The notes under the pieces: generated by a model | Seen by the model: the letters and a program-made list of their open reading frames with translations, nothing else | Database searches by the model: none | Told to the model about the DNA's origin: nothing | Position numbers and translations under genes: made by a program | Shown: positions 1 to 64,000 of the stretch, one piece after another | Position numbering within the stretch: position 1 is the first letter of the stretch | Layout of the letters: every line of letters starts with the position of its first letter | Source: Clavelina lepadiformis | Lineage: Eukaryota; Chordata; Ascidiacea; Aplousobranchia; Clavelinidae | Length of the DNA: 64,000 nt | Direction: 5' to 3' | NCBI RefSeq assembly: GCF_947623445.1 | Contig: NC_135240.1 | Location: forward strand, 8,928,001-8,992,000

Positions 1-3000
1 AGTAATTTCTTTTTCATAAAGAAACTAATATATAGCTTACAGCTCTGTAATTATGATTGCTAAAAATTTTGATGAACATGGCGTTTAAATTATAATTTGT
101 AGGTCTGAGTAAAATTAATTTTAGAAGATATTTGCCATTTCGTGCAAAACTATTCGACCAAAATAATTAGTTATTTATTCGAAGACTCCATGTGATGAGA
201 AAAGTTTGTTCTTTAATCTTTTAGCATTTTTGGAGGTTTAGATGTTTGAGCCACCGACGTTTTTCTTGCTGAAGTAGCAGACTGTAATTGCCACAACCTT
301 CACTTTTCAATTCTAAGTATGCATTATAACCACAACCTCAAGTGTTGACAACTCTTTGGCTGAATAAACGAAGTAGGCGAGAAAATGTAAGGGTTTCGGG
401 CTAAAAATAAGTATTGTGCGAACTTTATTACCTTGAATTTTCCACCTTAACAATTATTTCCAAATATAGTGCGCGTAATTTTTGCATAAATTTAAATTGG
501 CCAATCTAAAAGGATTTTCAACCGACGTAAATTACTCTGATGATCGTTATGAGCTACCCATTTTCATGCCTATTTGTTGTCGCAAAACGTTTACATAGAT
601 TGAATAATTATATCTGTTGACTTGGTGATATTATTGAACTAACTTATTTGCAGATGTAAATCCTTGTTCTGTCGCAATTATTTCAATGCTAAAGGGTTTA
701 GAAAAGTTTACCGGTTTATGGAAATTTTCTGTTGTTTCAAAAACAATGAATAACCCAGTTATAGTCACCAGTTTCCTAACAATGTACCGGTATATTCCTT
801 GTATGGCGTTAAATAAACATATTTGAGTTGAGTTGCTCTCAAAGATAACCTGACGCAGAACCCTTTCCGGAAGGTCGTGTTGTGTATACTTGTTATAACC
901 AACACAACAAGGTGAAGTTCAGCACATAGGTCTCTTGGCGTATATCTCAGGCAAGACAACACGTTCTGGCCATGTTAGTTGGGGTTTGTTTGCTGTGTAT
1001 ATTCGCTTATCGCTCCATAAAAGTAGCGATTTTGGCATTAGCTGATTCTGGTGTACATATATTAGCAACTTTTGCAAACAACAAAGTGTTACTATGTCTT
1101 TTTCGACTGTTGATTGTATAGATAAAATGCTTAACCTGCTGTCTTCATCCACGATCACGCCAATGCGTGTCGTCGGAGTAAACAGAGTGGTTTTCAATCC
1201 GCTAATCAGCCAACAAGTTTGCGGAGATTTTCTTCCGATAAAAATCTATTTCTTAAAAGCTTATGAGCGATACACCATTCTGTAATCCCTGCGTAAAATG
1301 CACATATTGCCAAACCGGTTAAAATTTACGGACACTGGGGATTTGATTCGGAGGAATACTTCCATAGAAACACTTAAGGCTAACGCAAAATGTTGGTTAG
1401 CAAAATCACACTGAAGTTTTACATTTAGGAATTACAGTGGCCAATTTCTTAACTGTTTATACGTCCCAGTAAGTGCGACACTCTACAATTCAACTCCAGT
1501 CTCCCAGAGCAGAAAACGTTTTGTTGTTCTTCGTCTTGCAGTAGGGGACTTGCTGACGAAAATAGGACAGAGCATAAGTGAAATAAATCGCCACGTCCTT
1601 TTTAAGTCCCTTGCGCGTAGTAAGTGGTGCGATGCCAACACATCAATTTGCTTCACACAGCCATATATACTTTATATATGTATCTTCCTTTGCTGTGTGG
1701 CACATAAATCGTCCCGTATATTTGAACACGTCCAGTATATCACTATAATATGTTGAAACTGTATTTACTTCAATACGTATCGTTTATAAATTTTCTCAAA
1801 AGAAAGCAAGAAGTTTTCGTGACGACTATTAGCAACTTGTGACGTAATTAAGCTGTGACATTGTCGGGTAACTTTTGTCACTCCAAAATGCAGTTCTCAA
1901 GTTGCTGACGCAATTTAGGTGTCGGGTTGTCATCATTCCGAGTTCCAAGTCGCGTTTTTTATAGGACGAAATCTTCGTTCGTCACATTCAGGCCTAAATT
2001 GAGTGCCGAAAGACGTCCCAGATTCTTAGCAAGTTACTAACAGCAAGCTTTTAGCAAGTTTCCAACCGGAAATTGTGCCGTTTCTTAAAACAGTGCTAAC
2101 TTAGCAATGCAAAACCTTGTGTAAAAGCATGTGAGGAGACAAGTGTTCTAAGTATGGATAAAAATACATGACTAAGTTAGCCAGCGCAGGCGGTTTAAAG
2201 CCACTCCAGAAACACTACACCATGCAGTCTTGCTTCTGAGACAAGGTCGATTGCGTCGTTATGAAAATAGCTTATGTAATCGCATTTGTAAAGCAACTGC
2301 AACAGCATGTAGATGCATGCATAGTACTATTTAGTATTTTTCTGTATTGGATTGAAGCATTTACTTCATGTGTTAATTGAATATACTTGATGTTAACAAA
2401 TTATTTGGATGCTGTTTAAAAATATTAACATAAGGTTGATGTCATTTTATTCCGCTGGAATAGCCGTAGAAGTTTCGTGTGGAAGAACCTACAGTACATG
2501 TTGGAACCTTGACGATAACTTGTCGCTCGTACGTTAGTAATTGCGTAGTTCGCTCCGGTTCAGCGGACTTGCCGTACCTTTGCTGCCGTGTTTCAGTTTA
2601 CTTTTACCTGTGTCCAAAACAAGTTCTCCAAGTCACTAACTACTTTGCCGTACTTTTAGCGAGCTTATTTCGATAAAGGATACATTTTTTTCTTCTAGCT
2701 CTTTCAATCCGACCAGTAACACTCCACCTCTACGACATACGACATACGACAATCGAAGTAACGGTTATTTTTACAAGTCGGGTCTGTTTAAGATCTGCCT
2801 ATCTGTGGCTAGCCTTTGCGGGTATTTATCGTTGCTTGAACTCGCGTTACCGTGACATTGACCACCGTTTCGCACTTGCCTGTCTCGCGCTTGGCTTTCG
2901 CTATGCCAGTTATTTCAGCGATAGCTGGTTGATTTTAACTCATGGCTTGGTTTCCTGAAAAGTTGTTTCCCGCGTCTAATTACTTCTATTGGAAAATATT

Positions 3001-4486
3001 TTCAACAAAGAGAAAGGAATAATCTGCAAAATGTCTACTACGCATTTTTTCTGTAAACAGTGATTTCAGAGTAAATGTTAACCTTGCCAAAACAATTTAT
3101 TTTACACTAAGAGCCAAGCATATCAAAATACGGTAAAAAGAATGTTGTGTACCTATAAAGCCAAAGGACCCCGAATCGGATCTTAAAGTACGTTTTGTGT
3201 GGTTTTTTCATAACAGGTCGCGTGTTAATGTTTTCTTTGTTTACGTAGCCAATTATCCATTCACTGTCTTAGCTTAATCCGAATTTCAGAAAAGCCTGAT
3301 TTGTAAGCACGAAGCACAACTGTAATGAAACGTTACCTGCATGTCGTCGTGACTCTGACGCCGATCAGCTCCAAGATCAACCTTCATCGACGCATCGTTA
3401 AATTAACGAATGTTAAGCAAACTACGCATCTAGCATGGGCGCTCCTGTCCAAGCAACCTTGTGTATGTGCGCCAGTGGTTGCTCGTACTTTGACCCGTAC
3501 TTTAACAAGCAAGCTGTGTTAAAAACCTCGCAGATTTTGTTTTCTTTGTTTGGAGTTGCCAGGATTTGTAGCGACCAGTTCTTTGTTGCAGTAGCTTGTA
3601 AGACTGCCCGCGTTAGTAACCCAACGTATCGTGTTTGCTGAGAAGTGCATCATATAGTGTACCATGTGCCTAAGTTATATTGTACTTTTAAGTTGTTGCT
3701 TTGTAATACGATACCACGCTTCATCATACGTTGAAACATACATATGTGCGATGATGAGACCTTGTTATACCTTTGTTATTTCAGTGCGTCATACTCGCTT
3801 TTTCTCAAACTGACCCTTACATGATATGCCGTCGTATGGGGACCGTCTCCAGATAAAATTTTTCAGAGCTTATAGCATTTATTTTGGTATCCGTTCGCAT
3901 TAGCCAAGTTGACCGGTTAGGGAATAAAAGGTAGAGTTGATTTTGGCAAAACAAGGGTTAAAGTGGTATCAGCCCCCATGGGGTTCACCGTTAATTATTA
4001 TTTACTAAAAGCACATCTGTGACTGCTCCGATGTTTCGCTGAGTTTGGGCGACGAGCGCGTTTGATGATTCATTTATTGAAGCGGCTGAATATTAAAAAC
4101 ACTCGTTTGAGCGGTACTATCATCGTGGTGTGTACATTAAATAGGTTTATGCGACGTATTGTGAAAAACATACACATGAGTATAAGTTGCGTAACCGTTT
4201 GCAATGTCATGGTTTACACTCTACAGTATTGACTCGAACTCAGTCGTTAATTTTTCCCAAAAGGAATATCTGCCCACCCTCAGCTGTTTTTTATACGAAC
4301 GCATTCAATCATTTTAGTCTTCTTAGTGAAATACTACGGAATGCCCTAAGTACACACAATCCCACGTCCCCAGCGAGGTCACCTGTCATCAAGTTGGTCA
4401 ACGATGGTTGTATTCCGAGGCTCGCAGCGAATTTCTGTCATTAACATGCTTTGTTGTGAAAAACGGTCGTTAAGGACGTATCGTAA

Positions 4487-4510
4487 ATGAGCCTGAAAGA
4501 TCAGGCTCAT
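4487..4510. repeat. Perfect short inverted repeat (hairpin)
   Basis: Arms ATGAGCCTGA and TCAGGCTCAT are perfect reverse complements separated by the 4-nt loop AAGA. Such a stem would form a stable hairpin in RNA or a small cruciform in DNA. No gene context explains it, so its role is unknown. Confidence 0.7.
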
Positions 4511-7500
4511 AGACCTAGTACCTTTAGTAAGAACTTTTTTATTGTTGGCTTCTAGTGAGAAACTTTAGCTCTGTGTTTAGCTTAAAATGCACTGTTCCTT
4601 TAAAACATGTAGACTTTTGCCAGAGTTGGAGATGCCGAGTCCTGAACAGAAAATGTGTTTCTCCTATAAATTTAATGCTGAGATGCAGGTGTTTTCAGTG
4701 TGTCGGATTACTAAGGCCCAAGCCACTGTTTTCACTACAGCTGCACACAACAAGTTAAACTTCGTTGCTTGTAGTGTTTGTTTTAGCGGACCATTTCCAA
4801 CCCATCACGCCACTTGATTTGCGATTTTTCTGAAACCCACAATTACGGGGCGGACTTATAACAACAAAACTTGTTTTTCTAGTTCCAAATCGTCCATAGA
4901 GAATTGTTTATCTCTCTTCTATTTTAGTTCAGTAATCTTAAAACAACTGAGACCTGTTTTCTTCCAGGCTCAGCGCTCCTACATTTACCAAAGCTCTTAT
5001 TATGGCCATGTTCCCCCTAATTACTGACCCCAAAGTCGTCCAAAGAGCAGAAAGAGAGAAAGAATGGTTGCAATAAATGTAATGCAGCGTAGTTATTTGT
5101 AAGTAAAAAAATAACAGCTTATCAAAAGAGAAGATGCCAGATCAATCACCTGTCACTAACACAAACACCCGGACTTTTCGCACATTTTTTATCAACTTTG
5201 AGGGCTTTCACAAGAGCGGAGATGTGATTTTTGCACAAGTTTCTCACACTGCCCAAAGTAATAACCGCTTCGATTTGAAATTTGACAAGCGTTTTGTGAA
5301 GCGTGTTTGTTAATGCCTGAAAACTCATATTACTCCATGATTATGTGTTAAATAATTACATGGTAGGAAAAGCTGTGTTCGCAATCATGATAATTCTTAT
5401 CGTCTCTTTAATGGGAGTTGATGGCAAGCCCTCAAACGCCATTGCTTGCTGTGGTGTGTATAAGTCTATGTCGACATGTTAAGCTTCAACGTGTCACAGG
5501 CCGTGAGCGTTTTGAAACGGTTTATAATATCTCAGACGTAATGCCTACAAGCGCTGAACTGACTTGAACATGTAACAGGCATACCTGTGGTTAATTTTGG
5601 GAGAAAATTTAAGCCTTAATCAACGATTATTCGCAGACAGAAGGCAGCCATTGCGTAAGTAAAAAGGTTAAACGTTAAACAAGTATAACAAGGTCTTAAT
5701 GTGTGAGATTTTTTATGTACCTTTGTTGTTTAATCCTTACCTGTCATCAGCAGATTGATGGCATCAGTACGCTTGAAGTCGCCGAATAGTTTTAGCCAGG
5801 CCCGAACTGTACCGCAACCAATTCTAAGTTAAAAATGTACTAGAATGAGAAATAGTATTACGAGACAGCAAAATTTCAGAAATATGACGATGCAATAGCC
5901 AGTGCAAGTCAAAGCGAAAATTAAAATAGTAACCATTAAGAACATCGTTTTTATTTGTACTTGAAACCAGTAGTATTATGGTTTCTCATTCATCTGATTC
6001 ATCATTAATCTGCTGTAGGGAATTTAATTGAATACTGACTTTGTTTTAACCGACCTATTTTAATATAATTGCCAATTTCGCAGTTATTTTCTCAAATCCG
6101 TTCTGATGAGTTCTAGAAGCTGAATTGGCGTTCGTTTATCTGTAAACAAAACACCATGTTGTTTGCCAGCGTTTTCTGAAAGACATGTTAATCTCTTGTC
6201 TTTTACGCGATAATGTTTTTAATAAGCTTTGGTTAAATCGCTTCAGGCACGAAATTTGAAACGGCCTGTCCACACACCGGCCAAGAGCCTTCGCTGACCA
6301 AAAGTATGATGTACGTAATTTTCAACAACCGTTTTTCATATCGTTTGAAGATGATAACAGCTTGCCACTTTACATTGAGTTCAAGGTCGCTCTACAGTAT
6401 ATGTACAAAAATGGACGGTGCTGTCAGACTTAATCTTCCCAATTAGATAGTTTATGCAAACACGTCACCACTTTTTTATGACAACATAATTACGACAGCG
6501 GTCGTCGCCGATTGGTTTTTGAAGTGCTTCAAATTCATAGTTTTCAAACTTGACCCGCTGTATATTTCGCTGAAATCATCGATCAAGTGTATTTATGTCC
6601 ATACGTCAATTCTATCTTTTTTAGTTGAGTTTTTAACAAAATAAATCCGCAAACCAGTTACCGCGTTTTTTTCTCCAAAATAAAGTCATCGAAAATGTAA
6701 TCAAGAATTTTCGACGCTCGTTATAAGAAAATCACATTTCTTTACAGTTAGAAGGGGATTACCATTCAAGTCATCTCTGTAAAAGCCGCATTTTTTTACC
6801 ACTGCTCGACTAACACAAGTCTGTTACCTAAAATTCACAAAGCAAATAGGTCCCGATTATGTTGCGCTAGATAAAGAGATTATCTTCGAAACTAATAGAC
6901 CGACTGTGGCATAACACCCTCAAAGTGTTTCACCCCTTGTACAATCGACTTTTCTATGCGTTGGTCTGGTAGCGTTGTTATGCCTTGTTGGTCTGCGGTT
7001 TCTTTCGGCGCTATTGGTGCCTTCCTTCAAGAAAGATAAGCATTCAATACTGTCACTTTATCAGCTAGCCAAGCTGCCCCAAATTTTAAAACTTTCAACG
7101 TAAATTTCCAAATATCACAAAGTGAATATTTCATTTGTGCATTGGCATGCATCCTTATATGTACGATTTAGTACATTGTAGTTTTCTTTTTCCAATTCAA
7201 GACCAAGTTTGGATTCGCTGTTGTTCGACTCCCCAGAAATATGTCTTTTCGCGTCTAGTCGCGTTGAAATTTCTTTGAATACGTGATTATGTGTTGATAT
7301 AACCATATACGGGAAGGGTTGAAGTTTAACGTCGGGTTTAATGCGAAACACCTGCGCAGGTTTAGCAAAACCTTACAAACGACTTGTTGAGTTGTTTTGT
7401 CAATATTCAGTCAATCAGCTGTCAACTAAGCAAGGCAGTGAAAATTATTCTTAGAGCTAATTGAGACCTCCCTAATTATGAAGAATCTTGGGTGGTCGAA

Positions 7501-7956
7501 CGTCATCCCCACATCTGTTTTCATTTCTTTCAAACCCCGAGTCTGTTTATCATGTCACTAAGGCGCGTTCGGTGTGTCAGTACTGACGGTAATCGCCTAC
7601 AATTAACTTGTTTGAAGCTATGTCAAGTAACCTGAAAATCCAGACATGCTTTCAAAGTGAGCGAATCAACATAAAAATTCGTCTAAATGTGCTTTATAGT
7701 GCTTAAATCAGGCCAAATGACGATGTTTTGTATATGATACTGCCTCTAAACTCTTGGTATTTGAACGCTAGCACCCACCATTACAGATAACATGTGAAGT
7801 ACCGGGCACCTGCGAAATAGTGTGGGCCGGCGAATTTTGCCGTAAATTTTATTGCTCTTTTTGAAATTCGAATCCGCGCTGTTGTTCACGACGTTTTAAT
7901 ATCCCTCGCTTCATCGACCATTCAATTGTTCTAGATGAGAAGATAAACGTATTATA

Positions 7957-7964
7957 TGACGTCA
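7957..7964. promoter_or_regulatory. CRE-like palindrome
   Basis: Perfect TGACGTCA, the consensus site for CREB/ATF bZIP factors. A second copy lies at 9289-9296, and a third at 18615-18622 beyond the FRS2-like gene. An 8-bp match can occur by chance in a window of this size, so function is unproven. Confidence 0.25.
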
Positions 7965-9288
7965 TCGAGAAGATACCTGATAAGACGTTTAGAGTGTCTA
8001 CGCCTTCTAAACTCAACCCAAACCCTTGTTAGTGTTGTTTAAATGAAGATTTTCAAGCGAGCAAATGACAATACAGTAGTGGTAGTAGCGGCACTGGTAT
8101 ATTAACGGATGGTCACTTAGTCTGGGTCAAGTTCTGAAGACCCGCCCCGCCCTATGAGAAATAGTGCACAGGAGTGCCAACGGAAGTTAAGCAGTTTTGA
8201 CTAGTTGCAGTTTTCATATTCACCTTCCTGCTTGCTACATGTAGCTAGTCAGAAACCGTCATCGTCCTCATTGAATTTTTATATCGTGGGAAGGTAGCGT
8301 TTTAAACTGCAGCATATGTTCTGTTGTTTTATTGTAACGCTGTAAACTTTTTATTAACAACTTTCATAAACGACTCGTTTGATGTCGCCTTTAATGGCAT
8401 GCCTTTCGACTGAGTTGCACATGTGGTAGGCAGTTGTCTGTATTTGGGCGGGAGAAAGTTGTTTCTTTATTGTTGTCTAAGAGAAAAGATTTGCTCGCCC
8501 TTGTCAGAGTTATTGTTGTTAGAAGAAGGCCGAAAGCCTGACGCTGGTTTGACCTAATCAAGCAAAAAGTCGAAGATTACGCTTTTTATGGCTTGGAGCG
8601 TTTACGAGAAAAATCACCAATTTGCTTTGCTTCATCTCAACTTGAATGTCACAGTTTGATGTGCGCTGCTCGTCTTTCTGTTTTCGTCGTAGGTCGAATG
8701 CTGTCAGTGTATATGACTTGGCGCACAAAGAAGTTGAAACTGAAAATTTTACACATCTAGTTTGGAGAAAATGACATATTTGGCGTGGGTCATCCGTGTA
8801 GTATTTCGAGTTAAGCAGAACAAAACGCACGTTTAGCGTTTTGAAGTTTAAGCTATACACATATGAAAAATTCAGTGCAAATATATAAAACTAGGTGACC
8901 GTCTACATAGCAAAGTTTCTTGCAAATAGTGATCGCAGTCTATATTAGTTCCTAGTTATATGTACTTGAGTTTGTCCAGCGTTTGAATGCGAAGCCATAT
9001 TGTTAGAGACGAGCTATTTGGAAGAATTATTTATCTAATCTAGAGAAGGTAATACTAAAATAACTTATTAAGAATATTTAAGTTTTCATTACTGCTGTGT
9101 AGTGTAACCATAAAAATATTAAGTTTCTTAGCTCTTAAGGCTGGTACATTAAATGTCTGTAATATTGACTCTGGGGTTTACACAAACTATTGATGTTGAC
9201 GTTGACGTTGGTCTGTTATTATTCGGTATGACATGGTCGGAGGTCAAGTCACGTGTTTATTATTCTTTGGCGACCCTTCTGCTCATTA

Positions 9289-9296
9289 TGACGTCA
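9289..9296. promoter_or_regulatory. CRE-like palindrome
   Basis: Perfect TGACGTCA about 3.5 kb upstream of the FRS2-like start codon. Same caution as for the copy at 7957. Confidence 0.25.
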
Positions 9297-12200
9297 GATA
9301 AAATAAAAGCGGCGAGAGCAAATTTTCCAGGTCAGGTCTCGTTAATTATCACTTGCATTTCGCCTGCAGCGAATTCACGCCGCTGTGCGTGCTTGCTTCG
9401 TCTCTCGTCCTTTTTCGAATTGTGTTTTTCGCGACCTGTTTCATAGTTGCATGCTCAACATTTATCTTACCAGTAGTTTTGAAGTGGTGAAGTACAATGT
9501 ATATCACTTCAGCTGTAGAGATGCAGTTTTATCAGAGATTTTTAGTCTTTATTTCAGTGCAAGTAATGCTTGCTTTCTCAGTTCGCAAGCTTTAGTCTTT
9601 CTACTTGTCATTGCTATACCTTAAATATCTTATTTTGTCTTATAAGAAAGTTGTCAGGCATGGGAGAAACGCCGCCATTATCATTGCAATTTCATTGTTT
9701 TTATAAACGGTTCATGTTTCAACAACGCAAGGGTTATAAAAAGTTTAGTGAGCACAAGTAAATGCTTGAAGACATAAATTTGAATGAGACAGTTCTCGAC
9801 TGGTTAGTTGGCATTGTCGGAATCACGACAAAGAATGACGTTGAGTGAGACAAAGTGTGTGCCAAGACCATCAATACCCACACACTGTCATTGAATATTT
9901 AGCGAATATTTTTCTTTCAACACTACAGGGGGTGCCTGTTGTTACGCTACAATAAATCCCCTTTTGTGCCTGGGTGCACCCGAAAAGTAGATAACTTATG
10001 ATTCTTTATTCGGTGGAGGACAGTGACTTCCATGTACGCTTGCCTTCGCAGTCTTTCCAAATCGCGTTATCCGTTCTTTTTGAGCAGAAAATTTCGTAAC
10101 GATTTTCCTCTAAGAAGAAACTTAATTTCGTAGCGTGTTCTGCATGATAATAATCGTGTAGAACAAATCCAACGTTTAAATTTTTAAACGTCAACACATG
10201 GTTACCGAGATGGTTTAAGAAGTCCAAGAAATTACTAAACCAAAGCTGGTTATACTCAAACGAATCTTCGCATATCCTCAAGCTAAGAGTGTATTTATGC
10301 TTATTCTTTGATTGAATAAAGCCTTTATTTAAAAATATTTAGTGCTAAACAAATAGTTGTACTGCTCGAGCAATTCAAGTCAAATTGACGTTTATTGCAA
10401 GCTTTTTGCAGCAATGTGACAATGCGCACAATACATTGGTTTTTGCGAGCTTTTGTGGATATGAATAACTGCTGTTGGTGATATGGACTTTAGTGCAGCG
10501 GAAGTCCAGTGGAACGTTGAAAATGCGACCGATTTGCAGCAGTGTGCAATACAGCGTTCAAATCTTACATAGTGCGCTAGTTATTTGTATTTGCTCGTAG
10601 AAGACCATGTCAAACGACAATAAAGGCAATTTAATGACAGCTTTAAATGGTTGTAGAGGTCGTTATAACATAAAGAGGTTTCTTCTATGTGTCGAATGTT
10701 GCTGCAGTAGTATTACGGCCATAAAAACGTAACCGCGCAACGTTTTTGCATAACCATGATTAATTTGCTATTTACTTATCAACATACACGAGACGTAGCT
10801 AAAGAATTCACACAGGTAATTTATAGGCGTTTTGGCTTAAACAAATAAACCCATATAGCTCGTTTAAGATTAAATTCGATATTTTGGATGGAGACCGAAC
10901 CGCTTTTGCGCTTTTACGGCCAACAATTGAGCAGTAAAACGCGAATTGCCAGTTTAATGTATTGCCATTGTGGGATGCCATAAAACTGTTAGAACGGTAT
11001 ACTAGGGCCATATAATATGTGTCTTGCAAGTTTGAAGAAAATACATCCATAGAGATAGCGCTGTGGGGTTGGTAGTTGTGTTAATGGCTTGCTAAACACT
11101 GTCGAGCCACAGCGGTTACGATTTGGCGACAGTTTGATGGGTATACAGCGCAGGTGCGATTTACTGTCTCGCTTAAAAGGCGACGATAAACAACGTGACT
11201 AAGACTGATATAACAGCAGGTACGTATTTAGAAACTTTCTCTGCTGCAGTTTTTTCTAAAACCCCAAACCCCCCCTGGTCGTTGTAACCGTGACTACCTT
11301 GGTATGTCTTTGGATGCGCGAAGTCAGTTGCAAGTCTTGCCATGTATTTTGACTAGCACGCAACATTTTTAGGCGGCATGCCAGAGTCTTGCCGCGGAAA
11401 ACTTTTATGTAAGCAGCGGGTTTACGTAAGGTAAGAAGAGGTAAAAACAAGTACCGTACTGTGTAAAACGCTTCTACTCAAAATAAGAAAATAGGATAGT
11501 GCGTGCTAGAGATACGAAAAACCGCGTGCGAATATTCATTCCGAAGCCCAGTGTTAATGCAAAGTGACGATACTATTTGCGTTTTTGACTCAACTTTTCT
11601 CCGCCAAGACATTAAAAATAGTCAGTCACCTTTCTTGACTTCATCTTGTGCGGCGAACACAGATTGTAGTCGCGTACGAACGCCGGATTTTTTGTTTTAC
11701 GAATTTCCGAAAGCTTTAGAAACGCAAGGAAATACTTTTCTTCTGTCGTCATAAACCTTATAGGCTTCGCATTACGTCACTGTTTTTAGTAAACTAATTC
11801 GGTCTGACTTGCTTCGGATTGTGTACAATGTAGTGTCTGACGCTCATAGTGTATTTATGCAAGTCTGTGTCCTGGTGTCCTGAGCGCGCCTTCGTTTCCC
11901 AGACAACGGGTCGAGTCTTTAATAAAAATCAGTCTTACATACGCTATTTCCATGCCCGTGTTAATTTATACCTTTGTTTACTCGTTGTCCCCTTTGTTTG
12001 CTTGGCCGCTTACGTAAGGACCATGGTGTCGTTAATGCTGCATTTAATGGATTCAAAGCAGTTGGATGCTTTTATTCCTACTGTTCATAGCAATGGGTTT
12101 AATGTTATCTTTTAACTGAGAAAAGTGATACGTATATATTATTTTTAAGCGGTGTGTGAACTATGAAACAACTTTGGAACTAGAACTGGTGAAAAACTCA

Positions 12201-12762
12201 ATCAGGTAAATTTAGGAGTAAACACTTTTCTCGTTTGTGTGACATTCTCCGGCTGCGCGCACTTGACGATTTGAATTTGAAACTATCATTAGTAATCCCG
12301 CCTATCACGGGCCCCGATATAAAATATTCATTTTTAATTAGTCACTGCCAAAGGCTTAACAAGGCCTGCCATATCACCACTACAACGTTTCTTATCAGGG
12401 CTAATATTTGTCTTTTAGCATACCAATGCGTTGTTCTTTGTTGCTTTTGCGTTTTAGACCACTCAGCACAGTAGCCCGACTACCGCTGTCTGTGTTAGCA
12501 GACTTGAATTTTTTCTGATAAAGCACATATTCGTTGTTATGTTTGAGTGCTGTAATTAAACTGGCTCCAATTGGTACCAACTACCAATCTAGCAGAACAG
12601 CTTGCCCTAATGTTACCATGTATTTACGCATTAAGTTTAAAATGTGCACGTTCCTGAAGGTATAAAGTAAGTTAATATGAGATAAAAAAGCACCGAGCTG
12701 TTTAACTGAAAAATTGCGCCGTGAGAAAAGGCCGAAGACTGCAGCATTACCCGCATTTCATG

Positions 12763-15700
12763 ATGGGTTGTGCTCATAGCATCCCGGATAACCACTCCAA
12801 CCTGTTTAAAGCTAGAAACTTGAACGACAATGATAAATCTGTGAATGCAGTGCTTCTTGAAGGTAAGTTTTGACTTAGAATGGTTGTATTATCTGCAAAA
12901 GGTGTTGCAAGTTTGCAAATCTATAAGTTTTACTTCTAAGCGATCAAAGATGCTTTAAAGATAGCATTAAACTATCAATGTGGCTCATCTTATACGTTTT
13001 CAAGCGATTATTTGCCACTGTTATTGTATGCCTAATTGCACGGCTTTGATTTCAGTCCAAAACTCGAAACTCATCGTCCATAGCCGAAACAAAAAAGTGA
13101 AGATGGCCTCTTGGCCAATAAGATGCTTGCGTCGATACGGATGTAATCACGATGTCCTGTTTATCGAGGCTGGAAGTGGATGCGACACAGGCCAGGGTAA
13201 GAAAACGTAATTCAAAACGCGCTTTTTTATGCGTTTGCTTGTACATTCATGTATTTATGCTACACCGCTGTGTAATTGAAATGCATATATATGTTGTTTT
13301 GATTGGTTTGATATATTTCTATCTTTTATTGGACAATGAGAATCTATACTCTCGTTTCCCCATAATTAACTATACAATGACGAAATCTTATCGCCGTTAT
13401 GATTAAAAAGGTGCGCGAAATTTGTGATTAATTAATGAGGTTCTTTTACGTTTAATCGCATTAAATTCTCGACAAGTCTAATGCCATGTGTCTTGGTTTA
13501 GCGGAGGCTTGTCAGAATGATTAAGCGACGAACATTTCACAGCCATATACCTTAATTTGTTACCAGTTAAGAACGATTAAGGACAGATACCATAGCCGTA
13601 CATTTGCTGCTTTTTAAACCTTGTTTCACTTGTTTAATTCACGTCATTTTATGTCAATTAGGTATGTACTTGTTTAAATGCGCCCGCACTGAGCAGATCT
13701 TTGACCTGCTCAAGAAGTACTGGTCTGACCTGCAAGCTCAACACGACGCGTTTGGACCCCATAACATGGGTTTTCCCCCAGTACCCAGCCAGACTGGTAT
13801 GTTTTTCAAAGTTGATGCTTGCTGCTATAAAAGCATGCGGCAGCTGTTTATGTCAAAGTGTGTACTTGTGTATTCTTAAGTGTCTAATTCTTTTAAACAA
13901 GATATATCAAGAGTTACAACCAGATAATGCGTGAAGTTCTTCAGCGTACTAGGTGCATACAATCGATTTAACAAATGTCGCTAAAGTAATCAAGCATTTA
14001 TCTGGGGTTTTGCTCTGAGTGTTGTGCAGTCTGTAGAACAGTCCTAGCTTGTTAATACACGTCTACGTCTAGGTTAAAAAACTGTTTGACAACCATAGCA
14101 AGGCCACCCTAGTAAATTATTTACATTATGTGTTTGTTTAAGGCTAAGCCATTACAACACATAAAGGTGTCAGATTTTATTAGAAATAATTTAAAGCATG
14201 CCAACCGTCATTGCTGTACGTCGTGGCCCACTAGTTTATACAAACCTCCATTTTAAAAGCAGGGAAATTGCAAACGTTTGAAACTTGAAGTCCACTGAGT
14301 GTTAACCTTCTTCATAATCGTAATTTCTGCTTACTTAGTAGCCTACTAGCTGTGTCAAGAATTGGCATACTTGGCGATATGATCGTAGCCCGTCTTGAAG
14401 TATGATGGTTATCTATTTACATTATAATCAGGGAATTGTTTATGTGAGCGATGTTGAAACACGATGTTATCAAATCGGTTAACGAACCAGGAGAATTGCG
14501 CGAAAGATTTCGCAAATATTTTTGGTCAGCTATGTTCAAAGTGCAACTAACGCTGTAAACAAAGCCGATGAAAAACTTGAACACGGAATAAGTGTATTAC
14601 GCAACGGAAGAAATAGTTTAAGGTCATTAGAAACCTATCACAAGAGTTCGTGATGATCATTCAACAATTTTACAAATGCGTTTTATTTTAGTTATCTCAA
14701 CGACAAATCAAAATCAAGAATATTACAACATGAACAATTCAAGCGGAACCCACCACCTGATACCCAATGGTAGTACCGCAAATTACACCAACGGAAGTGT
14801 TAGGGTTCCTTCCACATCCAGTACCCCGACCCAGGCCACAACTCCTGCCCCGAGGGGAAGCACCTCGTCTCAACATGGCTGTACGTGAGCTATCTTCTTA
14901 ATAATTGACTTCAGTCGACATATACAAAATGTACCCGAAAACCCATTCGATAAATTTTTCATACTCATGAATGTATAGAACTAAAAATTGTAGCATAATA
15001 TGTTTTGGAAAACGAAAAATGATTTACTGTTTTAGATTGTTTTATTTTAGTTTCCCAAACTGCAGTGTAATGCCAACTCTGTTGATCAAATAGCTTTGAA
15101 TTAACGTCTAATGTCATTTTAGCAACGTTAGCTGCTCTACCCGAGGAGATGCCGCTGAGACTAGAAACTCCCGATCAACCTTTCGTCCTTCAGCCTGCCC
15201 CAACATCAAGACAGGTCAGTTTTGCTCGCCTGGTTAACTCATTAACTTATATTAATAGATGTTGGTTGTTATTGACGTGTACCTCATTCGTATATCTCAT
15301 TCCATTGATGTCTAACAATGGTGTACTGCTACAAATACGATGTATCCCTGCCTTAATCGCAATAATTCAATCTCTGTTAATAAAATAAGAATCTTAATTT
15401 TAAAAAAGTTTTTTGTCCAAATTTTATGCAATTCTTTTGTCCCAACTGACCCAAACTTTAAAAGTTATTCGAAAATTTCAGTTTACAAGTTACAATTTTA
15501 GTCCTGCTATTTCTGGTATGGTGGGATTATTCTAGTGTAGATATATCGATATGTTTCCAAGGCAATGTAGCCAGAAATCAAGCTGAACTGTACGCATAAC
15601 CATATTCCGTTCTAATTTTAATCCACCTGAGTATTAATTACTGTTATTGTTATTAGTTATTACCATAGATGGATTCACTTTACTAATGTTAATATCTTTG

Positions 15701-16627
15701 TAGGAAATAATTAACCGGCGACGAATCAACAGCGACATGGCTGTTGCTCGTTACAGCAGAAAAACGGACCATGTCGTAATCAGCACACCTCAGCGACGTA
15801 ATAGTGAGAGTGCCAATTACGAAAATAATGAAGTTATTGGGAACACCGTCCAATCTGGGAGCTTCCCCCGACGTCATCGGGTTTTTTATGATAAGAACAG
15901 CCAAAAAGTAAAACTTGAATCAACGCACGCCACGTCAACGACGAAATCGGGGACGGAAAACGGTGACGCAAACACTCTATCCCCAGACGGGGTATCCTCT
16001 GTAAGTCGTAGTATGGCGTCACTACGTTCAGACTGCGAACTTCTACTTACTCCTGGAAGTAAATCATCGGGAATTGGAAGTTTAAATGGAAATGGAGGTT
16101 CGCTGTCGTCACAAAACCCCCCTCCCATGCCCCCTCCAAAAAGTGACCCATGGAAGCGACGGCCCCATAAGTTTCCCAACAGACATATTTCACCCTCGTA
16201 CGTGCCCCATTCGGCGAGGGAGTATGTCAACACGGCCAACGCCAGCTTAGACGTCTCTGGGACCCCCCTGCCCGCCACAGCGGTCGACCGAATCCATTTT
16301 AACTTTGACTTTGACATTCCAGGATTTCCATTCCGTTCAAAACCTACTTTGCCCGACCGGTCCAGGCAACTCAATTATGTCCCGGTTGAGGCTTTCAAAA
16401 ACGGAGATGACTTTAATTGTGGGGCTTCTTCTGCCTCTTCGGGAATTCCCGGCACGCCCAGGACTCCCAAAACTCCAAAAACGCCCCTAACCAGTCACCT
16501 GGCTACAGACTACGCAATAATAGACCATAATAAAACAAGAGCCTTATCAAACGTTAACCGTGCTAGGCAACGTCAGAGAAAATCACGTCACGGTAGTACG
16601 GATGGACCAATTTTAAATGCTGCATAA
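12763..16627 (+). CDS. FRS2: FRS2/FRS3-like FGF receptor substrate adaptor, 6 coding exons, 526 aa
   Basis: Docking adaptor that links activated FGF (and Trk) receptors at the plasma membrane to Grb2/SOS and SHP2, and so to Ras-MAPK. Coding exons: 12763-12862, 13056-13196, 13662-13796, 14692-14880, 15123-15214, 15704-16627; all introns are GT-AG and phases agree. The start is the second of two adjacent ATGs, giving an N-terminal MGC that fits N-myristoylation. Residues about 8-110 form the PTB domain, with IPDNHSNLFK, CLRRYG, GSGCDTGQG and FKCARTEQIF closely matching vertebrate FRS2. The tail has NYENN (Tyr258) and EYVNT (Tyr393), which are Grb2-type sites; NYVPV (Tyr444) and DYAII (Tyr489), which match the two SHP2 sites; a PPPMPPP stretch; and a TPRTPKTPKTP cluster (470-480) like the MAPK threonine sites. 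The C-terminal SRHGSTDGPI matches the vertebrate end. Length is close to vertebrate FRS2. One gene here probably stands for both vertebrate FRS2 and FRS3. Confidence 0.93.
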
Positions 16628-18480
16628 TGTCAATCAGGTGATGTTACCATGCCGTTTGATGATGTTATCGTGGCGTCTGTTTTAAGTTTTGCCAAAACAG
16701 GTTTTCGGCTGCTGTAACGTTATGTTGTCCATAAACACGCGATTTGCTTACCGGTGCAACCTACAGCTAAGGTTTCTGTGTTCAAAATTTTTCATACTTC
16801 TTACAGTACTGCCATATACTAATGCCCTGCTTCGGTGTGTTTTCCCTCTTCCGTCTCTCCAGGCGAAAGCGTCATTTGCTGCTCTTTCTAATTTCGCGTT
16901 TTCTTTAATTTGGTCTTCTGTTCAAAGGCGCTATCTCATCATGTTCCTTTATACTTTACACCGAACTTCACCCAAAGTCTTTAGGTGACGCAGAAACCTT
17001 TTTTCATACTCGATGCTTTGAGTTTACAATTTCAATGTACCTTTATTTTTTATTGAAACAATTTAGCGGATTTAGATCATTTTTTAATAAAATCATTAAT
17101 AAAATGGATAATTGTGGATAGAAGTAATAATTTGTTCTTTTTTATCATTATGGAATACGTCATTTTCCCTTTTTGATCTTATTTTAGTAGTTTACAGTGG
17201 CTTATTGTGATGTCACAGTTACCTCTGTTACGTATTAAACCATTTCTAACGTAGGCCGCCTTCATTAAGCTTTCGTCTATCTTTGGATAACCAATAAAAG
17301 AATCAGATTAACTTTCAAGACGTTGAATTTCCCCGTCTTGGCTAGTTTGTCCAAGATTTGTAATGAGTACAGATCCGAAAGCATGACTTTCAAAGTGTTG
17401 TGTCCTCATATACAAAGACGATCAAGTGCGTCGGCTTTTTCTTGCTTCTCAATCCTTCGTTGGCATTTTCTTTGCAGTTATAAAGACTTTTTCTATTTCG
17501 ATGTAAATTTTTATCGTCGGCTTTCCTGCCTTTTGTTTTAAATAAAATCATTTCGTTTTACTCTGCGTCTCATACATTCATCTGGATACTTAACTTTTAC
17601 ATTTAGTCCACGACGGGACGATAAATCGCACCTAGTACTCTATGTGCTACAAAAGTTTGCCTCAGTTACACTGTAGGTTGTTTGCCAAAAAATAAACACC
17701 CTGGGCTACATAACCTATTCCTAACTTTTATATAGCAACTTAGATTTAAGGTAATCCTTGGCGTCCCGCAGTAGGGGTAAAAATATATGGGAGAGATTAT
17801 GAAGTCAATTCTGGGCTTGCTAAATTTTCGCACTATCTTTTGTGGCTACCTAACCCCCGATTTTAGAACTTTGTAATTTTGGGTTAAACATGTAAATTGT
17901 TCATTGGATGTCGATTTCAATACATTCGTTTATCTCAATACCTGTAGAATGTAAACTTTACACTACATTGACTACAGGCAGCATTAATTAAAACAGACTA
18001 TCGAGAAGAAATCTCGTCTGCCTTATTTCTTAACAAGCAAGTCACTCATTGTACTTGCTAAGTTATTATTTAAACTAACTTTGTAAGTGGGTTTTAACCA
18101 TCGAGCTGACTAAATCAAACAAAAATAAAATCCACTCGCGAAAATCCTTGATGGAGATCCAGGCAGTGCCTGACAATTTTTTTTGATACGGCGAAAAACA
18201 TGGCGGCATACATACATTAATTGTTTCTATCAGTTTGAAACAGGAAACTCGTGAATATATAACGCCACCTATATGGCGATGCGCAAAAAAGAACAAGAAT
18301 CTATCTTCTTAATTTTCTTTTATCGACTATGATTGTCCTGGCCTTACGTCTAAGATAAACAATAGATGAAAAATAACCGACCACCTGTTAAGTGGCCTTG
18401 ATTGATTAACATACTTGCGTTATATATCTTGTCATTTTCATATTGTATTTTAACCTTTTATATCGGTACAATTATAGCTG
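16628..18480. other. FRS2-like 3' UTR and spacer
   Basis: Apart from the poly(A) signals near 17090 I see nothing gene-like here. Open frames are short, lie mostly in T-rich sequence and have no partner exons. Confidence 0.5.
17086..17103 (+). terminator. Overlapping pair of poly(A) signals for FRS2-like gene
   Basis: AATAAA at 17086-17091 and again at 17098-17103, about 460 nt after the FRS2-like stop codon. Position and spacing suit a 3' UTR end, but no cleavage site can be proven from sequence alone. Confidence 0.5.
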
Positions 18481-18599
18481 GCAATTCATGGCGTATAATT
18501 TTGAAAGCTCACCATTAAATATAAATGTCCTAGGTCATAGATAGCTGATAGGTAATCGGTAAATGCACGCACAACAAAATGCAATACCAGTTTTAACAT

Positions 18600-20400
18600 G
18601 TTAAAGTTTTCTCGTGACGTCACCTCTTGCAACGTGTTATTTTTGAGTAGCGCCCTGCAATTGGTCACGATACTCGGTTGCTTATCGGTGACCATGCTAT
18701 TGGTGACATCACGTAGTGGCTGATTTTCTGAATTAGATAGGGTCGTATTGTATTGTTTATTTTTCGTCATTGTCTGAAGGGCAAGCGTATAGCGTAATAA
18801 AATAACAATTAAACATTCCACCATGAAACAATAAGCGTGGAAAGACAAAGCCAAAGCCTTTAAACGTGCAAGAATACTATAACCAAATTATAAAGATAAA
18901 TAATGGTTAGTGCGGCCACTAAATCCACCATAAAAATAAGTTAAAAATACTACAGCTGAACATTACTCACAAAAACAAACATATAATAAGTTATATAAAG
19001 TAGGGTACTGAAGAAGTGCAGAACCAAGCTAAAAGTAAGCTGATAAGACAGTCTTTTAGACTTTAGACAGTCTTCAGATACACTTTTAGTGGCATGGTAA
19101 TCAGAAGAAAGACTGTTATTGTTGTACAGCAGCCAACTATTTTGGAATAGCACACTCTTATTGTTTTTTGCTCAGTAATTGACAAACTACTGTTGGTAAT
19201 GTCATGTGTAACGCTAAGCTTCTGTTCATGACGTAATGAATAGTAGAACGAGATTTCTCGGGTAGCACCCTGCTGTTGGTTGGCGGTCTGAAAGTGACAA
19301 GCTGCTGTTGGTGACGAATCACCGTGCTGCCCTTGGTGACGCAATGAACAGCAGACTGTGATTGCTCGAGTAGCGCCCTGCTGTTGGTTGTTGCTGAAAA
19401 CTAGACAGCTTATAGTTAGCTTTTACTAAGGGTGTTCAAGACGTAAGTACTGTATCGTATTGTTTATTTTTCGCCATTAACTGTGCGGAGCGAAAATTAC
19501 GATGCTTACCGTTGTAGTTATAGGTTATAGCACAATAAAATACGTGCTCATGAACAATTAACAAGCAGGAAAAAATGGCAAAGTTCGAAGGCTTAAGACA
19601 TTTAAGATAGCAATAAGGCAATTGTACTATAAGATGGTAGGTTAGCATGGCCACCAAACCCACAAAGTAATTCCTAAGTTTAACGAATTTAAGGCCAAAA
19701 TAACACAAACAACGGAACAGCTACACTGTTGGAAAATGTAGAGGATGTGTTCCCTAGCATTAAAAATACGTATTTTAATAGCCTAAATAAATATATAAAG
19801 TGACATGGTTTGATTAAAATGATAACAATAACTATCTTAAGTGCACAACAAATGGATATTTAAGGAAAACCGCACAAAAGAAACGCCATCCTAGGGACCG
19901 GAATCCCATTCTGTAAATATAACTTACGCTACTCTCCCTCATACAATTAAGTAATCTTAAAATATTTCTTTGTAAAAACCAATGTTAACAATTCACGTAA
20001 AAATTATATCAGTTGCTTACTTTGCAGACAAACTAAACTGTTGTTGATTACGTCACAAACAGCGGTATGGTGCTAAATCACCAACAGCAGCCTGTTAGTA
20101 ACCGAGCAGCAAGCAATAGTGTGGTGCTATTGGAAAATAGCAGGCTGCAAAACTCGCTCCTTTGTTTACGACCCCGCCTCACAAAATGCAATAAACGAAA
20201 AGAAATAAAAATGTGAAAACGCCAACGGCATCAAAAATTATCTTTGTGAATAGTGATGGCCCAATGCACTCTTATATGGTTGAGCAAACATCATTACCCA
20301 ACCTGATTGTGTTTTATTGTGCTATAACTACAATGGTTAGTATCGTAACTGTCGCTCTGCCAAGTTACTGCTGAAAAATAAACAATACAACACAAAAAAA
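18600..20400. repeat. Degenerate interspersed repeat with direct and inverted copies
   Basis: Related blocks recur in this stretch. The block ATTGTTTATTTTTC occurs at about 18750 and 19456 on the + strand, and inverted at about 20370. GTAGTTATAGGTTATAGCAC at about 19523 has an inverted relative at about 20325. CCCTGCTGTTGGT-type blocks occur at about 18655, 19270 and 19377, inverted at about 20080. Weaker relatives appear at about 21725 (TGTGCTCACGAACA) and 63400 (ACGCTCACAAACAATTAACG). The pattern suggests decayed copies of a transposable element inserted in both directions. No transposase-like frame is visible. Confidence 0.5.
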
Positions 20401-21568
20401 TTACAATAACCAACTTCCAACAGTTGTGAACCCAAATAACAAATTTTACTTGCACACTGATGCATTGTGGATATTTGAGGCTAAAAAATTATTACAATAC
20501 AGTACTAAGAGTTAGAGAATGCTACTTAATTGCCAGCATTAATTTTGACATTTTGACTTTGAAATTTCAAGCTTTCCTCAATAAAGATAACGATTATGGT
20601 ACCATTTCCTACCAAACCAACACTATACCAATCTTGCTAGTTATGTCGTCTACTAGTAAAAGGCCGAGCCAATAAAAGCTGAGTACGTGCCATAGCAAAA
20701 GATTAAGTTTGAGTAAGACAATCAGAATAATGTCTGACTTACAGAAGTTACTAGTAAGTTGCATATGCTTATTTTCGGGCTGCAATTTTTTTGAGACTTT
20801 GGCAGTGCAATCATCAAAGAGCACTGATGACCTAAGTCGGCTGGCCCAATGAGTTAAATAAGTTAAAGTTGATGCTCAGCTGAGCTGGAAGTAAGAATCT
20901 TGCCGAATTTAAGAGTTTAAGTTCTAATTTTTGCTAGCTGCTGTTTTAACATGAAAATTGTTTTATATGTTTAAGTCGATTAGGGATATAAAGATTTCTA
21001 TGAGGAATATCTTTTAGATTATATATGGGTAATCACCTAAAGTCTGTTATCGCTGGCATTTAGTAATGGAAACAACAAATAACCTGCACAAAATTAAGAC
21101 AACTTTTAGGTTAGCGGCAAGGGTTTTCAACGGCAAACATTATAGATTTAGAAAGTGTTTTGCTTGAATGTTAATCTTTTCTATTGCTGCAAGTGGTTAA
21201 ATAGGCTTACGACCTCCACGACTCCACAGAATCTTCACTGAAATCTTCATGAATTTTTGATCTTCTGTATGATCTTACTGTCTTACCAAACAGTATATAC
21301 ATTTGTCATTGGCTAACAAACCAAAAAATTTTGCGTCTTTCAACAATTTGGTTAGTTTTACCATTAGTTTTTAAAAAGCTAGTTGGCTAGGCTATTAGGC
21401 CCAGATTGGAAAGTTTGCTGTTTTGGGTGAGAAATCCCTCACACAATGAAATGAAACAATAGCCTTTAAAAGAGCAATTAATTTTAATCCCCAAGCACTT
21501 AGCACACTTTTAAATTTGGTATCAGGTTACTCTAAATTTTTTCAGTGTTTGTAAATTTTGAAATTGTA
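20401..21568. other. Spacer upstream of Rab escort gene
   Basis: No coding potential recognised. The segment just before 21569 must contain the 5' UTR and promoter of the Rab escort gene, but I see no clear core promoter motif. Confidence 0.4.
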
Positions 21569-24500
21569 ATGGATGAAGTTTTACCAGAAGAATTTGACGT
21601 TATACTGATTGGTACAGGTAAGCGCCCATTCATCGTTCGTTTATTTTTTGCTATTTCCTATGTGGAGTGGAAATTTTAACCAAGTGTTCTTCTGTTGAAT
21701 GAAATTGGCGTTATTAACCATTATAGCAAAATAAAGAATGTGCTCACGAACAGGTGGCAATAATGTGAATTGTGGGTTCTATTGGAACTGCATACACATG
21801 AAATTGCACTCATGGAATTATTACATACATGCTCATAACTTGATAATTTTTGGTTTTGATAATAAAAATCATAATCAGCTTTTTCATGTAATGTTTACAA
21901 CTGAACCTGTAAAAATGGTGAAAAGAAGAATTAAATAGAAATGTATTCCACACAACAAAGTAAGTTCATAGACCCTAAAGGAAGTGAGGCACTTGCGTCA
22001 AAGAGACTTATCAACGTGCACACCAAACCTGTTCATCTTCTTGCCTATTTATAGTAAATAAACAAGTCAAATTAACAAGTTTGAACACTTAGGTATAATG
22101 AATAAACAAACAACTGAAGTCTCAATGCACTCCATCACCCCAAAATCGTGTATTTGAAAGCACTATTTTTTGTCAAGAACTGCCATACTTTCTAGTCAAG
22201 CAAGTGCTGAAGTAAATGCAATAAATTTTGCTTATTAAAAACCATCTCAACTTTGTCATATTGAATTTAATTGCTTAAAGTTCATGGGAATAATTACACA
22301 AAATATTCACTCAAATTGAGAACATGGAAATGGTTGTGGGTTTGTTTGTCAGCTTGTTCGTTGTTTTCTGTTGGTTTTAGGTTTACCAGAATCTGTGCTG
22401 TCTGGAGCACTTTCCAGAATTGGTAAAACTGTTCTCCACGTTGACTCAAACGAATATTATGGTGGAAGTTGGGCATCATTTAATATTAAAACATTTGATA
22501 AATTAATGTCTGAGACACAAATGCATCAGGAAGACAACAGCAACCGTAAGCTTTGCTTATGTTACTAATGATTTGTTAACAAACTCATTTAAAAATAACT
22601 TCAACAAAATCTTGATTTTACTAAGATTACATATAATCTTGCATTCTCTTAAATTATCATTCCAGATAATCTTAAAGCTTGTTGTAATTTCACTACCGAA
22701 GATTGTTATTATTTCGTTAAAATACATGTTAAACTAAGTAGAAAGTATTTTTATATGCCGAGATCAAACATTGTATATGCTTCTGAACTTATGAGCTAGC
22801 AAAAATTATTTTGCTCGTCATATTTATGTTTTTCTTAGCTGTCAACTTGGAGGCGCTTATATCTGAAGATGAGGAATTTCTTTTAATGTCGGCTTCGCAA
22901 CAGAATTTGAGTAACTGCCAAAGTTATTGTTATTTGAGGTCAATGTTGTTTTTTATTCATATATGTATAAAATGTTTTTATTTCATCTTTTTACATACAC
23001 TTTCAATGTTTGTTGTTTTTCTTGGTTGTGATACTGTTAAATCAGTATTTATATAATGTTTATGAAGGATTTTGATAATCAGGAAAGATTAACGTCAGAA
23101 CAGAGAATTGTGTTTTTGTCTTGTAAATAGTGTATTGCAGGCCTAGGAGCAGGAATACTGCTTTTACTTAATTAGATTAAAGTCTACTTTGACTACATTT
23201 ATGCTATGTTTGAAATTTGATTATGATTGATAAATATTAGACTGTGATAGAAGTTAATTTTTTAATTAAATAAAAAAAATACTGTTTGTATATACAGTCG
23301 AATCCGCTTAATTCGGACACCGGATAACCCGGACAACCGCTTTATTCGGCCAAAATGCTCGGGAACGGAACAAAAGTAAAAATTGAACGTAAAAAAACTC
23401 CTGTTAATTCGGACAATTCTCCGCTTAATTCGGACACATGTTCGCAATTCCATCGTTAAGTTATGACACAATAAACAGTACTTCGTTCGTTTTAAGACAA
23501 GATGCAATTGCATTATGAGCGATTATGGTGAAACAATGACGATCCATGCAGTAACAATCGACAATGAACTCATATAAGGCCGTGCCAGCTTCATAGTCGC
23601 TTTTACTTCGGTACAATCGCGTCCATCTTGTAGGACAAAATTGTAAAGAAAAGTTTAGAAAAAAAAGTGAAATTGCTCACTAAAGTAAACGAAGACGTTT
23701 TATGCGATCAGTGCCAGTTACTGCAGTATAGCGCAGCTGCAATTCATTTATTACGCAACAGTACAGTATTTTAAATGCGTTTTTTGCCTTTATGCATTAC
23801 CATGAAACGAACAATTGATTTTCCGCTTAATTCGGACAAAGCCGTTTCTCCGCTTAATTCGGCCAAAAGTGAGCGGAACCAAAGTGTCCGAATTAAGCGG
23901 ATTTGACTGTATAACATATATCTTTTTCTTTCTACAGTAAACAACCAGTTGAACCCAATGTTGTTGCTGGACCTGATGAAGTAGAGATATCGGATGAAAA
24001 AGATGGTCCTGTGGATGTTGCCACAACAGCACCTACTATGGTACAAAAACACTCAGATACGGAAGACCTCAGCTGTAGGGATGTTGACTTTGAAGAAAGA
24101 AATAACTCTGACAATGATAATGAAAAACCTGGGGTCAGCGATAAACAATCAGGTGATCCTGCGAAAGAAAAAAGCACTGACAATGATTCAAGAAATGGCC
24201 AGGTTGATGCATTTAATAATGCAACGTCTGAAGAAAAGCTTGAAAATGCATCAGACCAGTCCAGTCAAGCAGATTTGCCACATAAAGAAACGCCCTTGTT
24301 TCCTTTTTATGAAAAGTTTTATGAAAATTGGAGAAGGTTTAATCTGGATCTTTCCCCCAAGGTATCTCTCATACTTTATCATATATAAATATTTTCCATT
24401 TTATCTGCATACTAAGAATTAAGTCCAAGTGACAATTTATCTGGCAAATTGCATTATTCAAGATACAGCGTATGAATTAGGAACAAAAAAAGTAAAGAGA

Positions 24501-27500
24501 AAAGACAGGATAAATTTGCCAACTTTTGACATGTTAAGTTTATGCTAGATCAAAAAAGATTGAGTTCAAAGCATAAATTTTATTAATGAAACAAACACTA
24601 ACGAATTCAGTATCTAGTAACTGACGGTTTCCTGCATTACATCTGACTGTATTTAGTCATTGTAATGGGTTGTTTTCAATATTTTCAGGTTATGTTTTCA
24701 AGAGGACAGTTGGTTGAACTTCTCATCCAATCCAATGTTTGTCGTTACCTTGAATTTCGAAATGTTACTCGGACTCTCACAGTGCTAAGTGGAGAGAATC
24801 GATTGCAACCTGTTCCGTGCTCTCGGGCTGATGTTTTCAAAAGCAAGTTAGTTCAATTTAACTTGTCGACATTTAAAAAGCTGTTTAAGTTGAATAGCTA
24901 GATACTGTAACTTGCTCAAATTAGAAGACTACAGACTTACAGAGTAAGACGGGGTCAATTATATTTAGGTTTGTCACCGTAGTCGAAAAAAGAATTCTGA
25001 TGAGATTTTTAACACTGTGTGCCAACTTTGAGCAACACCCACAAGAATATGAAGGTCTGATTAAAACATATGTTTTCTGACAAATATGTATGTCATATTG
25101 TTATGCACAAGAAAACAATGTAAGAAATTACTTTGCTTCATATATGTGATAATCTGATGTTAACAAGGCATGTAGTGACGTTGTCACTGACACTTTGAGA
25201 GTTTAGTATATGATTGCTTTTCTGTATTTTTAGGTATGACAGCTTTGTTTTCTATTAAGTTCCAACTTTCACTGTGATAATTAATTGTTTGTACTTTTTA
25301 AAATATCATAACATATGTTCACATACACATAGAAACGTTTCCAAAGTAAGCCATTTTTAAAATGGTGCATAAGCATGCTGTTTGATATTTTTCAAAAACT
25401 ACAGTATGATTTATGGTTGTTTGAATTTGTGGGTAAATAACCGAAAACATTTTATTTGAAATGTTTATTCATACTACTCAATCTCGAAACATGAAGTTTT
25501 ATTTTACGTGATTGTATAATGTATATGTATGTGCGTAGTATAAGCTAGTGTCATTCTGTTACTCCACACAACTCTTGCTTATATTGTTTTAATGCAGCTT
25601 ACAAAGACAGACCATTTCAGGATTTTTTGCAGTCAAAGCACTTGAGCACAAAAGTTCAACATTTTATAATTCATTCAATCGCCATGGTTAGCGAGCAAAC
25701 CTCAACTATGGAAGGTCTTCATGCAACTCAGAAATTTCTAAAATCTCTTGGTCGTTATGGAAGTAGTCACGCATTTCTCTATCCAATGTATGGTGTTGGT
25801 GAACTCCCACAAGCATTTTCAAGGTTTGTAAAAGAACATTGTAGTTAATGAATGCCCGTGTCTATTGTTATGGTTAGTGTTAGAACTTTGATTGTGGCTT
25901 TGCGATGTTCCATTTCTGAATTCTGTTACTTAATAAAGATCCTTCTTTACAGGCTTAGTGCAGTTTTCGGCGGAACATTTTGCTTACGACGGCGTGTTAT
26001 TGGTATTGTAGCAGACAAGACAAGTCGTGCCGTAAAAGGGGTCATAGACTCCACAGGTAAGAAGGTTTCCAAACAAAATTGTTTCACATTAATCTGTGTC
26101 CATGTAATTATGCCAACAACTCAGTATTATTGCAGTGTCTACACTTTTATGTTTTCCTTATTATAAGAGCTGGTTTTATAGTTGTCACATAATTGCATCT
26201 TGTCAGAACTTGAGATTACTCTTAAATGTGACATTCAGTTCGTGTTACTTTTTGTAGGTCAGAGAATCAAATGTCAACATCTAGTGTTAGATGAATCCCA
26301 CTTGCCTGATATTTGTCGTTCCGGGTTTAAACGTGAGGTATCAAGAGCAATTTATGTCACTAACAAGTCTGTGTCACCATCAGAAACGGAAGAGGTAAAT
26401 TGCACCACGCTTCTAAACCGTTGCAGAGGTTCTAGACACATGATACTACGTTCAATGCCAACTCAAATCGAAATGCCTGTCTTAGCAAACATTGTTTTAA
26501 ATAGCAGTTAAGGATAGACTCTCTCTAGTTTTGTGTTTACAGGTTTCACTCATTACTCTGCCTCCAATTGGGAATTTCCCTTTGTATCGCGTCATAGAGG
26601 CTGGGCCACTTTGCTGCTTAAGCCCAAAGAATTATTGTCAGTATCAGTAATACTTGTTCAGTAACTATTTTGCATAACTTAACTTGCTAAAACACTTGCA
26701 TTATGTTGTTAATTTACAGTACTTTGTGATGTAGCACGACAATGTATTTCATTATTTGCTATAGATGTAGTGCATGCCCTTACTAAACCTTCATGTGTTG
26801 ATGAGAATGCAATTGTGGATCTCAAAGAAACGTTTCACTCTGCTGAAAAGACAATGTTTGCTGGAACTGCAGCTGAACTGGGTACTGGTTGCTCATAATT
26901 TGTTGAGTGATTGAATTACATTATTCTCAAAATATGCGCACATACAGATCTATTGCTCACCCTCATGATTATTCTGTTATTTACCGTAGTACAACTACCT
27001 ACAAACATGTAAGCCATATTTCTTGTAAAATCAATTTTCTCGCCTTACAGAAATAGCTAACAATAACGAATCGGACAAGCAAAAGCCAGCTGTATTATGG
27101 GCTGCTTACTTCAATATGATGAGCTGTGGAGTTAATAATGACTCTTTACCTGGTAACGTATATGTGATGAGTAGTCCGGGTTTTGAGCTGGGTTTTGACA
27201 AAGCTATGAATGAGGTACGGTCTGGTGCTATTTAGAGTAAGTCAATGTACACCAATCATCACCCATTATACTGAGTACTGTAGATATATGATAGTTATGT
27301 TGGTATTTATAACGTCATTGAAGCAAAATGTAGATTAAATTTTATCGTTATATTCAGTTATAGTTACCTTATAGTTATTGGTCAATGTGAATATACAACA
27401 TCTTCCATGTGCAAAAAAAAACTCAATCTTAATCAATACAAGTTATACTTTGTAACGTTGCTAAAACCTTTTATATTAAATATGCTCTCAATTTCATGTG

Positions 27501-28692
27501 CAGGCTCGTAGAACATTTGAAATCATTTGCCCGGATGAAGAATTTCTTCCAAGAGCTCCAGAACCCGAGGAGATTGTTTTCGACGATGAAGGTTACAAAT
27601 CAGAGAACAACGGCAATTCCAGAGAAAATTCGAATGAACAACCTGAAGCAGGAAACGGAGATTACATGGAGACCGAAGAAGATTTACAGGAAGAGGAAGA
27701 ACCGGATGTAAGTTGTCGAGAATTCTTTTTACAGGTTTCTGAATAAGTCCTGCCACTGCGAACCAGGAATAGAAGTTACTTGCGAAATCGAAGCAGAGTT
27801 TTTTCTGCTCCGGTGAATGTCCTTTGCTCCAATTAAGGAATTTACCGATTTTTCAGAAAAATGAGGGAATAATTGTTAAGAGTTGCTAAATCATCAAGTT
27901 TTTTTACCTGTGTTTTATTCGTAGCAGCCCACCTCAAGTAATAAAGCAAAATCGCATTTTTCAGTTTTTAATTGAAAGAAGTATTATGTTCAAGTCCTCT
28001 TTAAATGATGTGCTTCGCCATCTTCAGCATCAAGGACGTAGGAAAATGCTAGCTCATTAGAATGAACTTTTTGAATTACAAAAACAACTGCATAACGCAT
28101 TGTATTTATATTTCATACCAAATCCCACAGAAACTTTTCTATTTCTTCATGAATTTTGGAAAACTTGTGAAACAAAAATTTAGGAAATAAGGAACATTGA
28201 TGTAGCATCAAAATTTTAGACGCAACTGACTATTTTAAGGTAATTTGAATTCCGTTAGGTACCCCCAGATGGCATCGATCATTTTCACAGAAATAAATAC
28301 GTCGTTTTGATTTCGGTGTTCTCACAATTGACCAAATTTCTAGCATTGTATCAACCTCTTCTAGAATATGGTCGCATTGGCTGAAAATTTAACTTATATG
28401 AAGCTATTTTTACGAGCGTGTTTCGTCGCAGACTAATGATCTGTCTGAAAAAAATGGTGATTTCATTATTATTGAATATTTTTGCTTAAATATCGTGTTA
28501 GAGCGACAAAGTATCAGCTGCGGGGATTTGCAAAAATAAATTCTTCAGTGGTTTAGTTACGCCTCCGCAATCCGCATTAATTCTAAATAACGTTAATTTG
28601 GGCATCTGCGGTGTGTTTAGGTGCAAGGTCTCATTGACCAGGAACAAGGGGTCGGTGATCACGTGTCTGATGGGAATGGCGATAATGCTTGA
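21569..28692 (+). CDS. CHM: Rab escort protein (REP/choroideremia protein), 14 coding exons, 699 aa
   Basis: Presents newly made Rab GTPases to Rab geranylgeranyltransferase and escorts the prenylated Rab to membranes. Coding exons: 21569-21617, 22381-22545, 22839-22938, 23938-24361, 24689-24846, 24969-25054, 25598-25823, 25953-26056, 26258-26394, 26543-26636, 26765-26881, 27051-27214, 27504-27707, 28621-28692. Phases agree throughout and all introns are GT-AG. The start MDEVLPEEFDVILIGTG leads into the GDI/REP nucleotide-binding-like fold, followed by VLHVDSNEYYGG. A long acidic linker (about residues 106-230, exon 4) is followed by RRFNLDLSPK, VPCSRADVFKSK, VEKRILMRFLT, HSIAM, YGVGELPQ (392-399) and FGGTFCLRR. 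VLWAAYFNM and LPGNVYVMSSP lie further on, in REP-type order. The tail is acidic. It is REP rather than RabGDI because it keeps the long insert and C-terminal extension; vertebrate REPs are about 650 aa. Exon 10 (donor GTCAGT) and exon 11 acceptor are the least certain junctions. Confidence 0.93.
23295..23909. mobile_element. pogo/Tigger-like MITE in intron 3 of the Rab escort gene
   Basis: A 615-bp element with terminal inverted repeats: the left end begins CAGTCGAATCCGCTTAATTC and the right end finishes AAGCGGATTTGACTG. It is flanked on both sides by TA, the target duplication of the Tc1/mariner superfamily. Sub-terminal copies of CCGCTTAATTCGG recur near both ends, at about 23410 and 23822. 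There is no transposase frame, so this is a non-autonomous copy. It sits in the intron between exons 3 and 4 and does not touch a splice site, although the right end is only 28 bp from the exon 4 acceptor. Confidence 0.85.
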
Positions 28693-31294
28693 TCATTCTG
28701 CGGATGGTAGATTACCAGCTCAACCAAAGAGGGATAAAGATGTCGTCACTTTGTTTGTACTCGTGCAATTTTCTTAGTATTTATTGTTGTTGATGCAGCG
28801 GAGACCGCTGTCAAGGTTTCGCACAAGATTGATTTTACTGTATAGCACCTTCATATCATTAATGGACTTCGATGGCTCCCGCTTATCGCTTCACGTCAAC
28901 AACGTTATAATTAGGATGCATGATTCTATAATCTCTTAACGAAGCATTAAATATGATCGTTGTCACTTGTGGTAAGACCTTGCCATTGTTGAAGCAGACT
29001 ACAAAAAACAGAGACAAGGGCAGCACGACAGAAGCTTTTTGGTTAGGTAACACAACGTTGGAAATGTTTGTCTTAAAGCAAGATAAGTCATATCACTGTA
29101 AGACATTTAGCCAGGAGCTGTGTATTTGTCAGAGCAAAAGCTGTATACGTGAGCTAGCACTTGGTGCAATCGCAACGTTTATTGCGGCTAGTTTAACTTG
29201 TGACGTGGCACCTCTCCCAATTCATAACAAATAGCTATTTTGTGCCAAGATGAAGTAATCGATGTTCAATTTTGCCCAGTATTTGTACCCTAACGGGTTT
29301 CGATTTTTATTAGCGAAGGATTAGAATGCAGATTTATTACTACTCCTTGGACTCTACACTACTGCAACTCGTCTTTTCATTACGCGACCTTTACCAATTA
29401 ATTAAAAAATTTCAAATCTTTTGTTTACCGTCGATCAATAAACTCAATCTTTTTCTGACAATGTAAAACAAAAGCAGCATTCATTTTAACGCCATTGCGT
29501 ATGGCTTTATGGTATATCTAAATGGCGTCACTTACTTGAATAACTGGTAAATTCGATGCATTTCACTCTTTTATTTTAATTATGTTGCATTTCGTGAAAG
29601 ATATGGCTTATCCGTAGTCACTTACGTATTTATAAACATAGGGACTAGATTAGATTTAAAGCGATTATAGATTCTATGTAGTCACTTATATACCGGTGTA
29701 TAGTGTGTGAAAGTGTCTAGGATGGTTTCTGGAAAGCCCATACTGAAACGATGATGTTACGAACATTGGAGTTTTACGCTATTGTATAAGTTAGCCATGG
29801 TTATTAAACTGATTAGAGAAGTAATTAAGAGATTACAAAAAGTTACTCGTTGTTGCATGACAGTGATCACTTTCAAACATTCCTATGTATAAATATAGAA
29901 TCACTAGTGAGAAATAGACGACTGATTAAATGGTACATTTTGGTAAACTTCGTATTAAAAAATTGCATAGCCTATATTTAAAAAAGTACTCACTAGGGTA
30001 AATGTTTTTTTCGTGGTGTCGGATTCTATTTTGTTGGTCCAAGTCGGCAATTAAAGAAAGTCAGGTGAAAAATCGCTGCTCTTGTCACAAAGATTTTACT
30101 TCATTTTTTCTCCCAGTTTCATTCACTGCGCTCCATTTTCCAGATATTTTTCAGATATGAAAAACATTTGGTTCGACACCTTAAAAGTCTTTGACATGTG
30201 AGCGGCACTAAGTAGCCTACTCGGCCAAAGTCCGTGGAGATTTTAAAGCCGCAGATATTTGTTGTTGTTTTTACACATACTAAGATGTTTATTTTTCGTT
30301 GCTAGTCATTCTTTAAAAGTTGGTAAGATCAGGTTCAAACACACCTTACTGTTGAAGTTGGTTAGCCTGTGGCTAGTTAATCAGAATTTCGTGTAACATG
30401 TTGTTAATGTTCCTTCGCAGATAATCGATGTAAACTATACAGACAGTAGCCAACATGCTGTTACTTACTTTAATTAGAATTTCTTAAGTAAATGGAGGCA
30501 GTCGATCGTGAAAGCTATAATAGCAATGTTTTCTGATAAGCTGATTTTATCGCATTGTGAAACTTTTATATTCTGAAGGAGTTTAAAAAGCTATCTCAGG
30601 TCGTAGAATATAGCCTACACCTACAGTATTTTTAGCGTGTATTATCAACCAAATCGTTTAGTGATAAAGCGAAACTGTGCAGCGGTAAACAACGAAGCAT
30701 GCAGTAATAAGATATCTTTTCACCAAATAGGTTACCGTGTTACACCTGAATAAAGTTTACAGCTTGAAATATAATTTAGCTATATGTGGTTTCCAATTAA
30801 GTGAATTAAAGTACTCCTGTCGCATCAACCCTTGGTTCTGCAGAATGTCATGTTTGGAAATTATTTACATGAGGTATTTAATAGGAGGTCATGATGTCTT
30901 GTCTGGGAAATGAATTGCTGATTTTTCTTTTTATTGCATTTCTCCTTGGTCTTTTGTGCAATTAGCTGCAAAGTGATTATCGTATAATGACAGGTATAAG
31001 TAGTTCAGTAAAGATTTTTGACATGACGTTACAGAGTTTGCTCGGTAACATTGTGCTTTCGAATAATAGCATGCTGTAAGTGCGCCAATGAAAGTTCCTT
31101 AAAATAAGGTAGATAAGAATCAGATACAAAGTTTATATCTTTTACCCTGGAACCGACGATATTGTAAACCCATTACAGAGATCATATTAAGAGTATTAAA
31201 GGTGATATGATGATTAGGCGTCTTAATATTGGATGAGTATTGGCTTTGGGGTATTGTTAAGTATATTAATAATAACAAGCCACAAGTTTAAGCG
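28693..31294. other. Spacer between Rab escort gene and receptor cluster
   Basis: Holds the Rab escort 3' UTR. The first clear AATAAA is at 29437-29442, about 745 nt past the stop, so it is only a candidate signal. A 93-codon open frame at 28953-29234 matches nothing I recognise. No other feature seen. Confidence 0.45.
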
Positions 31295-34200
31295 ATGTCC
31301 GCAACCCCGCATATGGAATACAGAAATACAACAGACAACCAAACATTCTTCTCCGACGAGGAAAGCTTTAATCGTTTGTGGAACGTTTTTAGAAAGGATG
31401 CTGCTTGGTTTCGTCACCTCTTCGTCTGCGTTGAAGCACTGATGTTGCTGGTTGCAGGCTACATTTTTTCCTCTCATTTTTATCATGCTGTAGTGAGGTG
31501 TTGTTGAGCTACGTTTTTAACCCACGATGTAATGTTCATAAATTTTAACAATTAACTCTAGACTTAGACCTATTAAGTATATACACTATCTACAAAACCT
31601 TTCGTTTGAATTTGGAACCGTAGAAAGCGGATAAGAGTTTGACAATGTTATAACTTTTACAGTCAGAAAGAAAATGGACGCAAACCAACCAACAAGTCCC
31701 GTCTACTTCTTCTGATCGCTGTTATGTTTTGCTCTTCAATGTCTATAGCAAAGTTTATTCTAGCACAGGCCATTGCCAACATCCAACACGACCGACATAC
31801 CTGTACCGCTTTCGCCAAGGCAAACAGGGCAGTCAATATCTTGGGCAAGTACATGTGGTGTGTGTGTAGACAACATCGACAATGTATTTATATTTTTGCA
31901 ACAAATGTCCAGTTCTGAATGCTGGTGTTTATTTGCAGGCTTCACTTCGCTATCTACGTTTTTGTGGCTGCGCCAAAGAGTGTTGTATAATCTTCCACAG
32001 CTGAAGCATTTGGCGACCAGGGTTGTAATTTGGTATGTGGTGACAAGATAATTATAAAGCGTAAAGCGCTGATTTTAGCGTCGTTGTATAACGAAATTGC
32101 TTTAAATCAAATTGGAATAAAGTTTGAATTACAGTAATCAATACAACCGGCACATTTTTCAATCCGCTTGTGGTGAAATTTAGAAATTGCCTTGCGACAA
32201 AGACTGTATTAGTAATGAGCTTTTTTTGATTGACAAAAAATAAATGAGCCCCGAGTCGGCTTCGTTTTATGTTTTGCAACTTTTTACAACTTTTATGAAA
32301 CTTCAGTATAGTTTGTAAGCAACTTATCTGATTACATTTGTTTATTTTACCTTTTTTGAGATGTTGTATGAAAAAGAAATCGAATAGTTTAAACATTTTC
32401 ACTTGCAAATTAATAATTAATTAACCAAGTTGTAAAACTTTAATTCCGCTTGCATACAGAAAACACTGAAGCGCAGACAAATGGCCAATGTTACAAGTTT
32501 TTTGTGTCGTTGCTGGTCTATTAAGCATTTCATAAAAGTTAATATCATAATTTTATACAGTATATCACTTTTAGGCGCGTTTACCAGGCTTTGTTATAAA
32601 AATGTTTAGATGGAAAATGTACATCTTTTGGGGCCTAATTACATGAGCAAATTATTTTCTCTCTATTTTGTTTAACTCTAGGTGGAGCAGAGTGACCCTT
32701 CTCTGTATCGTAATAACCACTGTTGGAGGAATATTAGTTATCGTTTTCCATTGGAAGTCTAGTTACTGGATGTATAACGGCAAGTGCGTTAGCAACGCGA
32801 GTGGATTATCAAAGTCTGCTCTGTCTGGTGTCACCATATGCATCGCTGTTCAAAGTGAGCCTTTGAATGCTTTGTTTGACAATCGATATAGGATTACTTT
32901 TATGTAAAATGGCTGTCAAAAGTCATGTCAAAGTTTCTTCCAACATCTCAAGGAGACGCGTAGGGCGGCGCTTATCCCTGTTTCTATGGACTTGAGACCA
33001 CACGTCTACATGTAGTGAAAGCTACTGCAGGGGGCTGGTCCACTGGTAAATCTGTGTTTGACGTCTTGCTCTAAGTTTACGCCGAGCGTCATACTAAAAC
33101 GCAGCAAGTACCAAATTTCGGTCATGGTACGACCAGGCCACAAGAGGCAGACCCCAGACCTACCGAATGCGAGACGGGCGTCCTAACCACAAGACCATCA
33201 CATCGGTGGCCATCTCAAAATGGCCGTAGGTGATTGGAAATCAAATAAACTCCATTGCTTGGTTGGACCAATGAAATTAAAAATTAGTTTTCCGGTAATA
33301 ATAGTTTTATAACAAAAATGGTTAAAACTAGATCAGAACCTGACCATTATTTCAGCATCCGAAGATTGATTAAAATGCCAGTTTTATCGTGAAACTCAAC
33401 CCTACAATTTTAAGCTTAATTTTTACTTTTTACTAACTGGTTTTACTATACCAGTAAGGTTGCTTATAACGACATAATTGTGTTGAATGCATTTATTTTT
33501 GTCAAACAGTTTCAATGCTGACGCTTTTTATCAAGTTTATTGTCAAAAATCGATTTCGTGGCAGACCGTCTGTTATTGACAAAAAGTCATGGTCCCTTCT
33601 TAAACGCTGCTGTATCCTGACCGCTATTTGCGTTATGGGTGACGTCATCACAATCACGACAACGACGCTTAGTAAGGGTCACGCCCCGGAGTTGGTAAGC
33701 TATCGCAAATTCTAATCCGATTAATCACTTTTTATTATGAACGTGGAAATTGTGCATTTTTTGCTTTCAAACGAGTAAGATATGGCTTTGATATTCATGA
33801 TAAAATCTTAGCGCCTTTGATATATTTTTGAAAATGAGGATATTACGAATTACGTTGTTACTTTAGTTATTGTAATATTGACTATTGTTGTTATTTTTTA
33901 ATTAATTAAGCTTTAACTCAAAACGTAAAAGCGTTAGGTTTTAAAAGAGTCCGAAATTTCTTACACTTTTTTCTGTATTGCTACACCAATATGTTTAAGG
34001 ATTTTCTGGATTTTGTTGTTCTATACATCGCTCCCTTTTTGGCAATGACTATTTTTGAATACAGTACTTTGGCAAAGAGGTTGATTGCAAAAATTCGCTT
34101 CCTCATGCAAAGCTTTTCCATTCATGTGTGATACATTTGCCGGACTTCAACGACGTAGTTTATTTACGATATCGAATAACTAGATTAAAATATCTATACA

Positions 34201-34519
34201 CCTTAGAGCTTTTCTTTGTATTTTTCAGCTTACTGTGCTCATTGTCGACATGGATCAATTTCTTGGTTTGCTTTGCGTCGTGTTTTGCTTCGCGCAATGG
34301 AAGAAATCGTTTTTCTCGTGGCCTTGCTGCTCTTTTCTACGACGTAATGGGTTTATTTTGAGAAAACAAAATGCAAAAGAGCCTGCCAAGTTGCGTGTTG
34401 CCTGCATTTCCAAATCAAACACTTCTCTAACTTCAAATGCAAGGACACTTACCTATTCCAAGGAGTCGCATTTACCTCAAACAACTGAAAAGTCGAGGAC
34501 TAATACTAAAATATCTTGA
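31295..34519 (+). CDS. Copy A: seven-transmembrane receptor-like protein, 6 exons, 375 aa
   Basis: Not a family I can name. Exons: 31295-31497, 31663-31844, 31939-32032, 32682-32854, 33510-33694, 34229-34519; intron phases 2-1-2-1-0. An in-frame stop lies two codons before the ATG. The N-terminus has sequons NTT (11) and NQT (15). Predicted membrane helices are about 43-66, 82-106, 115-139, 164-183, 206-229, 250-271 and 280-300. Cys115 tops TM3, Arg140 lies at its inner end in FLWLRQRVLY, and Cys195 is in outer loop 2, as in rhodopsin-like GPCRs. Charged residues fall within helices: Glu47 (TM1), Lys98 (TM2), Asp262 (TM6), Asp286/Asp288 (TM7). TM7 ends in a basic cytoplasmic turn with SWPCC, then a Ser/Lys-rich tail. 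Intron 2 uses a GC donor (GCAAGT). Intron 4 carries a SINE-like repeat. Closest to copies B and C. Surface receptor is inference; ligand unknown. Confidence 0.85.
32939..33215 (-). mobile_element. tRNA-derived SINE-like repeat in intron 4 of copy A
   Basis: Read on the - strand, the head resembles a tRNA gene: TGGTCTTGTGGTTAGGACGC covers an A-box, and GGTCTGGGGTC downstream sits where a degraded B-box would be. A tRNA-unrelated body follows and ends near 32940. It contains no open frame and lies wholly between exons 4 and 5 of copy A. Boundaries are approximate because no clean target duplication was found. Confidence 0.55.
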
Positions 34520-36351
34520 ACGTAGTGCTTACTGATGAAAACACTCTGTCGTGAACTAGAGCTGTCCTATAACCTTTTCAAGGTTTGTTTCTTCCGGAAG
34601 AAATAGAAGTCGTCTCCGAGTTGTTTTGCTGAAACTTTGATTTTGCAAATTTTCGTCAGCACATATTCACTTCCGAGTAAACCTGGATGAGGCTGGAACG
34701 AGCTGTTTCTTATTTGAAAGCTCACCTGATACAAAATTCATTGTGCAACTTGCATTACAGTAGACGACGGTTGTGGTAGTAAAATCAAGATGTTCAAACG
34801 AAGTGTAAATTATTTTATAACAGACACAATTTCTAAAAACGTGGTTGAAATGATGACGCATAAAAAGCATGAAAAAGAAACATTCGCAACACACACCAAA
34901 AACGCTTAGTATAAAGGGCTTCTTCAAACGCTTTGGTTATTTTGCAGAAAATGACAGAGCGACAAATACACATGTTTTTTTCAAAGATTATTGTTTGCAT
35001 TTAGGAAACTTCAAAACTGGTATGCTCTAATAATATACTACAAGCGAATCTTTTGAAATGTATTTAATTGAGTAGTTACCTGAAAAATCAACCGCTATAA
35101 CATTTTACCCTAACTTGGATTCGCCTATTTATCTGCACAACTGTATAAGCATTATCCACTTGCATAGAGATTTACACACTGGAGGTCGTTGTTGAGCATA
35201 AATGGACGTGTTTACTTGAATATAGACGTTTCCGTGCGTCACTAGCAAGAGGGTCGGTTTGCATTTTTACGTCCGTGATGGAAAACGTATAAGCTTTCAG
35301 CTAATTATCATTGATATCATGTTTTGTGTTTTTGCTTGAAAGGAACTATACAGATTTAGAAGTGATTGTCAATTGATTACATATTATTGTGAAAGATGCA
35401 AACAAGTGCGTTAACTCAATGGATGTGCTTTTGATCGCTTTAGTTGCTTTCATTGCAAGAAGAATAATTTAGATATCTATAAGTTCCGTAAATTATATTA
35501 TTTATTCATTAATTTGTACAAAAATAGATATGTGCAATTTTACTTGTCATTGTGCATAAAGTGTGTGCATTAATTTATTCGCACTTGGCAACAAAAATAA
35601 ATCGTTATCTAATAAGCGCATCCAATCACTAAATAAGCTGCAGGGAATGAAATTCTTCTGATGCTGACCCTGCAGCTATAAGTGACAGGCCTTCTTGACC
35701 CTATGGCAGTAATAGCTGGTTTTTTTGGCCGTTTCTACGTCAGAAGAAAAATAAAGCTAATCCAAATAATGAGGATACTTCAACAGAAAGTTTAAGAATA
35801 GTTGAAAAACGATTCGTAAACCAAGATTTTAAGGGTTGTAAGTTATAGAAGTAAACTTTCTACAAAAGAAGAAACACGCCATTTACGCTATTCTGCCTTC
35901 GTTAAAGGTTTAGCAGTGGCCTGAAATTGCGAGTAAGGTGACATTTGATAAGCTGAAAATTGACTCCTTAAAAGCGATGAGTACAAACAAACTCGTCACT
36001 TTTATCAATTTCAGCTTACAGCGATTGACCTCACCCTATGTCATATATATAGTTATTACAGATGTTTTATGTAACAATTATAAAACTATATATCTGTCAA
36101 AAATCGTAGCAATGATGAAATTTAGTAAGCAATTATACTGTACTTATTTCTTCAAATTTACAGCACATATCTAGAAAGGTAAACAGTTAAGTTCTTAGTG
36201 ATAAGAACTCTGATAAGCCTCTACAGCAGCCTCAAACTTTTTCAGATAGTGGTGACGTTGTTTTGTAAACAAAAGTCCTGTCGTAGGCTATAGTCTTCAC
36301 CCTCTGCATAAGAAATCTCCTGGCTCTGATGTTTTGAAGATTGTAGGAAAA
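34520..36351. other. Spacer between copies A and B
   Basis: Contains the 3' UTR of copy A and the promoter and 5' UTR of copy B. AATAAA occurs at 35596-35601, over 1 kb past the copy A stop. An 86-codon minus-strand frame at 34667-34927 has no recognisable features. Nothing else supported. Confidence 0.4.
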
Positions 36352-39300
36352 ATGAGCCCCGCTTTGATTCCAAAAACAGAGATCCAGGCAAATAAGACCG
36401 GAAATGACGAATGGAATCAAAACTATAGTGACACCAACCTGCAGCGGATGTGGAGTACATTTAGAAACAATAATTCTGCTCTGTGGTATTCCTTTGTCTG
36501 CATTGAAGCTTTGATGCTAGCAATGTCCTTGTACATTTTGACATCTCATTTATACCATATTATAGCTTCGAGGTTGGTGTAGTTATAGTACTGCTGTTAT
36601 CCTTTTAGTAGATTTCTTTGGTTTCTGACTTCGACTAGTCGTAACATTTCCACAGGAACGACAAGAAAGCGACTAAATCCCGAAATATCCTTCTCGTTGG
36701 CGTAATAGCCTACGCACTCGCCTCTTCGGCAAGATTCACCTTGGCTCAGTTTATCGCTTACAACCATTATAATGCCAGGAAATGTTCCTTTTACGCAAAA
36801 GCAGATCGAACGCTTCTCATCATAGGTAAGAATATAGACGTTAATTTATGCGTTTATATACGTCAACACGTTCGTACTTATCTAAAGATGCTATATATAT
36901 ACTGTTATATTTATATGTAAATATTTTTGCGTAAGTGTTGTATTGTGAAATATGATTCCGTCAATCAAATTTATTTTCATTTATTTACTTAACCGTGTTC
37001 TGGCTTGGTGGCCGTGTTAACTTCATCGTAAAACACAGCATGGAACTATAAAAATCTGCATGGCATGTTTTAAATCACTTCTGGAGTTTTACCACCTTTT
37101 CCCATTCAGTAACTGTATATGAGCGTAACTTTTTATTATGCTATAAAAATTTACAACCAACTCATCGCTGCGCACAATCAATCAAGAAAAATAAACGATA
37201 ATAATCTATTGAAAATAAACACATTTGATAATGCGTTATTTGCGATGATTTTTGAGGCATGTGAAATGTCAGCCACACAACAAACAATAAATGTACGTCG
37301 TGATCCGGGTCATGTGGCGCCGTAAACTTTGAATTATCGGGAGAATTGTAACAGAGGTGTTTACCGGAGGAATTTATTAGAAGTTCAGATATTTTCTTGC
37401 TTATCTTTTAGCATGATCTTGGCTCTAAATCGGCGACTACATAACTCTGGCATTAGCGCAATAACAACCCTTATAAAAGCATGTACAGTATCATTTAAAA
37501 TATTTGAGTAATCTCTGCGTTTTGCTTAATTATTATAACTATGGTTGTATTGGTTGATTTTTGTGGCAATTATATTGCTTGATCGGGAAGTTTGACGCTG
37601 TTTGAGTCTCGATCATATTATCTATTACAGAAACCATAAAATAGATTATATTATAGGCTCGGTTAAGATGACACGACTGCTGTAACAACTGCACCTGGGG
37701 CTTTCGAGATGATTGTAATGTGTATATATATACATTCTTGTAAATAATAACCGGTGATTATTCATTTTTTAGGATTTGGTTGTCTTGCAATGTTTCTTTG
37801 GCTACGACAGCGAGTGATGTACAAATTCCCACAACTGAAGCACCTTGCAACGAAATGGGTTGTTTGGTAAAATATTTTTAACCACTTAAGAAAATCTCAA
37901 AGCAAAATCTTGGTTTTTTATTGGGCATAATTTCTTATAGCTCATATAGTGTTTTTGACAGCTTCTTGTGCTATACATGCTTATAGCCTCCAGCACAAAA
38001 ACCTTGTGTAAGTAGGCGGATAAAGATAAAATATCTCTCTTAAGCTGTTCTCCTAAACATTCAGCTTAGCTACCCTGATTAGCTTATAATTTGCGAGCAC
38101 TTGAAGCCTTTCATACTAGTTACCTTGGCCATTTACCACTTACATTTACGCTTTTACACCTTTTATCATTTACAAATATGACAAAAGACGATAAAGAGCT
38201 TCACTTCGACATTGCTCATACTTTAGTGCGCATGCACGTAGGCCTACATATATGTACATGTATATTATTATAAATTTGCAAAAAAGTAGCTCACCAAAAC
38301 AAAATATCACCGGCTCAGAATATAATTGATATTACTAATTCTTAGCACAATTTTGTTCAACAAGCCTTTTTATTTTAGGTGGAGCAGATTTTCGCTTGTT
38401 CTTATCATTGTAGCCACCATAAGCGGGGTCGGTATAGTTCTTGGATATTGGAGATCAGTGTATTGGGTCTATCACGGTAAATGCGTTAGTAGCGCAAGTG
38501 GCTTGGCGTCATCTGCGTTGTCTGGCGTTGTGACAAGCATCGCCGTGCACGGTAATAACTGCTGCGTTACTCTCTGCATAAAATCGTTTTTAATCAAAGC
38601 AAACGCTGGCTATGACTGATAGTATAACCACGACCAGCGTATCCAACAAACAAATAAACTATGTTGGTTTCAGTAAACAACAACCGGATCTTTATACTAG
38701 CAAAATCTTTAGTGTGACGCTCAAAGATCTTACACGTTTGACTTTGTTTATTTGCACAGTTTCACTTCTGTTTTTATTTGTGCGCTTCATTGCTCTAAAT
38801 CGAATGCGCGCTGGAAAAAAATTACCCTCCAATGAAAAGACGACCGCTCTCGTAAAAAGATGTTGCATTCTTACAGCTGTATGTATAATCACTGATGTCG
38901 TTATGCTTGTGGTAACCACACTCATCAAAGGTCACGTACCTGAAATCGTAAGTCACGCACCGATAACATAATGTCTGGTTTGTGACATGTTGACATGTGA
39001 TGGTAAATGGAAGAATGTATTTTGACAAACAATAATATTATTGCATGCTTGAATAAGCTGAAAAAGCATCAAACACTTTTTTGTGACATGGTATTAAGAC
39101 GATTGTTACCTGCGGTTTTATCGAAGTTTGTAACGAAATATAAAAATAAACGATAAACTTCATATAAATTATGTCATTTCGTAAAATATTGAAGAAAAAT
39201 TTTACTTTTCAGCTGACTGTTCTAGTCCTGGATTTGGATCAAATTCTCAATTTGAGCTGCGTGGTTTTGTGCTTTGGACAATGGAAAAACTCTTTGCTTC

Positions 39301-39425
39301 CATGGCCCTGCTGCTCGTCAATCGTCGCCAGAGGTCATGCTGACGTTGGAAACACGTCGAACAACAATAATGAGTTTTTCAGTATGCGCATCTTCACCAT
39401 ATCGAGGCCTATTATCACTACTTGA
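36352..39425 (+). CDS. Copy B: seven-transmembrane receptor-like protein, 6 exons, 352 aa
   Basis: Same unnamed family as copy A. Exons: 36352-36572, 36656-36825, 37773-37866, 38379-38551, 38760-38947, 39213-39425; all GT-AG, phases 2-1-2-1-0. Exon 2 lacks an ATG and is easily missed, but it encodes TM2 with RFTLAQ and the Cys at the top of TM3. Sequons NKT (14) and NYS (24) lie in the N-terminus. TM1 has FVCIEALML with Glu52. Cys117 and Arg142 are exactly 25 apart, in the same FLWLRQR motif, and Cys197 is in outer loop 2. TM6 has KRCCILTAVCIITD. TM7 has LDLDQILNLSCVVLCFGQW then LPWPCC. The start is the first ATG that gives a short N-terminus like copy A; a TTG-led frame extends slightly upstream but has no support. 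Likely a cell-surface receptor by topology only. Confidence 0.85.
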
Positions 39426-42260
39426 AAAATATTTCGTTGTGCAACCGATACTCTTTAGTTGGGAAGAAAGTTTTAACACATGGACTGTAATCTGTTTAAC
39501 AAACACGTATGACACATGGACGAGCGTTATGGGTGTTAAACCAGATTGAAATTTGAATGTATTTTTATGTCATGTATTTACGTGTAGGTTTAATTTAATA
39601 CAATGTATTTTTTCTTTCCTTATGTTGTGTTAAACTAATCGTTATAAACAAAAGCGATGTGGCTGATAATTTGTTTTCTTGGTTTGTAGTGATTTGATTT
39701 TGTGCTTATATAAATCTTTAACTTAAATGTAAATGTTGGTATGAAACATGGAATAATCTCGTTAGGCAAAAAGCCAGAATAGCTTTGAAACGAACGTTTT
39801 TTATTTCTGTGAGCAAAGAAAAATCTGTTTTACAAAGTATTAGGAATTTTGCGACACACAGTACGTGAATACATGAATATGATGGACGAATGAATGTAAT
39901 ATGAATGACCCAATGTGAATGTGCCACAATATTACTCTGTTATGGCTCAAAGCTCTTTAGCGCTCTGCCGTTCAAGCTGTCTGTCAAGTGAAATAATTTT
40001 ATCGCTAAGTGGTGCATATGTGCAATGTTGGAGTTGAAGTTTAAAATGACACAGAGAATAAGTCAATAAAGTGAACGAAAAATGATTTGAGCTGCCCCAC
40101 AAAACCATGACACCCTATAATTTTTTCTGGTGGCCACAAGAAGAACAAAAGGTTAAAGGAACGGAAACTTTATTTATCCCTTGCAAATACATTTGGTGCT
40201 TTTGTATTCCCTGGCAGATTGATCACCGTCAAATGTCAATCAACACTTGAGCTTAATGTTGCGTTGTTTGTTGCACTATTTGTAATCAAGATATTGAAAC
40301 AGTCACGCTGAATTAGTGGACACGTTGGATTAGATAATCTGTGTCATGCCCAGCCAATCTAAGTCGAGCAAGCGTCTAATTCGAGCAGAATTTTAGCAAA
40401 GTCATTTAACCAACTACTGTATATCTTGAAATTAATCAATGAAAGAAATTGTCTTGCTCGTGTATACAAAACAACCAAACAAGGTTTACACAAAACTTTA
40501 CGTATTCAGTTTTCTTTTAGCTCACTCGTTCGATGCACATACAAAAGATTACCGCCAAGACCGCATTTTTTCTGAGCACTCTCAACATGTACCCGGATAG
40601 CAGACATGAAACGTGAATTTCTCCCTTTTAATTATTTGTTTCTAAACTTTCTAAACATGCATCTACGTTCATGAAAACTAAACATTCCTCAACCGTTGGG
40701 TGCCGACTTACACTCCATGACATGCAACAGCTACATGGTTCGCAGTCCTATGACTAAGGTAAGCGCAGCAGCTCAAGTTAAAGCCTTTTGAACTGGCAGC
40801 CATGTCATAGAAATAAGACGCAGCTGGTTCAATGGTCTGCATCTTTTAAGGATAAAACCCTGGAAAACAAAATTTTTCACAGTCATATATTAACCTGTTG
40901 TAAGATTAAAACTTTTAATCGAGTTTAGCTAAAAATGATACGCAAGGCAGGATTTTGTGAAGGAATACATTTAACTGTAATTACTTTTTGTCAATACAGC
41001 GCCTAATTAAACCTTTCTTTGAGTAATGTCTCAATGACGGAATTTTTTCAAGCAAGCGTCATGTTTATGATTGGGGAAGCTTCACGCAGATCTCACACAT
41101 TTAGCTATATTTATTATTTACTAATAACCACAAATCCGCTATTACAACAGGCCTTTGAGATCGACTTATGAAACTTGTGATCGCATAAGCAAGATAACAA
41201 ACATACGGAATTACCCCGTAGTCTCCACCAATGTGCTCTCATTTTTTTGGACCGTGCGAAACAGACATTGACAAACGATATTTGGTAAAAAGTGGCATTT
41301 TTTTGCATGATAATGAACTTACACTCCTCTGTTGTAACACAGTTTTACAAAAACTCTTTGCAAAATTTGACACAAAGGTAACTGTCATATTTCGTTTTGC
41401 CGTGGTAGTTATGCAATTCAACCATAACAGTGAATTAATTTTATCTACTTTGCAAGGTAATTCTGTAAATTGAGAACGTGGTTCGAAAGACCACCAGAAA
41501 ATTGCTTTCACGTTTATACTTACCGTTCAGTACTGAGCTGTTGTTTATGTTGTTGATAACAGGCGTAAAATGATCCAGTTAAATCTAAGACCGGTCGTAT
41601 CGGGCACTTTGTCGATGCCGGGATTTTTGTGTCAACTTTTTCCCGGAAAATGCAATACGTCATAAAAAAAGTCGTATGTTAAAACCAATCCAAGTGGCAC
41701 TTTGAAGAGCGTGAAATTTAACGATAAAAAACAGGATTTTTCACACATTGTGCAAATCGTAATTTGTCGCTTGTCGCTTTAGAACTGTTTACAAAATGCT
41801 GATCAACTTGAAAACCAGCTTGGTGCTTTGTCATATCTTATAGCAGGTTGTGCATAGAACATAATTGTAAAAAGAAAGGTGCCGGCGAGAAACATATTTT
41901 GAAGAAATCCGTAAAAACTCTGCAGAAGGAAAAAGCTTAGTTTTGTGTTGACGTGTAAAGCACAGGGTTAGTTTGAGCAGGAGCTAATATAGGGAGAAAA
42001 CAAGAAGTATTTTAAATATACAGTAGGAAGAAAAATGTTCAATAAAATCATTTCTTTAAAAGATATCTTGTTGATAACTTTCTGAGCACAACAAAAAGTT
42101 TTGCAAATTTGTCAGTTGCTATCGCAGTTTATATAAATTCTTGAAACGATATTATTTTCGTAAATTGTTTAAATTGTTTTACATATTCGGATACTTCTGT
42201 GGTAGATGATATTGTATGTTAAATTGTAATGACTTCTATGTTAAAGTGCAGCTGGAAATT
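39426..42260. other. Spacer between copies B and C
   Basis: AATAAA at 40065-40070, 640 nt past the copy B stop, is a candidate poly(A) signal. No family exon, full or decayed, was found in this stretch on either strand, and no other gene is supported. Confidence 0.4.
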
Positions 42261-45200
42261 ATGAAATCGACAAAACTATCAATAAATGGAAGCGGCATAG
42301 ACCAAAAATCGTTCAGTAATAACTCAAGAGGCGATTTACTTGAACTGCAAAACTTGCCCAACCTTCGTATGCTGTGGATTTGTTTTGTTTGCCTGGAAAC
42401 AGCGATGTTGGCGGCTACTATGTATTCCCTGATTTCATGTTTATGCCATACTTTTGTCAGGTCAGTCTGCAATAATTCCTCAATATACTTTAAACCACTT
42501 TTATCAAAAGCATCATTGAAAATCTTTTTTTTGGCAAAATTTCTCTCGTTTTACAAAACTTCCGGGTATTTTTTCGATGCTTGTCCATTTTGATCGAAAA
42601 ATAACAGAATATTTCGTGATACGTGTAATGCGAAATGCGAGAGAAACGCGTCATTACAAACTTTCCCTATGGTTCCACCGATAAAAGGAACTACACATCA
42701 TGCAAACAAATCTAGCTTGATTCTTCAAGAACAAACCAAACCATCATTATCAAGTCATCAGAATATATAGACCGAAGCACAATTTGAGTTGCGCATAGTA
42801 TGCTGTTGAGGGTTGCTTTTGTCGAAAAACGAGAAACTTTCATTGCTGAAGCATAACCTTGGTTTGTCTAACCTAAACTGATGCATCTGTTAACGCAGAA
42901 TTTATTGCTTAAATACTAAGCTTATACAAGTATTACATTTTAACACGTTCGGATTATTGCAATGTACATATAGCTAGCAATCTTCGAACAACAGCCTATA
43001 GCATTTAGTAAAGTTATGGGCATACAACTGGCAAACTTAAGAATTTTTAACAATTTTTACAAACTGATTCAAAACATTTGGTTTAATTTTGTATGGGTTA
43101 ACCTATATTTATGCTGGAAACGGCTTCGAACAGAAATTTAACTTTGTGAAGTTTGTGAAATTAATATAATTGTTTATTTGATTGCATGCACTAATATATA
43201 CTTCATTTAAAAGTTTTCGCACGAACGCTTCCACAGTCATCCTCATATATTTTAGATTGAAACGTGAGAAACACAAAGGATACAGAAATCCCAACTTGAT
43301 TCTGCTCTTCTTTGTGATTATGTACACTTTGACGGCGTGCGCAAAGTATTCTCTTGCTCAGGTTGTGACTTACATGTACCCGGACCCGCATCTCTGTGCC
43401 GTGTTTACCAAAGCAAGTCGAACACTACATGTAATTGGTGAGATGTTTTACCACTTTATATTCAAACGTAAATTAATCGTGTGTATAAAATATAATTTTT
43501 TTAACGCTTTGGAATAGCTTAAGAACTACCTAGGCACATAATCATATGCTATATACTGATGAATAGGTTTTATTTAACACGTATAGCCAAAGTTTCCTAT
43601 AATACAAGGTTCGATTTAAATTAGGGTGATTTCACCTGTAAAGCTTTTACTGGTCTGTTTTTTAGCAAAATCTTTGCACGCTTGCTTAGCCTTGCATGCA
43701 GTGAACTTTTGGCCTTACTATTTTACAGGCTTCACGTTTCTGACTTTGTTTCTTTGGTTTCGCCAAAGAATTTTGTATGACCTTTCGCAACTGAAGCATT
43801 TGGCGGATAAATGCACAATATGGTAAAATATTTCCCTTCAACAATAAATATTTTGATGCTAAAAGATTATAGGATCCTACTCGATCACAAACAATTACTG
43901 GTATAAGGGAATGTTAACTACACTACACAACATTGAAAAATAATCTTTTATAATAATCTTTATAATAATAATTGCGTTGATAATAATTCAATAATTGAAT
44001 TGTATTTAATAACTTATAACAAATAATTTAATCTTTTATAATAATAATCCACTATAAACAAATTTAAGAGACTCTTAAGCATGTCATGTAACAAAGATTT
44101 AGAGGAAGCGTTTGCTTTGTGTAGGTGGAGCAGAATAACTCTTTTAATGATTGTCGTTTCATCTGGCGCTGGCGTTGGCATAATTCTGTCTACCACAATT
44201 AATCAATCGAGGTACAGGGTCCACGAAAATCAATGTATCAACATCGAAGAAAAACTTTCTGTGTCTGCACTTTCAGGCGTGATATCTAACTGCGTCGTCC
44301 AAGGTAGGCAACTTCATTTATTTATGATTTGAGGGAAGTTCTAACGCATTTGCTAACTCAAATTTAAATGGAAATGAAGATGGTACCAAATTACGTTGAA
44401 TACCCTCCGTGTGATATGGGAATAATTGCTATCTTTAGCAATCTTCCCCAAGTCGTGTAGGTCGAATTGCATTTTAAGTGAACGTAATTTTGAAAACGTG
44501 CTCTTATCAAATGCAGTGTCGCTGCTTATACTTTTTGTTCGTTTTATCGGCAAACGCGAACTGAGTAGCAGCAGTAGCTTCGACAAGAAGACCAAGTTGC
44601 TCGTGCGCCGTTGCTGCCTTGTGACCAGTATATGTGTGACAACCGACTTATTAGCTATCGCTATTGTCACCTTTATCAAAGGACAGGTGCCCGAATTGGT
44701 ATGTACTATGTTTATATATATCGGAGCGTGACAAATCATTGTGTGGCTCAAATAAGCTTACTTAATTAGAAGCATACTAAAAATAAAATATTAAAGTTAC
44801 TGTACTTTGACCTCAAAATTTTCCACTTATTTAACCATATCGTGGGATTTCTGTGGTTTCTCTAAAATTTTATTTTTACGGTTTTTATACACCTATAAAC
44901 GGTTTTTCACACCACGTTATCCAACTTATTTATGCTCAATTACCCGATGAAAATGATATGTTATCCTATATACTTTTCTCTTTATATATAAATTGCGCCA
45001 ATTCTGTGTAAACATATATATAGAGATTCAACTGAGATTTTCATTCAATCAAATACTGTGCATAAATGGGTAATAGCCAATATATTCCCTGAACCTTTGC
45101 AAACCTTATCTTCAAAGCAGTTGAAAACAATTTGGACCTACTATATTGTTACTTTTTCTACGCTCACACGATTTCTTTGTGAAAACGCTTTACTTATGAA

Positions 45201-47012
45201 CAAGTATAAAATTTAGACAAAAAGGCAAGTTAGCGGCTTACCAAATATCGAGGCAGTAATTATTCTTGAAATATTGTTTTAACTTTTTGGTGATCATCAG
45301 GCGTCTGTAAAAGTGCAAAGTCATAACACAAACATTCCACGAAGTTAAGCCAACACATCGCGGAGTTTGTTGATAAAGATTTTAACTCGAGATCGCTTTG
45401 ATAAACTTGGTCAGAATAGTTTGACCAACATTAGAACGTACAAGTAAATCAACTTTGAATACTTCGGGTGAATACACTTTAACAGGTTAAAATGATTCTT
45501 TGCTGTTGATTTGCTCTTAAACAGAAAAGGCTTTTAGACTATATTTTGGTTAAATTGAATTTCGCTTGACACAAGAAACTTCATCACCTCCTATTAAAAT
45601 GCATGAGAACAATTAGTGATATCTCGAGACTTTTCAAGTAGATATTTCGTTAACTCGAAGAGTCTTTAGGTGCCCAGGCCGTACATAGTAGACTGCCCGT
45701 TCTGAAGTCTGCATAGAGATACAAGCAACCGCTGCAGTAAGAGAAAGGTGCAACACAAAAGAATCAAAGAAAATTTACTGAGAAAAAAAAGCAGTAAAAC
45801 AAGTGCATAATGTTGATGACCCTATGAAGCAGTATTTAATATCAACCTATATTGAACACCAGCCAATGAGAGTTGAGGCCGTTGATGGTACTGTCGCGCT
45901 AAATTTTCCGACCAGGAAACTTCCCGCTCTTACGGCTAGTCAATTAGCCCGCTTCCGCTCTTCTAACTTTTAATCACGTTGACTTGAGCATGTCTAGGAT
46001 AAAAAACGGTATTTTCTGTATTGTCCATAAAAAAAGAAGCAGCCTTTCTTCAAAGTCCAAAACGTAGAATAATACTTGTCTCTACGAATCCCCATCACCA
46101 CAACGCAATCAATCAAGTGGCGAGAACAAAAATTGCGGGCGGCGCTACATGCCTCAGAGAGAAGCTACCTAAAAGTTGTGCACGTGTACAGGAAACTCAT
46201 TAAAAACGACAAAAAGAATAGTCGCATACCGGTGATCTTAATAAGATACACATTGTGGATATTGAAACAAACTATAAAAGCTTAAATCGTGCGCAAGAGT
46301 GTTTGTCATATTATATGAATATAGAATATATCTACTGTAAAAACGTATCACTGTGCAATGGTAAACAAATAACCTACGTACGTTCGCCTGATAATTACAA
46401 AATAAGAGCCGGCGAATCATCGCAAAACACGCTAAATAACTTTAAATTTGGTGACAGTATACTATAGGCCTCAACGGCTGTAACTTTGTGATATAACCGA
46501 CGTTAAAAGGTTAATGCCATTACTGTTATTATACTATGACAATCAAACAACATTTAACTTTTTATCACAAAGAATGTACAAGTAGGTAAAATAAAATAAA
46601 GTTCTTGTTAATTTATTGTTAAAAATGCATCACTTCCCTTCATGACTGTTGTAGTCACGTTATTTGTCTACAATTTTACAAACTTCTAATAACTCGAAAC
46701 AACTCTTCTCAATTTTGAGTGAACAAACATGCACTGTAATTGTAGTTAACAATAGTAGCAGTCAGCTGCAGATGGTACAATAGTAACTTAGTTTGTGCCA
46801 ACTATAACATGACAACTTTCCTGCAATTGCAGATCACAATTCTCATCCTCGACTTGGATCAATTTGTCAATTTATCTTGCATCTTGCTTTGTTTCTTACG
46901 ATGGAAGGAGATTCTCTTCCCGTGGCCAGTTTGTGGATGTTCAAAGAAAAAAGAGAAGAAGCAGTCCTCAGAGTTTCTCACGGCTGTGAAGATAACAACC
47001 TTGTCTTTATAA
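42261..47012 (+). CDS. Copy C: seven-transmembrane receptor-like protein, 6 exons, 338 aa
   Basis: Same family as A and B. Exons: 42261-42460, 43256-43437, 43729-43822, 44125-44303, 44517-44698, 46833-47012; GT-AG, phases 2-1-2-1-0. The last intron is long (2.1 kb). An in-frame ATG at 42216 would add 15 residues; 42261 is preferred because it matches the short N-termini of A and B. Sequons NGS (9) and NNS (20) precede TM1, which has FVCLETAML (Glu46). TM2 has KYSLAQ. Cys114 and Arg139 are 25 apart, and the motif at the end of TM3 is FLWFRQRILY. Cys196 is the outer loop 2 cysteine. TM7 has LDLDQFVNLSCILLCF, then LFPWPVCG and a short Lys-rich tail. It converges with copy D on the other strand. 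Function unknown; receptor role inferred from topology. Confidence 0.84.
45912..45942. repeat. 31-bp element shared with 58190-58220
   Basis: This 31-bp block is repeated with one mismatch at 58190-58220, in the same orientation. It starts CCAGGAAACTTCCCGCTCTT and ends TAGTCA. The core GGAAACTTCC is a near-palindrome of NF-kB type, overlapping TTCCCGC, which resembles an E2F half-site. Here it lies in the last intron of copy C, and the other copy lies about 410 nt upstream of copy E's start. Shared regulatory site or a small repeat fragment are both possible. Confidence 0.55.
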
Positions 47013-47333
47013 AAAGTGAAGAAACTCTCTAACTATAACTGCTTGTGATTTTAAGGGAAAGGTTTGAACTTTGACAGGTATCACGATTTTAGCGCCGTGT
47101 AACATAATACATATATATTTATACAGCACATTACGTCCATTTACGACTTTTGAATTTTTCCGAAATTGATGTTTAGTTATTCTTAATCTAAGTATTCACA
47201 GCAGTAACAGTGTCGTATACGCCCTATACGGCACCGTTGGTTTTCCTTTTAAGGCATGTCTGGTTGCTTATTTTATTCGCTCAGCGCACGTCAAGGAAAC
47301 GAAAACGGGTTTTTAGATGAATAACTTTGATAT

Positions 47334-47339
47334 AATAAA
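47334..47339 (+). terminator. Candidate poly(A) signal of copy C
   Basis: AATAAA 322 nt after the copy C stop codon, the first full match on the + strand in the right range. Confidence 0.4.
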
Positions 47340-47641
47340 ATCTTTCTTTGACAATTCTCAGAAAAATATTTGCAAACATGCGTGGTCTAAATCGTAAAAA
47401 TCTTTCCCCAAAAGTGAGAGCTAAGCTAAAAGGGCTTTAACTGGTATCATACAGAAGCTAACAGGGTTAATGACAGAACATGTCACAAAAAGGTGAAAAA
47501 TAAATTCGTACACAAACTTTCACGCTCGTGCTAAGGAAGTGAGCATGTCACGCCAGGAAAACGTTCCTAAGTTTTTTTTTACTATCTAGCTATTTATCTT
47601 AGTAGTTATGACTGATTTACGTGAAGGGTTGAGTTTACAGT

Positions 47642-48076
47642 TTACGCATTCAAGAGAAACGTCTTTCTTATTAGAACACTTGGATTGTCGAGAAGAAATT
47701 GTATTAAAATTTGCCACAAAAATACTTTCATCCACCTTTTTATTGTCAGCAAATATGGACGCACGAATATGCTTTTAAAATACATACATCTGTATGCTAT
47801 TGCGTGCAAAAGAAGAGAACCATCAGAAAATGATGTATTTTTAACAGGTTGATATAATAAATTACTTAAAACTGAAATGTTACATTTTGTAAAGTCATCT
47901 AAAGTCAAATAAAGCATAAATTCTTGCGTTCTATTTGCTGCAAGCAATCTTTTGGCAAATGACAACACAGCCGCAATTATGACACACAAAAACAAAAACA
48001 GAAACAAAATGTTTATGATCAAATTTACAATCATTGACCGAAATTGGTTTCGAAAATAATCATAAAATTTTAACAT
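47642..48076 (-). CDS. Uncertain open frame, 144 codons, possible membrane protein
   Basis: The frame opens with ATG and has one strongly hydrophobic stretch near residues 18-42, rich in Ile, Leu and Phe. It resembles none of the cluster members and has no motif I recognise. It lies downstream of copy D on the same strand and its start overlaps the candidate poly(A) signal of D. In AT-rich DNA, T-rich strands often give long hydrophobic frames by chance, so this is probably not a gene. Confidence 0.12.
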   Translation of the reverse strand: MLKFYDYFRNQFRSMIVNLIINILFLFLFLCVIIAAVLSFAKRLLAANRTQEFMLYLTLDDFTKCNISVLSNLLYQPVKNTSFSDGSLLLHAIAYRCMYFKSIFVRPYLLTIKRWMKVFLWQILIQFLLDNPSVLIRKTFLLNA

Positions 48077-48081
48077 TTATT
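48076..48081 (-). terminator. Candidate poly(A) signal of copy D
   Basis: AATAAA on the - strand, about 290 nt after the copy D stop at 48369. Confidence 0.4.
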
Positions 48082-48368
48082 GCAGGTGCAGAACAAACAA
48101 ACAATGTTTTGCCGAAAACAATACAACTTTCGTAAAAGCAGTGCTGAAAAGCAGAGTCGTGGAACATATATTTACAAACAACACTTCGAAATTAATTTAC
48201 TTGGCTTGTTTCCTTTGTTGTTATTAATATTCCACTTACAGTACCCCATTAAAGAGTTAGAGCCAGCATAGACATTGCAAGCAAAACTCATTCACTGTAA
48301 ATCCTATACGAGCAAACACGAGCAGCTTTAAGGGAAACATGTAGTTTATAAAATAGCAATCAACGAAA

Positions 48369-50284
48369 CTACGCTGCGTGTGTCGACACCGTTCCTGATT
48401 GCTGTTCCTTTGTAAAAGACGTTGTCGCTGGCTGCTTATCGACGGTTTCGATGCGCACGCGACAAGGCCAGGGCCACACAATTTCCTTCCAGTTAGAAAA
48501 GCATAAAATTGTGCAAGAAAGATTTATGAAAGCGTCAACGTCCCAGATGGTGAAGATCGTCTATATGAAGTGAAATATATCATTGAGCGGGCATGATAAT
48601 AACCAAAATAACAAAAAATGTCCGTATAACTTTACATCGGAAAAGGTGTGCTTTTAGGCCGAAGACTACTGCAAAGACTTACCAGTTCTGTTAGTACTCC
48701 TCTGTAAACCACCCTTAGTATAATCGCGGTTATATCAGAGGTTGCAGATATAGCAGCAGCAATTGTGCAGTTTCTCACCAGGCGATGGACTCTTTTATTA
48801 GTCGAAGTCCCTGCATCCTCAAGATTGATCGTCTTTTGATACCGCCGCAAGATGTGGATGAAGAGCGAAAGAATAGAAGCTGTAAAGGACGAAAATTCTC
48901 ATCAATTTGAGAAAACACAGCTGATACAGTCGTTACAGTTTTGCAAAGAATTCAGTTAAACCTTGCAGCAAAATAATGACGGAATAGCCAATGTAGATGG
49001 TGAGCGAATTGAGTGTATTTTCGTTTCGTAGTAAGCAAGCATTGCTCCCTTCGATGTGGACGAAATTCTCGGCCCGGTTGGACGTGGCTACACCAACCAG
49101 CGCAGCAATTCCGACAACGATAATGACGACAAATAGAGCTCGGCTAAATCTGCGAACGAATATTGTTAAAAATAAGCAAGCGCTTGCATGCAGATGTATG
49201 TGGTTTATTTTTGTTGCTCACGATGCCGTTTTCTTGTCACACCGCACCAGCCAGCTGTCTTAATTTAAATTGATCACGCTTTTATTACGTCACATCTCAA
49301 ATTATATCAAGCTTCTGAAAAGTGTTTTTCGAAATGCACGAAAGTACAGTATAATACGAATTTGATTTGAAATACCTTATAATACAGGTCGTAGCATAAT
49401 GCTTCAGATGTGGTTCCTGGTATAGAGTATATTGTCTAAGCCAAAGAAACATGTAGAGCGCTATCAGTCCTGCAAAAATGAAAATGCTATACTGAACATT
49501 ACATTTTTATTTTAACCAGCTGTAATTTACGACTTAAAAGCAGAAAGCTATAGCGGTGTGTTTAATGCGCCGTCAAGGGTGAAAAACACCAGGTAAAATT
49601 TTGAAAACCTTTCTCAGTTAACTATAAGTAACTATATAGTTAGCATTAAACTGGGGAATATATAGCCTACATTTAATATTTATTACCAGTTGTATTAAAG
49701 ACTTGAAAGACCAGCGAGAACGTCGCACATTGGTCTGCAGTAACCTTTCTGTCGGGGATGTAGTAAATCCATTGGGCCAAAGCAAATTTTCCAACGGAGG
49801 TAAACGCAAAATAGACCACCAAGCCAAACAAAACCCTTTTTCTTCTTTCAATTGTACGACTTGCTGCACTTTCAGGCGCTTTTCGGCTAAAATATACAAC
49901 AAAATAAACATGTAAATTGGATAAACTGTAAACTTGTTTACTGGATACCGATTTCCTAAACCATAGTGTATGGCACTTTAATATTAATCATAGTTTTGCA
50001 TAACTAAGCATTAGGTTAATCCAAAATGAAGAAAAATGTAATAAGAATACTTACAACTTTTTCGCGGCATAGTAAAACAAGGAGATGATCAAATAGGTTC
50101 CCAATATCAAGAATATGGTTTCAATGGCAATTTGGGCCATCGCCTGCGCTTCGTCCACATCGTACGAGGAGACATTTTTAGTTTCGTTTGTCGCCATATT
50201 ATTTGGCACTGTATTGTTGTTACAGACTTTGTGAAGTTGCTGACTACTTAAGGCCACAGCACTGATTAGCAGTACTATCTCCAT
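48369..50284 (-). CDS. Copy D: seven-transmembrane receptor-like protein, 6 exons, 366 aa
   Basis: Second subfamily of the cluster. Exons in transcript order: 50055-50284, 49687-49886, 49376-49469, 48962-49149, 48683-48879, 48369-48560; GT-AG, phases 2-1-2-1-0. Unlike the other copies it begins with a signal-peptide-like segment, MEIVLLISAVALSS, then sequons NNT (23), NET (33) and NVS (37). TM1 has AIETIFLILG (Glu55) and TM2 has KFALAQ. Cys130 and Arg155 are 25 apart. The end of TM3 reads FLWLRQYTLY, so Tyr replaces the last Arg of the A-C motif. Cys213 is in outer loop 2, in EGSNAC. TM6 has ATSDITAI. TM7 has IWDVDAFINLSCTILCF, then SNWKEIVWPWP and a Thr/Ser-rich tail. The last exon contains no ATG and was found by similarity. 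Receptor role is inferred. Confidence 0.85.
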
Positions 50285-52349
50285 TTATAAACGCAAGTCT
50301 TAGTTTTTTTCGTTTTTTTCTTTTTTATCCAATCTATTTTTGCCAAGCATGTTTTGCTGAAGCAAACTTCTATCCAAGAGACGTTTTTTCACATGACGAG
50401 TATGACGTCACTTCCAGTTATCCATCAAAATTTTGTACTCTAAGAATCATATATCTGCTAAGCTGTAATAAAAAATGGCATATGTCGAGTACATCATCAC
50501 ATTTGCATCACTTAAACAGAGATCAGTTTTGCAAGCTTTACATTTCCTAAAAGTTATGGTTTCGACAGGTAAAAACTTTATAGTCTTATATTACATATTT
50601 TTTTTTTTATTATATTTTTTTCTATGGTCTTATATTTTTGACTAAAACAAAAGTTTACTTGTATGCTAATAAATACTTAACATTTATTTACTTTTGATGC
50701 GATTTTTACTTAGATCTGTTGGTCAATGTACAAACGACCAGAATAAACTTATATAGTAACAACGTCTCTGCTGACGGAGTGTTTTAGAAACAGGTGAAAA
50801 TAAGAATTTAATTACTTAATAGGACTATGATAAAAGAGTGTATGGGCATCAAGCTTACTGGACCTCTACATTTGATGATGTGTTGTGCATAGCACAGGTT
50901 ACTTTTATAACTGCTGTGAAAATACATTTCGTACATGACACGATTTATTGTTTTAATCTGCATTGCAGCATACAAGTGCTGCTGTTGGTTTCGAAAACAA
51001 AATTCTCTTCCTTCTCGCTTTTGTGTGACGTGAACGCTTGTGTAAAAGACGGAAGTCGATGCCCTCCAAGTAGCAAAACAAAATAGCGATACTTTCAGTT
51101 CTCTTTATGCAATACTTCAAACCTATTGTTATAGCTAAGTGTTATTTTTAAATAAAATTTCCCACCAGCTCTATTATCAAAGCATAGTCTTCCCGGGAAA
51201 TTTATCGCCTTATTTGTGACTTTTGTCTCAACGCAACGTTTTTCTTGGTCATTTTCCATTTCTGGAAGCCCTAGCAGTCATCGATAAAATATAACTTTTC
51301 TGAATATTAAATGGAAACGTTTATGAGCTGTGTAAGTTAAGTTACGTTAAAAGTAGACCTACAACAACTGCCGCAACCTAACAGCCCATGTTATAAGGAC
51401 TTATATTACCTCAGAATGTATACTCATGTAAATATGTTTGTTTTGCTAAATCTGTGTCTTCCTGTTTTGGAGTAGCGTTTTTCCTGCCCAAAAAGTCATT
51501 GATCCTTGCAAGAACTGTACACTTCTAAGATTTAAAAAAGATTCTGCGAACAAAATTTTGAATAATCCCGTTTCTGTCAATTACATTTTTTGGAAATGAA
51601 AAGAACCGAAATGATATACAGATGATTATGCAGGATGCTCTATCGTTCGTTTCGTAGCTAGTGAACATTTATCCGGACCATTCAACAACAGAATCGGTCT
51701 CAGTAGTGTAATATTGCCCGTTATTTGTTGCAAGCTGTGCTGGAATTTTACGTACATGTCTCATCTTCAGTCGATCTGACATCTCTCGTGGGTAATGCAA
51801 ATAAATGATCCTTACCAGCGGTCAGTGGTCACATCAACGTGTACAATGAAAGCATGTTTGTAAAAATATTGATCGTGTTTTAGCAGGTTTTGCTTCAGCA
51901 GGTTAAACTTCAAGGTCTTCGAGGTCCCCAGTTTCCGTAAGCCGAATCTATAGGCTATTTAACATTACATACTTATAAATATTCCCTTATCAAAATACGT
52001 ATTTTGTGCCAACGAGGAAGAAGGAAATCGGCTACGGCAAGGATCGTGATCTTCGTAAACTCGATTCATTAATAGTATTTTCTTCAGTTTACTACTTATA
52101 GCGAATATAGCGCCGTACAGTCAGGCCATGTATTGCAATCTCGCCCATGGGACGTGCGCTATCCTGATTTTCGAAGTTTCGAATCGAAGTTGTTCTAATT
52201 GCCGCCAGAGGAAGTCCTTCATAGTGCTTTACTGTATTGTGCTTGCCTTTGTATTAATGTAGTTTACAAGCGCTCGTATACAAAAGAACGTTTTATTCTA
52301 TGTTCCTTCCGTTTGGAAACGTTCTGCTGAGGTTTATTTTACTTTAAGC

Positions 52350-52655
52350 AACGTCCGTCCGTCCGTCCGTCAACTCTTTTATTGTACGGTATGACAATTT
52401 TCATCCTTGGATTAGGGAAAGTTTTGCGCGACTTACACCTGGCAATGATTTCTCATCGCTAGAGCCCCGGTTACCGAGCTAGCCATTGTGCAATTTTCGA
52501 CAGACAGACACACACATTTTTAAGCTATTTGTTTTTATCGCTTTGCCCGAATTTAGAACTTTTCACCAGGTCCACTTAACAAGAGCAAGCGTCGTATAGT
52601 ACCAAAGCGTCAAGCGAGGCCAGCACTCTAACCATTCGGCTACTGAGCCGGATAA
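52350..52655 (-). mobile_element. tRNA-derived SINE-like repeat
   Basis: On the - strand the head has TAGCCGAATGGTTAGAGTGC, an A-box in a tRNA-like context. A weak B-box-like stretch (AGTTCTAAATTC) follows further on. The body ends in a short GGAC tandem tail, seen on the + strand as GTCC repeats at 52352-52371. This head-body-tail layout is typical of tRNA-derived SINEs. The spacing from A-box to B-box is longer than in a true tRNA gene, so this is not a functional tRNA. Boundaries are approximate. Confidence 0.55.
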
Positions 52656-53767
52656 TCATTATTTAGGCAGTTATGAGCAGAATGGTTGTGCGGTCCTAAA
52701 AAGCTATAACTTTAACCAGGCGATTCATCTCGCTGTCGATGTCATAAAGTGATAGTGGTTAACTAAACCTTTCACTCTTAATTCTAGCAAAAGTTCGCCC
52801 GATTCAAAAAGCATGAAGGACTAGCTCTTCACGTAGCACTTAGCTCGAGCGTGTGTAAAATATTCTCATGCGAACTTGCTCTTGACTTAAAGTCGTTAGA
52901 TTACATTAGAACGGATAAAACTAACAACTATACGACTATATCACGAACCTCCTTTCCATCCAACACTCAAACCGAACAGTCAAATTATTTCAAAAAAAAC
53001 GACGGGAACTTGAAACAATTAGCGGGAGAAGCCGGCGGCATTATTGGTTCACGCAACAGATGCGACAAGAAAAAATCACATTAACACAAAGATGCAAAGC
53101 GCAAAACATGCGAATCATTAACGAAATAAACCATTTGAGTAAACAGAAAAAAGCTAAAAAAAATAAAAAAAAAACGGCCGATCGACAAACGAAACAGAAA
53201 AAATACGCAAACAATAAAACCAAAGCTGTTGAAATCCAAATAAGTGCTCAAACACAAATTAAAAAAGTATAACAATAAACACAGCAACAACATATAGTCA
53301 CATATATGTTACACATACACGAAATAATTAAAGTTCTGGAACTCTGTGTGCATTGACGCCGTAAATAGATCCACTGTACACAAAAGTAACGAGAATGCCA
53401 AACAAACGAGGGATTGGCTCCAATCTCCATATAGATCGAAATCAAAAAAGTCTCAGAAAAGGATTTCTGTTACGATCCAAAATGAAGTTATTGCCTATGG
53501 AAACAGTGTTTAATGAACATCACCTCACACACATCGAAGATTTGGAATACTTTCATTGTAGAACGATTAAGTAGAAAAATTGCATTCTCGCCACGGGAAG
53601 GCTTTGTTATTGTACATGATGAATGGAGTTTCATCATTGTGATACACCGACGACAGTCAAAAGAGACTATCCAGTTTCAATCAAAATTTTATACTTTCGC
53701 ATACACTAGAGAGCGAACTGATAGAATCCCCCGCAAAGCAGCAACATATCCAGGCAAGAAAATTTAG

Positions 53768-53829
53768 ATCATCATCAGGTACCATTTTCATCATGATCAT
53801 TTTCATCAGGATCATCATCATCATCATAG
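53768..53829. repeat. Interrupted ATC microsatellite
   Basis: Runs of ATC/TCA triplets interrupted by TTTTCATCA and GATC-type blocks. A simple repeat in non-coding sequence. Confidence 0.75.
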
Positions 53830-54805
53830 AAATTATCACGAACATAGAACAAAGTTTCATCTAGTTATCATCGGCCAACCATTACTGTACAAATAACAAG
53901 AATACAAAGCAACAACAAGAAGCATCGGAATCAAACATTTCGACCCATAACGGAAGGAAATCAAGTGCTGAACGATCTGTTGTTGGTTCGACCTCTTAAG
54001 TATCCATGCAATTCGTAGACGACCCATATAGTTGTTTCCAGCCCGAGAAGAAGACGATGGTGCGAGTTAAGATTGGTGAATGCCGGTACGCCAAAAATCC
54101 CTGACGTGTAGCGCATCTACGAGGAAATCTATTAATAAAAAGATGCTTAAGTGCACGTCTTTTTGCCTCTTTGATGTTTTAGTTGGCCACTGTGTCATGC
54201 AGTCATAACTTTCCTTTCTAATTTGTATTTTGACTTGTCGTCGTTAAAATTTGCGTATAGCTGCAGTTTATATATACCGACCCATGAACCTATAGTGCAT
54301 AGGTTACTAAGAACTTACTGGTTTAAAATAAATTTACTTCCTACTCTCGCAGACACAGAAAATATTAATACTTTCTGTGGTTCAAGTTCTAAGCGTGACA
54401 GTTTTTCTGAGCCGCTTTGTCTTGTAATTTGGGGTGGTTGAAACGAAGACAACACTTTAGCTGCCCTGGTTGAAATCCCAAAGTGCAATCGACTCTTCCT
54501 TCGAGGCAGAGTTGTAAACGGGCCTTACATTGTTAATTCGAACCCGAACCGAATAAGACAATTTATTTGAAGCCCGATTTAGGCTCGAAAATCAATTTTC
54601 CTGAATGAACCAAAGTCATCTTTGAAATCATTCTTTGACTGTCATCCTTTTGTAAGTTGCGCTCTGCGAGAGGTTTTTAGCACTATGCGCGCAAATACAT
54701 TCGTGTGAAGAAAGTGAAATTACGACACAAAGCTGTCGTGGCTGTGGCAGAGTGTGACTATAAATTCGGACTCCAGTCTGGGCCGATATTTATTCAAACT
54801 TAATT

Positions 54806-54852
54806 AGCCCGGATCCGAGCCGAAAAGCCCGGATCCGAGCCGAAAAGCCCGG
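54806..54852. repeat. 20-bp tandem repeat, 2.35 copies
   Basis: The unit AGCCCGGATCCGAGCCGAAA occurs twice without change and is followed by AGCCCGG. Diverged relatives of the unit lie about 240 bp to the left, with AAGCCCGATTTAGGCTCG near 54571, which suggests a larger decayed satellite. Confidence 0.8.
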
Positions 54853-55615
54853 CCCGACTTACAATTCTGCTTCGTGAATCAACTTGCAGTTTTATTCCTG
54901 CTGGCGCTTTTAAGTTAGTTTCATCAAGTTTCATTTGGTATATAATTAATCAAGCAAGCAGTATTCAATAGTTTCGAAAAGTCTTTGCTTTTGTCTTTTC
55001 TGTTGTCTTGCAAAACTAATTTATTTTGGCGAGAAAAAACAGCAAAGTACGCAGTTTTCATTCTTGAACAAAGTGCATGGGATGCGAGATCACACGCTGA
55101 TGACCGAATATTCGACTACCATTGTTGTTTATCGTGACGTTATAATATTTTTTTCCTTATTAGATAGAAGCTAGAGTACTATAGCAAAATAGTGCCAAAA
55201 ATAGATTACAATTTAATTGTTTTTACTGTAAAGCTTTCCAGGTTCATTCCAAGACATTTCTTTCTGTGGCACTGAAACGCAAGCGAATAAGAAGCAAAGT
55301 GCATTTGTCATCTACAAAAGGTCTTAGAATTTGCAAGCACCATGAGCGGGCTGAGTTTGCCACATTTACCCCAAGCTAAACATAACTACAACAGGTATGT
55401 ACACTTGCGGCTATCTTTATATATAAAGTATAAATATGCGAATATAGGCACAATTTATACTTCTATAATAATTAATCTATAATGTAAAAGCCGCACTTTT
55501 AAAAAGCCACCAAAATCGTACCATCACCAGTGCACTTATTGTTACGTCTGGATGAAAATGGTTTAGTGAAACATCAGCATACAATAAATTTCAACAACAA
55601 TTGTCCGGTAATCAT

Positions 55616-55621
55616 TTTATT
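55616..55621 (-). terminator. Candidate poly(A) signal of copy E
   Basis: AATAAA on the - strand, about 390 nt after the copy E stop at 56007. Confidence 0.35.
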
Positions 55622-56006
55622 TACAATTTCATAAAACCAAATCTTATCATTTCAATTGAACAAATAAAAGCACATTCTGCCATTATATCATACAAAATAT
55701 TTGAATTAGTTTAACTGAGCCACTGCCCTAAAACGTTTCAATTTCATGAAATGGTATTTTCATTACAACTAAGGTTATAAGTACAGCTACTATATTAATT
55801 GCAATATTTCGTAGAGAAAGAGAACGTATTTCGACTAGGACCAGCACACATGTAAAATGTATTACGAATGCGAGCTACAGTTAACCATTTGAATCTTAAT
55901 CAATTTTGCGCAATCCTATCATCGTGATTTGCTGAGACAATGGGGCGTACTCACATTCAACTAAAAATAGCCGTTGTTGAGTCAATCAAAACATCACCCA
56001 CGAGAA

Positions 56007-57781
56007 TTACAACCATGACGATATACTTGGCCTACTATCTCTGCGAACTTGTCTATCTACATTCTGGGAACGAACCCACGGCCAAAGAAGTTCTTTCCAG
56101 TTTGAAAAGCAGAAGATCGTACACACAAGACTAATAAGAGAATCTGTGACAGCAATTGCGTAAAATATCTGAAAAGCAATATACCAAACAAGTCAGTAAA
56201 TTGCTGACTATAGAAGTCAGTTGCAAAGGTGTACTTGCATAAGCTACTAACAGTACACAAGCCTTAAAACTTACCGACTCCGGTGAAGTTTGCAAGTAGG
56301 TGACTCTCATTGCCACGGCAATGACGTCAGCAATTGCAGATACTGCCGCCGCCATCGTACAATTTCGTAAAAGCCGATGCAAACGTTTATTAGACCTGAA
56401 TCCTGCTGCCTTAAGGTTCACATTTACGTTGATTGACTGAAGATACCGCCGAAGTATGTGGATGAAAAGGGATAGAGTGCATACTGCGTATGACATGACA
56501 TATATATTGTAAGTATCATATAGGCCTACATATATCATATACACCAATACTTGTAAGAATTATACAGTATAAAGTTTTTTTTATTATCAAATATTTAAAC
56601 GAAGATTTTACTTACTTTGCATTGCGACGGCGAGAGAGTAACCGGCATAAATGACGACGGAATTCAATTGGTCTTCCATGATCAAAACACACTCGTTTGT
56701 TCCTTCAATGACATTAAAGTTGGCTTCGGCATTTGACAGAGGTATGGTTACAATCGCAGCTGTTCCTCCCATAATAATGGCAGCCAAGACAGCATAACTA
56801 AACCTGTAAGAAACAATCAACTCCTTTTCCGTAAGAATAAGCATACAAGTTGTACCATACTAAGCTGAGTACTTATACTGTAGTGAAGGGTAAAATCTAC
56901 ACCGGAGATTTTACCAAACTTTATAATTACAACTTAGTTGTACATTCTAGATCTAAGATGGAATTTTAAGGTAGAACTTTACCTCAGCAAACAAGGGGTC
57001 GCATAAAGCCTCAGATGTGGTTCCTGATAGAGCGTGTATTGTCTGAGCCAAAGAAACAAATAAAGCGCAACGTGTCCTGAAATTCGAAGAAATAGCTGCA
57101 GAAAAGTCAGTTAGTTCAAGTCTTAATAATATGTCAGCGTATGCGACAAACAGTTTTGCAGAAAATAAAAAACTTTATTGTATGATTGTATGCTATAGAT
57201 AAGAAGCTCACCTATCGAGTTCAAAACTTGAAAAACTAACGCAAACGTCGCACACACGCTTCCAGTTGCCAAATGAGTGGGGAAATAGTACATGCATTGA
57301 ACAAGTACGAGTTTGGAAACAACAATTACCGCAAAACATACTACAAGACCAAATAAAACTCTTTTTCTTCTTTGACAATGTTGAGTTATGATACAATCAG
57401 GCAGGCTTCGACTGCAATTTAATTGCGAACAGAAGTTTAAATTGATTTAGAGATTTTTACTGTTTTTTAAGTATGATCTATAAACAAATAATTTAATGTT
57501 TAAGTCGAAACTAAATGTTTTAATGAACACATTGTATACAACACAGAGTGGCAAAACTTCCCGCAGAAAGTTTTGAAACCACTATAACAATTTCGTTATA
57601 ATTATATGGAAATATAAACCGTATTACATATTAAAACTTACAGTTTGGTTGCAACGTAATAAATCAAAGAGATCAACAGGTATATTCCCCACACCAATAA
57701 AAACGTTTCCAGTGTAATAATGGCGGTTGCTCGTCCTTCATTCCTATACAAATGCAATGAAAAATTTCTAGTCTGATTCAT
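56007..57781 (-). CDS. Copy E: seven-transmembrane receptor-like protein, 6 exons, 330 aa
   Basis: Closest to copy D. Exons in transcript order: 57642-57781, 57212-57411, 56983-57076, 56616-56803, 56275-56483, 56007-56168; GT-AG, phases 2-1-2-1-0. Exons 2, 3 and 4 have exactly the same lengths as in D (200, 94, 188 nt). The N-terminus is short, with sequons NQT (2) and NFS (6) and no signal peptide. TM1 has TLETFLLVWG (Glu25) and TM2 has KLVLVQ. Cys100 and Arg125 are 25 apart, in FLWLRQYTLY. Cys183 is in outer loop 2, in EGTNEC. TM6 has AIADVIAV. In TM7 the DVDAFINL of D is changed to VTDSLISL, so one of the two acidic residues is lost, and WPWP is WPWV. Likely a surface protein; receptor role inferred. 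Confidence 0.84.
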
Positions 57782-58189
57782 GGTCAAAGCTTCTTCTATA
57801 TTGTTGTATCAGTCCAATATAGCTATCATATACGTTTTAAATGTAACTGTATCAACCGATTGATCATCACAAGACCAGCTTTCTATACAGACAATATAAA
57901 ATGCGTTTGTGCTGAGGTTATTTTTGGACTTTCCTGTTTTAAATCTGTCCATCAAATACCTTTCATTTTTAATAACTGTGATTCTATTCATAGTTTACAC
58001 ACATGTAATGTTGCAGCTAGATTTGGGCCTGCACAAGCCTTGCCTATCACGCTGGAAAATGTCGGTTTATATCATTAAACAACCTTTCCCGTAAAAAGTA
58101 GTTTCTTTGTTTTCACCTTAGTTTAGTAAGCTGTAAGGATAACGGATACATATCTTAACCATTGCACTTTTAACGTTAAAATCTTCTGT

Positions 58190-58220
58190 CCAGGAAACTT
58201 CCCGCTCTTACGGTTAGTCA
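58190..58220. repeat. 31-bp element shared with 45912-45942
   Basis: Matches 45912-45942 with one mismatch (T for C at position 25), same orientation. It lies about 410 nt upstream of the start codon of copy E, so it could act in that gene's control region. Confidence 0.55.
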
Positions 58221-59395
58221 CTGTGGCCAAACTACAACTTCCCAAATGCCTCCATTTGTAGGCAGAATAACAGCAACAGATTTTCTAATTCTTGTAACAT
58301 CTCATTAATCTTTTGACACAACTTCATTCAATCACTTGTCACAATCGTCGCAATCACTCGAATGAACCCAAAGCTACGTTTCAACGGCACATAGCCCACC
58401 AAGCTAATTAATATTAGCAATGAGTGGCGTTACTTGCCTAGGATAGGGAAGGCGTGAACGGGTTGGAGACAATTCTACACATTAAAATGATTGCACAAGT
58501 AATAAAAAGTGAGACGTCCAACCAACACGTGATTAACCACACGGATAAATATACACTTTAACTGCGCGTGTTCTGAATACTCTACCAAAAACACAAAATA
58601 AAAAGTCAAACTACAAACTTATCCTACGTGAAGTGAATCACTATAGTAATCAGATTTGCAAATATATAACAAGCATAAACGTGTTTATGAGCGCACGGCA
58701 AACAAACTATGATGTACGTCACAATACGTTACAAACATGAATATCTTAAATTCTATGAACGTAAGTGAAAAAATACAAAGCATGCATTTTGTCACACATT
58801 TCTATATGATTTTTTTTCAATTAATAACAAAAAATTGCTTTTAAACTATATGCGCATGTCTTACAGAAACAGCTTAACGCTGTTGCTAATGGCGCATATG
58901 CGGCAAAAGGTGTTTCAACGAAAACATTTTATGCTAAAAACAACAAAAATAGAAAGCTAAAACAGTTTCACTTTTTCCAAAATTGCACATCGAAACTGAT
59001 GTATTAATTAGCTTTCTAACACTAGAGTAATTATAACCTATACCAAATAAACAAACAAGCTGTCCAAAATATTTTCTTCAGTTAAAACTAAGCATTTGCT
59101 ATAGGGTCTGAAACAAAAAAATTAAGAGGACAGGCACGAGATGAAAGGCGATTTGGAACCACCCATACTCTTTCAGAATTTGATTTCAGTTTTAAAAAAA
59201 TGCTTTATTCTTCATGAAGAGACTCCAAATTAAAAGGTTGCAAATAGGCTACTGTAGATCAAAAACGTTACGAAAAGCATAGCTGCATGGTACTTCGTAA
59301 TGTTCCAATTAGGTTTGAAACGTTTGTTTCCACTTGAGTAGAATATCAGCCATGCGGCTAATATGTTCAGAACACGAATTATGCGTTGTTGAGTG

Positions 59396-59450
59396 GCCTG
59401 TGGCTAACCTGTGGCTAACCGTGGCATGAGTACTAACCTGTGGCGCATGA
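59396..59450. repeat. Short imperfect tandem repeat
   Basis: CCTGTGGCTAA recurs in full or in part about four times (for example at 59397, 59408 and 59438). Non-coding simple repeat. Confidence 0.6.
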
Positions 59451-59617
59451 GCTGAGTTAACATGTGTGCATCGTAGATTTAATATAGTTTTTTAGTATTT
59501 AGAACCAAAAAAACGGAAAGTTTGTTAACTCTATGTAATATTTTTCGAAACATTGTGAAAAGCGGAAACCTGAACGTGTGAGTCAAAACTGGTGCAACTA
59601 TATAAACTTGAATTGAG

Positions 59618-60813
59618 CTAAACACGGTAAACATATTTTTGTTTGTAGAATCCGTACTCCCATTGGCATAGTTTTTTTTTCATTTTTTGTGAAGTAGTCC
59701 TCCACACTCGACTCATCGCTTCACTTCTTTCAACCAATTGAGCGTCTCCATCTCTGCATAAGCTTGGCCACGGCCAGATAAGTTGCTTCCGGTTGGAAAA
59801 GCATAGAATTGTGCGGGCGAGGTTAATAAAGCAGTCGACGTCCCATATTGCGTAAGCTACCTGTAAAGAAGTTATAAGTTAGGCAAGAAACAGCAACAAA
59901 CATGGTTGTACAAAACAACAGTAAGCAAAACATGACACATTTTCATCACAATTACTTTGAAACCTTTACACCAGGCTGCTGGTAACTCTCGTTGCTCGGC
60001 AACACATTTGCTTATATCTGAGTTGAAAACTTTTAGCCCTAAGTTTGAAAACATCGGAAACGTTCATACTTACCGACTCTGTGACCGCTTTTATGGAAAA
60101 AATTCTCAAAACGACTGCAGCTATATGTCGGAAACAGTTGATATTGCAGTTGCGATTATACAGTTTCGCAGAAGTCGATGTAAACGTTGCTTAGACCTAG
60201 ATCCCGCAGCTTGGAGATTAATAGATCCAGTGATTGATTGACAATATCGTCGTAAAATGTTGTAAAAAAGGAAAAAGAAGCATGCTGTATAGAAGAAACA
60301 GGTTTAGCCAACTGGAAAAGCAATTGTTAACACGTTACATTAAAACTGCACAATTTCAGTAGACCGTAACGGTGATGGTCATGCTACGTAACGGTGATGG
60401 ACATCGCCAAGGTTACAACAAAAAAGTCTCACTCATCAAAGGAAACAAGCAGCCGTTAATTTATGAAACTATCTTTGTAATGAACTTTTCATTTGTGATA
60501 CTAATTATTATAGTTGCAACGACAGTTGAAGCTCTCCACAACATTACCGTATAACTTATATTTGTAATACAGAATGTAAAAATCTTTAAACGCATTTTTT
60601 TAAAAAAAATTTACTGTAGTTCACCTTGCATGGTGAAAACAAGAGTATATCCTGCATAAATAGCAGCGGAATGTAATGGAATCTCTTCGCGTAAAAAAAC
60701 AATGATTTGTTCCGTTCATTACAACAAAAATACCGTCAGGGTTAGTAAAGATAACCACGATTATGGATGCGATTCCGCCGATAAGAGTAACTGCCACAAG
60801 AACGCGACTGAAC
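59618..60813 (-). pseudogene. Copy F: decayed relic of the seven-transmembrane family (exons 4-6 only)
   Basis: Three exon equivalents remain: exon 4 at 60625-60813, exon 5 at 60074-60284, exon 6 at 59618-59860. Exon 4 is 189 nt against 188 in D and E; the extra base lies in a run of seven A at 60693-60699 and shifts the frame before SAAIYAGY. The acceptor of exon 4 reads GG instead of AG (60814-60815). Exon 5 has a frame-shifting indel and an in-frame stop at 60121-60123, inside TM6. Exon 6 is still open, with a good acceptor, IWDVDCFINLARTILCF and IWPWPSLC. I found no exons 1-3 upstream. All other splice sites are intact, so the decay is recent. A cryptic acceptor 6 nt inside exon 4 could keep the phase, but it would not repair the other lesions. 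Confidence 0.8.
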
Positions 60814-63800
60814 CCGTAAAGAAATAAAAAGTCAGGCAATCTGGAGTTATATTAAACCTGGTGGTGTCATTTCACTTAAAGCAACAGAGATGATGAAGGT
60901 GATGAAACCTTAGGAATTGAATACAGACTTGTACGAGAAACGTAATTACAGTGCCATAAAAGCGATTGATTTATTAACTGTAACGTTGGGGCGTTTCCAT
61001 GGACTTTCATCCTACGTTCTGGATTAAAGTTGTTTGTTTATTACTAACCGGTGTATTTTTATAGAAAGTTTTAGCATTTTTCCGATTCAGATTTCTTGCA
61101 GATGAAACAAAAAGCTGCCCACTTCGACATCACAACGATCTTGATCATTGACATAGCATATAAAAAATAGTGTTAGTGTGATTAGCTCTACTTTACTTAG
61201 CCATAGAACCAGGATATGTAACTGCTAGCGAAATTAGACTTGTTTTTAATATCATGTAAGTGTCACAGCGACATTGTCACCGAAATTAATAAGCCGACTT
61301 TGGAATCTAAAGTCGTTGCAAAAGAATTTTTGCCCAAACGACGTGATTGGTTCAGACTTTGGAACAAAGGAGGCAAGAAAATTAAGTTAACGAGGTCTAG
61401 TTTAGGATCGATTTTAAAAGTTGGATTATATTGTTACTTCGGTGCTTTTTGCGCTTTCTGGCGAAAAATCACGTCAACAGCAAAATTCTTTGACGTGTTA
61501 CTCTTACTGTCCTAGCAACAGTACCCACACATTCAAATTTATAATACGTCCTAACTTGCATGTAAACTGTAAAGGTTACGATGTGCTACTTACAATGGCG
61601 ACTTACTGTATAAGCAACAATTAAAAATTTATTCATGCACTTTTTAAACCTGCTAGGCTTTGTCCCTTATCCGCTGCTGCATTAGCGCATATGTTCTTAA
61701 CATAGGGCTCTGGGTTTGTCACTATACCGCGCCAATACGGAAAAATAAAATGATTAATTATTATAATTATTTGACTTTAGTTTGCGTTATAATACAGATG
61801 AAACAGAGTCCTTTTTCTGTGCGGAGAAATTTTTCCATCCACTTAATCCGATCATATAGAAAGCACATTCCAATTTTCATAACAACCAAACATACCAAAA
61901 ATAAAAAATTGTCCATCTAAATGGAGCGATGTATCAGTGCGTGCAGTTAAAACGTATAGAGTGTCTAAAAGTAGCCTATACGCGTGTATTTGCTGGAAAC
62001 AGTTCAATGGCAGAGGTTTGTCGGGTGACGTCAATTCACGATGCTGCCCAATAGACGTCATTACTTGTATTTATATCTTAGAGGTAAAAGGTAAAAGGAG
62101 AATTGTTTCGGGATATTAATATAGCAGAATGTTGGTAAGTGACTAAACGTAAGCTTAACAAGTGTCATACCTGTGTCAAATCATCATGTTATGTTATACT
62201 GATAACAATACAACTTCGTTAACTTTTGTGCCTTTAATTCTGTAAATACAACAGTATGCACTTGGGCTGCTGGCCAACTGATATACGTACAAAATACGTA
62301 ATACGGCGGAGCTAAACGTTTATGAACAAAGAGTATACAGTTACAGACTTTTTAGTGTGGTACAAAAGATTGCATTCAACTCATAATGTTGACAAAGATG
62401 GTCAAGTGGGATGAACGCTTAAAAGTCAAAACATTCACTTCATTAAGCTATGTTTTTATAAACCATGTTAGTACGTAACGTAACTGCATTATTGATAATT
62501 TATTGTTATAGAGAAATGCGTCCAATACACGAATAGCCGCCATCTTGGTCAGTATAGCAACGAATATATAAAGCAAATATACACTGAATTTTCTTTGTGC
62601 CTTGCACGGCGTAAACATAAACCAGGCGGCCTGAACATTTGCGTAAGTTTTAATTACGTCATGACTACCGCCTATAAATGAGGAATGTCGATACATCAAT
62701 GTGATCGACTAATTAAAAGCAAAGGCAAAGCGATGCTGTTTTGTTGTGCCATTCAAGACAAGTAAATAAAACTACCGGCTTGAACATCTGCATCACAGTA
62801 ACGTTGGTGGTTTCATAACTACTGTTGAGTGTTGACACAACTAGAGACCCAATAGGTCAAACGTGATTAAACGGTCAAACGCAAAATCAAATCGAGTCAA
62901 ACAAAACATTCAAAACCGTTTCAATTATTAACTATGCACTATTATTTATATCTGTTGGCCTTTGAACGCTTCCATTAATTCTTTATTAAGACAAAATCGT
63001 TTAATACAGATTACAAGTAAAGCATACCCAGGAGCTTATATACAAATATATATATATCAAGAAATAACCTATATTAAGCATATGATATAAAAGCTCATTT
63101 ATTACTCTAATTAATTATTTCAACCTGAAATTTAAAAAGTAGCTCGTAGGCCAAAATAATAAGGCACTCAGTTATTGAATTTAAAATCAAGATAATTCAT
63201 CAACCCGGCCGGAAAAACGTTACGTGGGTTTGTAGTTATTGCGGATTTCTTGTATCGTTTCATGACGTATATTTGGTTCTATAACGCTTTACAATTTTGC
63301 TGGATAATAAATAATTCATTTTTGTGACATTAAAATATATTACTTTATCCGTAAACTTGAGCGTGAATTGGAACGTGAATGCAAATCGTAGTTTATGTGA
63401 ACAATACGCTCACAAACAATTAACGAGCAGAAAAAAGCAGCAAAGCTGTAAAGCTAAACACGTTGCTTAATTCCAACAAAGCTGGTATTCTGCGTGTATT
63501 TTGCAAATTTAGGTATCTGCTCCTACCTTACCCTACATTTACAATCGTTAAATTAATTACATTTTGGTATTTACCACTGTATTTAGTGGCAAAGATATCG
63601 TATGAAATGTCCAAGGTAGTAAGTACAAATTCTGATTTAGAATGATCCGTAGTATATGTTTACATATGAACGAATGGTGTTGTAGCTTTTGTAGTATTAA
63701 AAGTATTTTGTAGTTGCATTAGAAATATTTGTAACATAAGCTACGTTAGCTAAATTAGTTACACACTGTAGTTTATTAGCTGCATGCACTTTAGTATTTA

Positions 63801-64000
63801 GTAGCTATTACTATTAACTATATTAAACAACAAATATTCAAAGTGCTTTTGGAGACTGAAACGGTCACAGATTTCACCAATGGTCTCTCAAAGCTTATAC
63901 AGTAGGCTATGCTTTTGCAATGACAGCAGAAAATTGGCAATTAGTCTTTAAAAAATTCGGTCTCTTAAAATTTTTTAGCGGTCACCAAAATCCATTCTTA
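60814..64000. other. Right-hand spacer
   Basis: No family exon or other gene recognised. Open frames (for example 61240-61515 and 61660-61920, both + strand) have no recognisable motif and no splice partners. A relative of the 18.6-20.4 kb repeat lies at about 63390-63450, and a short TA run at about 63040-63057. Confidence 0.4.

Follow-up and report, generated by a model that had tools for sequence, protein, structure and literature searches.

The TAS2R chemoreceptors are not known to have a disulfide between helix 3 and loop 2; their genes are often single-exon and occur in arrays. The insect OR and GR channels (7TMIC) constitute large, divergent families of seven-transmembrane (7TM) chemoreceptors, in which the N-terminus is inside the cell. 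Array-forming receptor families may also have immune or neuropeptide roles. Tunicates are the sister group of vertebrates. According to the excerpted text of a 2020 review (PMC7776563), the known olfactory receptor families are not found in tunicates, and the receptors used by these animals remain to be shown. In excerpts, Johnson et al. 2020 (PMC7397655) place Ciona KH.C3.516 in a 7TM family that they call 'large tunicate-specific'; its protein shows enrichment at an apical tip that is exposed to the outside, and transmitter from neighbouring neurons is offered there as one possible ligand. GPRch3 is presented in excerpts of an eLife 2025 paper (PMC12716839) as a family of GPCRs that belongs to none of those described before, with deuterostome homologs reported.

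Gene array in the window and relatives across the genome

The window, that is, the whole 64,000-nt stretch of Clavelina lepadiformis DNA analyzed here, contains five intact genes (A–E) and one relic (F) of the same family. An earlier note on this DNA had claimed this set, which is borne out by gene assembly, a common six-exon structure, and, for F, tblastn. As assembled from the window, all five intact genes have six exons, intron phases 2,1,2,1,0, and an exon 3 of 94 bp. Genes A, B, and C are on the forward strand, and D and E on the reverse; each was delimited by splice sites and reading frame, along with an alignment for A. Gene A (31295..34519; 375 amino acids) has exons at 31295-31497, 31663-31844, 31939-32032, 32682-32854, 33510-33694, and 34229-34519, with a GC donor in intron 2. 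The exons of gene B (36352..39425; 352 amino acids) are at 36352-36572, 36656-36825, 37773-37866, 38379-38551, 38760-38947, and 39213-39425, and those of gene C (42261..47012; 338 amino acids) are at 42261-42460, 43256-43437, 43729-43822, 44125-44303, 44517-44698, and 46833-47012. Gene D (48369..50284; 366 amino acids) is encoded by exons at 50055-50284, 49687-49886, 49376-49469, 48962-49149, 48683-48879, and 48369-48560, and gene E (56007..57781; 330 amino acids) by exons at 57642-57781, 57212-57411, 56983-57076, 56616-56803, 56275-56483, and 56007-56168. Two further intact, intron-bearing family genes (G and H) are located directly outside the window. A tblastn search of the window with A–E, G, and H located relic F (59693..60824, reverse strand), in which parts of exon 4, split between two frames, survive together with parts of exons 5 and 6; exons 1–3 of the relic were not found by this search.

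Elsewhere in the genome we counted by hand ~94 single-frame relatives, compiled manually from search place lists and having an open frame of ~240 amino acids or longer (a few with in-frame stops). By the same hand count, 68 of these loci fall in 12 arrays, an array being at least two loci with gaps of up to 60 kb; the window's own array is not one of the 12. Sequence was read for 44 of the 94 loci, yielding 31 frames of at least 300 amino acids and 13 shorter ones. Most of the 13 short frames start after helix 1, making an upstream exon likely for them, and a single frame by itself is no proof of an intronless gene. The 31 longer frames and A–E form the 36-row alignment used below; the 13 short frames were counted separately, and neither set includes G or H. 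Two smaller alignments were also made, A2 (32 rows: genes B and C with all of the 31 frames except L041) and A3 (those same 30 frames). Relatives are 15–24% identical to the first rows of A2 and A3, the exception being gene C, which is 40% identical to gene B. The family tree, a quick build without bootstraps that was drawn from its midpoint, has several long branches. For pairs in which it could be computed, dN/dS is relaxed; no value was obtained for A-B, B-C, L073-L074, or L073-L075 because synonymous sites were saturated. We consider it fairly probable that the window array (A–E) with G and H is one intron-bearing branch of a large, fast-evolving family that includes the ~94 single-frame loci.

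The Cys-25-Arg signature and membrane topology

The earlier note had described a Cys at the start of helix 3 followed exactly 25 residues later by an Arg, and a further Cys in outer loop 2. We recovered the helix 3 pair at the same positions in all five proteins (A 115/140, B 117/142, C 114/139, D 130/155, and E 100/125) and located the loop Cys in each (A195, B197, C196, D213, and E183). The Arg and the 25-residue spacing are present in 36 of 36 aligned full-length members; 34 have both Cys, and the remaining two lack both. Cys-25-Arg also occurs in 12 of the 13 shorter frames, the thirteenth starting past the Cys position. As a control, only 28 of 627 other Arg residues in the 36 members have a Cys 25 residues upstream. 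Constant spacing within one ungapped helix follows from homology, and its weight is thus to be taken with caution. The informative part is the equality of this spacing with the class A value rather than its constancy within the family: of eight class A receptors taken from this genome, six have the Cys and the Arg 25 residues apart. The Arg lies within a W-x-R-Q motif (W and R in 36/36 members, Q in 35/36).

The charge pattern fits, statistically, an N-terminus outside the cell in 36 of 36 members, and an N-glycosylation site is usual in this outside N-terminus. With the outer side assigned from charges and N-terminal sequons, and with loop borders set by hand from the hydropathy profile, both Cys lie on that side; the earlier note had named Cys on opposite sides of the membrane as counting against its reading. 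Sequons are not confined to the outer side, however defined here: some lie in loops placed on the inner side, among them inner loop 1 in 10 of 36 members. From the positions of the two Cys and the one joint loss of both, we infer a disulfide between helix 3 and outer loop 2.

Predicted fold and sequence searches

AlphaFold2 predicts a seven-helix bundle with a hairpin in outer loop 2 both for gene B (model me74ee910ffa8) and for one single-frame relative. By residue number, one Cys in both models falls close to where helix 3 begins, and the other in the second strand of the hairpin. Among the matches listed for the gene B model, 49 of 50 are GPCRs by title in each of two programs. The single-frame relative's model has 45 GPCRs and five microbial rhodopsins among the 50 matches listed, at similar Z, and part of the match is therefore generic to seven-helix bundles. 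Foldseek matches listed for gene B are class A receptors, with moderate TM-scores (target-normalised, 0.38–0.64); by VIA-align, classes C, T, and D score level with class A. The earlier note would have been undercut by a fold other than a GPCR bundle; a GPCR-type bundle is predicted in both members, and on these models a GPCR fold for the family is very likely.

Sequence searches recognized no such relationship. None of the Pfam GPCR or odorant-receptor models recognizes the family in the full match lists of 11 proteins, and among the matches listed for 32 members (25 of the 31 weakly matched families) there is no GPCR model. The matches to Na_H_antiport_1 (E 0.00058), DUF4731 (E 0.0031, short of that model's cut-off), and DUF6405 (E 0.0053), each in one of the 32 members, were read as chance hydrophobic similarity and set aside. 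Profile searches of the PDB returned no GPCR, the only rows being sarcospan (E 1 and 4.6). A genome search with PF00001 had no family locus among the matches listed, as checked by eye, and one with PF05296 (TAS2R) gave 24 weak matches, all of them short of the cut-off and away from the family's loci; TAS2R was rejected as a sequence relative. When the 36-row alignment was compared by hhalign with those eight class A receptors, the probability was 1.0% (E 0.052), which establishes no link; the reversed control gave 0.4% (E 0.14). The Pfam and PDB searches agree with the claim that no named family fits. A very divergent GPCR-like family, as had been proposed, is supported by the two predicted bundles and the outer-side Cys, with no sequence link to any GPCR. 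Calling it undescribed holds insofar as no named family was found, but may be too strong given the 7TM family in the excerpted text of Johnson et al. 2020 (PMC7397655).

Apart from the two Cys and the Arg of helix 3, the family has no GPCR sequence motif; this, along with the microbial rhodopsins scoring near GPCRs for the single-frame relative's model, would suit a channel, transporter, or structural protein whose seven helices merely resemble the bundle. This reading is nevertheless very improbable in light of the near uniformity of the gene B matches listed in two programs, the Cys on the outer-loop-2 hairpin in both models, the outside N-terminus, and the joint loss of both Cys. Whether the family is instead an extremely diverged true class A branch is a question of origin, compatible with our preferred explanation. 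It shares with class A (PF00001) the predicted fold, the outside N-terminus, the Cys pair, and Cys-25-Arg at the spacing common to most of the genome's class A receptors examined, and the gene B Foldseek matches listed are class A receptors. The Asn-to-Trp spacing of 11 in helix 7/8 also equals one of the spacings of NPxxY(x)5-6F. Against this, the column preceding the helix 3 Arg, where DRY or ERY would place Asp or Glu, is below 70% conservation in the 36 members, no columns at 70% conservation correspond to W4.50, CWxP (helix 6), or NPxxY (helix 7), and of NPxxY only an Asn is seen (26/36 members), without a conserved Pro. The failure of PF00001 and of profile comparison to recognize the family, and the tie in VIA-align, likewise speak against a class A branch, to which we give appreciable but clearly less than even weight.

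Proposed role and comparison with known systems

On balance, we consider it probable that the locus is a tandem array of GPCR-fold receptor genes, for which the most likely role is sensing environmental or conspecific chemicals; the earlier note had raised a chemosensory role as a possibility. Each receptor would have an outside N-terminus, seven helices, and a basic inner face. A disulfide would join the top of helix 3 (the Cys 3.25 position) to the outer loop 2 hairpin, and the Arg at that helix's inner end would correspond to position 3.50. The outer half of the bundle, which is variable, would bind ligand, and G-protein activation would fall to the inner half, which is conserved. Coupling to G proteins is likely by analogy with other such receptors, and chemoreception has about an even chance; ligand class and sensory role are likewise inferred.

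A different possibility is that these receptors, still of GPCR fold and expanded in ascidians, are non-sensory and respond to internal ligands, which may be peptides, transmitters, or immune or self-recognition signals. The transmitter proposed for KH.C3.516 in the excerpts of Johnson et al. 2020 (PMC7397655) would accord with this, as would further GPCR groups expanded specifically in Ciona, the LDLRR-GPCRs among them, in those of Kamesh et al. 2008 (PMC2396169). However, ~100 divergent, mostly arrayed genes with relaxed dN/dS resemble a chemoreceptor more than a peptide-receptor repertoire, and the apical-tip enrichment in the excerpted text (PMC7397655) also points away from internal ligands if KH.C3.516 belongs to the same family; we consider this possibility doubtful. 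Returning to chemoreception, we suggest, at only a little short of an even chance, an ascidian chemoreceptor repertoire of ~100 GPCR-fold receptors that evolved in tunicates, replacing the absent olfactory receptors, and that by sequence lies outside every GPCR family tested. The window's intron-bearing array would be one branch, the rest being mostly single frames. With ~100 receptor-fold genes and a simple signature, tunicate chemoreception becomes testable by expression mapping and deorphanisation. A homology-based GPCR census counted 169 receptors in Ciona, and our results suggest that censuses of that type could overlook such a repertoire.

Unlike insect OR and GR channels (7TMIC), the ascidian family has an outside N-terminus by charge pattern in 36 of 36 members. 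TAS2R14 (class T, bitter taste) holds structure ranks 1–3 for the single-frame relative's model and, with an rmsd of 3.5 Å over 257 positions, rank 5 for gene B, tied in both cases with other rows; family loci differ from TAS2Rs in having no PF05296 match. Short N- and C-termini and the status of a new GPCR family are shared with GPRch3 as excerpted (PMC12716839), a comparison by description alone. The excerpts on the KH.C3.516 family (PMC7397655) contain no mention of fold, disulfide, or Arg signature. By description alone, that family is similar in being an ascidian 7TM family with many members and tandem copies, in having, according to the same excerpts, no BLAST matches outside tunicates, and in its members being proposed as tunicate chemosensory receptors.

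Gene Array and Conserved Signature

The models of the five intact receptor-like genes A to E, assembled from the window sequence by splice sites and reading frame, all have six exons, intron phases of 2,1,2,1,0, and a 94-bp exon 3. Genes A, B, and C are encoded on the plus strand, D and E on the minus. Intron 2 interrupts the coding sequence of helix 3, with the Cys on one side and the signature Arg on the other. Of relic F, only exons 4 to 6 are represented, in damaged form. Two further intact genes, G and H, occur at C1:8993504–9000111, just beyond the window, which spans C1:8928001–8992000, and match A–E in exon number, phases, 94-bp exon 3, and Cys-25-Arg. A GC donor apparently replaces GT in intron 2 of gene A (from 31845) and in intron 4 of gene H on C1, adjoining the window.

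Upstream of the receptor array, on the plus strand (22320–26163), are fragments of a GDI/Rab escort protein-like gene, two ORFs of which match Pfam GDI (E = 1.2e-9 and 1.9e-10). A 307-residue open frame on the plus strand (15704–16624) is Ser- and Pro-rich by eye and has no Pfam match at E≤0.01.

In an alignment of A–E with 31 single-frame ORFs of at least 300 amino acids, the Cys-to-Arg spacing is 25 in all 36 rows. This spacing, along with the six-exon models, bears out the earlier note's description of five intact genes with Cys-25-Arg and a relic. The helix 3 Arg is likewise invariant, as is a Trp two residues before it, and Gln follows the Arg in 35 of 36. Other conserved positions are Pro at the inner end of helix 5 (31/36), Arg at the start of helix 6 (33/36), Asp within helix 6 (31/36), Asn in helix 7 (26/36), and Trp past helix 7 (32/36). 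Cys-25-Arg is also present in 12 of 13 shorter frames. Both Cys, in helix 3 and outer loop 2, occur in 34 of 36 rows; the sister genes L067 and L068 have neither. This joint absence is a single evolutionary event, yet it is what is expected of a disulfide pair.

Topology and Variability

The family alignment shows seven hydrophobic segments. Lys and Arg are more numerous in the inner loops and C-terminus than in the outer loops and N-terminus in 36/36 (mean 22.9 vs. 6.1). N-terminal sequons occur in 34/36, and are rarer but present elsewhere (e.g., inner loop 1 in 10/36). The charge pattern and N-terminal sequons argue for the N-terminus and both Cys being outside, rather than the two Cys being on opposite sides of the membrane, an outcome the earlier note had held to count against a receptor. 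The GPCR-like fold proposed there is also what AlphaFold2 predicts for gene B and one relative. In the C5 array, every one of the seven helices varies more in its outer than in its inner half. The same holds across all 36, where the gap in helix 2 is negligible (2.59 vs. 2.57). Such a distribution is what a variable ligand side and a conserved transducer side would produce.

Family Size and Relationships

A six-frame search with D of the 209-Mb genome assembly, which comprises 95 contigs, gave 97 matches at E≤10; long open frames in other parts of the genome account for many of these. The search was widened with three more full-length members and one fragment as queries. By hand count, there are 94 single-frame loci on all nine chromosomes, 68 of which are in 12 arrays (the biggest having 14, 11, 10, 9, and 9 members). 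All 44 loci read as sequence match the A–E profile (E≤3.2e-8, with only this small set searched). Of the 13 shorter frames, most start downstream of helix 1 and are probably preceded by a further exon; a "single frame" is therefore not in every case an intronless gene.

In a quick, midpoint-drawn tree, from which gain of introns is not distinguishable from loss, A–E form one branch (SH-aLRT 95), with D+E and A+B+C nested inside and L067 and L068 as closest neighbors (86). Family copies at C1:1827516 and C1:2031065, on opposite strands ~200 kb apart, score identically and each contain a single in-frame stop; they are perhaps an inverted duplication. Of a 97% near-identical pair (C3:18114522 and C3:18123675), the copy with two in-frame TAG codons is probably a recent pseudogene. 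Three copies in the 11-gene array at C8:2080390–2130586 are identical over their first 60 residues, indicating very recent duplication.

Relation to Known Receptors

Pfam GPCR models matched neither A–E nor six diverse members, and PDB profile searches with the family found no GPCR, which agrees with the earlier note's placement of A–E in no named family by sequence. For 32 members searched against Pfam, no GPCR model was among the matched families listed, which were 25 of 31. PF00001 gave 182 matches over the genome (147 of 476 candidates scored), none of those listed being at a family locus by eye. PF05296 matched no family locus; its recurring weak matches at C9:9.03–9.58 Mb, several 755 bases apart, may represent a satellite-like repeat with no connection to receptors. 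An hhalign comparison of the family with class A receptors of the same genome gave a probability of 1%.

As for whether the family is undescribed, no such family was found in titles and abstract openings of the openly accessible literature, using general rather than Clavelina-specific receptor queries. We therefore do not claim absence from print. The 7TM family around Ciona KH.C3.516, described as large and tunicate-specific and proposed as tunicate chemosensory receptors by Johnson et al. (2020; PMC7397655), may well be the same family, as compared by description rather than sequence, and priority for noticing a tunicate family that answers to this description probably belongs to that paper. 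A 2020 review (PMC7776563) cites a further paper for a pair of 7TM receptors in sensory neurons of Ciona, and describes recognized olfactory receptors as absent from tunicates. In Ciona, Kamesh et al. (2008; PMC2396169) arrived at 169 GPCRs through searches by similarity and by pattern, and they reported none homologous to the chemoreceptors of nematodes or insects. As far as we have seen, the following are new: the family's extent in the C. lepadiformis genome, its signature statistics, topology, predicted fold, and joint cysteine loss.

We infer that the family may function in chemoreception. Indirect support comes from repertoire size and arrays, from dN/dS of 0.13–0.73 among computable pairs (read as relaxed selection), from the reported lack of olfactory receptors in tunicates, and, by analogy, from the Ciona precedent. 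Ligand would reach a variable outer pocket from the extracellular side, outer loop 2, held by the putative disulfide, would serve as a lid, and the Arg at the cytoplasmic end of helix 3 would be part of a G-protein switch.

DRY, W4.50, CWxP, and NPxxY are not conserved, and in the searches above neither the Pfam model PF00001 nor the profile comparison linked the family to class A; we thus do not claim class A membership. What the family has in common with class A is the predicted fold, the Cys pair, and the Arg; Cys-25-Arg also occurs in six of eight class A receptors of the same genome.
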